This document shows positions 1 to 64,000 of a DNA stretch of 64,000 nt, piece after piece (position 1 is the first letter of the stretch; each line of letters opens with the position of its first letter). Made by a program: the position numbers and the translations under genes. Origin of the DNA: Manihot esculenta (taxonomy: Eukaryota; Streptophyta; Magnoliopsida; Malpighiales; Euphorbiaceae); contig NC_035176.2 of NCBI RefSeq assembly GCF_001659605.2, positions 20,709,890 to 20,773,889 on the forward strand, read 5' to 3'. The notes under the pieces are model-generated. The model ran no database searches and had not been told where the DNA came from. It saw nothing but the letters and a program-made list of their open reading frames with translations.

Positions 1-938
1 TTTTTATGGACAAGTGTGCAGATTGTGAGTTTTTTATTGGATATATTAGATGTGCAACATGTTTTTTTGGACAGATTTGGTGAGTTTTAATTTAGTCCAA
101 ATTGGATGAAATTGTGATTTTTTTTGGACATAATTAGTGTGTAGCTTTTGATGTTTATTTTTTTATAGATTTCACTTGCAGGTTTTGAACATGTATTAAT
201 CTTCTTGAGATCTTTTGATGTGCAGCTATTTTAGATATATACTAGTCATTTCAGATATGCAGATATTGTAAAGCTGTTTTGGATAATTTTGGAGAATTTA
301 AATAGGTTTTTTTGCATATATTTTATGATGTAATGGAAAAAAATTCATTTGCAATGTAATGGATTTGATTAGTGGAATGATAAGACTGATGTTGTCATTC
401 AAATGATTAAGCTTTTATATGAATGAATATTTAGTTTTTTTCACATCCTGTGTATGCGTTTACATTTCTTGTTGGTTACTTTTTTTATAACATTTTTATA
501 TGTGAATAAGGATAAAGTACTTTGTAACAAAATAATACATCTGTGAAGGATACTGTCACTTAATTAACTAAAAGTTCACAACACTATAGTCTCCATACAT
601 TTAAATATTCAAATACTATAATCCTCATATTTTTAAATTTGCAGACACTTTAGTCCTCATATGTTTAGTTTTTTAAACACTTACGTCTTCATAAAATTAA
701 ATATTCAAACACTTTAGTCCGTCGTACTACTGTAAATTCAAAATATATATTCACAACAAAAAAAGGTAGTTTCTATTATATAAATTCCTGATACATATTA
801 TTTCAAATCACTTTCATTGTTACTCCAACTACAACAAGGAACAAAACAATATAAATTATTCTCAATTGACGCATAATCCCCTCAATATTTGCAATATCAT
901 CTCTAGTAGCTCTTTATTCTTCCTTCATCTCCTTCAAA
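1..938. other. AT-rich stretch without a recognisable gene
   Basis: This is strongly AT-rich sequence with many poly-T runs. I see no long open frame and no domain. From about 590 to 725 there is a loose repetition of a phrase of the type 'ACTTTAGTCCTCATA' followed by 'TTTAAATATTCAAA', about four degenerate copies. Phrases like this occur at the ends of many plant repeats, so this may be the edge of an old transposon, but no terminal repeat could be fixed. Confidence 0.5.
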
Positions 939-1241
939 TCATCCTTCATCTTTACAATATCTTTTTATTACCTTCTCTAGCATTTCTTCTATAGGTGTTC
1001 TTTTTTCGATTTTCCATCCCTCATACACGTTAATGCTACCACTTGATGGAATTGAACTTTGATTCATAGGTTCACACCACCCATGAAAACTTCCACACAC
1101 ATTATCTCTGCAAAAATAATATGGCTTATTAGGGTTTTCGGTTGACTTAGAAATTCTTATCTCGGGCCTTTTACCATATCTGCAGTTCACATTCTTCAAT
1201 CTTCCATTCCAGTACCTGGCAGACCCACTTGATACAGACAT
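939..1241 (-). CDS. Small GRF-type zinc-finger protein (100 aa)
   Basis: The frame gives 100 residues starting at MSVSSGSARYW. The open frame extends further upstream, but that part is a Leu/Phe-rich read-through of purine-rich repeat DNA. I therefore chose the Met at 1241, just before the conserved part. Residues about 20-56 match the plant GRF zinc finger: a first Cys at 20 (CRYGKRPEIRI), an Asn-Pro pair (ENPNKPYYFC), then CGSFHGWC. This is the family's usual pattern of one Cys, NPxRxFxxC and CxxFxW. The C-terminal 40 residues are charged and may form a short helix or coiled coil. GRF fingers bind nucleic acid and in plants are often found in short, transposon-associated proteins. I see no intron signals or clear promoter. 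It could be a gene fragment. Function beyond the finger is unknown. Confidence 0.55.
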   Translation of the reverse strand: MSVSSGSARYWNGRLKNVNCRYGKRPEIRISKSTENPNKPYYFCRDNVCGSFHGWCEPMNQSSIPSSGSINVYEGWKIEKRTPIEEMLEKVIKRYCKDEG

Positions 1242-1274
1242 TATTCTTTCCCAGTGATAATTCACAATAATCGT

Positions 1275-1500
1275 TGAAAGGAAACAGAGAAGATGTGAGG
1301 GAGAAAAAAAGATAGAAATGAGAAAAAAAAGGAGAATCAACAATGGCCAAAAGGAAATAGAGAAGATATGAGGGAGAAAAAAGATATGAGAGAGTAGAAA
1401 GATATGAGTGAGAATAAAGATGGAAAAGAGAAAAAAAAACGGGAGAATAAACAATGGCCGAAAAGAAATAGAGAATATATGAGGGAGAAGAAGGATGGAG
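1275..1500. repeat. Purine-rich degenerate tandem repeat upstream of the GRF ORF
   Basis: The phrase 'AGAGAAGATATGAGGGAGAA' recurs with small changes near 1287, 1361 and 1468, with 'GGAGAATCAACAATGGCC' or a close variant between copies. That gives about 2.5 copies of a unit near 75-110 bp, plus shorter AGATATGAG repeats. It lies directly 5' of the minus-strand zinc-finger ORF, so it would be in its leader or promoter. Confidence 0.6.
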
Positions 1501-1577
1501 GGATTTCACGTTGAGAGGGTTTTTAACAAATTCATTAAGGGCATTTTTGGTAAAAAATATCACCTCTCACCTTAGAC

Positions 1578-2050
1578 TAGGGGTGAGCATTCGGTCGGTT
1601 CGGTTCTAAACCGAACCGAACTAAATAAACCGAAAATCGAAATTTTAGTATTTATGAAAACCGAACCGAACCGATTTTGGTCAGAAACCGAATCGAACCG
1701 AGCCGGTCTGATTCGGTTCGATTCGGTTCGGTTTGATCTGTTTCGATTTTTAATAATTTTTTTTTATTTTTTACACTTTATTTTTAATATTTTAAAATTT
1801 AATTAAAATATTTTAATGTTAATATGATTTAATTTCTCTATATTATTGAAAAAACATATTATTATCACTAATCGGTTCGGTTCGGTTTTTTCGGTTTTTT
1901 TCTGATTAAAACTGAACCGAACCGAAATAACCAAAATTTCTAAAATTAAAAACCGAACCGAACTGAAATGTATAAAAAACCGAACCAAAATTTTAAATCG
2001 GTTCGGTTCGGTCGATTTTTTCGGTTTGAACCGAATACTGCTCACCCCTA
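1578..2050. mobile_element. hAT-type MITE, 473 bp
   Basis: The ends are inverted repeats: TAGGGGTGAGCA on the left and TGCTCACCCCTA on the right. An 8-bp target-site duplication CCTTAGAC (1570-1577 and 2051-2058) flanks it exactly, which is the hallmark of hAT elements. Inside are many AACCGAACCGAA / TTCGGTTCGGTT runs in both orientations, so the element can fold into a long imperfect hairpin. There is no transposase and the element is non-autonomous. An open frame on the minus strand inside it is only a translation of the AACCGAACC repeat. Confidence 0.92.
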
Positions 2051-2221
2051 CCTTAGACTCTTTGACCAAACGGCTATTTTGGACGGAAGGACTACAAATT
2101 TGGACGGAAAAGAAAGTGAGGGACTTAAGTGTTCGAACGTCAAAATAGAGGGACAGAAGTGTTAATTATGTTAAATCTCAGGGGCTAAAAAGTAATTTTC
2201 TCTAAAAACTTTTGAAGGTAC

Positions 2222-2951
2222 TTTTATGCTTAAAGAACAAGACAGGTATCCACCAGACTCACGACCGGGTGTCAGTCCCAATTAATAAAATTTATTAAGT
2301 CATTTTATGTCAAAACCATAAGACAGGTATCTGTTAGGCTCACGACCAGGTGTCAGACCCAATTAATAAATTTTGTTAAGACATTTTATGCCAAAACCAT
2401 AAGGCAAGTATCCGTGCTCACGACCGGGTGTCAGTTTCATTTAATAAAATTTATTAAGATATTTTATGCCAAAACCATAAGGTAGGTTTCTGTCAGGCTC
2501 ACGACTGGGTGTCAGTCCCAATTAATAAAATTTGTCAATGCATTTTATGCCAAAGCTATAAGGAGGGTGTCCACCAGGCTCAATACCGGGTGCCAATCCT
2601 AATAAATAAAATTTATTAAGGCATTTTATGCCAAAACCATAAGGTGGGTATCCACCAGGCTCACTATCGGATATCAATCACAATTAATAAAATTTGTTAA
2701 GGCATTTTATGCCAAAATAATAAGGTGGGTATTCGCCAAGCTCACGATCGAGTGCCAGTTCCAATTAATAAAACTTATTGAGGCATTTTTATGCCAAAGC
2801 TACAAGGTGGATACTCGCCAGTCCTATAACCGGATGTTAGTCTCATTTAATAAAAATTTTCGAAGACATTTTTATACTCGAGCCACAAGGCGGGTATCTG
2901 CTAAGCTCATGACCCCATGTCAGTCCTAATGAATAAAAATTATAAGGAATT
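2222..2951. repeat. 81-bp tandem array, about 9 copies
   Basis: A unit containing 'ATTTTATGCCAAAACCATAA', then a GGTATCC..CAGGCTCACGACCGGGTGTCAG-like middle and an AATTAATAAAATTTATTAAG end recurs with starts near 2222, 2303, 2384, 2462, 2543, 2624, 2705, 2786 and 2869. Spacing is 78-83 bp, mostly 81. Copies are degenerate and contain stops, so this is not coding. The array is cut at 2951 by element 1 and resumes after it at 21769. Confidence 0.88.
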
Positions 2952-5286
2952 TGTAACGACCCGGAAACCGGACCGCTACCGGCGCTAGGATCCAAATCGA
3001 CTTAAGGTCGTCGGGACCCGTAGCAAGCCTAACATACATCCTGTATTCCTGTTAATCCCATACATGATCATACATATACATAAAACTTTAAACTTTTTCT
3101 TTCATTCACCAAGCTTAACCTGTGCATGCACAAACTCAATATCATAAAATCCCACACTGAAGCCCTCATCAAATGCTCCAATGGGTAACATATCATACAT
3201 TAAGCTTGGTTTACATAAACATCACCGATTAATCATTAACATACAATCATGTATCAAAAAGGATTAACCATACATAACTAGGGCAAAGCACAACTCTAAC
3301 CAGGGCATGTCATTACATATCCTTACATTACGTATCATCATTTTATAATTTATTACACATCTTTACATTACTTCATGTCCACTACTATTCTATTACATAA
3401 ACATAGCCAAAGCCATGACCTGCTGACCTCCTGAACTATCTCTGTCCCTGCAAACCTGGGGTTAGGGGAAAGGGGTGAGCTATAAAGCCCAGTGAGCAGA
3501 ACAATAAAATAATTCATAAAAATATGTCATCATGAAATGCATCACATCACAAGTAAATCACCTTAAGATGGTATTGTCACCCATAGCCCCCTATATATAT
3601 CCAATAAATGCCTGGCCCTCGACGGAACTCCTCAGGACTTCCTCTTAACATAACACAACACGTCCAACTATGCCAGGGGCGATTAGGCCACACCTGGTCT
3701 TCTCTTATTCTGTGCCAGGGGCGATTAGGCCACACCTGGTCTTTTCATCTCATATCATATCATATCGTATCATATTGAGGGCTAGAGGATCATCCAATAT
3801 CCATCCACATCATCATCATCAAATTATGCAGTGCAACATATTCGTGAATTCTAATGCAAACAACGTATTACATAACATGGTATTCATGATGCATGAACAT
3901 GCTTAAAACATTTGATTTCTTTAATATAAGAAGAGTTATGTTCTACTCACCTCTGGCTGACGCTTACTAACTCTGAAGCAGCTAACTCACTGCTGATCAC
4001 CTCGGTTCCTCAGGTCCAATCCTACACAGGTGGACTCAAATGAGGGACCAAACATAATCTAATAGGACTCTAAACATCTCCCCAAAAAACCCCTAAAACA
4101 TCATAAAACAATCATAGAAATCATGCAAAAGAAGGCTGAATAGGGCACTTTCGGCGGCAGGTTCGGCGGCCGAAAGTCCATCCAGAGCCGAAACTCAGCC
4201 ACTTTCGGCGGCACCTTCGGCGGCTGAAAGTGGTTCCAGAACCGAAACTCATGCATGTTCGGCGGCACCTTCGGCGGCCGAAACTCCCCTCCAGAGCCGA
4301 AAGTCCAACTTTCGGGGGCAGGGGGTTCGGCAGCCAAACAAGCCACCACAGGCAAGTTCGGCGGCCGAACATTGCTTCGGCTGCCGAACCTGAGTTCTTC
4401 CAGAATGGCAGAACTCAGCCTAACTCATACACCAAAGCCTTCCAAACTTTCCAAACTTTTCAAACTCAAACTACAACACTCACAAGCATGCATAAACATG
4501 TATATAAACATATAGGGGTCTCAAACTAGCCTAAACCCCTACAAACATCACATTAAACATGCATAACAATACACAATACCTCATAACTCACATAACCCTA
4601 ACATTTTTACATCTACCTTCAACATGCATCTCTACCCCAAAATCCTTCATAAAACTTACTTAAAACATTGTAAAAGATGAGGATCTACACTTACCTCTTG
4701 AAGATCGAGGGTTGGTGCGACCCAAACTTGGAGATGTGGAGGAAGAGAGCTCCAAAGGTCTCCAAGCTCCACAACCTTGCTCTAAGCTTAAAACTCTTCA
4801 AAACAAGGATAAAACTCATTAAAACTTGAGGGATTTGAAGAAAAAGCATAAAAACAACTAAAGGAGAGCATGAACTCACCTATGCCCGAAAAGAGAGAGA
4901 AAACTCGCCCATTTTTCGGACAAGGGGCCTTTTATAGGTGGCCGGCCAAACTCCCTTCGGCGGCCAAATCTGCTCCCGCAACTCCACCACGTTCGGCAGC
5001 CGAACATAGGGTTCGGCGACAGCAAAAGGAAGCCACTTTTGGAAGCCTAACGTGCCCCCTAAACAACCCTATGTTCGGCGGCCGAACTTGGGTTCTTCCC
5101 TCCTTGGTCTTTTCTTTCAAAACTCAGTTTCTTTCTCATTCAAAACCTTAAAATACTTAAAAATATTTTAGAAAAACCTTTATTTTACCCTTCTAGAAGG
5201 CTCCGACATCCGAGATATTCTGGATTCCAACGGAGATTTCGTTGGAAAGTTGGAATTCCGATGCCGGGGTCTAGCCGGGTATTACA
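2952..5286 (-). repeat. Element 1 3' LTR (2335 bp)
   Basis: It starts TGTAACGACCCGG and ends CCGGGTATTACA on the plus strand. Inside are two copies of a roughly 42-bp repeat (3671-3744, 'GCCAGGGGCGATTAGGCCAC'), a cluster of TTCGGCGGCCGAA-type palindromes (4150-4400), a TATA box on the minus strand and a second palindrome group (4955-5095). Confidence 0.92.
4930..4936 (-). promoter_or_regulatory. TATA box of element 1 3' LTR
   Basis: TATAAAA on the minus strand in the context CCACCTATAAAAGGCC. The same context is at 21407-21413, 35790-35796 and 62568-62574 in the other minus-strand Tekay LTRs, so it is the conserved retroelement promoter. Plus-strand LTRs A and B do not show this box. Confidence 0.7.
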
Positions 5287-5323
5287 TTCTCTCCCCCTTA
5301 AGAACATTCGTCCCTGAATGTTC
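5287..5323 (-). promoter_or_regulatory. Element 1 polypurine tract with upstream hairpin
   Basis: On the minus strand the sequence reads GAACATTC-AGGGAC-GAATGTTC, then TTAAGGGGGAGAGAA directly against the LTR. The purine run is the plus-strand primer for reverse transcription. The 8-bp stem just 5' of it is also present in element B (30292-30313), where the loop is AGGA. Confidence 0.85.
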
Positions 5324-5399
5324 CTCAACTGGCACATGCATACACATAACATAAACATAAACACATAAACTCTAGCCTTGAAAGAAACACGGTACTACT

Positions 5400-5989
5400 A
5401 GAGTACGAACTCTCGGTCTCCCAGGCGCACTTCTCATACTGAGGTGATCCCAAGGGACTTTCACCATCTGGATTTCCTTGTTCCTCTACTTTCTAACTTG
5501 TGTGTCCATGATCCGTACTAGCTGCTCAACATAGGTGAGATCCCCCTGAGATCCTCACCTCTGGTCCTTTAAGAACTTCACTCGAATATGACACAAACTC
5601 ACATACCATGGAAACATGGAAAAACGGATGGATCTCCTCCATTGAAGTAGGCAAATCTAACTCGTGGGATACATTCCCAATGCTTTGCCGGATTTCAAAG
5701 GGTCCGATGTATCTTAGAGTTAGTTTACCCTTTTTCCCATAACAAATCACCTTCTCTTAGGAGACACCTCCAGTAATACCCCAACCTTCTCCTGAACCTT
5801 AACAAGCTTCCGCTGCACACTTTGATAAAACTCTTCTCCCTTCTGGAACCCTACATGCTTCCTACGGACATCTACATAACTCTGCTGCTGTCTCACAGCA
5901 GTTCTACTTCTTTCTCTAACCATCGGCCTTCTCTCTACTGTACTATGGAATAAACTGCCAAGTGATCTCCGGCTGAGGACATCTAACAT
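5400..5989 (-). pseudogene. Element 1 integrase C-terminus and chromodomain remnant
   Basis: Readable pieces are a segment ending QSYVDVRRKHVGF (end of the integrase core region), then RYIGPFEIRQSIGNVSHELDLP, HPFFHVSM (the GPF/GPY-type module), and near 5400-5540 a chromodomain relic with VRIMDTQVRK, a stop and RNKEIQMVKV. The zinc-binding and DDE catalytic parts of integrase are missing: the RNase H tail at about 5945 runs straight into the C-terminal segment. At least two frames are needed to read it. A clearer homologous copy is at 29131-30252. Confidence 0.8.
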
Positions 5990-7414
5990 AGCTTTTGCCT
6001 CACCCGGATGATATTAGTACTTGAAATCATTGTCACCAAGCAGTTCTACCCATTTCCCTGCCTCAGGTTCATCTCTTTTTGACTCAAGATGTACTGCAAG
6101 CTCTTTTGACCTGTAGAGATCTCACATCTTACCCCAAACGGGTATTATCTCCACATCTTGAGTGAAAAGGTTACAACTGCCATTTCTAGATCATGTGTAG
6201 GATAATTCAACTCATGCTTCTTCAGCTACCTAGAAACATAAGCAATTACCCTGACATTTTGCATCAACACACAATCTAGTCCCACACGGGACGCATCACA
6301 AAACATTGTGGAATCTTCATTACTGGTGGGCAAAGTTAATACCGGTGCTGACGTCAACCTTTTCTTCAGCTCTTTGAAACTCTCTTCACACTGATCAGAC
6401 CACACAAACCTCTGGTTCTTCTTGGTCAATCTGGTCATAGGAGCGGCAACTTTTGTGAAGTCCTGGACGGACCTCCTGTAGTAACCTGCCAAAACCCAGA
6501 AAAATTTTGATCTCTGACACTGTGGTGGGTCTAAGCTAGTTAACTACAGTTTCTAACTTCTTTGGGGTCCGCTTCAATTCCTTTTTTTTTTATACCACAT
6601 TCCCCAATAATAAAATGCTCCTCAACCAGAATTCATATTTGGAGAACTTGGCATACAAGTCGTGTTCCCTCAAGGTCTGCAAGACTAACCTCAGATAATG
6701 GGCATGCTCCTCTGTATATCTGGAACTCACCAAGGTACCGTCAATGAAAATAATAACGAAGTGATCCAGAATCTAGCTAAAAACCCTACTTATGAGATCC
6801 ATGAATGTTGTAGGGGAGTTTATTAGCCCGAACGACATTACTAGGAACTCATAGTGCCCATATCTAATTCTGAACACCGTCTTTAGTACATCTTCGACTC
6901 TCATTCTCAACTGATGGTACCTGGATCTTTGATCTATTCTGAAAAACAACCTGCTCCTGCTAGCTGGTCTAAAATAGATCGTTGATCCAAGGTGACAGAT
7001 ACTTGTTCTCGGTAGTGACTTTGTTCAACTGTCTGCAGTCGATACAAAGTCCTAGGGATCCATCCCTCATCCTCATAAACAACATTGGAGCACTTCCAAG
7101 GTGAAGTACTTGGTCGGATGAAACCCTCATCTACCAACTCTCGCAGCTTGCTCTTCCTATTTCTTTAACTCTGCAGGTGCCATTCTGTAGGGAGGGGTAG
7201 AGATGAGTCTGGTCTTCATCATCGCTTTCATTTTAAACTCGATCTCCCTAGTAGATGGTAAACCTGGCAGCTCGTCTGGGAAAACACCTAAGAACTTTCT
7301 GACTACTGGTACTGAGGCGGGTTTCCTGACCTGACTACTGAACTTCCTCACAAGAGCTAGAAACCCCTGACAACCACTCCTGAGCAACCTACGAGCCTGT
7401 AGGGCTGATATCAA
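5990..7414 (-). pseudogene. Element 1 reverse transcriptase / RNase H, broken
   Basis: The frame starts with the protease-RT linker (LQARRLLRSGCQGFLALV, then VFPDELPGLPSTREIEF). Pieces of the RT fingers and palm follow ([13 protein letters not shown], a Tyr/Arg-rich broken patch). Near 6735-6760 the catalytic box reads FIDG where the family has FIDD, so one catalytic Asp is lost. The connection and early RNase H follow (MAGYYRRSVQDF, FCDASRVGLDCVLMQ) and then a short end (VLSRRS). Several stops and frame changes separate these parts. It cannot encode an active enzyme. Confidence 0.82.
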
Positions 7415-7709
7415 ACCTCTAGGTATCCCAACACTGTCCCCTCTAAGGACTACCTCTGATCCATCCTGATCTCTGAACCTGACTACCTTATCTCAGCTAT
7501 CCAAGGTAGCACCATGAGTAGAAAGCCAATCCATCCCTAAAATGACATCAAAATCAGTCAAATCTAGAACCACTAGGTCGGCTGGAAGGCATCTACCTCA
7601 ACAAACTCTAAACTATACCAGTAGACTAACTCTGCCACTGATGGATCACACTTGGGTCTACTGACCCAAAGAGGATACTCTAACCCAGAAGCTATCAAAC
7701 CCAACCTCT
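7415..7709 (-). pseudogene. Element 1 protease remnant
   Basis: The second conserved protease motif is readable as a TDFDVILGMDWLSTHGA-type string near 7500-7565. The active-site end is damaged: the Gag frame runs into MNPDAFLFL where intact relatives have MDPGASHSF (compare 27888-27915). A frameshift lies at this junction. Confidence 0.72.
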
Positions 7710-9395
7710 CTACGGCTCTCTAAGCAACCAAAGGAAGAGAAAAGCATCAGGGTTCATTACAGCATACACATCAGAACATACGAAAGTGAGATTACCTGTC
7801 ACCACCATGTCCGATGTGTCAGCCTCCTGTTGTGTCATGGAGAAGATCCGAGCTGGAACTGCTGGACCTTCACCTAGGGAACCTGCTGAAGAAGGGGCCG
7901 TCCCCCTCCCTCTGCCTCTACCACTTCCCTGAGACATGGTTGGAGCTACTGGTTGAGCCATACCGTCTGAAGCTGTCCGTTGGGACTGTGCCAACAAGGT
8001 CACAGTGGGACACTCACGTGCCATGTGTCCCTCCTGTCCGCACCTGAAACATGCTGTTGTTCCAATCCGACAGACTCCCTTGTGCGGTCTACAGCACCTC
8101 GTACATCCGGAGCCATCCGAACTAGAGCTCGAACCATCACCTATTCCCAGACCAGACTTTAACCTGCTCCAGAACTTATTCTTCTTCGATCTTCTGAGGC
8201 CTCTGCCTCCCTTCTTACTCTTCGTGACAGCCTCGCTCAGAGGGGAAAGATTAACATCACTTGTCCCTGGGATTTTGGAACCCGAAGACTGTGCCACAGA
8301 CTGCTTAATTGTCCTTTGAATGATGGCACTAGCCTCCATCTTCCGAGCTATATCTACTATAGCATGGAAACTCTCCCTCTCTGCTGATTGGATCAAGGAG
8401 GAATACCTGGAGTGAAGTTTCATGATATACCTCTTAGACTTCTTCAGGTCTGTGTCAAAAACTTGTCCTGCAAACGGCAGCAACTCCAGGAACTTATCTG
8501 TAAACTCATCAACACCCATCTCTTCCGTCTGCCTTAGCTGTTCAAACTCAATCATCTTCAGCTCTTTGGAACTATCTGGAAAAGCCCATCCTGCAAACTC
8601 ATTGGCAAACTGCTCCCAGGATAAGCTCTCCAACCTTGGGTCCACATAGTTTTTGAACCACTCCCGTGCCTTCTTGCATTTCAATGTGAACCCTGCCATC
8701 TGAATGGCTCTACTATCACTTGCTCCCAATTCATCAGTTATCATCTTTACTATTTTGAGGTACTCAAAAGGGTCATCACCTGTTTCAAACTTAGGGGCAT
8801 CCAACTTTAGGTAGTCTGTCATCTTTACCTTACCCCCAACTTATGAGCTAGGTTTGGGTATCTGGACATCCGGGACTATTGGTTCTGCTGGTGGTGGAGG
8901 AGGTGCAGCATTCCCTGTGTTAGGGTTTGCTGGACCTGGGTAGAAGGATGAAGGTGGAAACATGGGGTACTGTGGGTACGGTGGGTAAAAGGGATAGGGC
9001 ATGAAGGTGGGGTATGGGTTGTAACTGGAGTAATCCGATGTACCTCCCATCGGATACCCTGGGCCCTGTGGATAGGGTTGGTACTGGGGTGGGTGAACAA
9101 AACCCGAGGCCTGAGCGCCCCCTTGAGACACTCCCATACCCTCTGCTGACATACTAACGATGAAACTACTATCTCTTCTCTGCTCATCCTCCTCTGGTTC
9201 CCTCACATCATCTGACATTCCGCCCAGAACTGATCTCCTCCTGTTTGCATCAAAAGACCTCCTAGGGTCCCTTGATGTTCCTTCTCTGCTTGTCCTATAA
9301 GACCTTGCCCTTTGCAGAGTAAGGGAATGGGCATCCATGCCCTCATTCTCTGGCGGAGCTCCAGTCAATCTAGCAGATCGACGAGTTCCTCTCAT
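7710..9395 (-). pseudogene. Element 1 gag
   Basis: The Met at 9395 begins MRGTRRSARLTG, the same start as in elements A and 4. The N-terminal 180 residues are disordered and rich in Pro, Tyr and Gly. A TAA at 8841-8843 interrupts the frame just before KVKMTDYLKLDAPKF, then the capsid-like core follows (WFKNYVDPR, FANEFAGWAFPD, VDEFTDKFLELLPF). A zinc knuckle CFRCGQEGHMAREC (CX2CX4HX4C) lies near residue 255 of the second part. The whole reading frame is otherwise kept, so the stop looks like a single late mutation. Confidence 0.87.
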
Positions 9396-9643
9396 CCTGC
9401 TTTCTGAAAAGCACAACATATACACATAAACATTCACATCATAGGATCCATGTGGAAATACATGAACCCTCAACACATACATAGCATATCATTAATGCAC
9501 ATGCATTTAGTCATGACATTACACATCATCAACAAGACAGGACTCCACATTCTATCCTAGTGGACATGATTTTTCCTATTGTGTTTGCCCTTTTATAACC
9601 TTCATGAGCCCGACACACTATAGGTTCGACCATATGAACCTAG

Positions 9644-9656
9644 GGCTCTAATACCA
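9644..9656 (-). other. Element 1 primer-binding site (initiator tRNA-Met type)
   Basis: On the minus strand, TGGTATTAGAGCC starts four bases inside the 5' LTR end. It matches the 3' end complement of initiator tRNA-Met (TGGTATCAGAGCC) with one change. Confidence 0.85.
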
Positions 9657-9660
9657 TATC

Positions 9661-9980
9661 TGTAACGACCCGGAAATCGGACCGCTACCGGCGCTAGGAT
9701 CCAGATCAACTTAAGGTCGCTGGGACCCGTAGCAAGCCTAACATACATCCTGTATTCTTGTTAATCCCATACATGATCATACATATACATAAAACTTTAA
9801 ACTTTTTCTTTCATTCACCAAGCTTAACCTGTGCATGCACAAACTCAATATCATAAAACCCCACACTGAAGCCCTCATCAAATGCTCCAATGGGTAACAT
9901 ATCATACATTAAGCTTGGTTTACATAAACATCACCGATTAATCATTAACATACAATCATGTATCAAAAGGGATTAACCAT
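9661..9980 (-). repeat. Element 1 5' LTR, segment 1
   Basis: Starts TGTAACGACCCGGAAATCGG and matches 2952-3268 closely. It stops at the insertion of element 2. The last five bases accat are duplicated at 19756-19760. Confidence 0.92.
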
Positions 9981-10573
9981 TGATAGAGCCAAAATTAGAC
10001 CCATTTTCTATGTTTATATTTATGTCAATTTACACATTTTCTACCTAACTTTGTGGTTTTTGTCTTATTTTGTAGGAAATGGAGCAAAATGGTAATTTGG
10101 CTAAAATGGCCTTAATTCTGCCCAAAAGACAGCAAAAGAGAATAAGCATGGTTTGCCCAACTTGATTGCCCAAGCCAAGGAGAAGCTGAGATAAAGAGGA
10201 AAAAGTGATAAAGTATGCTGTCCAGACTGTTTGCCCAAACAGCATTGGGCAAACAGCAAAGAAAGTCAGAAACAGAGCATATACAGCCAACAGTGATCCC
10301 AGACAGCCTGTTTGCCCAAACAGCGACGGGCAAACAGCACCAGCAGGCAAAAAACCAGCAGAATCTGTCAAACTTGCTGACCAAGTCAACACGAATCCCC
10401 ACGCACTCCAAACACGTGGGACAGCTCAGAAACACCTATTTACACCTCAGCACACTCTCCTACATATTCAGGAAGCCAAGAAATAAAAAGACAAGAATGC
10501 CCTCCAAGAATTCAAGACTAAATAGGAAAAAGAGTCCCAAACTAAAAAGGAAAATTAGGGCAGCCTCTTCACC

Positions 10574-10581
10574 TATAAAAA
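10574..10581 (+). promoter_or_regulatory. Element 2 LTR TATA box
   Basis: TATAAAAA in the context CACCTATAAAAAGGCA. Related boxes occur at the same relative place in element 3 (about 22281) and element 7 (39528), each roughly 130 nt before the conserved CAGCCA hairpin. Confidence 0.75.
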
Positions 10582-10730
10582 GGCATGCAAACCAGCAAAG
10601 AAGACATCCTGGAATTCGGGGGGACTATCCTTGGATCAAGAAACCTTCGGCAGAATCACCACAGCAGCTGCGCCCTTGCGCCAGCCCTTGTTTTCTTTAT
10701 TTCTTGTTTTCTTTCCTTACTTTTATGTTA

Positions 10731-10754
10731 GTTTCAGCCATGAGTCGCTGAAAC
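10731..10754 (+). promoter_or_regulatory. Conserved LTR hairpin, arms GTTTCAGCCA / TGGCTGAAAC
   Basis: Stem arms flank the loop TGAG. This copy has one mismatch (TCGCTGAAAC). The partner copy at 18928-18951 is perfect over 10 bp. Same hairpin at 22411-22434, 39642-39665, 63607-63630 and, on the minus strand, 47628-47652 and about 54579-54603. Confidence 0.75.
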
Positions 10755-11563
10755 CCTTTAATCTAGTTGAAGTTTGGTGAAACTAAGGTTGTTCAAAGGG
10801 TTGTGAGATCTGAACAGAAAGTTTTGTCTTTGATTTTATTCAATATTCATGCAATTGTGCTTAATTCTAAGATTGCTTTGTTGTTTTGATCAAATTGGCC
10901 ACTTGACTCTTAATTGCAAAGGTAATTGACTGTTGATTAGGATATTTGTTAGTCCGTAATTGCTGAAAATATTCTGATCTAAGAACACTTGGTGTAAAAA
11001 CCAAGAAATTGCATGATCTAACATCATCTCATACGTTTGAGTAGTTAGGGTTTGGGTCTTTCTTGTTCTTCATGCAATTGGCAATTGTTTTGATGCCTTT
11101 GGCCCAAGGACGTTCCTTGGCAATTTGTTGATTAGTAATTGGTTAGAGGACGTTCCCTAATCAATTTGTTCATAAGGAAAGACATGGTGGTGAGAAGCGT
11201 CTTCCACCTCCATAACCAACCTATTGAATCAATCAAGATAACCTTGTTTCAATGATCAACCCAAACAACCAAAGTGGATCCATATCTTCAACTAGACTTT
11301 TCTCATATTGATTTCCCTCTTATTTTAGATTACTTGCTGTTCAATTACTTTTAATAGATATTAGTTGAATCAAATCTTTAAAACCCCCAATTTTACTTTT
11401 ATTGTTTCTTTATTGTTTCTTTGTTTACTTGGTCTTGATAAGGAGAATAAATAGTATTGATTCCCTGTGGATACGATCCCTTTACCACTATCTACAAGTT
11501 ATTAAGTTGTTGGTAACCAAAAGGGTTATTTTTGACCGGCCTCGACAACCGACTGTCAAAAAT

Positions 11564-11581
11564 TGGCGCCGTTGCCGGGGA
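11564..11581 (+). other. Element 2 primer-binding site (tRNA-Asp)
   Basis: TGGCGCCGTTGCCGGGGA is the exact complement of the 3' end of plant tRNA-Asp (TCCCCGGCAACGGCGCCA). It begins six bases after the LTR end. Confidence 0.93.
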
Positions 11582-11609
11582 ATCAATTTAACTAATCTGT
11601 TTTTCTTTC

Positions 11610-14600
11610 ATGACCAGGTCTGGACGCAAGGACATTCAACCTTACGATCCAGAAATTGAGCGCACATCAAGGCAACTAAAGAAGAGGAACCAAGCCTCAA
11701 AAGCATCCACATCAACACCTGCTGTCCAAACAGCCCCTGTTGAAGCCTCTACTGTCCAAACAAGGACAGCAACTACTGTGAACAGTGCTGAACCAGCAAC
11801 TATTGTGGTTGCCCAAACATCATCTTCTGTAGCACAGCCCACTGCTGTGTTTGCCCAAACAGCGGCTGAGATGGCAGAATATAACATACAACCTGTTGCA
11901 CCTCAACCTGCTGTATATGCTGGAATTCATCCAGAAAATCGGCCAAACTTTGCACCAATGGCTGAACCTCAAGTACCAGCTGCTCCCCATAACGGACATG
12001 CTGCCCAAGGCCAAATAATTCAGGAAAATCCAGTAATTAGGCCCCAAGTGCAAAGAGAAAGAACCATGAGAGAATTAGCAACACCTATAGGTGATCCAGC
12101 ACCTCTCTGCATCACCTATCCACCTCTTACAGTTCCCTTTGAACTCAAGACAGGTTTGATTCACCTTCTTCCTAAATTCAGAGGTAGAGAGGATGAAAAT
12201 CCACACAAGCACTTGAAAGAATTTAGTATTGTTTGTTCATCCAAGATACCTCAAGGGATCTCTGAAGATCAGGTTAAATTGAGAGCTTTTCCCTTTTCAT
12301 TAGATGACTATGCTAAAGATTGGTTATTTTATTTGCCACCTGGATCTATAACTTCTTGGGGTGATATGGTCCAAACCTTTTTGGACAAATACTTCCCACC
12401 ATCTAAATCAATTGGCATAATAAGAGAAATCACTAACATAAGACAAAAACAAAATGAGGACTTATATGATTATTGGGAAAGGTTTGAAAGACTATGTACA
12501 GGATGTCCACAACACGATATGTCAGACAAGGCTCTCATACAGTTCTTCTATGGAGGATTGATTCCATCAGAAAGAAAACTCATAAATGTAGCTTGTGGAG
12601 GATCCATCCTAGACAAGTCACCAAGGGAGATGAAAGAGCTGATTTCTACTCTTGCAGCCTCTTCTAGGCAGTATGGAGAAGAAAGGCAACTACAAGGGGC
12701 CAATGAGGTAAGTTTCCCCACCATGTCTGAACTAACTTCTGTTATGAAAAATTTTGCCATAGAAATAGTTCAACAGATTCAAGCAACCCAGCCATCTAGG
12801 CCATGTGGGATCTGCTCATATGTAGGACATCCAACTGATCAATGTCCTGCCCTCCAAGAAGACAATCATCAAGTCAATACAATTGGGAGATACAACAACC
12901 AGCCTAAATATGATCCATATTCAAATGCATACAATCCAAGTTGGAGAGACCACCCCAATTTCAGCTGTGGAAAGGCCAACAATGATCAGAATTACCAAAA
13001 TTACCAAAGAAATCAAGCCCAACCAGCAACCTCAAGCTCCAATCCGAACCTCGAAAAGATGATGGAGACACTGATAAACACCATGCAAGGCTTGCGACAA
13101 GACTTTGGACAAATGGCCACCTCCATAAATAGGCCGGAAGCCCAAGGTAAGCTCCCTTCTCAAACCGAGGCAAATCCCAAACAAAATGTAAGTGCCATAA
13201 TGTTGAGAAGTGGAAAAGAACTTCAAGAAGTCGAGGCTGATGATGGAGGTTCGGAATTGCAAAGACATCTAGCTGAAGAAAAACTGCCAGAAACTGAGAC
13301 AGACTGCTGTTTGCCTAAACAGACTGGGCAAACAAGCAGACAGAATGAAGCCAGAGACAGTCTGCCTAAACAGACAGAGCATTGTTTGCCCAAACAGACT
13401 GGGCAAACAACACCAGCATACCAGCAGCAGAATACAAAACAGCAGCCAAGCTTCAAGATTCCTCCTCCCTTTCCAAAAAGGTTTGAAAAATCACAAAAAG
13501 AAAAAGAAGAAAGAGAGATCCTTGAAACCTTTAGGAAGGTGGAGATTAACATACCCTTGCTTGACGCGGTTAAACAAATACCAAGGTACGCAAAATTCTT
13601 AAAAGAATTGTGCACCAACCGAAGGAAGCTTGCTGAGAAAGAGAAAGTGAGCGTGGGAGAGGTAGTTACTGCTGTCATAAAAAGAAAAATACCAGCCAAG
13701 TGCAAGGATCGAGGAATGTTTGCTATATCTTGCAAAATTGGCAATGTTGGCATAAAGAAAGCCATGTGTGACTTAGGAGCATCAATTAACGTTATGCCTC
13801 TTTCTATCTATAACTCTTTGAATGCAGGTACACTTAAAGACACAAGAGTGGTTATTCAATTGGCTGATAGATCCGTGGTATATCCCAAAGGCGTTCTCGA
13901 AGATGTTCTAGTCCAAGTGGACCAACTTGTCTTTCCAGCTGATTTCTATGTGATTGACATGGAGGAAGACAATAGCAACACCACTTCAGACATATTGCTT
14001 GGACGACCCTTCTTGAGCACGGCCAGAACTAAGATCAATGTGCATGATGGCACATTAACCATGGAATTTGAAGGGGAAGTAATAAAATTCAATGTTTATG
14101 ATGCTATGAAATATCCTCATGACATGTCCCCCGTTTATGGTTTAGACATCATTGATTGCTTAAGTCAAGAAATTTTTGATATGGATCAAAATGATATGCT
14201 AACCAATGATTTTTGTAGGGAAGACAGCCAAGAAGATGAAAGAAGCCAAGAGGAGCTGAACCGGACAGCAATGGACTGCTACATGCAGAAGACAGATTGC
14301 TGTCTGCCCAAACAGACTGGACAAACAAGTAGACAGGAGGAAGAAAAGGCATACTGCTGTTTGCCCAAACCGCCAGCAAAGGCAAAGAAGGCAAACCTCT
14401 GTTTGCCCAAACAGGTTCAGCAGCCAACTAAGACAGAATGCAGACCACCCAAGTCCATCCAGCAAGAAAAACTCAGTTTGCCCACACCAGTTGCCCAAAC
14501 AGCAAAAACAGAACACTGTTCACCTGGGAAAACAGCAGAAAAGCAACCAGCAGATCACTGTTTGCCCAAACAGTATGAAAGGGGAGAATCCAGCACAGCA

Positions 14601-14903
14601 AGATTTCTGGCACAAGTGAGTTGCTGTTTCAGCAAACCACCAGCAGAGGAAAAGGAGGCAGAAGCTTGTTTGCCCAAACAAGCTATGCAGATTGTACAAA
14701 AAAATTGCTATTTGCCCAAACAGCAAGAGAAGACAGACTCCTGTTTGCCCAAACAGCATCCAGCAGAACAGAAAGGTGCAGAACCAGATTTGAAACCCCT
14801 TCCTGGACACTTGAAATACATGTACCTTGGAGCCAAAAAGACACATCCAGTAATAGTGTCAAATCAATTAAGTCGAAGAAGAGAGCCTCCTACAAGTACT
14901 TAG
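11610..14903 (+). CDS. Element 2 Gag-protease polyprotein (1097 aa)
   Basis: Begins [19 protein letters not shown], as in elements 3 and 8. Residues 1-160 are low complexity. The Gag core spans about 165-345 ([40 protein letters not shown]). A zinc knuckle [14 protein letters not shown] lies at 399-412. The conserved patch [17 protein letters not shown] near 618 precedes the aspartic protease, whose active site is DLGAS (721-725) with ILLGRP near 795-800. The last 200 residues are a linker carrying many CLPKQ or CLPKQTGQT repeats (also at 566-600), each the translation of the GTTTGCCCAAAC inverted-repeat word. The frame ends at 14903 in a 5-base deletion relative to element 3 (38230-38260), which shifts it off the RT frame. 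It is otherwise intact over 3.3 kb. Confidence 0.92.
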
Positions 14904-16380
14904 AAAGCATAAAGGAGCCATTGGATGGACCATAGATGACATAAAAGGAATTTCGCCTGCCACATGTATGCATAAGATACACATGGAAGAAGATTGCAAG
15001 CCTGTCCGAGATGCTCAACGGAGGCTGAACCCCCCCATGATGGAGGTGGTGAAAAAGGAGATAATCAAGCTCCTTGATGCAGGAATCATCTACCCAATCT
15101 CTGATAGCAAATGGGTAAGTCCTGTATATGTAGTCCCGAAGAAAATTGGAATCACCATTGTTCCAAACTCCGAGGGAGAACTCGTTCCAACTCGTGTTCA
15201 GAATGGGTGGAGAGTATGCATGGACTATAGGAAGCTAAATGCAGCAACAAGGAAGGACCACTTCCCTTTACCTTTCATTGACCAGATGCTAGAGAGGCTT
15301 GCAGGAAAGTCACACTATTGCTGTTTGGATGGGTATTCAGGATTTTATCAGATTCCAGTGGCCCCAGAAGACCAAGAAAAGACTACCTTCACTTGTCCTT
15401 TTGGCACCTTTGCATTTAGAAGGATGCCATTCGGACTATGCAATGCACCTGCCACCTTCCAACGCTGTATGATGAGCATATTTTCTGATTATGTGGAGAA
15501 AATCATTGAAGTCTTCATGGATGACTTCACGGTGTATGGTAACTCCTTCGAAGAATGCCTTGCCAATCTGGAAAAGATCCTACAGAGATGCCTTGAATCA
15601 AATCTTGTGCTTAACTATGAAAAATGCCACTTCATGGTTAACCAAGGGTTGATCCTAGGCCATGTTGTTTCAGCCAAAGGAATTGAAGTGGACAAAGCCA
15701 AGGTGGACACCATAAAAAATCTACCTTACCCCACAAATGTTAGAGACATCCGCTCCTTCCTTGGCCATGCAGGATTCTATAGAAGATTTATAAAGGATTT
15801 CTCCAAAATCACACAACCATTATGCAGATTGCTCCAACAAGATGTACCATTTGATTTTGATGCAGATTGCAAGACAGCGTTTGATCTGATCAAGGAATTA
15901 CTGGTGACTGCCCCAATCATTCAAGCACCAGATTGGAACTTGCCCTTTGAAATCATGTGCGATGCAAGCAACTACGCTGTGGGGGCAGTCTTGGGACAAC
16001 GAGTGGGCAACACACCCCATGTGATTCACTATGCATCCCGAACTCTAGACGCTGCCCAAAGCAACTACTCAACAACAGAAAAGGAGCTCCTAGCCGTTGT
16101 CTTTGCTTTAGAAAAATTTAGACCATACCTCCTGGGGACCAAAGTTATAATTTACTCAGACCATGCTGCCTTGAGATACTTGATCAAGAAAAAAAAAGCC
16201 AAACCAAGACTCATTCGATGGATCTTGCTCTTACAAGAATTTGACCTGGAGATACGAGACAAGAAAGGGAAGGAAAACCTAGTAGCTGATCACCTAAGCC
16301 GGCTTCTTACTGATCCTGAACCTTGTGCAATAAAAGAAGATTTTCCGGACGAACATCTGTTCGCTTCCCAGCTAGCTTAG
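14872..16380 (+). CDS. Element 2 reverse transcriptase-RNase H
   Basis: The frame opens at 14872 and overlaps the Gag-protease frame by about 30 bases. The first Met is at 14968. Counting from that Met (470 aa), conserved RT blocks are [33 protein letters not shown], the catalytic box FMDDF (183-187) and the chromovirus-like connection [15 protein letters not shown]. RNase H has CDAS (Asp 332), EKELLA (371-376), YSDHA (Asp 398) and ADHLSR (441-446). All key acidic residues are present, so the enzyme looks functional if translated, which needs a frameshift or a fresh start. The protein ends at [12 protein letters not shown] and stop. In complete Athila elements integrase would follow here without a break. 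Nothing integrase-like follows. Confidence 0.92.
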
Positions 16381-16394
16381 TAGTTTATCTTAAA

Positions 16395-16397
<3 letters not shown>

Positions 16398-16427
<30 letters not shown>
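16398..16427 (+). repeat. 30-base poly(A) run at the missing-integrase point
   Basis: An uninterrupted run of 30 A starts 17 bases after the RNase H stop codon. It stands where integrase would be in a full-length element. Confidence 0.9.
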
Positions 16428-16429
<2 letters not shown>

Positions 16430-17240
16430 AGAGATATGTGACCGTTTGCCCAAACAGCATGGGCAAACAACCAGGAGTGCAGAAATCAGTACCATAACCC
16501 ACTTCCAGGTTTTTAGTTATTTTGCAGGTTAAAGTTGGATGACCAATCTGTTTGCCCAAACAAACTGGGCACACAGCGGAGATCAACTCAGCAAAAGGAT
16601 GGGATACTGTCTGCCAACACAGCAAGCTACCTGTTCGACCAGCTTGTTTGCCCACACAGCTGGGCAAACAACAAGCCTTCAGACAGAATGCTGCAGAAAT
16701 TCCGCCTGTTCGACCAGCCTGTTTGTCCAAACAGCTGGGCAAACAAACAGACCAGTGCAAGAGAAGAATGCCAGATTAGACCACAAAATCACTGTTCGAT
16801 CGAGCTGTTTGCCCAAACTGACTGGGCAAACACCCAAGGCAGCAACAGCAACAAGGAAGAAATCCTAAACAGGGCAGTACCTTCTTCATCTTTATTCAAT
16901 GTTCCATTATGCCCTTCCTATAACAACTCTTCTTCTTCTCAAAACTTCTTGTTGCTGCACAAAATGGACAACACCTTTTGCAATTTTTGCAATTTTCTGC
17001 TGTCCTACTGCATCACAGCATGTTTGGGCATCACACAAACAGCACCAGTGGGCCAATCAGCAACATACCAAGCTGTTTGCCCACACAAGCTGGGCAAACA
17101 CCAGCAGGCCAACCACAAACGCAGCAGTACACCAGACCAGCACAACCTACCACCTGCACACAGAAATGCCTAAAGCCAGCTGTTTGCCCAAACAGCACAG
17201 GGCAAACAGCCACACCAGGGAAGTACCAGTTTTTCTTCTT
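16428..17240 (+). repeat. Array of GTTTGCCC..GGGCAAAC hairpins in the element 2 3' region
   Basis: At least seven copies of an inverted repeat with arms GTTTGCCC and GGGCAAAC, or one-base variants, lie near 16443, 16549, 16648, 16720, 16805, 17072 and 17181. Loops are 5-10 nt (often AAACAGC plus 0-4). Spacing is irregular, about 70-110 bp with one gap near 250. Open frames through the area are only translations of the repeat. The same word is in the LTR and inside the gag-protease gene. Confidence 0.88.
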
Positions 17241-17261
17241 TTGAACTTTAATTTTTCCATA

Positions 17262-17296
17262 CATTGAGGACAATGCATAATTTAGGTGTGGGGGTG
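17262..17296 (+). promoter_or_regulatory. Element 2 internal hairpin plus second polypurine-like tract
   Basis: CATTG-AGGA-CAATG (17262-17275) is followed 7-8 nt later by TTAGGTGTGGGGGTGCATA. The G-rich core equals the true PPT at 18163-18177. The same module stands at 42237, 45912, 49490-49519 (minus) and 57712-57740 (minus). Confidence 0.78.
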
Positions 17297-18137
17297 CATA
17301 TCTCTGAATTTTACTTTTAAGTTTATTTTTGCTTTAATCTTTAGTTTGCTTGCATTAGGAAATTTTTTTTTTTTTTTTTTAATTTTTGTTATGCTTTCAA
17401 TAATACACACACAACCACAACCAACCTTCTTCTTCTTTTTGGTTTGCTTTACTCAAATACATAGGCTATGTTGGATGAGCCTTCTTTCCATGACCCCATT
17501 GACGTGATAACTCTTTAAACCTAAGTTGAATCACTTGTAGTGAGTTGCATTCGCTTTTGGGAATTTCCTTTTGAATTAAATCCTTGAGCTTGCCATGGTG
17601 AAAAACATACTGATGACCCTCAATCGATTGAGAAAAAAAATTAAATTTGTGTGAATGAACTTAATGTGACTTGATTTAGCAATTGGTGTTGATTTGCCCA
17701 AATCATTGAGAGAAAGAAAATTCAGCAAAGGCAAAGACCTCAAAAGCACAAATTGAAAATTGTTCTAATGGTCAAAAGACTATGAACAAGGCTAGTAGCC
17801 ACTTGGATAGGTGATCAACTGAAAATCTAAACCCTCAAATCAAAAATAGGTTGGTGACCTTTCCAAGCAAGATCTAAAGTGCAAAAGCCTGAATAAAGTA
17901 CTTCAAGGTAAGGGCAAGTCAATCCAAAAGCTAGAAAAAGTCTTAACATATAATGTGCATGATCTCTCTTGAGGAAAACAAATCCTAGCCATGGTAAGTA
18001 AAGGGAAACAAGGAAAAGAGGAAAGTAACCTTGGTGCATGCACACTTCACTACAATGCTTCAAAGTAGGGGTCTAGGGTATGAGCTTAAGTGGTAATAAG
18101 GATCAAGTGGAAAAAGAAGCTTGTTTGACTAAACCTA
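17297..18137 (+). other. Conserved non-coding 3' region of element 2
   Basis: No coding sequence is seen. Between the two hairpin-PPT modules runs a block that is well conserved in all five Athila elements: a phrase near 17465-17520 (GGCTATGTTGGATGAGC, CCATTGACGTGATAACTC), GAGCTTGCCATGGTGAAAAA, GCAATTGGTGTTGATTTGCCC, and GACTATGAACAAGGCTAGTA with GCCACTTGGATAGGTGA. Conservation without an open frame suggests a cis-acting RNA role. This is the position where some Athila elements carry an env-like ORF, but none is visible here. Confidence 0.6.
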
Positions 18138-18177
18138 TTTGCTTGAGGACAAGCAAAGGGCTAGGTGTGGGGGTATT
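18138..18177 (+). promoter_or_regulatory. Element 2 terminal hairpin and polypurine tract
   Basis: TTTGCTTG-AGGA-CAAGCAAA (18138-18157) is a perfect 8-bp stem. After four bases comes TAGGTGTGGGGGTATT, directly abutting the 3' LTR at 18178. Confidence 0.88.
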
Positions 18178-19755
18178 TGATAGAGCCAAAATTAGACCCA
18201 TTTTCTATGTTTATATTTATGTCAATTTACACATTTTCTACCTAACTTTGTGGTTTTTGTCTTATTTTGTAGGAAATGGAGCAAAATGGTAATTTGGCTA
18301 AAATGGCCTTAATTCTGCCCAAAAGACAGCAAAAGAGAATAAGCATGGTTTGCCCAACTTGATTGCCCAAGCCAAGGAGAAGCTGAGATAAAGAGGAAAA
18401 AGTGATAAAGTATGCTGTCCAGACTGTTTGCCCAAACAGCACTGGGCAAACAGCAAAGAAAGTCAGAAACAGAGCATATACAGCCAACAGTGGTCCCAGA
18501 CAGCCTGTTTGCCCAAACAGCGACGGGCAAACAGCACCAGCAGGCAAAAAACCAGCAGAATCTGTCAAACTTGCTGACCAAGTCAACACGAATCCCCACG
18601 CACTCCAAACACGTGGGACAGCTCAGAAACACCTATTTACACCTCAGCACACTCTCCTACATATTCAGGAAGCCAAGAAATAAAAAGACAAGAATGCCCT
18701 CCAAGAATTCAAGACTAAATAGGAAAAAGAGTCCCAAACTAAAAAGGAAAATTAGGGCAGCCTCTTCACCTATAAAAAGGCATGCAAACCAGCAAAGAAG
18801 ACATCCTGGAATTCGGGGGGACTATCCTTGGATCAAGAAACCTTCGGCAGAATCACCACAGCAGCTGCGCCCTTGCGCCAGCCCTTGTTTTCTTTATTTC
18901 TTGTTTTCTTTCCTTACTTTTATGTTAGTTTCAGCCATGAGTGGCTGAAACCCTTTAATCTAGTTGAAGTTTGGTGAAACTAAGGTTGTTCAAAGGGTTG
19001 TGAGATCTGAACAGAAAGTTTTGTCTTTGATTTTATTCAATATTCATGCAATTGTGCTTAATTCTAAGATTGCTTTGTTGTTTTGATCAAATTGGCCACT
19101 TGACTCTTAATTGCAAAGATAATTGACTGTTGATTAGGATATTTGTTAGTCCGTAATTGCTGAAAATATTCTGATCTAAGAACACTTGGTGTAAAAACCA
19201 AGAAATTGCATGATCTAACATCATCTCATACGTTTGAGTAGTTAGGGTTTGGGTCTTTCTTGTTCTTCATGCAATTGGCAATTGTTTTGATGCCTTTGGC
19301 CCAAGGACGTTCCTTGGCAATTTGTTGATTAGTAATTGGTTAGAGGACGTTCCCTAATCAATTTGTTCATAAGGAAAGACATGGTGGTGAGAAGCGTCTT
19401 CCACCTCCATAACCAACCTATTGAATCAATCAAGATAACCTTGTTTCAATGATCAATCCAAACAACCAAAGTGGATCCATATCTTCAACTAGACTTTTCT
19501 CATATTGATTTCCCTCTTATTTTAGATTACTTGCTGTTCAATTACTTTTAATAGATATTAGTTGAATCAAATCTTTAAAACCCCCAATTTTACTTTTATT
19601 GTTTCTTTATTGTTTCTTTGTTTACTTGGTCTTGATAAGGAGAATAAATAGTATTGATTCCCTGTGGATACGATCCCTTTACCACTATCTACAAGTTATT
19701 AAGTTGTTGGTAACCAAAAGGGTTATTTTTGACCGGCCTCGACAACCGACTGTCA
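18178..19755 (+). repeat. Element 2 3' LTR
   Basis: 1578 bp, equal in length to the 5' LTR. Differences noticed by eye include AGCACTGGG versus AGCATTGGG, GGTCCC versus GATCCC, GAGTGGCTG versus GAGTCGCTG, CAAAGATAA versus CAAAGGTAA, and GATCAATCC versus GATCAACCC. Confidence 0.95.
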
Positions 19756-19760
19756 ACCAT

Positions 19761-21763
19761 ACATAACTAGGGCAAAGCACAACACTAACCAGGGCATGTC
19801 ATTACATATCCTTACATTACATATCATCATTTTATAATTTATTACACATCTTTACATTACTTCATGTCCACTACTATTCTATTACATAAACATAGCCAAA
19901 GCCATGACCTGCTGACCTTCTGAACTATCTCTGTCCTTGCAAACCTGGGGTTAGGGGAAAGGGGTGAGCTATAAACCCCAGTGAGTATAATAATAAAATA
20001 ATTCATAAAAATATGTCATCATGAAATGCATCACATCACAAGTAAATCACCTTAAGATGGTATTGTCACCCATAGCCCCCTATATATATCCAATAAATGT
20101 CCGGCCCTCGACGGAGCTCCTCAGGACTTCCTCTTAACATAACATAACACGTCCAACTGTGCCAGGGGCGATTAGGCCACACCTGGTCTTCTCTTATTCT
20201 GTGCCAAGGGCGATTAGGCCACACCTGGTCTTTCCATCTCATATCATATCATATCGTATCATATTGAGGGCTAGAGGATCATCCAATATCCATCCACATC
20301 ATCATCATCAAATTATGCAGTGAAACATATTCGTGAATTCTAATGCAAACAACGTATTACATAACATGGTATTCATGATGCATGAACATGCTTAAAAAAT
20401 TTGATTTCTTTAATATAAGAAGAGTTATGTTCTACTCACCTCTGGCTGACGCTTACTAACTCTGGAGCAGCTAACTCACTGCTGATCACCTCGGTTCCTC
20501 AGGTCCAATCCTACACAGGTGGACTTAAATGAGGGACCAAACATAATCTAATAGGACTCTAAACATCTCCCCAAAAACCCCTAAAACATCATAAAATAAT
20601 CATAGAAATCAAGCAAAAGAAGGCTGAACAGGGCACTTTCGGCGGCAGGTTCGGCGGCCGAAAGTCCTTCCAGAGCCGAAGCTCAGCCACTTTCGGCGGC
20701 ACCTTCGGCGGCCGAAAGTGGTTCCAGATCTGAAACTCATGCATGTTCGGCGGCACCTTCAGCGGCCGAAAATCCCCTCCAGAGCTGAAAGTTCAACTTT
20801 CGGGGGCAGGGTTCAGCAGCCAAACAAGCCACCACAGGCAGGTTCGGCGACCGAACATTGCTTCGGCTGCCGAACCTGAGTTCTTCCAGAATGGCAGAAC
20901 TCAGCCTAACTCATGCACCAAAGCCTTCCAAACTTTCCAAACTCAAACTACAACACTCACAAGCATGCATAAACATGTATATAAACATATAGGGGTCTTA
21001 AACTAGCCTAAACCCCTACAAACATCACATTAAACATGCATAACAACACACAATACCTCATAACTCACATAACCCTAACATTTTTACATATACCTTCAAC
21101 ATGCATCTCTACCCCAAAATCCTTCATAAAACTTACTTAAAACATTGTAAAAGATGAGGACCTACACTTACCTCTTGAAGATCGAGGGTTGGTGCGACCC
21201 AAACTTGGAGATGTGGAGGAAGAGAGCTCCAAAGGTCTCCAAGCTCCACAACCTTGCTCTAAGCTTAAAACTCTTCAAAACAAGGATAAAACTCATGAAA
21301 ACTTGAGGGATTTGAAGAAAAAGCATAAAAACAACTAAAGGAGAGCATGAACTCACCTATGCCCGAAAAGAGAGAGAAAACTCGCCCATTTTCTGGATAA
21401 GGGGCCTTTTATAGGTGGCCGGCAAAACTCCCTTCGGCGGCCAAATCTGCTCTCGTAACTCCACCACGTTCAGTAGCCGAACATGGGGTTTGGCGGCAGC
21501 AAAAGGAAGCCACTTTTGGAAGCCTAACGTGCCCCCTAAACAGCCCCATGTTCGGCAGCCGAACCTGGGTTCTTCCCTCCTTGGTCTTTTCTTTCAAAAC
21601 TCAATTTCTTTCTCATTCAAAACCTTAAAATACTTAAAAACATTTTAGAAAAACCTTTATTTTACCCTTCTAGAAGGCTCCAACATCCGAGATATTCCGG
21701 ATTCCAACGGAGATTCCGTCGGAAAGTTGGAATTCCGATGTCGGGGTCTAGCCGGGTATTACA
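19761..21763 (-). repeat. Element 1 5' LTR, segment 2
   Basis: Resumes after the duplicated accat and matches 3271-5286. It has its own TATA box at 21407-21413 (minus), two copies of the roughly 42-bp GCCAGGGGCGATTAGGCC repeat (20159-20232) and TTCGGCGGCCGAA palindromes. It ends in GGGTATTACA followed by gaatt. Confidence 0.92.
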
Positions 21764-21768
21764 GAATT

Positions 21769-21797
21769 TTTTACCAAAACCATAAGATGGATATCCG
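21769..21797. repeat. Continuation of the 81-bp tandem array
   Basis: TACCAAAACCATAAGATGG and ATATCCG match the array unit seen before 2951. This shows that elements 1 and 3 were both inserted in the same array, 29 bp apart. Confidence 0.82.
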
Positions 21798-23221
21798 TGA
21801 TCAGTTCAAATTTAGATCATTGTATCATAATGTTATTAATGTTAATTTACACTTTTTCTGCCTAATTTATGGTTTTGATCTTATTTTGCAGAAAATGGTG
21901 TAAAAGGGTAATTTGGAGAAAATACTCTTAAAACTGCCTAAAAAGGGATAAAGGAGAACAAGTTTGTTGCCCAAGTCAAGTTGCAGCTAAAGTGAAGATA
22001 AATAAGGAAAGTGCTAAATAAGGAAAGTGGTAAATAAGGAAAGTACATCCAGCAGAGTAATTTGAAATTCAAATTTCAAATCTTCAAGAAGTCTTTCCCT
22101 TATTCAAGAAGCCAAATCTCAAGAAGATGCATATTCAAAATTCAAAATTCAAAATTCAGCTTGTTTAGGAAGCCAAATCTCAAAAAGACATACTTGCCTT
22201 CCAAGTAATCAAGATTCAAAATTCAAAATTCAAAAAAAGGCCTCCACCTCACAAGGAAACTTAGGGCAACAAATGCAACTATAAAAGGACAACATAAGTA
22301 GCCGCACGCCTCACTTTCCCTTGGACTCCACACATTCGGCCGCCGCACATCCTTCCTCTCCAAGCACCGCCGGTTCTTCTTGCTTCTTCTTTTCTTTTAT
22401 TTTGTGTTTTGTTTCAGCCATGAGTGGCTGAAACTCTTTTTTCTAGTTGAAGATTAGGTGAAACTTTAGTTGTTTTATGGATTGGGAGATCTGAACATAC
22501 ATTGTTTATCTTTTGTTTTCCAGTATTTATGCAATTTCATGCTTAATTCCATTGTTGCTTTGTTGTTTAGATCTATGTTGATTCTTGATTGGAAAGTAAT
22601 AATTTGTTAGTTTGGATAGTTTTGAGTCCGTAATTGCTTGAATTATTCAAACACAAGAACACTTGGTGTAAAAACTAAGAAAATTGCATGATCTAGCGAT
22701 ATCACCATACGTTTGGATAGCTAGAATTAGGTCTCTCTATTTCTTAATGCAATTGACAATTGTTAGATGCCAAAGGCCCAAGGACGTTCCTTGGCAACTT
22801 GTTGATTAGTGATTAATTAGAGGACGTTCCCTAATTGATTTATGCTTAAGGAGGGATATGGTGGTGAGAAGCGTCTTCCATCTCCATAACTAATTTATTG
22901 AATCAAACAACGGAACCTAAGTATCAATGATCAATCCCAACAACTGAAGTGGATCCAATTCTTCAATTAAAGCTTTTCTCATATTTGAATTTCTTTACTT
23001 TAATTATTTGCTTTAATTTATTGCTTTCAATATTAGTTTAACTCAATCAATCTCAAAACCCCCCCTTTTATTTTACTTTCAGTTTAATTTCTTGGTCTTG
23101 ATAAGGAAAATAGGTAAGTATCAATTCCCTGTGGATTCGATCCATTTGCCACTATCTGCAGTTGTAAAATTGTTGATAACCAAAAAGGTTATTTTTGACC
23201 GGTTTCGACAACCGCACAGTA
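21798..23221 (+). repeat. Element 3 5' LTR (about 1424 bp)
   Basis: TATA box CTATAAAAGG at 22280-22289, conserved hairpin at 22411-22434, and twin hairpins with GGACGTTCC at 22778-22794 and 22817-22834. A short ATTCAAA microrepeat lies at 22133-22160. The terminus is altered (CACAGTA instead of the TGTCA-type end), so the end is placed by comparison with elements 2 and 7. Confidence 0.88.
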
Positions 23222-23227
23222 AAAAAT

Positions 23228-23245
23228 TGATGCTGTTATTGGAGA
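23228..23245 (+). other. Element 3 primer-binding site, mutated
   Basis: TGATGCTGTTATTGGAGA is a decayed form of the tRNA-Asp site TGGCGCCGTTGCCGGAGA. The changes are mostly transitions at former CG or GC positions. Confidence 0.7.
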
Positions 23246-23273
23246 TTTAATTTAACTAATTTATTTTTCTTTC

Positions 23274-23747
23274 ATGACCAGATCTGGACACAAGGAAACT
23301 CTGCCTTATGATCTAGAAATTAAGCATACAATCAGGCGACCTGGGAAGCAAGCCACCACCGAATCTGCCACCAAAGAACCTGCCATCGTAGGGACTGAAG
23401 CAACACCTTCTGAAACTCACCAAACAGCTGCAGAGATGACTGAAGTCAATGCATAACTTGCTGTCCATGATGAATTAATACCAGAAAATCCAGCAATGAG
23501 GCCATCAATGCCAAGAGAAAGAACTCTGAGAGAGTTGGCAGCCCCTAGAGGTGATCAAGCACCTCTCTGCATCACCTATCCGCCTCTGACAGTCCCTTTT
23601 GAGCTCAAAACATGTTTGATACATCTACTACCTAAATTTAGAGCTTTGGAGAATGAAAATCCATATAAGCACTTGAAAGAATTTCATATAGTATGTTCAT
23701 CCATGAGGTCGCAAGCCATAACTGAATAGCATGTAAAACTGAAAGCA
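23274..23747 (+). pseudogene. Element 3 gag, first part
   Basis: Starts MTRSGHKETLPYDLEIKHT like element 2. A TAA at 23454-23456 and a TAG at 23727-23729 break it. Between them is the Gag segment [18 protein letters not shown]. It stops at 23747, where element 4 is inserted, and continues at 36047. Confidence 0.88.
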
Positions 23748-24051
23748 TGTAACGACCCCAAAATGGACCGTCACCGGCGCTAGGATTCAGGTCGGCTTAA
23801 GGCCGCTAGAACCCGTAGCAAGCCTGCTATACTCTCTGTGTACCTGTAAAACTCATACATGATCATACAGTTTCTGTGAAAATAAAACCTCTGTTCTAAA
23901 CCAAGGCTTAACCTGTGCATGCACTGTCTCTGTACTCTGTACTCTGTACTCTGTACCCCTGACTAGAGCTTGCTCTAGATGGGTTAACTCATACCTGTTA
24001 AGCCTGGTTTTTCACATACAGTAAAACATATATACATATACAGATCATGTA
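23748..24051 (-). repeat. Element 4 3' LTR fragment
   Basis: Matches 33794-34110 of the other LTR, including the GTACTCT heptamer microsatellite (about 23931-23956). Truncated by element A at the sequence CAGATCATGTA. Confidence 0.88.
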
Positions 24052-26322
24052 TGTAATACCCGGCTAGAATCCGGCACCGGAATTCCTGTCGTCTGGTGGA
24101 ATCCGGGGTGTTGGACTTCTATAGAAGGGTAGGCTTTATGTCTTCTTAAGTGTTATGTTTTGATTTAAGGTTTTCAAGTTGAAATGAGATGTGTTTTGAA
24201 GAGAAAAGTCTATGGAGACTTTTGCCAAGTTCGGCCGCCGAAGGTAAGTTCGGCCGCCAAAAGTGCCCAATGTTCGGCTTCCGAAGTTCAGGTTCGGACC
24301 CCGAATGTTGCATGGTTTTGCATGCGATTCGGCAGCCGAAGCTGAGTTGGCTAGAGCATGCATTAGTCAGCATTTTGGACAGGTGTTATCTCCAAACCCT
24401 GTCCAGAAGTTTGGCCACGTCTCCCATGACTTATCTGCAAACCTTTTAGCAGCTCATGCAAAGGTTTGTTGGTTTTCAAAGGTTTGAAGCAAAAAGGTTA
24501 GTTTTGAGGGTTTATGACCTTGAAGAGGTGTTGATCCATTTTTCTTTGTTCAGATCGTTCATCTTCTTGTTTACAGGAGGTAAGTGAAGATCTGGAACAT
24601 GTTTTAATGTTTTACCGAAGGTTTATGAAGGTTTGGGTAGAGATGCATGCTTTGGTGAAAAATGGTGTTTTTGATGGTTTAAGCTTGTAAGCATGATTAT
24701 GTGTTATGTTTGCTGTGTTTGTTGGGGTTTTTAGGTAGTTTTGGACCCCTTTGTACATATACAAGAGTATATGTGTGTTGCGGAGTTGAAGTTTGCATGT
24801 GTTGAGAGATTGAAGGGATGGAGGAGCTTGTTTGCCGTCGGGGCTGAGTTCTGGATGAACTCAGGTTCGGCAGCCGAAGGTTCATTCGGCCGCCGAACCT
24901 CTTGTATGGTGGCTTAGGCTGCCACAGCTTGCCCCCGAGAGGTTTGAATGTTCGGCTCTATTTGGGGGATTCGGCCGCCGAAGGTGCCGCCGAAGGTTAG
25001 AGACTTTCGTCTCTGGCGTGTGTTTTGGCCCCCGAAACTTACCCCCGAAAGGGTTCGGCCGCCGAAGCTTGAGATTCGGCCGCCGAAGGTGCATGAGTTT
25101 CGTCTCTGAAAAGGACTTTTGGCCGCCGAACCTGCCGCCGAAAGTGTCCTGTCCAGCTTTTCTTTTGCATACTTTGCTTGAGTTTTAGAGTGAGGTTAAA
25201 GGGATTCTTGGGGAGTGTAATAGAGTTACCTTAAGCTAGTTTGGTCCCTCATATTGAGTCTTCATGTGTGTATACAGACCAGAGGAACCAAAGAGAGCAG
25301 CAGTGAGTACTACTCCAGCGTTTACAGAACCTGCAGAGTCAGTCCAGAGCCAGAGGTGAGTGGAACTAAACTGATACTCATTTTAATTGAGACATTAACT
25401 GCTTTTAGCATATTCATGCATCATATTTATGTAATAGGTTGATTGCATTAGAATCCACAAAGATGTTGCATTGCATAGCTTTATTGTTGGTGTGGGTATA
25501 TGCTGAATGATCCAGTGGTTCCAGACAGGAAGTCCAGGACCCCATTCTACGGCCTGGCAGGTATAGGAAGTCTAGGAACCCATTCTACGGCCTGGCGGGT
25601 ATAGGCAAATGGTCTACACTGGCAAATGGTAAGTACAGGTGTTATATACACATATACATATATGGTACAGGAAGACCAGGACCCCAGTCTACGGCCTGGC
25701 ACGGTTTACTGGGACTATGTGGTGACGGGTTTACTCTTGATGTGGATTGTCTGTGTTATGATGCATTCCATCAGATCATAGTTTAATGAATTGTTTTATT
25801 GTTCTACTCACTGGGCTATAGAGCTCATCCCACTCCCTTAACCCCAGTTTTGCAGGTTCAGTATACAGTGTGCAGGGGATGTTCAGAAGAGGTCAGAAAA
25901 AGATAAGAGACTTGTAATAGTTTAGAGTGGACATGTAATATTAAAGAGATGTGCTTGTTGTCTATTCAGTTAGATATGTGCTTGACTTAGTGGTTTGTGT
26001 TGTGAATCTTTTGTTGTGTACATGATCTGTAGATGTATATGTGTTGACAGAATATGTGAAAAACCAGGCTTAACAGGTATGATACAACCCATCTAGAGCA
26101 AGCTCTAGTTAGGGGTAGAGAGTACAGGGTACTGAGATAGTGCATGCACAGGTTAAGCCTTGGTATAGAGAAAAGAGTTTGTATTTGTTTTCACAGATTA
26201 TGTGTGATCATGTATGAGATTTACAGGTACACAGAAAGTATAGCAGGCTTGCTACTGGTTCTGGCAGCCTTAAGCTGACCTGAATCCTAGCGCCGGTGAC
26301 GGTCCATTTTGGGGTCGTTACA
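24052..26322 (+). repeat. Element A 5' LTR (2271 bp)
   Basis: TGTAATACCC..GGGGTCGTTACA. It carries TTCGGCCGCCGAA palindromes (24230-24335, 24862-25140) and two imperfect copies of the about 40-bp CCAGG..CCTGG repeat (25526-25612). The TATA context of the minus-strand Tekay LTRs is not visible. Confidence 0.88.
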
Positions 26323-26325
26323 GAT

Positions 26326-26339
26326 TGGTATTAGAGCCC
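26326..26339 (+). other. Element A primer-binding site (tRNA-iMet type)
   Basis: TGGTATTAGAGCCC, three bases after the LTR end, with the same T-for-C change as in element 1. Confidence 0.85.
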
Positions 26340-26545
26340 TAGGTTTACATGATCGGACCTATAGAGAGAGTGTCGGGCTCATAGAGATTACAGTTGGTCA
26401 AGCACAATAGGGAATCGTGTCCACTAGGATAGGATGTGGAGTCCTGTCTTTTTGATGCTATGAACTGCATATGCATGTGTGTTATCTTTGAGATATATGT
26501 TTATGTGCTGATATGCTATCGTATGTGTTGTTTTCTAGAGTTAAG

Positions 26546-28390
26546 ATGCGAGGAACTCGTCGATTAGCTCGATTGACTGGAGTCCCATCAGATAGTGAGG
26601 GATTAGCTGCTCGTCCTCCTGCATTGCCGAGGGCAAGGTCTCAGAGATCTAGCAGGGAAGGCATGTCAATAGACCCTAGAAGGTCTGTAGACGAGAGCAG
26701 AAGAGGGATAGTGAGAGGAGGTAGATCAGAGGAAGTAAGGGAAGCCATGGAGACTGATCCGTCTATGGATGAAGGTATGGGAGAATCTTTGGGAGGTGTC
26801 CAGGCCTCAGGTTTTGATTATCCAGCTGTTTTCTAAGATCCAGAGTATCCGATGGAAGGTATGTCGGAGTACTCTCGATTTGACCCATATCCTACATCTA
26901 TACCATATATGCCATATCCTTACTATTACCCATCATATCCACCATATCCTATGTATCCACCCTCCTCTATTCAGCCAAGTGCAGCACACCCAGAAATAAA
27001 TGAACCAGTACCTCCACCACCACAAACAGAACCAGTAGTCCCTGTTGCACAAATACCTCCACCTAGTTCATCTGGGAGTAAGGTGCAGATGACTGAGTAC
27101 CTTAAATTGGATGCTCCTAAGTTTCATACAGGAGATGATCCATTTGAGTATCTGAGATGTGTGAAAATGATTACTGATGAATTGGGTGCGGATGGGAGCA
27201 GAGCCATTGAGATGGCAGGGTTTACACTAAAGTGTAAGAAGGCTCGGGAATGGTTTAGAAACTATATAGAGCCTAGGATGAACAGTATATCGTGGGGAGA
27301 GTTCGCTAATGAATTTGCAGGATGGGCTTTTCCTGATAGCTCCAGGGAGATGAAGCTAATAGAGTTTGAACAGTTGAGACAAACAGATGAGATGACGGTT
27401 GATGAGTTTACGGATAAGTTCCTAGATTTGCTTCAGTACGTGGCCTATGATACTGATCAGAAGAAAGCAAGAAGATATACCATGAGACTTCATCCCAGGT
27501 ATTCTTCTTTGATCCTTCCAGCATGTAGGAGATGTGGGAGACCACACAGAGGAGCTTGTCAGTTGGGATCTTCAGCCTGTTTTAGATGTGGACAGGTAGG
27601 GCATTTTGCTCGAGAGTGTCCTCAGGTGACTTTTGTGGCACCTTCCCAGCAGATGAGTTCAGGCAGTGTAGCACAGCCAGTAGGGCAGCCAGTGGCTCCA
27701 GCCATGCCTCAGAGTAGTGGTAGAGGTAGAGGGAGAGGGGCAGCCTCTACGTCAGCAGCAGGTTCCCGAGGTGGAAATCCTGTAGCCCCAGCACGGATTT
27801 TCACTCTGACTCAGGAGGAGGCTAATACATCGAACACAGTGGTGTCAGGTAATCTCATCATTGGGTGTTCAGATGTGTATGCTTTGATGGACCCTGGTGC
27901 TTCTCATTCCTTTATTGCTTCGAGAGCCATAGAGAGATTGGGTTTGATCAGTTCTGAGTTAGAGTATCCTCTCTGGGTCAGTGGACCCAAATGCGACCCA
28001 TCAGTGGCAGTGTCAGTCTGTTGTTTCAGTCCAGTGTTTATAGAGGGTAGATACCTTCCAGCTGACCTTGTGGTTCTAGAGTTGACAGATTTTGACGTCA
28101 TTCTAGGAATGGATTGGTTATCTACATATGGTGCTACTTTGGACTGTAGAGACAAGGTAGTTAGTCTCAGAGACCAGGATGGGTCGGAGTGTGTCTTCAA
28201 AGGAGATAGGAGAGGTACACCCAGAGGTCTGATTTCAGCCCTTCAGGCTCGTCGTTTGCTTAGGAGGGGGTGTCAGGGGTTTCTAGCTCATGTGAGAGAG
28301 CTAGACAGTCAGGTTAGGGAACCAGCTTCGCTACCAGTAGTTCGAGAGTTTCCAGATGTGTTCCCAGACGACTTGTCAAGACTACCACCT
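26546..28390 (+). pseudogene. Element A gag-protease
   Basis: Starts MRGTRRLARLTGVPSDSEG. A TAA at 26834-26836 (a Gln codon in relatives) interrupts the N-terminal part. The frame then stays open to the insertion of B. It has a Pro/Tyr-rich segment, the Gag core (YLKLDAPKFHTGDDPFEYL, FANEFAGWAFPDSSREMK), a zinc knuckle CFRCGQVGHFAREC and a protease with DPGASHSF and VILGMDWLSTYGA. Compared with element 1, about 80 residues between the Gag core (SSLILPA) and the pre-knuckle CRRCGRPH are deleted in frame. The end reads VVREFPDVFPDDLSRLPP and is cut at 28390. Confidence 0.88.
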
Positions 28391-29194
28391 TGTCATACCC
28401 GGCTAGAGTCCGGCACCGGAATTCCTGTTGTTTGGTGGAATCCGGGGTGTCGGAATTCGAGAAAAAGGTAGAATTTATGTTTTACTACGTGGTATGATTT
28501 GTAGTGATGTATTAAGGTTAAGAGAAGTGAGTTTTGAGTTGAAATGACCTAAGGCAGTTGAGCCAGGTTCGGCCGCCGAAGATAAGTTCGGCCGCCGAAA
28601 GTGCTCAATGTTCGGCTTCCAACGTGCAAGTTCGGCCCCCGAACGTTGCATGGTCTTGCATGTGATTGGGCAGCCGACGATGAGTTGGCCAGCTAGCTGA
28701 GTCATGGCTTTTGACAGATGTTGGCCTCAGATTCTTGCCATGGAATAGGCCACGTCCCTCATGACTCATCTGCAAGTGGTTTTAGCTGCTCAGACAGAAG
28801 ATTAGTGTGTGTGTTCAAGGTTTGGAAAGTTTGAAACCAAAGCTAAGTGTGTGAGAGTTTGAGAGTGTGAAGAGAGGTGGTTCGTTTCCTTTGATCAGAG
28901 TGTTTATCTTCTTGTTATAGGAGGTAAGTGATGCTCTTGACCATGTGTATGTGTTTTCTGCAGGTTTTATGGAAGTTAAGAGAGAGAGATGCATGCTTAG
29001 GTTATTAATGGTAGTTGTAAAGAATTATGCATGGCTACATGTTTATGTATTCGGTTTATTTTGTTGTTTGGGGTTATTAGATAGTTTTGGACCCCTGTGA
29101 ACATATACTGAGTATATGTGTATGGCATAGTTGAAGTATGCATGTTTGGAGAGATTGAAGGGAAGGAGGAGATGGTTTGCCGTTGAAGCTGAGT
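28391..29194 (+). repeat. Element B 5' LTR, truncated
   Basis: Aligns with 30329-31132 with only a few substitutions (for example TGTCATACC versus TGTAATACC, TACTACGTGG versus TACTATGTGG). The break at GCTGAGTGG shares GAGT with both partners, which suggests a microhomology deletion. Confidence 0.85.
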
Positions 29195-29835
29195 GGAAAT
29201 GGGAGAACATAGCCATGGATTTTGTAGTGGGTTTACCAGCAGCGTCCAACAGGATAGACTCGATATGGGTGATTGTGGACAGACTCACGAAATCTGCTCA
29301 TTTTCTTCCAGTACGGAGTAACTATTCTGTGGATAAGTTGGCACAGGTCTATCTGGATGAGATAGTGAGATTACATGGAGTTCCAGTGTCTATAGTTTCA
29401 GACAGAGGACCTCAGTTTACCTCCCGCTTTTGGCGGAGTCTGCAAAGTGCAATGGGCACAAGGTTAGATTTTAGTACTGCTTTCCACCCACAGACTGATG
29501 GACAGTCAGAAAGGACCATCCAGACCATAGAGGATATGCTTCGCCTATGTGTGTTAGACTTTGGCGGTTCTTGGAGGCAGCATCTACCTTTGGTGGAGTT
29601 TGCCTACAATAACAGTCATCATGCTAGCATTGGGATGGCTCCTTATGAAGCATTATATGGGAGGAAGTGCAGATCACCTGTTTGCTGGGAAGAGGTAGGA
29701 GAGAAGGCTCTTGCAGGGCCAGAGTTAGTAGACATTACCAGTAGAATGGTGCCCATGATCAGAGAGAGAATCAGAACAGCTCAGAGTAGACAGAAAAGTT
29801 ATGCAGACGTTCGCAGAAAGCAGTTAGAGTTTTAA
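29131..29835 (+). CDS. Element B integrase core, fused to an LTR-derived N-terminus (234 aa)
   Basis: The first 21 residues are translated LTR. From residue 22 the sequence is the integrase core: Asp 30 (AMDFVVG), Asp 91 (SDRGPQF) and Glu 127 (TDGQSE) form the D,D(35)E triad with exactly 35 residues between the last two. YNNSHHASIGMAPYEALYG is typical of Ty3/gypsy integrases. The zinc-binding HHCC domain is missing. A TAA at 29833 (a Gln codon in relatives) separates it from the C-terminal domain that follows. The catalytic core is intact by eye, but the protein probably has no activity without the N-terminal domain. Confidence 0.85.
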   Translation: MKYACLERLKGRRRWFAVEAEWKWENIAMDFVVGLPAASNRIDSIWVIVDRLTKSAHFLPVRSNYSVDKLAQVYLDEIVRLHGVPVSIVSDRGPQFTSRFWRSLQSAMGTRLDFSTAFHPQTDGQSERTIQTIEDMLRLCVLDFGGSWRQHLPLVEFAYNNSHHASIGMAPYEALYGRKCRSPVCWEEVGEKALAGPELVDITSRMVPMIRERIRTAQSRQKSYADVRRKQLEF

Positions 29836-29850
29836 GAGGGTAATTGGGTA

Positions 29851-30252
29851 TTGCTAAAAGTGTCTCCAATGAAAGGAGTGGTTCGTTTTGGAAAGAAAGG
29901 TAAATTGGCTCCACGGTACATTGGACCCTTTGAGGTGTTGCAGAGGATCAGAAATGTGTCGTATAAGCTGGATTTACCTGCTTCTATGGAGAGCATTCAC
30001 CCGGTATTTCATGTTTCTATGCTACGACAGTTTGTGTCAGATCCGAATCAGGTTCTGAGTGAGCCTGAGGTGGAGATTCATACGGATCTCACCTATATAG
30101 AGCAGCCAGTGCGGATTCTGGACACGCAGATCAGACAGCTAAGGAACAAGGAGATTCCGATGGTGAAAGTGTTGTGGAACCACCATAATCTAGAAGAGTG
30201 CACCTGGGAGACCCGGGAGTCTATGCTCCAGCAGTATCCACATCTGTTTTGA
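29851..30252 (+). CDS. Element B integrase C-terminus with chromodomain (133 aa)
   Basis: Same frame as the integrase core, after the stop at 29833. It has the GPF-type module (PRYIGPFEVLQRI, HPVFHVSML) and a chromodomain (VRILDTQIRQLRNKEI, KVLWNHHNLEECTWE). Chromodomains steer these elements to heterochromatin. The stop is TGA at 30250-30252, about 40 bases before the PPT hairpin. Confidence 0.88.
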   Translation: MLKVSPMKGVVRFGKKGKLAPRYIGPFEVLQRIRNVSYKLDLPASMESIHPVFHVSMLRQFVSDPNQVLSEPEVEIHTDLTYIEQPVRILDTQIRQLRNKEIPMVKVLWNHHNLEECTWETRESMLQQYPHLF

Positions 30253-30291
30253 GGTTAGTTTCCTCCTTGTGTTTTGTTTTTGTTGTTTTAG

Positions 30292-30328
30292 GAACATTCG
30301 AGGACGAATGTTCTTAAGGAGGGGAGAA
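30292..30328 (+). promoter_or_regulatory. Element B hairpin and polypurine tract
   Basis: GAACATTCG-AGGA-CGAATGTTC (30292-30313), a 9-bp perfect stem, then TTAAGGAGGGGAGAA abutting the LTR at 30329. Confidence 0.9.
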
Positions 30329-32555
30329 TGTAATACCCGGCTAGAGTCCGGCACCGGAATTCCTGTTGTTTGGTGGAATCCGGGGTGTCGGAATTCGAGA
30401 AAAAGGTAGAATTTATGTTTTACTATGTGGTATGATTTGTAGTGATGTATTAAGGTTAAGAGAAGTGAGTTTTGAGTTGAAATGACCTAAGGCAGTTGAG
30501 CCAGGTTCGGCCGCCGAAGATAAGTTCGGCCGCCGAAAGTGCTCAATGTTCGGCTTCCAACGTGCAAGTTCGGCCCCCGAACGTTGCATGGTCTTGCATG
30601 TGATTGGGCAGCCGACGATGAGTTGGCCAGCTAGCTGAGTCATGGCTTTTGACAGATGTTGGCCTCAGATTCTTGCCATGGAATAGGCCACGTCCCTCAT
30701 GACTCATCTGCAAGTGGTTTTAGCTGCTCAGACAGAAGATTAGTGTGTGTGTTCAAGGTTTGGAAAGTTTGAAACCAAAGCTAAGTGTGTGAGAGTTTGA
30801 GAGTGTGAAGAGAGGTGGTTCGTTTCCTTTGATCAGAGTGTTTATCTTCTTGTTATAGGAGGTAAGTGATGCTCTTGACCATGTGTATGTGTTTTCTGCA
30901 GGTTTTATGGAAGTTAAGAGAGAGAGATGCATGCTTAGGTTATTAATGGTAGTTGTAAAGAATTATGCATGGCTACATGTTTATGTATTCGGTTTATTTT
31001 GTTGTTTGGGGTTATTAGATAGTTTTGGACCCCTGTGAACATATACTGAGTATATGTGTATGGCATAGTTGAAGTATGCATGTTTGGAGAGATTGAAGGG
31101 AAGGAGGAGATGGTTTGTCGTTGAAGCTGAGTTCTGGATGAACTCAGGTTCGGCCGCCGAAGGTTCATTTGGCCGCCGAACCTCTTGCATGGTGGCTTAG
31201 GCTGCCACAGCTTGCCCCCGAGTGTTTTGCATGTTCGGCTCTGTTTGGGGGATTCGGCCGCCGAAGGTGCCGCCGAAGGTGCTTGAGTTTCGTCTCTGGA
31301 GAGGACATTCGGCCGCCGAACCTGCCGCCGAAAGTGTCCTGTCCAGCTTTCTTTTGCCTGCTTTGCATGGATAGTTGAGTGAGTTTAGGGGGATTCTTGG
31401 GGACGTTTAAGAGAGTTATTTCTACGCTTGTTTGGTCCCTCATTTGAGTCCATCTGTATAGGTACAGACCAGAGGAACCAGAGAGAGCAGCAGTGAGTAC
31501 TGCTCCAGAGGTTCAGAGCTTGCAGAGTCAGTCAGTCCAGATAGCCAGAGGTGAGTGGAACTAAACTTATGACTTTTAATTGAACCACAAACTGCTTTTA
31601 GCATATCGCATGCATCATGATTATGCCATAGGTTGATTGCATTAGTATACACGAATATGTTGCATTGCATTGTTATTTGGTGATGTGAGTGAATGCTGAA
31701 TGATCCAATAGTCTCAGACAGGAAGTCCAGGAGCCTTTGACTACGCCCTGGCAGGTATAGCAAAGTCCAGGAGCCTTTGACTACGCCCTGGCAGGTATAG
31801 CAAAGTCCAGGAGCCTTTGACTACGCCCTGGCAGGTAAAGCAAAGTCCAGGAGCCTTTGACTACGCCCTGGCAATGGTAAGTACAGCGGTGTTATATACA
31901 CATATACATATATGACAGGAAGACCAGGTGCTCGATTCTACGCCCTGGCACAGAGTTACTGGGACTATGTGGTGACAGGTTTACTCTTGATGTGGCTTGT
32001 CTGTGATATGGTGCATTCCATGAGATCATATTTTACTGAGATGTTTTACTGTTCTACTCACTGGGCTATAGAGCTCATCCCACTCCCTTAACCCCAGTTT
32101 TGCAGGTTCAGTGTACAGTGTACAGGGACAGTCCAGCAGAGTACAGGAAAAGTAAAGAGATCTGTAATAGCTTAGAGTGGACATGTAATATTAAAGAGAT
32201 GTACTAGTTGTTGCTTGACCTAGTGATGTATGTTTTGTACATGATCTGTGTATGTATATATGTTTTACTGTATGTGAAACACTAGGCTTAACAGGTATGA
32301 ATGAACCCATCTAGAGTAAGCTCTAGTCAGGGGTATAGAGTACAGAGTACAGAGTACAGAGTACAGAGTACAGAGATAGTGCATGCACAGGTTAACCCTT
32401 GGTTCAGAAAAGAGTTTTTTATTTCACAGAAAATGTATGATCATGTATGAGATTTACAGGTACACAGAGAGTATAGCAGGCTTGCTACGGGTTCTGGCGG
32501 CCTTAAGCCGACCTGAATCCTAGCGCCGGTGACGGTCCATTTTGGGGTCGTTACA
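30329..32555 (+). repeat. Element B 3' LTR (2227 bp)
   Basis: TGTAATACCC..GTCGTTACA. It contains TTCGGCCGCCGAA palindromes (30506-30585, 31149-31325), four 40-bp tandem copies (31722-31874) and five GTACAGA-type heptamers (32337-32373). Confidence 0.92.
31722..31874. repeat. 40-bp tandem repeat in Tekay LTR, 4 copies
   Basis: Unit with AGTCCAGGAGCCTTTGACTA, then CGCCCTGGCAGGTATAG and CAA, repeated every 40 bp. Each unit has CCAGG and CCTGG arms. Related LTRs carry other copy numbers: about 3 at 34509-34622 and 2-3 at 61256-61404. Confidence 0.9.
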
Positions 32556-33576
32556 ACTATAGTGTGGAAACTCTCCTTTTCTGCTGGAAGAATTAAGGAA
32601 GAATACCTGGGATGAAGTCTCATACTATATCTCCTTGCCTTCTTCTGATCAGTATCATAGGCTTGACCCACGTACTGAAGCAAATCCAGGAACTTATCTG
32701 TGAATTCATCAACACTCATCTCATCTGTTTGTCTCAACTATTCGAATTCTATGACTTTCATCTCCCTGGAGCTATCAGGAAAAGCCTACCCTGCAAACTC
32801 ATTGGCGAACTCTCCCTATGACATGTTGTCGATCCTAGGCTCCATATAGTTCTTGAACCATTCTCTGGCCTTCTTGCATTTGAGTGTAAACCCTACCATC
32901 TCAATGGCCCTACTATCATCAGCTCCCAACTCACTGGTTATCATCCTAACTGATCTGAGGTATTCAAATGAATCATCTCCCGTGTTGTATTTAGGAGCAT
33001 CCAATTTCAAGTACTCCGTCATTTGCACCTTACCGCCAGATGAGCTAGGTTTATGTCTATCAACAACAGGGGCTACTGGTTCTGGTGGTGGTGGTACTGG
33101 GTCATTTAGCTCTGGGTGTGCTGCACTTGGATGGGTAGGGGAGGGTGGATACATAGGATATGGTGGATAATAAGGAGGATAAGGTATATATGGCATGTAA
33201 GTAGGATATGGGACAAAACTAGAGTACTCCGACATACCTCCCATCGGATACTCTGGGTCCTGCAGAAAGGCTGGATAACCAAAACCTGAGGCCTGAGCGC
33301 CTCCCTGTGACTCTCCCATACCTTCCTCAAATCTGCCTATACCCATGCTGTCATCTCTAGACTGGTCACTCTCCATAGCCTCCCTCCTTTCCTCTGATCT
33401 TTCTCCTCTCGCTGTACCTCTTCTGCTCTCGTCGACAGACCTTCTAGGGTCTATTGACGTACCTTCCCTGCTAGATCTCTGAGACCTTGCCCTCGGCAAT
33501 GCAGGAGGACGAGCAGCTGTTCTCTCACTATCTGGTGGGACTCCAGCAATCGAGCTGATCGACGAGTTCCTCTCAT
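32556..33576 (-). pseudogene. Element 4 gag, truncated and mutated
   Basis: The Met at 33576 starts MRGTRRSAR, then a one-base deletion shifts the frame before PRARSQRSSREGTS (33499 on). The core is readable (YLKLDAPKYNTGDDSFEYL, LKCKKAREWFKNYMEPR, VDEFTDKFLDLLQYV). Three stops replace conserved residues: two Trp codons (after NNMS near 32816 and in the FAG-AFPD motif) and one Gln codon (before LRQTDEM). The gene stops at ESFHTIV, where element B LTR abuts it. Confidence 0.87.
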
Positions 33577-33777
33577 CTTACCTCTGGAAAACAACACATA
33601 ACATAGCACTTTAGCACATAAACATCACATATCAATAAGGCACATGCATAACTCATGGCATTAAACAGATAGGACTCAATACCCTATCCTAATGGACATG
33701 ATTTCCTATTGTGCTTGACCACTTCTAACCTCTATGAGCCCGACACTGTCTCTATAGGTCCGACCATGTGAACCTAG

Positions 33778-33790
33778 GGCTCTGATACCA
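33778..33790 (-). other. Element 4 primer-binding site (initiator tRNA-Met)
   Basis: Minus-strand TGGTATCAGAGCC, a perfect 13-base match to the complement of the initiator tRNA-Met 3' end, three bases inside the LTR. Confidence 0.9.
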
Positions 33791-33793
33791 ATC

Positions 33794-36041
33794 TGTAACG
33801 ACCCTAAAATGGACCGTCACCGGCGCTAGGATTCAGGTCGGCTTAAGGCCGCCAGAACCCATAGCAAGCCTGCTATACTCTCTGTGTACCTATAAAACTC
33901 ATACATGATCATACAGTTTCTATAAAAATAAAACCTCTGTTCTAAACCAAGGCTTAACCTGTGCATGCACTGTCTCTATACTCTGTACTCTGTACTCTGT
34001 ACTCTGTACTCTGTACCCCTAACTAGAGCTTGCTCTAGATGGGTTAACTCATACCTGTTAAGCCTGGTTTTTCACATACAGTAAAACATATATACATATA
34101 CAGATCATGTACATAATAAAAGAGTTACAACACAAGCATTACTAAGTCAAGCACACTTCTAACTTTATACACAACTAGTACATCTCAATATTACATGTCC
34201 ACTCTCAGCTATTACAAATCTCTTTACTCTTTCTGTACTCTGTGGATCTCCTCTGTATACTGTACACTGAACCTGCAAAACTGGGGTTAAGGGAGTGGGA
34301 TGAGCTCTATAGCCCAGTGAGTAGAACAATAAAACATCTCATTAAAATATGATCTCATGGAATGCACCATATCACAGACAATCCACATCAAGGGTAAACC
34401 TGTCACCACATAGTCCCAGTAACTCTGCCGTGCCAGGGCATAGAATCGAGCACCTGGTCTTCCTGTCATATATGTATATGTATATATAACACCTATGTAC
34501 TTACCATTGCCAGGGCGTAGTCAAAGGCTCCTGGACTTTACTATATACCTGCCAGGGCGTAGTCAAAGGCTCCTGGACTTCTCTATACCTGCCAGGGCGT
34601 AGTCAAAGGCTCCTGGACTTCTCTCAGAGACTATTGGATCATTCAGCATTCACCCACATCAACAAATAACTATGCAATGCAACATATTCGTGGATTCTAA
34701 TGTAATCAACCTACTGGATAACCATGATGCATGATAAATGCTAAAAACATTTCATTTTTCAATGAAAAGAGTTAAGTTTAGTTCCACTCTCCTCTGGCTA
34801 TCTGGACTGACTCTGCAGGCTCTGAAAACTCTGGAGCAGTACTCACTACTGCTCTCTCTGGTTCCTCTGGTCTGTGTAAGCACAGATAAACTCAAATGAG
34901 GGACCAAACTAGCTTATGAACAACTCTATGAAACTCCCCAAGAATCCCCTTAAACTCACTCTAACATCCATGCAAAGCATGCAAAGAAAAGCTGGACAGG
35001 ACACTTTCGGCGGCAGGTTCGGTGGCCGAAAGTCCTTTCCAGAGACGAAACTCAAGCACCTTCGGTGGCCGAAACTCTACTTTCGGCAGCCGAACCCTTT
35101 CGGGGGCAAGTTTCAGAGGCTGAAAGGCACTCCAGAGATGAAAGTCTCTAACCTTCGGCGGCCGAACTCCCCTCCAGAGCCGAAAGTCCAAAAGCTTAGG
35201 GGCAAGCTTGGGCAGCCGAAGCCACCTCCTCATGGGTTCGGCGGTCGAATGTACCTTCGGCGGCCGAACCTGAGTTCATCCGCAAGGCAAAAACTTGCTC
35301 TGCCTCTCGCCAAAAGCACAAAAACTCTCTCAATCTCAAACACCTCACTTCCTCAACTTGCATATACCCAAGTATATGCTCAAAGGGGTCAAAACCTACC
35401 TAACAACCCCAAACACACAAAAAAAATAACACAAATACAAGGTGTTCTCACAAAATCATCAAAACATCCAAAATAACCCTATTCATGCAACTCTCCCCCA
35501 AAACCTCATAAAACCTTCAGAAAACATAAAACATGCTCAGGATCTTCACTTACCTCTTGAAACCAAGAAGCTGAACGATCCTAACGTGGAGTTTTGGAGC
35601 AACTCTCCTTCAAACTCTCCAAACTTCACAACTTTGAGTTTTTAGCTTAAAACCTTCAAAATAACATAAAAACTAATCAAACCTTTGCAAGATTTGATGA
35701 AAATATGTAAAATACTCAAGAAGGACAGAGTCTCACCTCAGAAATCGAAAGGAATCGGCGTGCCTTATCCTTTCAACCGACTGAGGGCCTTTTATAGGTG
35801 GCTGGCCAGACCACCTTCGGCGGCCACACGTGAAACCGAAAGCCATGCATGTTCGGCGGCCGAACCTGGCTTTTCTGCCTTGGTTCATTTCACTCAAAAA
35901 CTCATTTCCGTATGCTTTAAAACTATGAAACATACCAAAACCTTTGAGAAAAACATAAATCTATCCCGTCTAAAGACTTTCGGCAACCGGAACTCCATCG
36001 GAAAGTAGAATTCCGATGCTGGACTCTAGCCGGGTATTACA
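33794..36041 (-). repeat. Element 4 5' LTR (2248 bp)
   Basis: TGTAACGACCC..GGGTATTACA. Minus-strand TATA at 35790-35796 in CCACCTATAAAAGGCC, three copies of the CCAGG..CCTGG repeat (34509-34622), TTCGGCGGCCGAA palindromes (35004-35270, 35815-35865), ACTCTGT heptamers (33985-34017). Confidence 0.92.
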
Positions 36042-36046
36042 GAGCA

Positions 36047-36814
36047 TTTCCATTCTCACTTGATGATTATGCCAAAGATTGATTATTTTACTTACCACCT
36101 GGATCAATCACTTCTTGGGATGGTATGGTAAGAGCTTTTCTGAATAAATATTTCCCAACTTCTAAAGCCATAAGCATAAGAAGAGAGTTAAGTGGCATTA
36201 AGCAAAAAGAAATTGAAGATTTGTATGATTATTGGGAAAGATTTAAGAGATTGTGTACAAGCTGTCTTCAACATGAAATTTCAGATAAATCACTCATAGA
36301 ATTCTTCTATGGAGGTTTGTTACCATCCGAAAGGAAATTCATTGATGTAGCATGTGGAGGTTCAATTGAAGATAGCACACCTCAAGCAATTAGAGAGTTG
36401 ATTTCAAGACTTGTAGCAGCATCTAGACAATATGGAGATGAAAAGCAGCTGCAAAGAGGAGTCAATGAGGTAAGTACATCTGTTCTCACTGCTCAAATTT
36501 CTGAACTAACATCTGCTGTGAAAATTCTTGTCATAGGTCAAGCTCAACAAGCTCAAACACTTTAGCAATTTAGACCATGTGGGATATGTGCACATATAGG
36601 ACACCCAACTGATCAATGTCCTACACTTCATAAGGATGACAAGCAAGTAAATGCAATTGGAGGATTCAATAGCCAGCCAAGACATGATCCCTACTCTAAC
36701 ACCTACAATCCAGGTTGGAAGGACCATCCGAACTTCAGCTATGTAAGGGCTAACAACTACTAGAATTATCAAAGAAATCCAGTACCTCCAAGTTCCAATA
36801 TACACCTTGAGGAG
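36047..36814 (+). pseudogene. Element 3 gag, second part
   Basis: Continues the frame broken at 23747 ([11 protein letters not shown], then TGA at 36080-36082 in place of Trp, then [12 protein letters not shown]). The long open stretch 36125-36565 includes [13 protein letters not shown] and FFYGGLLPSER. A TAG at 36563-36565 precedes a zinc knuckle CGICAHIGHPTDQC and another stop lies near 36762. The frame joins the protease part at 36815. Confidence 0.88.
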
Positions 36815-37897
36815 ATGATGAAGACATTGGCAAATTCTGTACAAAGTCTCCAACAGCAGATGGGTCAAGTAGCCACCTCAGTAAGCAAGCTAGAATCCCA
36901 AGGTAAGTTACATTCTCAAACCGAAGCTAATCCCAAGCAAAATGAAAGTGCTATCACGTTAAGAAGTGGGAAAGAGCTTCAAGATGTCAAGGCTGATGAT
37001 GGAAGTTCACAAGTGCAAAGACAAGCTGCTGAAGAAAAACATCCAGAACACTGTTTGTCCAAACAGACTGTAAAAATAGCACCAGTACACCAGCAGAATA
37101 CAAATCACCAAGTAAGTTTCAAGATTCCACCTCCCTTCCCAAAAAGGTTTGAAAAATCACAAAAAGAAAAAGAAGAAAAAGAGATGCTTGAAACCTTCAG
37201 GAAAGTAGAGATCAACATACCCTTGCTAGATGCTGTGAAACAAATTCCTAGGTATGCAAAATTTCTGAAAGAACTATGCACTAATCGAAGAAAGCTTGCT
37301 GAGAAAGAAAAGGTACGTGTAGGTGAAGTTGTGACAGCTGTCATAAAGAGAGAACTCCTAGCCAAGTGCAAAGATAAAGGGATGTTTTCTGTCTCTTACA
37401 AAATAGGCAATGTGGGCATCCAAAAGGCCATATGTGACTTAGGTGCATCAATTAATGTTATGCCTCTTTCTATTTATAAATCTTTGAATGCAGATGCACT
37501 GAAAGACACTAGAGTAGTCATTCAATTGGCTGACAGATCTGTAGTATATCCAAGAGGAGTTCTAGAAGATATTCTAGTGCAAGTAGATCAACTTGTCTTT
37601 CCAGCAGATTTCTATGTGATTGATATGAAGGAAGACAATAGCAAGACTACTTCAGACATCCTACTTGGACGACCTTTCTTAAGCATAGCCAGAACTAAGA
37701 TAGATATGCATGATGGCACATTGACCATGGAATTTGAAGGGGAAGTAATAAAATTTAATGTTTATGATACTATGAAATATCCCCATGACATGTCCCCTGT
37801 TTATGGTTTAGATATCATTGATTGTTTGAGCCAAGAATTTTTTGATATGAATCAAGATGATATGCTAAACAATGACTTTTACAGGGAGGCTAGCTAG
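36815..37897 (+). CDS. Element 3 protease region (360 aa, open)
   Basis: Open for 360 residues: coiled Gln-rich start, one CLSKQT repeat unit, [32 protein letters not shown], protease active site [14 protein letters not shown] and ILLGRPFLS, ending after [17 protein letters not shown]. It aligns end to end with residues about 480-860 of the element 2 polyprotein. The stop at 37895-37897 (TAG) follows, then a linker with further stops before RT. Confidence 0.85.
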   Translation: MMKTLANSVQSLQQQMGQVATSVSKLESQGKLHSQTEANPKQNESAITLRSGKELQDVKADDGSSQVQRQAAEEKHPEHCLSKQTVKIAPVHQQNTNHQVSFKIPPPFPKRFEKSQKEKEEKEMLETFRKVEINIPLLDAVKQIPRYAKFLKELCTNRRKLAEKEKVRVGEVVTAVIKRELLAKCKDKGMFSVSYKIGNVGIQKAICDLGASINVMPLSIYKSLNADALKDTRVVIQLADRSVVYPRGVLEDILVQVDQLVFPADFYVIDMKEDNSKTTSDILLGRPFLSIARTKIDMHDGTLTMEFEGEVIKFNVYDTMKYPHDMSPVYGLDIIDCLSQEFFDMNQDDMLNNDFYREAS

Positions 37898-38182
37898 AAA
37901 GATGAAGGAGGCCCAAAAGAGCCAAAACTGAAAGCAACAATCTGCTGCATTCAACAGGTGGACTGCGACCAAACGCAGAAAGTCAGAGGGCCATCCGCAC
38001 CTCTTCAGCTCAGATCGCAGGTCAGTTCCGCTAGACATCCAATGCAGATAGGCCATGTGCAAATGGAGCAAGCGGAATCCAGTTCAGCCAGACATCCAAT
38101 GCAGACAGACACCTGTTCGCCCAAAAAGTAGATTACAGATCAGAAAATTTCAGAACCAGATCTAAAGCCTCTTCCTGGCCAC

Positions 38183-38920
38183 TTGAAATATGTGTACCTT
38201 GGAGCTGAAAGGACACTTCCAGTGATAGTGTCAAATCAATTAAGCCAACATGAAGAAGAAAGCCTCCTAAAAGTACTGAATAAACACAAGGGAGCCATAG
38301 GATGGACCATAGATGACATCAAAGGCATCTCTCCCACCACATGCATGCATAGAATACACATGGAGGAGGAATGCAAGCCTGTCCGAGATGCTCAAAGAAG
38401 ACTGAATCCTCCTATGATGGAAGTAGTGAGAAAGGAGATAGTCAAGCTTCTGGATACAGGAATCATCTACCCAATCTCTGATAGCAAATGGGTAAGTCCT
38501 GTGCATGTAGTCCCAAAGAAAACTGGGATCACCATTGTACCAAACGCTGAAGGAGAACATGTTCCAACTAGAGTTCAGAATGGGTGGACAGTATGCATGG
38601 ACTATATGAAGCTAAATGCAGCAAGAAGGAAATATCACTTCACCTTACCTTTCATTGATAGGATGCTAGAAAGGCTTGCAGGTAAGTCCCACTATTGTTG
38701 TCTAGATGGTTTTTCAGGATTTTATCAAATTCCAGTGGCTCCAGAAGACCAAGAGAAGACCACCCTAACTTGTCCTTTTGGTACCTTTGCATTTAGAATA
38801 ATGCCATTTGGGCTATGCAATGCTCCTGCCACCTTCCAACGCTGTGTGATGAGCATATTTTCAAATTATGTGGCGAAAATCATTGAAGTTTTCATGGATG
38901 ACTTCACGGTGTACGGTAAC
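38183..38920 (+). pseudogene. Element 3 reverse transcriptase, first part
   Basis: Frame from MKYVYLGAERTLPVIVSN through the pre-RT linker ([19 protein letters not shown]), which here is in frame with RT, unlike in element 2. RT blocks run to [10 protein letters not shown] at 38920. Element 7 was inserted directly after this catalytic box. RT resumes at 45003 with the duplicated gtaac. Confidence 0.9.
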
Positions 38921-40611
38921 TGATATAGCATATTTTAGTCCACTTTATCATTATGTCTTGATGTTTATTTGCATCTTTTCTGCCTAATTTTGTGGTTTTA
39001 ATCATGTTTTGCAGATAATAGGTGTAAAGAGACAATCTGGAGAAAATGCTCTTAAAACTGCCAAAAAGTGCCAAATATGGAAAGTGCCAAATAAGGAAAG
39101 TTTTCAGATAAGGAAAGTGTCAAATAAGGAAAGTTTTCAAATAAGGAAACTGCAGAAGAAAAAACAAATAAGGAAAGCGCAGTCAGCAAATTATTTGAAA
39201 TTCAAATTGCAGATCTTTCTTTCCTTGTTTAAAGATGTGCAGACACCTCAGCAGTCAGATCTTCCTATTTAGGCAGCAAGATTTCAAGAAGACGCACTTG
39301 CCTCTCTTACATTAAGTATTTAAGATTTGAAATTCAAACGAAGGCTCCACCTAAAAAGGAAAGTCTGAACAACATATCTTTCCCTCTGCACAGCCCATCC
39401 GCGCGCTTCCTTCCTTCTGAAGAGCCAATCCGCGCGCCTCCTGCCTTCTCAAGACCTTGCAACGCGATTCTTTCCCTTTTAGACACAACTTGGGCAGCAA
39501 ATAAGGACCTAGGGCAACACTTTCAACTATAAAAAGACACATAAGGAGCCTCCCCATGCTTTTTCTACTCTCCCTTAGACACACCTACGGGATTGCAAGT
39601 GGCACCATCTCTTCTTCTTCCTTTCTTTATTTTTGGTTTTTGTTTCAGCCATGAGTGGCTAAAACCTTTTTTCTAGTTGAAGATTGGTTGAAACTTTGGT
39701 TGTTTTATGGATTGTGAGATCTAAACACACATTGTTTGCCTTTTGGTTATTCAATATTCATACAGTTCATGCTTGATTCTATTATTGCTTTGTTATTTTG
39801 ATCAAATTGGCCACTTGATTATTGATTGCAAGGTAATATATTATTAGTTTGGATAATTTTAAGTCCATAATTGCTTTGATTATTCAAACATAAGAACACT
39901 TGGTGTGAAAATTAAGGAAATTGTATGATCTAGCAACATCTCATGCGTTTGAGTAGTTAAGATTGGATCTCTCTCTCTCTTCATGCAGTTAACAATTGTT
40001 TGATGCCTAAGGCCCAAGGACGTTCCTTGGCAATTTGTTAATTAGTAATTAATTATAGGACGTTCCCTAATTGGTTTAATTATAAGGAGAGACATGGTGG
40101 TGAGAAGCGTTTCCATCTCCATAACTAATCTATTAAATCAATCAAAAGAACATAAGTTTCAATGATCAATCCCAACAACTGAAGTGGATTCAACTCTTCA
40201 ACTAGATCTTTCTCATATTTGATTTCTCTTTGTTTTTATTATTCGCTTTCTTTTATTGCTTTCAGTTAATTGAATCAATCTCAAACCCCCTTTTTACTTT
40301 ACTTGCAGTTTACTTTTATTTTGCTTTCAGTTTTTTTCGCTTTCAGTTTTTTTCGCTTTCCGTTTATTTTGCTTTCAGTTTATTTCACTTTTAGTTTATT
40401 TCGCTTTCAGTTTGTTTCGCTTTCAGTTTGTTTCGCTTTCAGTTTGTTTCGCTTTCAGTTATTTGCTTTCAGTTTATTTTCTTAGTCTTGATAAGGAAAT
40501 AGGTAAGTTATCAATTCCTTGTGGATTCAATCCTTTCACCACTATCTACAGTTGTAAAAGTGTTGATAACCGAAAATGTTATTTTTGACCGGCTTTGACA
40601 ACCGCAAGTCA
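38921..40611 (+). repeat. Element 7 5' LTR (1691 bp)
   Basis: TATA at 39528-39535, CAGCCA hairpin 39642-39665, twin GGACGTTCC sites 40014-40030 and 40063-40080. A 16-bp tandem repeat (TTTGTTTCGCTTTCAG) lies at about 40309-40483. Near the start, AATAAGGAAAGT-type repeats are present (39085-39180). Confidence 0.93.
40309..40483. repeat. 16-bp tandem repeat (CTTTCAGTTT type), about 10-11 copies
   Basis: The unit TTTGTTTCGCTTTCAG and one-base variants recur every 16 bp or so. The other LTR (44687-44870) has about two more copies, which accounts for most of the 36-bp LTR length difference. Confidence 0.88.
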
Positions 40612-40616
40612 AAAAT

Positions 40617-40631
40617 TGGCGCCGTTGCCGG
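40617..40631 (+). other. Element 7 primer-binding site (tRNA-Asp)
   Basis: TGGCGCCGTTGCCGG, five bases after the LTR end, then ATAA where elements 2 and 8 keep GGGA or AGA. Confidence 0.9.
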
Positions 40632-40863
40632 ATAATTGATTTAATTTATTTGTTTTTCTTTCAGGACCAAATCAGGAACAAAGCACCACCGAATCTGCCT
40701 CTGAAGAAGCCACCATCACAGATCCCATCTCTGAAGCCTCTCCATCGCACCATCAAGCTGCATATCCCACCTCTGAAACATCTCCATCGCACATCTCACC
40801 TTCTCTTCACATTCGAATTGCCCATCCTTTCACCAAAGCAAGACACCATCGCCGATCTGAATC

Positions 40864-41928
40864 ATGGATGAGGTAATTACATTTGTTCTCTATTCTCAAC
40901 TTTCTGAACTCACATCTGTTATGAAAGATTTTGCCATAGGACTAGCTCAACAGGCTCAAGCATCCCAGCCACCTAGGCCATGTGGGATTTGCGCATATGT
41001 AGGACATCCAACTGATCAATGTCTTACACTTTATGAGTATGACCAACCAGTGCATGCATTTGGAGGATTCAATAGTCAGCCTAGATATACATTTGGAGGA
41101 TTCTATGAACAGCTAAGACATGATCCCTACCATGACACATACAATCTAGGTTGGGGAGACTATCCAGACTTCAGTTATGCAGGGGCTAACGACTACCAGG
41201 ACTATCAAGGATATCAAGCCCAAGAAGCACCTCCAAGTTCCAATATGCACTTTGAAGAAATGGTAGAGACATTGGCAATTTATGTGCAAAGTCTCCAACA
41301 ACAGATGGGACAAATGGCCACCTCATTAAACGCAATCATGTTAAGAAGAGAGGAAGAGCTTCAAGATGTAAAGGATGATGGTGAAAGCTCGCAAGTACAA
41401 GAACAAGCTGCTGAAGAAACACAACAAGAATACTGTTTGTCCAAACAAACTAGTCAAATAGAACTTGTTGATAGTTTAGATATCATTGATTGTTTGAGCA
41501 AAGATGTTTTTGATATAAATCAAGATGATATACTAAACAATGATCTATATAGGGAAGAGAGCCAGAAAAAGCCAGAACTGAAAGAAACCGACTGTTGCAT
41601 CCAACAGGTGGACTGCAGCCATGCGCAAAATGAAGAAAGCTCAATCGCACCTCTTCAGATGAGTTCGCAGAAAGGCCTTGCGCAGGACAGTCCTGCAACA
41701 CTTCCAGTTGCACCTCTTCAGCTTCCATTGCATGAAACTCCTTCTAGCCTTCCATTGCAGACCAATCATGCGCAGAAGGAGCAAACTGAAACCAATTCAA
41801 CCATAGATCCAACGCAAACAACCCATGCTCATAAGGAACGAATGGTATTCCAAGCACCTAAACCAAAGGACCATGCAGATCAATGCCTACCCAAACCTCC
41901 GGATAAGGTAGAGTTTGTTTTGCCTTAA
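40864..41928 (+). CDS. Element 7 Gag-derived protein (354 aa)
   Basis: The normal Gag start is lost (CAGGACC replaces CATGACC near 40663) and the capsid core is deleted. Open from the Met at 40864: [15 protein letters not shown], a zinc knuckle [14 protein letters not shown] (residues 40-53), a duplicated FGGF patch, MATSLNAIMLRREEELQDV, one CLSKQT unit, then a jump over the whole protease to DIIDCLSKDVFDINQDD. The last 150 residues are a linker rich in Gln, Pro and His. It lies between two deletions that keep the frame, so the short protein may still be made. A nucleic-acid-binding role is inferred from the knuckle. Confidence 0.75.
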   Translation: MDEVITFVLYSQLSELTSVMKDFAIGLAQQAQASQPPRPCGICAYVGHPTDQCLTLYEYDQPVHAFGGFNSQPRYTFGGFYEQLRHDPYHDTYNLGWGDYPDFSYAGANDYQDYQGYQAQEAPPSSNMHFEEMVETLAIYVQSLQQQMGQMATSLNAIMLRREEELQDVKDDGESSQVQEQAAEETQQEYCLSKQTSQIELVDSLDIIDCLSKDVFDINQDDILNNDLYREESQKKPELKETDCCIQQVDCSHAQNEESSIAPLQMSSQKGLAQDSPATLPVAPLQLPLHETPSSLPLQTNHAQKEQTETNSTIDPTQTTHAHKERMVFQAPKPKDHADQCLPKPPDKVEFVLP

Positions 41929-41943
41929 TTCAGTACTAAATTG

Positions 41944-42162
41944 CAGCTAGCTATGGAGAAATATGAATTGAAGTTGGAAATGCTCAAAAATGCAAACATA
42001 AGGGCTAGAGGCACACCTCATCTGAAGGAGGAGAGGCTAATCATGTTACTTCATGAGTACATGGAAAAAATAGGATGGGTAATGACCAAATCAAAAGGAG
42101 TGCTACACTTTTCACTCATGCAATTGGGACCCTTTTCCCTTCCCCAATTACTTGAGCCTTGA
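41944..42162 (+). pseudogene. Element 7 relic of the pre-RT linker
   Basis: A short frame with KYELKLEMLKNANIRARGTP and HLKEERLIMLLHEYMEK, then IGWVMTKSKGV. It lines up with the pre-RT linker of element 3 ([19 protein letters not shown]) and stops exactly where RT would begin. A near-identical relic stands at 58098-58313 in element 9. Confidence 0.68.
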
Positions 42163-42236
42163 TCAAGTGGATCGCACCATGCACACCACACCCAGGGGAG
42201 TAATCAGTTTTCTTTTGCATTTTAATATTTCCTATA

Positions 42237-43275
42237 CATTGAGGACAATGCATGATTTAGGTGTGGGGTGCATATCTCTAAATCTTTTCCTTTTAGTGCA
42301 TATCTCTAAATCTTCTCCTTCTTCTTCTTTTCCTTTCAATTTTCTACGAAATTTTTTCCTTTTTTTTCCTTTCAGAATTGCGATTTTTCTTTCAGTTTTT
42401 CCTTTCAGATTTGCAATTTTCCCTTTTGTTTCAGTTCATGCGATTTTTTTTTCTTTCAGTTTGTTTTCATTTATGCTTTCAATAACACACACAACCACAA
42501 TCTTCTTCTTTTTGTTTTGCTCTACTCAAACTGATAGACTATGTTGGATGAGCTACTCTTTCCATAACCCCATTGATGTGATGACTCTTTAAACTTATGT
42601 TGAATCAACTGCAGTGAGTTGTATTCATATTTGAGAATTACCTTTTGAATTGAATCTTTGAGCTTGCCATGGTGAAAAATGTATTGATGACACTCATTAG
42701 AGAGAATGAATTGAAAGTTGTGTGAATGGACTTAACATGACTTGTTTTAGCAATTGGTGTTGATTTGCCCAATGCATTGATTAAAGAAATTCAGCAAAGG
42801 CTTAGACTTCATGAGCACAAATTGAAAACTGTTCCAATGGTTGAAAGACTATGAACAGAGCTAGTAGCCACTTGGATAGGTGACCAACTGAGTAACTGGG
42901 GGTGGGTATCACCAATATGTACCTTCACGTCAAAAGCTTGGTGACTTTTTCAAGCAAAACTTAAGTGCAAAAGGCTGAATATAGTACTTCAAGGTAAGGG
43001 CAAATCACTCTGAAAGCTTGAAAAAGTCTTAATTGAATAAGAACATGTGCATGTGTAATCTCTCTCTTGAGGAAAATAAATCCTAGCCATGGTAAGTAAA
43101 GGGAAACAAGGAAAGAAGGTGAGTAATCTTCATGCTTATATTCTTCACTGCAATAATTCAAAATAGGTGTCTTGAGTAAGAGCTTAAGTGGAAATAAGGA
43201 TCAAGCAACAAAGAAAGCTTGTTTGACTAAGTTTATTTGCTTGAGGACAAGCAAAAGGCTAGGTGTGGGGATATT
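42237..43275 (+). promoter_or_regulatory. Element 7 3' non-coding region with two hairpin-PPT modules
   Basis: Internal module: CATTG-AGGA-CAATG (42237-42250) then TTAGGTGTGGGGTGC. Terminal module: TTTGCTTG-AGGA-CAAGCAAA (43236-43255) then TAGGTGTGGGGATATT against the LTR. Between them is the block shared with other Athila elements, with no open frame. Confidence 0.82.
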
Positions 43276-45002
43276 TGATAGAGCATATTTTAGTCCATTT
43301 TATCATTATGTTCTTGATGTTTATTTGCATCTTTTCAGCCTAATTTTGTGGTTTTAATCATGTTTTGCAGATAATAGGTGTAAAGAGACAATCTGATGAA
43401 AATGCTTCTAAAACTGCCAAAAAGTGCCAAATATGAAAAGTGCCAAACAAGGAAAGTTTTCAGATAAGGAAACTGTCAAATAAGGAAACTGTCAAATAAG
43501 GAAAGTTTTCAAATAAGGAAAGTGCAGAAGTAAAAACAAATAAGGAAAGCTCAGTCAACAGATTATTTGAAATTCAAATTGCAGATCTTTCTTTCCTTGT
43601 TTAAAGATGTGCAGACACCTCAGCAGTCAGATCTTCCTATTTAGGCAGCAAGATTTCAAGAAGACGCACTTGCCTCTCTTGCATTAAGTATTTAAGATTT
43701 GAAATTCAAACGAAGGCTCCACCTGAAAAGGAAAGTCTGAACAGCATATCTTTCCCTCTGCATAACCCATCCGCGCGCTTCCTTCCTTCTGAAGAGCCAA
43801 TCCGCGCGCCTCGTTCCTTCTGAAGACCTTGCAACGCGATTCTTTCCTTTTCATACACAACTTAGGCAGCAAGTAAGGACCTAGGGCAACACTTTCAACT
43901 ATAAAAAGACACATAAGGAGCCTCCCCATGCTTTTTCTACTCTCCCTTGGACACACCTACGGGATTGCAAGTGGCACCATCTCTTCTTCTTCCTTTCTTT
44001 ATTTTTGATTTTTATTTCAGCCATGAGTGGCTAAAACCTTTTTTCTAGTTGAAGATTGGTTGAAATTTTGGTTGTTTTATGGATTGTGAGATCTGAACAC
44101 ACATTGTTTGTCTTTTGGTTATTCAATATTCATACAGTTCATGCTTGATTCTATTATTGCTTTGTTATTTTGATCAAATTGGCCACTTGATTATTGATTG
44201 CAAGGTAATATATTGTTAGTCTGAATAATTTTAAGTCTGTAATTGCTTTGATTATTCAAACATAAGAACACTTGGTGTGAAAACTAAGCAAATTGTATGA
44301 TCTAGCAACATCTCATGCGTTTGAGTGGTTAGTATTTGATCTCTCTCTCTCTTCATGCAGTTAATAATTGTTTGATGCCTAAGGCCAAAGGACGTTCCTT
44401 GGCAATTTGTTAATTAGTAATTAATTAGAGGGCGTTCCCTAATTGGTTTAATCATAAGGAGAGACATGGTGGCGAGAAGCGTTTTCCATCTCCATAACTA
44501 ATCTATTGAATCAATAAAAAGAACATAAGTTTCAATGATCAATCCCAACAACTGAAGTGGATCCAACTCTTCAACTAGAACTTTCTCATATTTGATTTCT
44601 CTTTATTTTTATTATTCGCTTTCTTTTATTGCTTTCAGTTAATTGAATCAATCTCAAACCCCCTTTTTTACTTTACTTGCAGTTTACTTTTATTTTGCTT
44701 TCAGTTTATTTCACTTTCAGTTTGTTTTGCTTTCCGTTTATTTCGCTTTCAATTTATTTCGCTTTCAGTTTATTTCGCTTTCAGTTTGTTTCGCTTTCAG
44801 TTTGTTTCGCTTTCAGTTTGTTTTACTTTCAGTTTGTTTCGCTTTCAGTTATTTGCTTTCAGTTTATTTTCTTGGTCTTGATAAGGAAGATAGGTAAGTT
44901 ATCAATTCCCTGTGGATTCGATCCTTTCACCACTATCTACAGTTGTAAAATTTGTGATAACTGGAAATGTTATTTTTGACCGGCTTCGATAATCGCAAGT
45001 CA
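43276..45002 (+). repeat. Element 7 3' LTR (1727 bp)
   Basis: Starts TGATAGAGCATATTTTAG and ends CGCAAGTCA. Same modules as the 5' LTR, with more 16-bp repeats at 44687-44870. Confidence 0.93.
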
Positions 45003-45844
45003 GTAACTCCTTTGAAGAATGCCTTGCCAATCTGGAAAAGATCCTACAGAGATGCCTTGAATCAAATCTTGTACTTAACTACGAGAAATGCCACTTCATG
45101 GTCAACCAAGGTTTGATCGTAGGCCATGTTGTTTCAGCTAAAGGAATTGAAGTGGACAAAGCCAAGGTGGATACCATCAAAAATCTGCCTTGCCCCACAA
45201 ACGTTAGAGAGATCCGCTCTCTCCTTAGCCATGCAGGATTCTACAGAAGATTCATAAAAGATTTCTCCAAAATCATACAGCCATTATGCAGATTGCTCCA
45301 GCAAGATATAACATTTGATTTTGATGCAGGTTGCAAGACAACATTTGATCTGATAAAGGAATTACTTGTGACTGCCCCAATCATTCTGCCACCTGACTGG
45401 AACTTGCCCTTTGAAATCATGTGTGGTGCAAGCAACTACGCTGTGGGGGCAGTCTTGGGGCAATGTGTAGGGAACTCACCTCACATGATTCACTATGCAT
45501 CTCGCACATTGGACGCTGCCCAAAGCAACTATTGAACAATAGAAAAGGAGCTCTTGGCTGTTGTATTTGCCTTAGAGAAATTCAGACCATACCTCCTGGG
45601 GACCAAAGTCATAGTTTACTCAGACCACGCAGCTTTGAGATACTTGATCAAGAAAAAGGAGGCAAAACCGAGACTCATTCGGTGGATTCTGCTATTACAA
45701 GAGTTTGATCTGGAGATACAAGACAAGAAAGGAAAGGAGAATCTAGTGGCTGATAACCTAAGCTGACTTTCCACTAGTTCTGCACCATGCCCAATCAAGG
45801 AAGACTTTCCAGACAAATATCTGTTCGTCTCTCAGCTTGCTTAA
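45003..45844 (+). pseudogene. Element 3 reverse transcriptase end and RNase H
   Basis: Continues from 38920 ([17 protein letters not shown]). The connection [12 protein letters not shown] is intact. RNase H has CGAS instead of CDAS, so its first catalytic Asp is lost, then a TGA at 45533-45535, then [14 protein letters not shown] and [10 protein letters not shown], and ADNLS with another TGA at 45765-45767. It ends KEDFPDKYLFVSQLA and stop, the same end as element 2. No integrase follows. Confidence 0.9.
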
Positions 45845-46667
45845 TGGATCGCACCACACAAACCACACAAGGGGAGTACTCAGTTTCCTTTGAACTTTAA
45901 TATCTCTAATACATTGAGGAAAATGCATGAATTAGGTGTAGGGGTGTATATCTCTGAATATTTATTTTTAAGTCTTCCATTTTTGCTTTAATTTTTAGTT
46001 TGAATGCATTAGGTGAATCTTTTTTTCATTTTTGTTATTGTTGCTTTTAATGCACACACATGTGGCCAAAGTTCTTTTTTCTGTTTTGATATACTTTACT
46101 CAAACACATAGGCTACATTGAATGAGCTTTCTTTCCATGAACCCATTGATGTGAAGACTCTTTAAACCTAAGTTGAATCAATTGCAGTGAGTTGTATTTT
46201 TTGGAAACTTCCTTTTGAATTGAATCTTTGAGCTTGCTATGGTGAAAAATATATGACATTACTCATTAGAGAGAATAATAAATTGAAAGATGTGTGAATA
46301 ATGAAACATGACTTATTTTAGCAATTGGTGTTGATTTACCCAATTCATTGAGAGAAAGAAATTCAGCAAAGGCAAAGACTTTAAAAGCACAAATTAAAAA
46401 CTGTTCCAATGGTCAAAAGACTATGAACATAGCTAGTAGCCACTTGAACAGGTGACCAACTGAGTAACTGGGGGTGGGTATCACAAATATGTACCTTCAC
46501 GTCAAAAGGTTGGTGACTTTTTCAAGCAAGAATAAAGTGCAAAAGGCTAAATAAAGTGCTTCAAGTAAAGGCAAATCACTCCGAGAGCTAGAAAGAGTCT
46601 TAACTGAACAAGAATATGTGCATGTATAATCTCTCTCTTGAGGCAAACAAGTACTAGCCATGGTAGG
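45845..46667 (+). other. Element 3 3' non-coding region
   Basis: No gene. Contains the internal hairpin-PPT module, slightly decayed (CATTG-AGGA-AAATG at 45912-45925, then TTAGGTGTAGGGGTG), and the block conserved among Athila elements (GGCTACATTGAATGAGC, GCAATTGGTGTTGATTTACC, GACTATGAACATAGCTAGTA). It is cut at GCCATGGTAGG by element 9 and continues at 60610. Confidence 0.75.
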
Positions 46668-46786
46668 TGATAGCGGTTGTCAAAGCCGTTAAAAATAAAC
46701 TTATTATCAATCAACAAAATAATTTATAGATAGTGGCAATAGGGTCGAACCACAGGGATTTGACACTAGAGATCTTCCTAGTTATG

Positions 46787-48542
46787 TGACTTGCAGTTGT
46801 CGAAGCCGGTCAAAAATAACCTTTCCGGTTATCAACAATTTTACAACTGCAGATAGTCATAAAGGATCGAATCCACAGAGAATTGAATACTTATCTATTT
46901 TTCCCAACAAGATCAAGAGAATCAACTGGAAGCACAACTGAAAGCAAGTAACTGAAAGCAGAATAAAAGTAAAGTGCAATAAAGTAAAAAAGGGGGGTTT
47001 TGAGATTGATTTGACTAACAACTATTGAAAGCAATTAAATCAGCAAGTAATTAAAATAAAATAGGAAATCAATATAAGAAAGGTCTAGTTGAAGATATGG
47101 ATCCACCTTGGTTGCTTGGATTGATCATTGAAACTTATGTTCTCTTGATTGGTTCAATAGATTAGTTATGGAGGTGGAAGACGCTTCTCACCACCATGTC
47201 TCTCCTTATGATTAAATCAATTAGGGAACATCCTCTAATCAATTACTAATTAAAAAATTGCCAAGGAACGTCCTTGGGCCTTAGGCATCAAAACAATTGT
47301 CAATCGCATGAAGAAAGAGAGAGATCCAATCCTAGCTACTCAAACGCATGAGATGTTGCTAAATCATACAATTCCTTAGTTATTACACCAAGTGTTCTTA
47401 GGTCAGAATATTTCTAGCAATTACGGACTAAAAAATATCCCAACTAACAATCAATTAACTTTACAATCAAGAATCAAGTGGCCAATTTGATCAAAATAAC
47501 AAAGCAATCATGGATTCAAACACACTATTGCATGAATATTGAACTAATCAAAGAGAAATAGTTTATGTTCAGATCTCACAATCCCTAAAACAACCTTAGT
47601 TTCAACCAATCTTCAACTAGAATTAAGGGTTTCAGCCACTCATGGCTGAACCAAAACATAAAATTAAAGAAAATAAGAGGAAAGAAGAACCGACGGTGGA
47701 GAAGAGAGGTGGAGATCGGCGGCCAAACTTCCTTGGCCGAATGGGGGTGATCAATTCTGCCACTTCTTGTCTTCTTAAGGCCTTTAAATATGTCTTGAGA
47801 GGCTGCCTAAGGTTTCTTGGCAGTCCATGAGTCTTTTGGAGGCTTCCCAAAATGCCCTTGGTCCAATATGTGCCTTCTATGTGCATGTGTGAAGGGAAAA
47901 ACGTGGAGCATGTATCAAATTGCAAGGGATGGGCTCTTTGGTCTTTCACTTGCTGCCCAAGGTCTTCAAGATGTTGCCCAAGTGTGTTCAAGTTGCTGCC
48001 CAAGGTGCCTCTTCACATTCCCTTGCCGCCCATTCACAATTAAGGAAGGTGGAGCCTCATTTTGCAATTTGAATTTTGAATGTGCAAGGCATGAAGTGGG
48101 AAACATGTGACCTTTGGATTTGGCTTCCTTAATAAGCTGGATCTTGAAATCCAAAATCTGAATATGAATCTTGGAGATTTGAATTTCAAAATACTTTCCT
48201 CATTTGGCTCTCCATATATGGTAGCTTGAGATATGGATTCGTGAATAAGGAAAAGGCTACTTGGAGATTTGAAATTTGAATTTCAAATTGGCTTGGCTGA
48301 ATGTTCTTTCCATATTTACCACTTTCCTTATTTAGAAATTTTCTTATTTAGCTTGACTTGATTTCAACTTGGCAGGCTTGCTCCCTTTTGCTCCAAATAA
48401 GGCAGTTTTAGGGGGATTTTCTCCAAAATGTCCTTTTACACCATTTTCTGCAAAACAATGTCAAGAGTACTAAATTAAGCAGAAATCATGTAAATAATCA
48501 TCAATAATATCAAGATAAAAAGGACTAAAATATGCTCTATCA
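46787..48542 (-). repeat. Element 8 3' LTR (1756 bp)
   Basis: Contains twin ACGT hairpins on the minus strand (47221-47237 with one change, 47261-47277), the CAGCCA hairpin (47628-47652), a TCGGCGGCC word (47700-47720) and TTGCCCAAG repeats (47955-48005). Confidence 0.94.
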
Positions 48543-48582
48543 AATACCCCCACACTTAGCCTTTTGCTTGTCCTCAAGCAAA
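48543..48582 (-). promoter_or_regulatory. Element 8 terminal hairpin and polypurine tract
   Basis: Minus strand: TTTGCTTG-AGGA-CAAGCAAA (48563-48582), then AGGCTAAGTGTGGGGGTATT against the LTR. Confidence 0.88.
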
Positions 48583-49587
48583 TAAACATAGTTAAACAAG
48601 CTTTCTTTGCTACTTGATCCTTATTTCCACTTAAACTCTTACTCAAGACACCAATTTTGAATCATTGCAATGAAGGATATATGTGTGAAGATTACTTACC
48701 TTCTTTCCTTGTTTCCCTTTGCTTACCATGGCTAGGATTTGTTTTCCTCAAGAGAAAGATCATACATGTACATTAATTTGTTCAGATAAGACTTTTTCTA
48801 GCTTTCAGAGTGACTTGCCCTTACCTTGAAGTACTTTATTCAGCTTTTTGCACTTTTAATTTTGCTTGAACAAGTCACCAACCTTTTGACGTGAAGGTAT
48901 ATATTTGTGATACCCACCCCCAGTTACTCAGTTGGTCACCTGTCCAAGTGGCTACTAGCTCTGTTCATAGTCTTTTGACTGTTGGAACATTTTTCAATTT
49001 GTGCTTTTGAAGTCTAAACCTTTGTGAATTTCTTTCTCTCAATGATTTGGGCAAATCAACACCAATTGCTAAATCAAGTCATGTTAAGTTCATTCACACA
49101 ACTTTCAATTTATTCTCTCTAATGAGGGTCATCAATATATTTTTCACCATGGCAAGCTCAAAGATTCAATTCAAAAGGCAATTCTCAAACATGAATATAA
49201 CTTACTGCAATTGATTCAACATAAGTTTAAAGAGTCATCACATCAATGGGGTCATAGAAAGAAAAGCTCATCTAACATAGTCTATCAGTTTGAGTAGAGA
49301 AAATCAAAAAGAAGAAGAAGGTTTTGGTTGTGTGTGTGTTATTGAAAGGAAAAACTTTTAAAAAAAAAAATTCAACTGTGGCTATTCAGAACAAGCAAAT
49401 CACAAAAATGAAACTGAAAGGGAAACATGTGCGCAATACTGAAAGAAAAAGAATAAAAGAAGAGGGAGAAGAAGAAGAAATATGCACCTCCACACCTAAA
49501 TTATGCATTGTCCTCAATGTATAAGAAACATAAAAAAACAAAGGAAACTGAGTACTCCCCTGGGGTGTGGTGCATGGCATGATCCAC
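48583..49587 (-). promoter_or_regulatory. Element 8 conserved 3' region with internal hairpin-PPT module
   Basis: No gene. The block shared with the other Athila elements is followed at 49488-49519 (minus) by CATTG-AGGA-CAATG and TTTAGGTGTGGAGGTGCA. Just downstream of the integrase stop is the phrase CACACCCCAGGGGAGTACTC, also seen after RNase H in element 3 (45860-45880). Confidence 0.75.
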
Positions 49588-50865
49588 TTAGGCAAAAGGA
49601 TGTTGTAGTGGAATTTCTTCCACCACTTGTACTGTGAATCCTTCAAAGTATGGTTTCAGACGATGTCCATTTACCTTGAAGATTTTTTCAGTCTCTATGC
49701 TTTGGATGTCTACAGCTCCATGTGGGTAGGCATGCTCTACAATGAATGGTCCAATCCACCTAGACTGTAGCTTTCCTGAAAATAATTTCAAACGAGAGTC
49801 AAAGAGTAAGACTTTATCACCAACCTCAAATTGTTTTCTTGAAAGATGACTGTCATGGGAGGCTTTGGTTTTTGTTTTGTAGTTCCAAGAATTCTCATAT
49901 GCATCTCGTCTTATTTCCTCTATCTCTTGCAGTTGTAGTTTGCGATGGTGGCCAGCTTCCTTAAGGTCCATGTTGCAGTTCTTTACAACCCAATAGGCCT
50001 TGTGTTCAAGTTCAACTGGAAGGTGGCAAGCTTTTCCATAGACCAACCTGTAAGGAGACATACCTATGGGAGTCTTGTAGGCTGTTCTGTAGGCCCATAA
50101 AGCATCTTCTAATCTTGTACTCCAGTCCTTTCGGTTAGGAGACACGGTCTTTTCAAGGATGGCCTTCATTTCTCTGTTGGACACTTCAGCTTGCCCATTT
50201 GTCTGAGGGTGGTATCCTGTGGATGTTCTATGGATCACATTATGCTTTCTGAGAAGGCTTTCGACTACCTTATTGCAAAAATTGGTCCCTCTGTCACTGA
50301 TGATTGCCTTTGGTACTCCATGTCTAGCAAAGATGTTGGTCTTCACAAAGTCTACTACTGCCTTGGCATCATCAGTCTTAGTTGCTCTAGCTTCCACCCA
50401 TTTGGACACATAATCCACTGCAAGGATGATGTAAGTGTATCCAAAGGATGGTGGGAATGGGCCCATGAAGTCTATGCCCCAAACATCAAATACCTCACAG
50501 ACCATGATGGGGTTTTGTGGCATTTGATTTCTTTTGCTCAGATTTCCAGTCTGTTGACACCTAGCACATGATTTGCAAAACAGAAAAGCATCTCGAAAAA
50601 TAGTGGGCCAGAATAGGCCACTTTCAAGCATCTTATGAGCAGTCTTTCTTGGACCAAAGTGTCCACCACAACTATATGAATGACAAAAAGTAAGCACATA
50701 AGCTATTTCTTGGTCAGGAATACATCTCCTTATCATTTGATCAGCACAATGTTTCCACAGATATGGCTCATCCCAAACATAGTATTTGGCATCTTTCTTT
50801 ATCTTATCCTTGGTGTGCTTTGGCATGTCAGAAGGTAAATTACCTGTAGCCAAGTAGTTCACCAT
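49588..50865 (-). CDS. Element 8 integrase (425 aa from first Met)
   Basis: It joins retroelement cDNA to host DNA. From the Met at 50865: lead-in [20 protein letters not shown], zinc-binding HHCC (H62, H69, C100, C103), the catalytic core with Asp 132 (GIDFMGP), Asp 191 (SDRGTNF) and Glu 227 (NGQAE), 35 residues between the last two, then [27 protein letters not shown] split over the usual spacing, and a C-terminal domain ([32 protein letters not shown]). All key residues are present and there is no internal stop. The frame is open upstream to a TAA at 50956-50958, beyond which the protease-linker frame continues in phase. Confidence 0.93.
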
Positions 50866-50955
50866 GTTTGCGTACCATGGTTCATCAGATTGAGCAAGGA
50901 AGATTTGTTCAAGTAGGTCGTTCTTACATTCTTCAGATTCTAAAAGGTGTTGCTC

Positions 50956-52140
50956 TTAGCTTGATAGCAATGGAGGTGGCAAAGAACTGGATTCAGAATC
51001 TTCCTTTTGCGCATGATCTGACTGCAAAGGCGGACTGGAAGAGCTTGCTTGCGTTGGAGGCTGTGGAGCAAGGTTCGGAGGCCAAAGGATGGCTGAGTTC
51101 GGCGGCCGAAGGGAGGTGGAGTTCGGCGGCCGAAAGGCAGTGTCTTCAGTCTGCACAAGGCTTTCCTGCAGGGGTGCAACAGAGTTTTCTTCATCCTGCG
51201 CTTGCTTGCAATTTACCTGTTGGACACTATAGACTGTCTCTTTCAGTTTTGGTTCTTTCTGACTCTCAGTCCTGCAAAGATCATCATTCAGAACATAATC
51301 TTGATTCTCATCAAATATTTCCTGGCTCAAGCAGTCTATAATATCAAGACCATAGACAGGGGACATATCATGTGGATATTTCATGGCATCATAGACATTA
51401 AACTTAATCACTTCCCCTTCAAACTCCATAGTGAGAGTACCATCATGCACATCAATCTTAGTTCTAGCAGTACTCAAGAAAGGACATCCAAGAAGGATAT
51501 CAGAACTAGCATTGCAACTATCTTCCTTAGTATCAATCACATAAAAATCTATAGGAAAGACAAGTTCATCTACTTAAACTAACACATCTTCTAGAACACC
51601 TATGGGATATACCACAGATCTATCAGCTAATTGAATCACAACTCTTGTGTCCTTTAGTGCACATGCATTCAGAGATTTATAGATGGAAAGAGGCATGACA
51701 TTTATGGATGCACCAAGATCACACATGGCTTTCTTAATTCCAACATTCCCAATCTTGCAAGAGATAGCAAACATACCTTTGTCTTTGCATTTAGTAGGGA
51801 GTTCTCTTTTAATCACAGTAGTAACAACTTCACCTACACTTACTTTTTCTCTCTCAGCTAGCTTTCTTCTATTGGTGCAAAGTTCTTTTAGAAATTTTGC
51901 GTACCTGGGAATCTGCTTAACAACATCTAGTAGTGGTATGTTGATTTTCACTTTTCTGAAAGTCTCAAGAATCTCCTTTTCTTCCTTTTCTTTTTGTGTT
52001 CTTTCAAATCTTTTTGGAAAAGGAGGTGGAATGTGAAAACGTACCTTTGGATCAGTCTTCTGCGCAGGTGGTGTTTCAAATTGCGCTGGAGAGGCTTCAG
52101 GTTGCCTTGGCTTTGGCGCAACTTGTGTTTCAGAATGCAC
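50956..52140 (-). pseudogene. Element 8 protease and linker
   Basis: Readable from [17 protein letters not shown] through [15 protein letters not shown] to the active site [14 protein letters not shown], a TAA at 51574-51576 (a Gln codon in relatives), then [16 protein letters not shown], with Cys replacing Arg in the LLGRP motif. The linker after [11 protein letters not shown] carries FRPPN / LRPPN / LWPPN units, which are translations of the TTCGGCCGCCGAA word. It ends at TAA 50956-50958, after which [15 protein letters not shown] and [16 protein letters not shown] lead into integrase. RT and RNase H, about 470 residues in element 2, are missing. Confidence 0.87.
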
Positions 52141-52150
52141 AGGGAAGGTT

Positions 52151-53686
52151 TCAGATGGCCCAGGGCTTTGGTGCTATTTGCTTTTCTTCCTCATATCTTA
52201 CGTTTTGAAACTCTTTTCCACTTCTCAAAGTAATAGCACTGACATTTTGCCTGGGATTAGTTTCTGTTTGAGAAGGGAGTTTACCTTGGGTTTCATAATT
52301 GCTTCCGGATGTGGCCATCAGATCTACACGCTGATTGAGGCTTTGTATAGCACTCGCCATGGACTTCATCATCTTTTCAAGGCATTGGATGGGATTTGAA
52401 GGTGCTGGTTGGGCTTGGTTCCTTTGATAGTTTTGATGGTTCTGATTGTTGTTGGCCCTTCCGTAGCTGAAATTGGGGTGGTCTCTCCAACCTGGATTGT
52501 ATGTGTTTGAATACGGGTCATGTCTAGGCTGGTTGTTGTACCCTCCAATGGCATTAACTTGCTGGTTGTCTTCTTGCAGTGTAGGACATTGATTAGTTGG
52601 GTGTCCCACATATGCACAAATACCACATGGCCTAGGTGGCTGGGCTGCTTGAATCTGTTGAACCAGTCCTATGGCAAAATCTTTCATAACAGATGTCAGT
52701 TCAGAAATAGTAGGTGAACTTACCTCATTCACTCCTCTTTGCATTTGCTTTTCTTCTCCATATTGCCTAGATGAAGCTGCAAGTGTAGAAATCAACTCTC
52801 GCATCTCCCTAGGTGTCTTATATGCAATGGATCCTCCACAAGCTACATCTATGAATCTCCTTTCTGATGAGAGTAATCCTCCATAGAAGAACTGTATGAG
52901 GGACCTGTCTGACATATCATGTTGTGGACAACCTGTACATAGTCTTTCAAACCTTTCCCAGTAATCATATAAATCCTCAGTTGGTTTCTGTCTTATACTA
53001 GTGATTTCTCTTATTATACCAATTGACTTAGATGTTGGGAAGTATTTGTTCAAAAAGATTTGGACCATATCATCCCAAGAAGTTATAGATCCAGGTGGCA
53101 AATAAAATAACCAATCTTTAGCATAGTCATCTAATAAAAAAGGAAAAGCTCTTAATTTAACATGATCTTCAGAAATACCTTGAGGTCTCATGGATGAACA
53201 AATAATATTGAACTCTTTCAAGTGCTTGTGTGGATTTTCATTTTGCAAACCTCTAAATTTAGGGAGAAGATGAATCAAACTTGTTTTTAGTTCAAAGGGA
53301 ACTGTCAGAGGTGGATAGGTGATGTAAAGTGGAGCTTGATCACCTACAGGTGTTGCCAATTCTCTCATAGTTCTTTCCCTTGGCATCTATGGTCTCATGG
53401 CTAGATTTTCTTGAATTATTTAGTTTTGGACAACATGTCCATTAGGGGTAGCATGTTGTGCATTAGGTTCAGCCATTGGTGCAAAGTTTGGTTGTTGGAG
53501 AAGGGAAGGTTCGGCGGCCGAATGTTGATGAGGTTCAGCGGCCGAATGTGTGGCAGAATGTCCGGCTGCACAAAGGTAGTCTTCAGGCGCTTCTTCAGAT
53601 GGAACCGCTTGCTTTCCTAGTCTTCTAAGAGTGCGTTCAATCTTCGGATCATAAGGCAGAGTGTCCCTACGTTCAGATCTGGTCAT
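52151..53686 (-). pseudogene. Element 8 gag
   Basis: Starts MTRSERRDTLPYDPKIERT at 53686. Two stops near 53420 and 53389 interrupt the N-terminal region, which contains two TTCGGC-type words (53510-53546). From 53386 a 411-residue open stretch holds the Gag core (CITYPPLTV in a variant form, [26 protein letters not shown]) and a zinc knuckle CGICAYVGHPTNQC. It ends at 52151, one frame away from the protease part. Confidence 0.88.
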
Positions 53687-53714
53687 GAAAGAAAAATAAA
53701 CAAGTTAAATCAAT

Positions 53715-53732
53715 TCTCCGGCAACGGCGCCA
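53715..53732 (-). other. Element 8 primer-binding site (tRNA-Asp)
   Basis: Minus-strand TGGCGCCGTTGCCGGAGA, one base off the tRNA-Asp complement, five bases inside the LTR. Confidence 0.92.
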
Positions 53733-53737
53733 ATTTT

Positions 53738-55493
53738 TGACTCGCGGTTGTCGAAGCTGGTCAAAAATAACCTTTCCGGTTATCAACAATTTTACAACTG
53801 CAAATAGTGGTAAAGGATTGAATCCACAGAGAATTGAATACTTATCTATTTTTCCCAACAAGATCAAGAGAATCAACTGGAAGCACAACTGAAAGCAAGT
53901 AACTGAAAGCAGAATAAAAGTAAAGTATAATAAAGTAAAAAAGGGGGGGTTTGAGATTGATTTGACTAACAACTATTGAAAGCAATTAAATCAGCAAGTA
54001 ATTAAAATAAAATAGGAAATCAATATGAGAAAGGTCTAGTTGAAGATATGGATCCACCTTGGTTGCTTGGATTGATCATTGAAACTTATGTTCTCTTGAT
54101 TGGTTTAATAGATTAGTTATGGAGGTGGAAGACGCTTCTCACCACCATGTCTCTCCTTATGATTAAATCAATTAGGGAACGTCCTCTAATCAATTACTAA
54201 TTAACAAATTGCCAAGGAACGTCCTTGGGCCTTAGGCATCAAAACAATTGTCAATTGCATGAAGAAAGAGAGAGATCCAATCCTAGCTACTCAAATGCAT
54301 GAGATGTTGCTAGATCATACAATTCCTTAGTTATTACACCAAGTGTTCTTAGGTTGGAATATTTTCAGCAATTACGGACTAAAAAATATCCCAACTAACT
54401 ATCAATTAACTTTGCAATCAAGAATCAAGTGGCCAATTTGATCAAGACAACAAAGCAATCATGTATTCAAACACACTATTGCATGAATATTAAACTAATC
54501 AAAGAGAAATAGTTTATGTTCATATCTCACAATCCCTAAAACAACCTTAGTTTCAACCAATCTTCAACTAGAATTAAGGGTTTCAGCCACTCATGGCTGA
54601 ACCAAAACAGAAAATTAAAGAAAAGAAGAGGAAAGAAGAACCGGTGGTGGAGAAGAGAGGTGGAGATCGGCGGCCGAACTTCCTTGGCCGAATGGGAGTG
54701 ATCAATTCTGCCACTTCTTATCTTCTTAAGGCCTTTAAAAATGTCTTGAGAGGCTGTCTAGGGTTTCTTGGCAGTCCATGAGTCTTTTGGAGGCTGCCCA
54801 AAATGCCTTTGGTCCAATATGTGCCTTCTATGTGCATGTGTGAAGGGAAAAACGTGGAGTATGTATCAAATTGCAAGGGATGGGCTCTTTGGTCTTTCAC
54901 TTTCTGCCCAAGTTCTTCAAGATGCTTCCCAAGTGTGTTCAAGTTGCTGCCCAAGGTGCCTCTTCACATTCCCTTGCCACCCATTCACAATTAAGGAAGA
55001 TGGAGCCTCCTTTTGCAATTTGAATTTTGAATGTGCAAGGCATGAAGTGGGAAATATGTGATCTTTGGATTTGGCTTCCTTAATAAGCTGGATCTTGAAA
55101 TCCAAAATCTGAATATGAATCTTGGAGATTTAAATTTCAAAATACTTTCCTCATTTGGCTCTCCATATATGGCAGCTTGAGATATGGCTTCTTGAATAAG
55201 GAAAAGGCTACTTGGAAATTTGAAATTTGAAATTCAAATTGCCTTGGCTGAATGTTCTTTCCATATTTACCACTTTCCTTATTTAGAACTTTCCTTATTT
55301 AGCTTGACTTGATTTCAACTTGGCAGGCTTGCTCCCTTTTGCTCCAAATAAGGCAGTTTTAGGGGGATTTTCTCCAAAATATCCTTTTACACCATTTTCT
55401 ACAAAATAATGTCAAGAGTACTAAATTAAGCAGAAATCATGTAAATAATCATCAATAATATCAAGATAAAAAGGACTAAAATATGCTCTATCA
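53738..55493 (-). repeat. Element 8 5' LTR (1756 bp)
   Basis: Starts TGACTCGCGGTTGTCG and ends GCTCTATCA. Same modules as the 3' LTR: twin ACGT hairpins at 54172-54189 and 54212-54228, CAGCCA hairpin at about 54579-54603. Confidence 0.94.
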
Positions 55494-55498
55494 TTATG

Positions 55499-56808
55499 AC
55501 TTGGACAAGTAAATAATAAAAATAAATAAAAAGAGGGGGTTTTGTTTTGATGATAATGAATTAAAACTAAAGAGTAAGAGAAAGCAATAATGAGTAAATC
55601 AATGGGAGAAAAGCTCTAGTTGAAGTATGGATCTATTTCAGCTTGTTTAGAATTGATCATTGATTCTTTAATACTCCTATTTATTTCAATAAATTAGTTT
55701 AGGATGTGGAAGACACTTCTTACAATCCAAATTCCTCCTTAGTTCTAGTTTGACTAGGAAACGTTCACTATTCAAACACTAGTTAACAAGTTGCCAAGGA
55801 ACGTCCTTAGGGTTTTTACTTTTCAACTGTTAACTGCCTTTAGACTTAGAAAAACCTAATTCTAACCTTGCCAACCGCGTGGTCAAGTTTAAATTATGCA
55901 ACTGATTGTACTTATGTTTAAACAATCTAAGCAATTACGGACCTAAATCATTCAAACAATTTATTACTCATGCAATTAAAAGCAACAGGCCTTAATTGAT
56001 TCTAAAAGCAAAGCAATAATAATGGAAAGATCAAGTTGCATAAATATTGAAAATAAATAAGAGTTTAATAATAGAGTTTCAAATCTTCCAATTCATCACA
56101 AAACTGAAAATTCCCAACTTCAACTAGAAAGGAAAAGTGTTTAGCCACTCATAGTAGACAAAATACATAAAAAGAAAGGGGAAAAGTAGAAGAAGAGGCT
56201 GTTGTGCTACTGCTGCATTTCTGCAGTATTTCCTATGGCTTTCTGCAGAAAATCTGATGGTTTCTTGTTGGTTTGGGGCTGTCTCCTTTTATAGGTGAAG
56301 AGTCCTAGTCCAATTAGGATTTGGAATCCTAATTTGACTTGGTCTTTTATAGTCTTTTATTCCTTCTTTGCTTTTGTATTTAATTATGAATGAATTCTTC
56401 TTTTTGAGAAAGTCTTTCTTGGGAGTGACTCTTGGAGATGTCCTAAGATTGATCTTGAAGTGTTTGAAGTAGGATAGGACATCAATGCTTTTGAAATTTG
56501 AAATTTGCCTCTTTTCCGCGCTGCTGTCCGCCTCTGTTTCAGTTTGATTTGGGCAGTTGATTTGCCCAAATCACTTGCCCCAATCGCTCGCGCAAGTCAG
56601 TCCCAGTTTTCTGCTTTAGCTCCTTGTGAGTGATTTGGCCAAATCACTTCGACCCAATCACTTTTTCAGCTTTTTCTGGACTTTTTCTCCAACTTTCCAT
56701 TTTCTTCCTTTCCTGCAAAAACATGATAAAAACCATAAATTAAGCTGAAAAATGTGTAATTAAACAATAATAAAGATAATAAAAATGCGGCTAAATTATG
56801 TTTAATCA
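55499..56808 (-). repeat. Element 9 3' LTR, main segment
   Basis: Joined with 46668-46786 it makes 1429 bp. Minus-strand TATA at 56287-56293. GATTTGCCCAAATC at 56559-56572 and GATTTGGCCAAATC at 56632-56645. The CAGCCA hairpin is decayed (near 56140-56160). Confidence 0.88.
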
Positions 56809-58097
56809 AATACCCCCACACTTAACCTTTTGCTTGACCTTAAGCAACAAATAACTTAGTCAATCAAGTTTCTTTTTCTTTTGAGCCTAAGTACCACTTA
56901 ATCAGCCCCCTCTAGACTCCCAAATTGAAGTATTACAGTGTAGAGTACATGCACTAAGGTTGTCCTCTCTTTCCTTGTTTCCTTTTACCCACCATGGCTA
57001 AGAGAAAGTTTTTGATTTGATCATACTTTATTCTTTCATTTTAGGCTTAATACAACCCCTAAGAGTGACTTGCCGCTTTTTATTTTTATTTTCATTCAGT
57101 AGCACTATTTCTTATTCTTGCCTGAAAAAGTCACCAACCTTTTTACGCGAAGGTGCATATTGGTGATACCCACCCCTGGTTACTCAGTTAGTCACTTGTT
57201 CAAGTGGGTACTAGCTCTATTCATAGTCCTTGACCATTGAAACAAGTTTGTATTGTGTGCTTTTTGCTAAGTTGTATTTCCTTCTTTCTTTTCTTTTTCT
57301 TTTTTTTTTTATAACAGTTTGGGCAAATCAGCTCATAGAGAGTTACACTAACTTTTTATTGCATGTATATATATTTTTCCCTTGACCATAGTAAGTGCAA
57401 ATATTCAATTTAAGAGAAAAACTTCCTAAGTGAAGGTAACACACTGTAAATGATTCAATTTAGGCTTAAAGGGTTGGAAAATTTAATGGGGTTATGAGAT
57501 AGGAGGCTCTTTTAACTTTGTCATCTATGCTGAGTAGAGCAAAGGCTAAAACAAAATCTGTGTGTATGTGTATGTGTGCAGAAGTGAATATGAGTGCAAA
57601 AAGAAATGTGTGTGAGAAAAAAATTTTGATGTGTGTGAAAAAGGGTAAGAAAAATGCAAAAAGAGGCAAAAAAATGGGAAAAGATAATGCAAAAATCTTC
57701 CCCAGTACCCCCACACCTAGTCTAAGCATTGCCCTCAATGCAAAACATATAAAGAGAAAAATAAGAGAGAAAGGGACTCCCTGGGGTGGTGATTTGGCCA
57801 AATCAGGTGTGGTAGTGGTCTGTAGGTATGAAGTGTTGAACCAGCAGCTGCAGCATGCTTTTCATGTGTATGATTCGGGCCTCCATTTTGTCAAGGCGAG
57901 ATTCTGCAGATTGATCAGCTGTTGGAGGTTATGCTGATTTGGACAGTGATTTGGGCAAATCACTTGGCCAAATCACCTCTGCTGTAGTTAAGTTCTGCTA
58001 ATTTTCCCATCGATTTGCACAAATCGCCTTTGCTGGGTTGCCTCCCAGTAGTGCCCTAGTTTAAAGTCGCGGGCTGGACTTTTCTTACTTAAAAGGC
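56809..58097 (-). promoter_or_regulatory. Element 9 3' region: two PPT modules and inverted-repeat words
   Basis: No gene seen. Terminal module at 56809-56847 (imperfect TTGCTTAAGG-type hairpin, then GTGTGGGGGTATT). Internal module at 57708-57740 (CATTG-AGGG-CAATG, then GGTGTGGGGGTAC). GATTTG..CAAATC words at 57791-57804, 57948-57961, about 57964-57977 and 58013-58026. Between the modules runs the Athila-shared block. Confidence 0.75.
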
Positions 58098-58313
58098 TCA
58101 AGTAATGGGGGGAGGGAAAAGGATCCCAACAGAATTAAGTAAGAAGTGCAGCACACCTTTCGTTTTGGTTATAACCCATCCTATTTCTTTCATGTACTCA
58201 TGAAGTAACATGATTAATTTCTCCTCTTTCAAGTGAGGTGTGCCTCTAGCCCCTATGTTTGAATTTTTGAGGTGATTGGGCAGCATTTTGAACTCCAATT
58301 CATATTTCTCCAT
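58098..58313 (-). pseudogene. Element 9 pre-RT linker relic
   Basis: MEKYELEFKMLPNHLKN, then ARGTPHLKEEKLIMLLHEYM and IGWVITKTKGV. It matches 41944-42162 of element 7 and, weakly, the linker before RT in element 3. RT is missing right after it. It is in the same frame as the gag below. Confidence 0.68.
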
Positions 58314-58325
58314 ATAAGGTGGCTG

Positions 58326-58900
58326 CTATCTGGTATTGAACTTGGGCAAATCGAATCCTGCTTGCACTGATGATTTGGTCAAATCAAAATCTGTCTGCAT
58401 TGTTGATTTGATTTCTGCCTGTTCAAGTGATTTGGGCAAATCGCCTTTGGACCAGTCTGTGCAGCATGTTGTCTCTTCCATTTCTATTTCTTTCAAATTT
58501 TTCTTGTTCTCCTCATCCTCCAAGCTAGTGTCTCTTGGTATTTGTTTGACAGCATCAAGCAAAGGTATATTGATCTCCACTTTGCGAAAGGTTGCAAGTA
58601 TTTCTTTCTCTTCTTTTTCTTTTTTTGATCTTGCAAATCTCTTTGGGAAGGGAGGAGGTACTTTGAACTTTTCTGTTGGTTGCTGTACTGTTTTCTACCT
58701 CTGACTAGATTCTGCCCGGTCTGTTGATTTGGGCAAATCGATTTCTGCCCTTTCTGGTGATTTGGGCAAATCGATTTTGCCTGGCTGTCCTGTATGTCCA
58801 CTGATTGGGTCTGCGATTTAGGTAAATCGATGCCCCTGATCACTTTCCGGCAGTTTCTCCTCAGCAACCTGTTTCTGTATTTGGATAAATCGCTGCTCAC
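58326..58900 (-). pseudogene. Element 9 protease N-terminal flank with DLPKS repeats
   Basis: [20 protein letters not shown] and [14 protein letters not shown] are as in other Athila elements, then the frame jumps over the protease to a charged patch and GDLPKS, FDLTKS and FDLPKF. Two further DLPKS units lie upstream of PPPFPKRF. Each unit is a translation of GATTTGCCCAAATC. There is no protease active site. Stops occur at about 58818 and 58695. Confidence 0.78.
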
Positions 58901-60567
58901 CCTTGCTATCTTGAAGCTCTTTCACACTCCTTAGTGTAATGGCACTAACATTCTGCCTTTGATTGATTTCAGTTTGGGAGGGTAGCTTTCCTTGTAATTC
59001 AAGCTTACTCATTAAAGTGGCCATTTGACTCATTTGCTGCTCAAGATTTTGCACCGAATTTGCTAAGGATTTCACGATCTCTTCAAGGGGAGTGTTGGAC
59101 TTTTGAGGTGCTGCTTGGGCTGGATTTTTTTGTTGATAGCTTGGATATTGATTGGCCCTTGCATAACTGAAGTTCAGATGGTCCCTCCAACCTGGTTTGT
59201 AGGTGTTAGAATAGGGATCATACCTCCTTTGCCCATTAAATCCTTCTACTTGCTGGTCCTTTTCTTAAAGGAAAGGACATAGGTCAGTAGGGTGGCTTAA
59301 GTTTGCACATATTCCACATGGTTTGGGATGCTGAATCTGCTGGAATAGTTGGGCTTGACCCACAACAAGGCTACGAACAGCATTGGTGAGGTCAGAAATT
59401 TGGAAAGCTAAGGAAGATGTACTTACCTCATTTACTCTCCTTGGCAGCTGTCCTTGGTCTTCATATTGCTTTGAGGTTGCTGCCATTGTAGAAATTAGGT
59501 CCCTTATGGCTTGAGGTGTTTTGTCTTCAATTGATCCTCCAGACGCTGCATCAATCAACCTCCTTTCTAAAGGTAACAAACCTCCATAAAAGTATTCAAT
59601 TAGGGACTTATCAGAGATGTCATGTTGAGGGCAGTTTGTGCACAATCGATTGAATCTTTCCCAATATTCATATAGCTCTTCATAATCCTTTTGTTTGATG
59701 CAACTAATCTCTCTTCTGATGCCAATAGCTTTTGAGGTTGGAAAGTATTTGCTCAAGAATGCTCTCACCATCCCAGCCCATGAAGTGATGGATCTGGATG
59801 GTAAATAGAACAACCATTCTTTAGCAAAATCATCAAGAGAAAAGGGAAAAGCTCTTAATTTAACATGCTCTTCAGAAATACCTTGAGGCCTCATTGCTGA
59901 GCACACAATGTGAAATTCTTTAAGGTGCTTGTGTGGATCTTCATTTTTCAGAGCTCTAAATTTTGGAAGGAGATGAATTAATCAGGTTTTGAGCTCAAAA
60001 GGGGTTGCCAAAGGTGGGTAAGTGATGCACCATAGTGCTTGATCATCCAAAGGTGTTGCTAGTTCGCGGAGAGTTCTTTCTTGTGCCATTGGAGCTCTTG
60101 CCATTGGAGCTCTTGCCTCAACTTTTTTAGCTTCAAATTCAGCAAGGACAGCAGTTGGTTCAAAAGCAGTAGCTGCTGCATTTTCTGCCTCTTCAGGTGC
60201 AGTTGTGACTATCTTTATAATAGCTGGTTCAGCTAATGTTTTAGGGGCTGGTTCTGATATTTTGTTAGCAAAAATTTCTGGTTTTTTCGCTGATTTTGGT
60301 GCAGTTTTAAGGGCTGGTTTTGAGTGCAGCAGCTTGTGCAGCAATAGATTCAACAAGTGCAGCATGTACAGCAATTTCAGCAATTGGTTCAGCAAATTTT
60401 GCAGCAGGTGCAGCAGATTGTATGGCGGATACCAGATTTGTTGCTGTTGCTGATGAAGATGGTTTGGAGGCTTGATTCCTCAAGTTTGCTTGCTTTCTCA
60501 AGCTCTTGGTAATACGTTCAATTTCTGGATCGTAAAGAAGAGCTTCTTTACGGTCAGCCCTGGTCAT
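58818..60567 (-). pseudogene. Element 9 gag
   Basis: The Met at 60567 starts MTRADRKEALLYDPEIERI. A frame change near 60350 leads to an Ala/Glu-rich region and CITYPPLATPFELKT, then a TGA at 59982. The Gag core is open 59906-59265 (WLFYLPSRSITSW, ELYEYWERFNRLC, FFYGGL in a variant form) with a knuckle CGICANLSHPTDLC, a TAA at 59265-59267, and a last open part 59075-58818. Apart from the early shift, all parts are in one frame. Confidence 0.86.
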
Positions 60568-60648
60568 AAAAGGAAGATTCATTAGTTTAAATCAAATCCC
60601 CGGCAATGGCGGTAAAGGGAGACAAGGAAAGAAGGAGAGTAACCTTGA

Positions 60649-62837
60649 TGTAACGACCCCAAAATGGACCGTCACCGGCGCTAGGATTCAGGACGGCTTA
60701 AGGCCGCCAGAACCCTTAGCAAGCCTAGTATACTCTCTAGGTACCTGTAAATCTCATACATGATCATACATTTTCTGTGAAAATAAAAACTTTTCTCTGG
60801 ACCAAGGCGTAACCTGTGCATGCACTATCTCTGTACTCTGTACCCCTGACTAGAGCTTGCTCTAGATGGGTTAATTCATACCTGTTAAGCCTGGTTTTTC
60901 TCATACTCTATAAAACAGTTATATACATATACAGATCATGTACATAACAAAAGATTTACAACACAAAATAACTAAGTCAAGCACAACTTTCACTGTATAC
61001 ACAACTAGTACATCTCTTTAACATTACATGTCCACTCTAAGCTATTACAAATCTCTTTACTCTTTCTGTACCCTGCTGGACTTCCCCTGTACACTGTACA
61101 CTGAACCTGCAAGACTGGAATTAAGGGAGTGGGATGAGCTCTATAGCCCCGTGAGTAGCACAGTAAAACATATCATTAAAACATAATCTTATGGAATGCA
61201 TCATACCACAGACAATCCATATCAAGGTAAACCTGTCACCAAATAGTCCCAGTATCTCATACCAAGGCGTAGGCAAAGGCACCTGGATTTCCTGTCTCAT
61301 ATATGTATATGTGTATATAACACCTGTACTTACCATTGCCAGGGCATAGTCAAAGGCTTCTAGACTTTACTATACCTGCCAGGGCGTAGTCAAAGGCTCC
61401 TGGACTTATCTCAGTGACTATTGGATCATTCAGCATTCACCCACATCAATACATAACTATGCAATGCAACATATTCGTGGATTCTAATGCCATCACCCTA
61501 CTGCATAACCATGATGCATGAAATATGCGAAAAACATTCCATTTCTCAATTAAAATTCCACTCACCTCTGGCTATCTGGACTGACTCTGCAGGCTCTGTA
61601 AACTCTGGAGCAGTACTCACTGCTGCTCTCTCTGGTTCCTCTGGTCTGTGCCTACACAGATGGACTCAAATGAGGGACCAAACTAGCTTATGAACAACTC
61701 TATGAAACTCCCCAAGAATCCCCGTAAACTCACTCAAACATCCATGCAAAGCATGCAAAGGAATGCTGGACAGGACACTTTCGGCGGCAGGTTCGGCGGC
61801 CGAAAGTCCTCTCCAGAGCCAAAACTCATGCACCTTCGGCAGCCAAATCTCAACTTTCGGCAGCCGAACCCTTTCGGGGGCAAGTTTCGGGGGCTGAAAG
61901 GCACTCCAGAGACGAAAGTCTCTACCCTTCGGCGGCCGAAACTCCCCTCCAGAGCCGAAAGTCCAAAGGCTCGGGGGCAAGCTTAGGCAACCAAAGCCAC
62001 CTCCTCAGCACATTCGGCGGCCGAACCATTCTTCGGCGGCCGAAGCTGGGTTCATCAGCAAGGCAGAACCTTGCTCTGCCTCGCGCCAAAATGCACCAAT
62101 CTTCCTCCAACTCAAACACCTCAACTCCTCAACATGCATACACCCAAGTATATGCTCAAAGGGGTCAGAAACTATCTTAAAACCCCAAGAACACAAAACA
62201 TATAACACATATACAAGCTTTTCTCACAAAAATATCAAAAAAACTCTCTTTTACCCTAAGCATGCAACTCTCCCCCAAAACCTCAAAAATCTTCCATAAA
62301 TCATGAAAACAAGCTCAGGATCTTCACTTACCTCTTGAAACCAAGAAGATGAATGATCCTAACGTGGAGTTTTAGAGCAACTCTCCTTCAAACTCTCCAA
62401 AATTCACAACTTTGTGTTTTTAGCTCAAAACCTTCAAAATAACATAAAACTCAATCAAATCTTTGCAAGATGTAATGAAAACATAAGGAAAACGTAAGGA
62501 AGACAGAGTCTCACCTCAGAAAGTGAAAGAAAGAGGCAATCCTTATCCTTTCAACCGATTGAGGGCCTTTTATAGGTGGCTGGCCAGACCACCTTCGGCG
62601 GCCACACGTGAAACCGAAAGCCATACATGTTCGGCGGCCGAATGTCACCTTCGGCAGCCGAACCTGGCTTTTCTGCCTTAGTTCTTTTCGTTCAAACACT
62701 CATTTCCTTATAGTTTAAAACTATGAACATACCAAAACATGTTAGAAAAACATCAATCTTCCCCTTTAGAGAATTCCGACATCCTGGACTGCACCGGAAA
62801 GTAGAAGTCCGATGCCGGACTCTCGCCGGGTATTACA
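60649..62837 (-). mobile_element. Solo Tekay LTR (2189 bp)
   Basis: TGTAACGACCCC..GGGTATTACA flanked by cttga on both sides (60644-60648, 62838-62842). It resembles the element 4 LTR: minus TATA at 62568-62574, 2-3 copies of the CCAGG..CCTGG repeat (61256-61404), TTCGGCGGCCGAA palindromes. A perfect TSD around a single LTR indicates LTR-LTR recombination that removed the internal part. Confidence 0.93.
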
Positions 62838-62842
62838 CTTGA

Positions 62843-62986
62843 TGCATACACTATTCACTGCAATGCTTCAAAATAGGGGTCTAGAGTAAGAGTTTAAGTG
62901 GAAATAAAGGATCAAGTAGTAAAGAGAGCTTGTTTGACTAAGTTTATTTGCTTAAGGACAAGCAAAAGACTAGGTGTGGGGGTATT
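62843..62986 (+). promoter_or_regulatory. Element 3 terminal hairpin and polypurine tract
   Basis: The last piece of element 3 3' region. TTTGCTTA-AGGA-CAAGCAAA (62947-62966, one mismatch) then GACTAGGTGTGGGGGTATT abuts the LTR at 62987. Confidence 0.85.
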
Positions 62987-64000
62987 TGATTAGTTCAAAT
63001 TTAGACCATTTTATCATATTGTTATTAATGTTAATTTACACTTTTTTTGCCTAATTTTATGGTTTTGATATTATTTTGCAGAAAATGGTGTAAAAGGGTA
63101 ATTTGGAGAAAATACTCTTAAAACTGCCTAAAAAGGGATAAAGGAGAACAAGCTTGTTGCCCAAGTCAAGTTGCAGCTGAAGTGAAGATAAATAAGGAAA
63201 GTGCTAAATAAGAAAAGTGGTAAATAAGGAAAGTACATTCAGCAGAGTAATTTGAAAATCAAATTTCAAATCTTCAAGAAGTCTTTCCCTTACTCAAGAA
63301 GCCAAATCTCAAGAAGATGCACATTCAAAATTCAAAATTCAAAATTCAAAATTCAGGTTGTTTAGGAAGCCAAATCTCAAGAAGACATACTTGCATACCA
63401 AGTAATCAAGATTCAAAATTCAAAATCCAAAAGAAGGCTCTACCTCACAAGGAAACTTAAGGCAACACATGCAACTATAAAAGGACAACATAAGTGGCCA
63501 CATGGCTCACTCTCCCTTAGACTCCACACATTCGGCCGCCGCACATCCTTCCTCTCCAAGCACCGCCAGTTCTTCTTGCTTCTTCTTTTCTTTTATTTTG
63601 TGTTTTGTTTCAGCCATGAATGGCTGAAACTCTTTTTTCTAGTTGAAAATTAGGTGAAACTTTAGTTGTTTTATGGATTGGAATATCTGAACATACATTT
63701 TTTATCTTTTATTTTTCAGTATTTATGCAATTTCATGCTTAATTCCATTGTTGCTTTGTTGTTTAGATCTACGTTGATTCTTGATTGCAAAGTAATAAAT
63801 TATTAGTTTGGATATTTTTGAGTCCGTAATTGCTTGAATTATTCAAACATAAGAACACTTGCTGTAAAAACTAAGGAAATTGCATGATCTAGCGATATCA
63901 TCATACGTTTGGGTAGCTAGAATTAGGTCTCTCTATTTCTTAATGCAATTGACAGTTGTTAGATGCCAAAAGCCCAAGGAAGTTCCTTGGCAACTTGTTG
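62987..64000 (+). repeat. Element 3 3' LTR, cut by the window edge
   Basis: Starts TGATTAGTTCAAATTTAG, matches 21798 onward. TATA near 63476, CAGCCA hairpin 63607-63630 with loop TGAA. The last 400 bp lie outside the window. Confidence 0.92.

What the first reader, a model, noticed from the sequence alone, without database searches (positions are those of the whole stretch)
14872..50958. Complementary half-elements: RT without integrase, and integrase without RT
Seen: element 2 (14872-16380) and element 3 (38183-38920 plus 45003-45844) encode RT-RNase H ending at the same point (..SQLA stop) with no integrase after it. Element 8 encodes gag, protease and integrase in one frame (52140-49588), with RT-RNase H missing exactly between the protease linker and the integrase lead-in. 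Elements 2 and 3 have different LTR families yet share the same end, so integrase loss looks ancestral. Element 2 and element 8 have intact TSDs and equal-length LTR pairs, so both moved in this state. Inference: the two types may form a split, mutually helping pair, with matching primer sites (tRNA-Asp) and PPTs.
Basis: partly seen in the sequence, partly recalled or inferred. Interest (0 to 1): 0.88.

Follow-up and report, generated by a model that had tools for sequence, protein, structure and literature searches.

The report
Retrotransposon halves: RT-only and integrase-only families
In a plant genome, two related families of jumping genes have each lost a different essential enzyme, one the integrase and the other the reverse transcriptase, yet both kept moving and kept the remaining enzyme in good repair, which suggests that they borrow the missing part from relatives.

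Summary
E2 (9981-19755) and E3 (21798 to window end, nested) are Athila-type Ty3 elements with Gag, protease and RT-RNase H but no integrase. Their identical terminus (SQLA stop) ends at integrase's own stop codon: one shared in-frame deletion. E8 (46787-55493, minus) has Gag, protease and integrase without RT. A cassava protein (P0241) crosses the same protease-to-integrase junction, so E8's state looks like a family trait. E2-E3 RT is under strong purifying selection (Ka/Ks 0.09, Ks about 0.55). At conserved residues E2 RT deviates at 1 of 205 and E8 integrase at 5 of 143. E2 is a mosaic: E8-like gag, more E3-like protease. The types have therefore exchanged sequence, probably by co-packaging.

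Corrections: E8 is not one open frame (gag is in another frame; stops lie in gag, protease and before integrase). E2 has a pro/RT frameshift. TSDs alone do not show that the elements moved in this state.

Not shown: that the two types help each other. Full-length relatives exist in other plants, and the host genome could not be searched. Verdict: two semi-autonomous families, a new variant of a known kind; mutual dependence is possible but unproven.

The parts
9981..11558 (+). E2 5' LTR (TSD ACCAT at 9976-9980)
11564..11581 (+). E2 primer binding site, 5 nt after the LTR (tRNA-Asp by comparison with Diaspora/Calypso in PMC1142308)
11592..14903 (+). E2 gag-protease ORF (1103 aa); gag part E8-like, protease part nearer E3
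14872..16380 (+). E2 RT-RNase H ORF (502 aa), ends SQLA-stop, no integrase; out of frame with gag-pro
16381..17209 (+). E2 insert after the stop: A-rich start plus copies of a TTTGCCCAAAC-N4-TGGGCAAAC palindrome
17210..18177 (+). E2 3' region with PPT-like GTGTGGGGGTATT at its end
18178..19755 (+). E2 3' LTR (TSD ACCAT at 19756-19760); 5 differences in 1576 aligned sites from the 5' LTR
21798..23220 (+). E3 5' LTR (end approximate)
36041..37953 (+). E3 gag (rest) and protease, after the insertion 23747-36040
38132..38920 (+). E3 RT, first part, interrupted by element N
38921..45002 (+). Element N (TSD GTAAC), same lineage; gag part only, no protease-core, RT or INT hit in tblastn
45003..45844 (+). 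E3 RT (rest) and RNase H, ends SQLA-stop; the stop aligns with the integrase stop of E8
45845..46668 (+). E3 3' region, directly continuous with the deletion junction
62987..64000 (+). E3 3' LTR, cut by the window end
46787..48542 (-). E8 3' LTR (TSD CATAA on the minus strand, 46782-46786)
49588..50955 (-). E8 integrase ORF (455 aa): zinc-binding and core domains
50845..51075 (-). E8 protease-linker to integrase junction (RT-RH absent), aligned without a gap to cassava P0241; in-frame stop at 50956-50958
51259..52131 (-). E8 protease region, in-frame stop at 51574-51576
52163..53686 (-). E8 gag (different frame from protease; two stops near the N-terminus)
53738..55493 (-). E8 5' LTR (TSD at 55494-55498); PBS match at 53719

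Best explanation
These are two old semi-autonomous Athila-type (Ty3/Metaviridae) families of a flowering plant, probably of the spurge family. One (E2/E3) lost integrase by a single in-frame deletion running from the RNase H-integrase linker to the last two codons of integrase. The other (E8, cassava P0241) lost RT-RNase H by an in-frame deletion running from the protease linker to the same RNase H-integrase linker. Each lineage kept Gag, protease and its remaining enzyme. Inferred mechanism: RNAs of several such families, sharing Gag, primer site, PPT and LTR ends, are packaged in mixed virus-like particles. RT from one source copies both, integrase from another inserts both, and template switching between co-packaged RNAs makes mosaics such as E2. 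Shown here: structures, shared junctions, conservation of the retained enzymes, mosaicism. Inferred: mixed particles, and who supplies the missing enzyme (each other, a full-length copy, or both; rivals 1 and 2 below are the two readings of that last point).
For: Shared E2/E3 junction with the stop aligned to integrase's stop. The junction-proximal 105 nt are the most diverged window (75%), so the junction was not recently copied across. Ka/Ks E2-E3: RT first part 0.092 (Ks 0.58), RT-RH second part 0.091 (Ks 0.54), protease 0.063 (Ks 0.77); 0 of 500 bootstraps with Ka>=Ks in each. E2 RT-RH departs at 1 of 205 columns that are at least 95% conserved, E8 INT at 5 of 143; 5 is about what 1.4 My of decay after insertion would give (my arithmetic). 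P0241 of Manihot crosses the E8 junction with no gap there, 34 of 37 residues identical in the integrase lead-in. E2 gag/protease mosaic: 118 of 145 sites E8-like left of the break, 60 of 212 right; 0 of 2000 permutations; E2's gag falls in the E8/Manihot clade and its protease does not. E2 inserted about 0.12 My ago at 1.3e-8.
Against: Only two RT-only copies, and one INT-only copy plus one cassava gene model, were seen. P0241 carries just the first 37 residues of integrase before its model diverges and ends; the other three Manihot proteins (P0242-P0244) stop before the junction and say nothing. None of the 360 fetched proteins (best 120 of each of three capped lists) ends in [QPH][LF]A as E2/E3 do. 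In the protease tree E2 and E3 are not sisters: E3 joins the E8/Manihot clade at support 0.84 and E2 lies outside. E2 has a pro/RT frameshift and E8 several stops, so these copies are not themselves competent. The conserved-column test favours its own references, which define the columns. Comparable losses in a second, degraded family in the same window show that half-elements can also arise as plain decay.
Confidence: 0.75

Rival explanations
1. Both half-types are ordinary parasites of full-length relatives elsewhere in the genome, which supply all enzymes; the retained RT or integrase is conserved through cis-preference or recent origin, and the two halves do not help each other.
For: Full-length relatives are common in other plants: 42 of the best 120 gag-pro homologues have RT and INT; Euphorbia lathyris P0247 has RT 78% identical to E2 plus integrase sequence. 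Known Athila and wheat cases are described this way.
Against: No full-length copy among the five of this lineage in the window (E2, E3, E8, N, E7). Mere parasites have little reason to keep RT at Ka/Ks 0.09 over Ks 0.55 (inference).
Confidence: 0.45
2. The two families are a mutually dependent pair: RT-only particles get integrase from INT-only copies and the reverse, with no full-length helper needed.
For: Complementary in-frame losses meeting in one linker, shared cis signals, recombination between the two types, both retained enzymes conserved.
Against: All of this is equally expected if a full-length helper serves both; the genome could not be searched.
Confidence: 0.2
3. Private deletions in dying copies: the structures are coincidental decay of unrelated insertions.
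For: Neighbouring elements N and E7 lost most of pol, and copies A and B of another family lost the INT core and RT respectively.
Against: E2 and E3 share one junction across Ks 0.55; E8 shares its junction with a cassava protein; E2 inserted about 0.12 My ago with RT near-perfect.
Confidence: 0.08

Closest known systems
Non-autonomous Athila families of Arabidopsis (Marco and Marin 2008, PMC2410132; abstract, passages and section 5 read)
   Same: Athila lineage; whole families lacking pol functions, ORFs under purifying selection, recombination between families, proposed cooperation
   Different: In section 5 the non-autonomous Athila have Gag or Gag+Env and lack both RT and INT; RT-only and INT-only families are not described in what I read
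[quoted passage not shown] passages, sections 12 and 17 read)
   Same: Semi-autonomous families with intact Gag-Pro, conserved PBS and LTR ends, long-term co-evolution, called a cooperative complex
   Different: Partners keep at most Gag-Pro; a full-length autonomous partner (Wilma) is proposed; no split of RT from INT in what I read
RLG_Cereba / RLG_Quinta of einkorn wheat (PMC11302176; abstract and passages read)
   Same: Two families sharing cis signals, cross-mobilised, one contributing a needed protein
   Different: One partner is fully autonomous; [quoted passage not shown]
Retand clusters Alopecurus myosuroides 2 and 3b (PMC11963269; section 11 part 1 and passages read)
   Same: Recently active clusters, in a lineage classified by RT, with GAG and AP but listed in Table 1 as RH NO and INT NO (55 and 43 copies); that they keep RT is my inference, the table has no RT column, and the text speaks of one such cluster
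   Different: Lack RH as well as INT; no complementary INT-only family reported in what I read
BARE-2 of barley (as described in PMC9744471 section 17)
   Same: Loses one protein and presumably uses a relative's
   Different: Loses Gag; keeps the other genes

Membership tests
Athila lineage (Ty3/Metaviridae) | Closest relatives by Gag, RT and INT are plant Athila-type Ty3 polyproteins | tested here: inconclusive
   Pfam Retrotrans_gag, RVT_1, RT_RNaseH, H2C2, rve; best hits are plant gag-pol proteins. The lineage name rests on recalled Gag/RT resemblance plus the PBS; no tree with named Athila references was built
Athila lineage (Ty3/Metaviridae) | tRNA-Asp primer site starting 5 bp after the LTR | tested here: met
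   E2, N and E8 carry the same 14-mer 5 nt after the LTR; tRNA-Asp assignment from PMC1142308 passages on Diaspora and Calypso, not tested against a tRNA here; E3's site is decayed
Autonomous (full-length) Athila-type element | Single gag-pol ORF with both RT and INT | tested here: not met
   No window copy holds both RT and INT; env-like ORFs were not looked for
Semi-autonomous LTR retrotransposon | Incomplete protein set but conserved retained ORFs, and transposition in that state | tested here: met
   Ka/Ks 0.06-0.09, conserved-column test, shared junctions, young E2 insertion
Autonomous/non-autonomous partner pair (five criteria, PMC9744471 section 13 passage) | Similar PBS and LTR termini | tested here: met
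   (E3 PBS excepted)
Autonomous/non-autonomous partner pair (five criteria, PMC9744471 section 13 passage) | Some conservation of LTR promoter sequence | tested here: inconclusive
   Of nine 150-column stretches, E2-E8 LTR identity is 50-66% in the first four, 80-93% in the next four and 71% in the last; promoters not located
Autonomous/non-autonomous partner pair (five criteria, PMC9744471 section 13 passage) | Matching insertion ages and sub-family structure across the population | not testable with these tools
   host genome search did not complete
Split mutualistic pair | Each half supplies the enzyme the other lacks | not testable with these tools
   needs particle or transposition experiments

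The most novel reading that the evidence does not exclude
A bipartite LTR retrotransposon: the pol functions of one Athila-type lineage have been divided for millions of years between two complementary semi-autonomous families, one carrying RT-RNase H and the other integrase, which persist only by sharing particles and occasionally recombining, with no full-length helper left in the host.
Probability: 0.15. Interest if true: 0.9.

Novelty: new variant of a known kind. Interest (0 to 1): 0.62.

Why it matters
In the papers read here, non-autonomous plant retrotransposons lack RT and INT together (or RH and INT), or lack Gag. Here the two enzymes are separated in different families, and each remaining enzyme seems to have stayed under selection after the loss of the other. 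This gives a natural system for asking whether retrotransposon families cooperate or only parasitise: integrase of one type and RT of the other can be followed separately by their sequences. It also points to a blind spot: surveys that find and classify elements by their RT cannot see an integrase-only family at all.

Tried and rejected
Private-deletion reading: rejected because E2/E3 share one junction across Ks 0.55 and E8 shares its junction with cassava P0241.

Recent copying of the junction between E2 and E3: rejected because identity falls, not rises, towards the junction (95% to 75%).

E8 as an intact gag-pro-INT frame (reader): rejected.

Other gene models as further INT-only cases: P0163 (Malus) and P0236 (Rhodiola) join protease to integrase without RT (2 of the best 120 INT hits), but at other points and possibly through predicted introns; not counted. 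Of the best 120 gag-pro hits, 17 join gag-protease to part of integrase without RT; in all 17 the aligned part is C-terminal (starting at residue 334-389 of E8 integrase; eight looked at). This is another loss type, not the E8 type. Full census by thresholds (120 proteins): RT and INT 42; neither 26 (P0241 among them); partial INT only 17; partial RT only 16; RT with partial INT 9; RT only 5; both partial 3; partial RT with INT 2. Of the five 'RT only', none ends like E2/E3.

Splicing as origin of the in-frame deletions: considered, not testable without a progenitor sequence.

Viral contig scans: no pattern match for E2 RT; 30 pattern matches for E8 INT, none encoding a relative. Taxonomy has no entry beginning Athila. 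Eight paper searches for integrase-less, non-autonomous or complementary families listed no RT-only/INT-only pair by title or abstract start; only the top of most result lists was shown and only five papers were opened.
Full report
WHAT IS THERE. The window is a nest of plant LTR retrotransposons. Self-comparison, LTR borders and protein searches give five copies of one Athila-type lineage: E2 (9981-19755, TSD ACCAT), E3 (the outer element, 21798 to beyond the window end, interrupted at 23747-36040, by N inside its RT, and by a cluster from 46782 to 62837), N (38921-45002, TSD GTAAC), E8 (46787-55493, minus strand, TSD CATAA) and E7 (about 55497-60648, minus). None of the five holds both RT and integrase.

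THE TWO HALVES. E2 and E3 have Gag, protease and RT-RNase H. Their ORFs stop at SQLA, 4 residues beyond the HLF(A/V) motif of the RNase H-integrase linker, where full-length relatives run on into integrase. The DNA shows why: E3's stop codon and what follows align to the integrase stop codon and 3' flank of E8. So integrase was removed in frame, up to about its last two codons, and the ORF ends at integrase's own stop. E2 has the same junction, followed by an 0.8-kb insert. E8 has Gag, protease and integrase; RT-RNase H is missing between the protease linker and the RNase H-integrase linker. Against four reference proteins the two breakpoints meet in one linker, the retained parts overlapping by roughly 4-18 residues: E2 to P0016:543 and E8 from P0016:535; P0071 445 and 428; P0008 599 and 596; P0005 567 and 561.

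E8 is not a single open frame: gag is in another frame, in-frame stops lie at 51574-51576 and 50956-50958, and two more lie near the gag N-terminus. E2's RT ORF is out of frame with gag-pro by a 5-nt length difference relative to E3. TSDs and equal LTRs alone do not show that a deletion preceded insertion.

DID THEY MOVE IN THIS STATE? For E2/E3 yes: the same junction in two separate insertions whose RT genes have a synonymous distance Ks of 0.54-0.58. The last 105 nt before the junction are 75% identical against 86-95% further upstream in the same half, so the junction was not recently copied between them. [quoted passage not shown] this is crude and probably an upper figure. For E8, cassava protein P0241 (MANES_02G221020v8, 906 aa) continues from Gag-protease through the same linker into the same integrase lead-in, with no gap at the junction, 34 of 37 residues identical in the lead-in, although the Gag segments are only 71% identical. 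The cassava model diverges and ends soon after, so its full integrase is not seen, and a gene model may hide introns. Three more Manihot proteins end before the junction. LTR ages by K2P: E2 0.12, E8 1.40, N 1.77, E3 1.95 million years.

WERE THE KEPT ENZYMES USED? Ka/Ks between E2 and E3 is 0.092 and 0.091 for the two RT-RH pieces and 0.063 for protease, with 0 of 500 bootstraps at or above 1 in each. At columns at least 95% conserved among 130-154 roughly de-replicated relatives, E2 departs at 1 of 205 (RT-RH), E8 integrase at 5 of 143, E3 at 8 of 95 and 9 of 116; the relatives have medians of 1-3, but they define the columns, so their counts are favoured. E8's 5 departures are about what neutral decay since its insertion would produce (my arithmetic), so its integrase was probably sound when it inserted.

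THE TWO TYPES RECOMBINED. Along gag, E2 is closest to E8; along most of protease, to E3. Of 357 sites where E2 agrees with exactly one of them, 118 of 145 left of the best break favour E8 and 60 of 212 right of it; 0 of 2000 permutations reach this. Protein trees agree in part: in gag E2 falls inside the Manihot clade (0.97) which joins E8 (1.0) with E3 outside; in protease E8 joins the Manihot proteins (0.99) without E2, but E3 joins that clade at 0.84 and E2 lies outside, so E2 and E3 are not sisters there. Template switching between co-packaged RNAs is the usual explanation of such mosaics (established knowledge; PMC9744471 section 17 names it for LTR exchange). So RNAs of RT-only and INT-only lineages, or their near ancestors, probably shared particles. 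This also helps explain how the integrase-less pol module came to sit with two LTR families.

HOST. The four best gag-protease hits are Manihot esculenta proteins (80-85% identity). In a tree with 60 relatives E2's RT groups (0.96) with a clade of Euphorbia lathyris, Gossypium and Hibiscus proteins. A spurge-family host is an inference.

WHO SUPPLIES THE MISSING ENZYMES? Not resolved. Shared primer site, PPT and LTR ends permit cross-use. Full-length relatives exist in other plants (42 of the best 120; P0247). The host genome search was tried seven times and never answered.

CONTEXT. Arabidopsis Athila families without pol (PMC2410132 section 5) and wheat Gag-Pro families (PMC9744471 sections 12, 17) lack RT and INT together. 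Retand clusters of Alopecurus listed with GAG and AP but neither RH nor INT (PMC11963269 section 11) are the nearest precedent found for an RT-bearing, integrase-less family. The eight paper searches named under Tried and rejected listed no RT-only/INT-only pair. I therefore rate this a new variant of a known kind. A caution: a degraded pair of another Ty3 family in the same window shows similar losses (A at 2949-9980 minus keeps RT-RH remnants and lacks the INT core; B at 24051-33600 keeps INT, with an LTR-like piece in place of RT), without evidence that either spread in that state.

Noticed in passing
   Followed up: partly
48 sites, mainly 4.1-5.1, 20.6-21.6, 24.2-25.1, 28.6, 30.5-31.3, 35.0-35.9, 61.8-62.7 kb; also 51098, 51122, 53510: A dispersed short palindrome of the TTCGGC-N-GCCGAA class (48 matches to a set of close variants; no chance expectation computed) crowds LTR-like repeats of one family and also appears in E8.
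   Followed up: partly
13310, 13385, 14303, 14477, 16445, 16551, 16808, 17076; similar sequence near 10222 and 18419: E2 carries a different dispersed palindrome, TTTGCCCAAAC-N4-TGGGCAAAC (8 plus-strand matches with up to 3 mismatches), in its gag-pro ORF and in the insert after RT, with similar sequence in its LTRs.
   Followed up: partly
17 of 120 proteins (e.g. P0258, P0267, P0271, P0316, P0330): Citrus, Gossypium, Handroanthus and Diospyros proteins, and one from an unnamed source (P0271), join gag-protease to a C-terminal part of integrase (56-120 aligned residues) with RT and the integrase core missing: another recurrent pol loss, though gene models may hide introns.
   Followed up: partly
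38921-45002 and 55497-60648: Copies N and E7 lack the protease core, RT-RH core and integrase; both keep a diverged stretch resembling the RT N-terminal lead (BLAST hit in E7; by eye in N), suggesting a third non-autonomous type.
   Followed up: partly
2222-2952: Tandem repeat of period about 81 bp next to the first LTR fragment.
   Followed up: no
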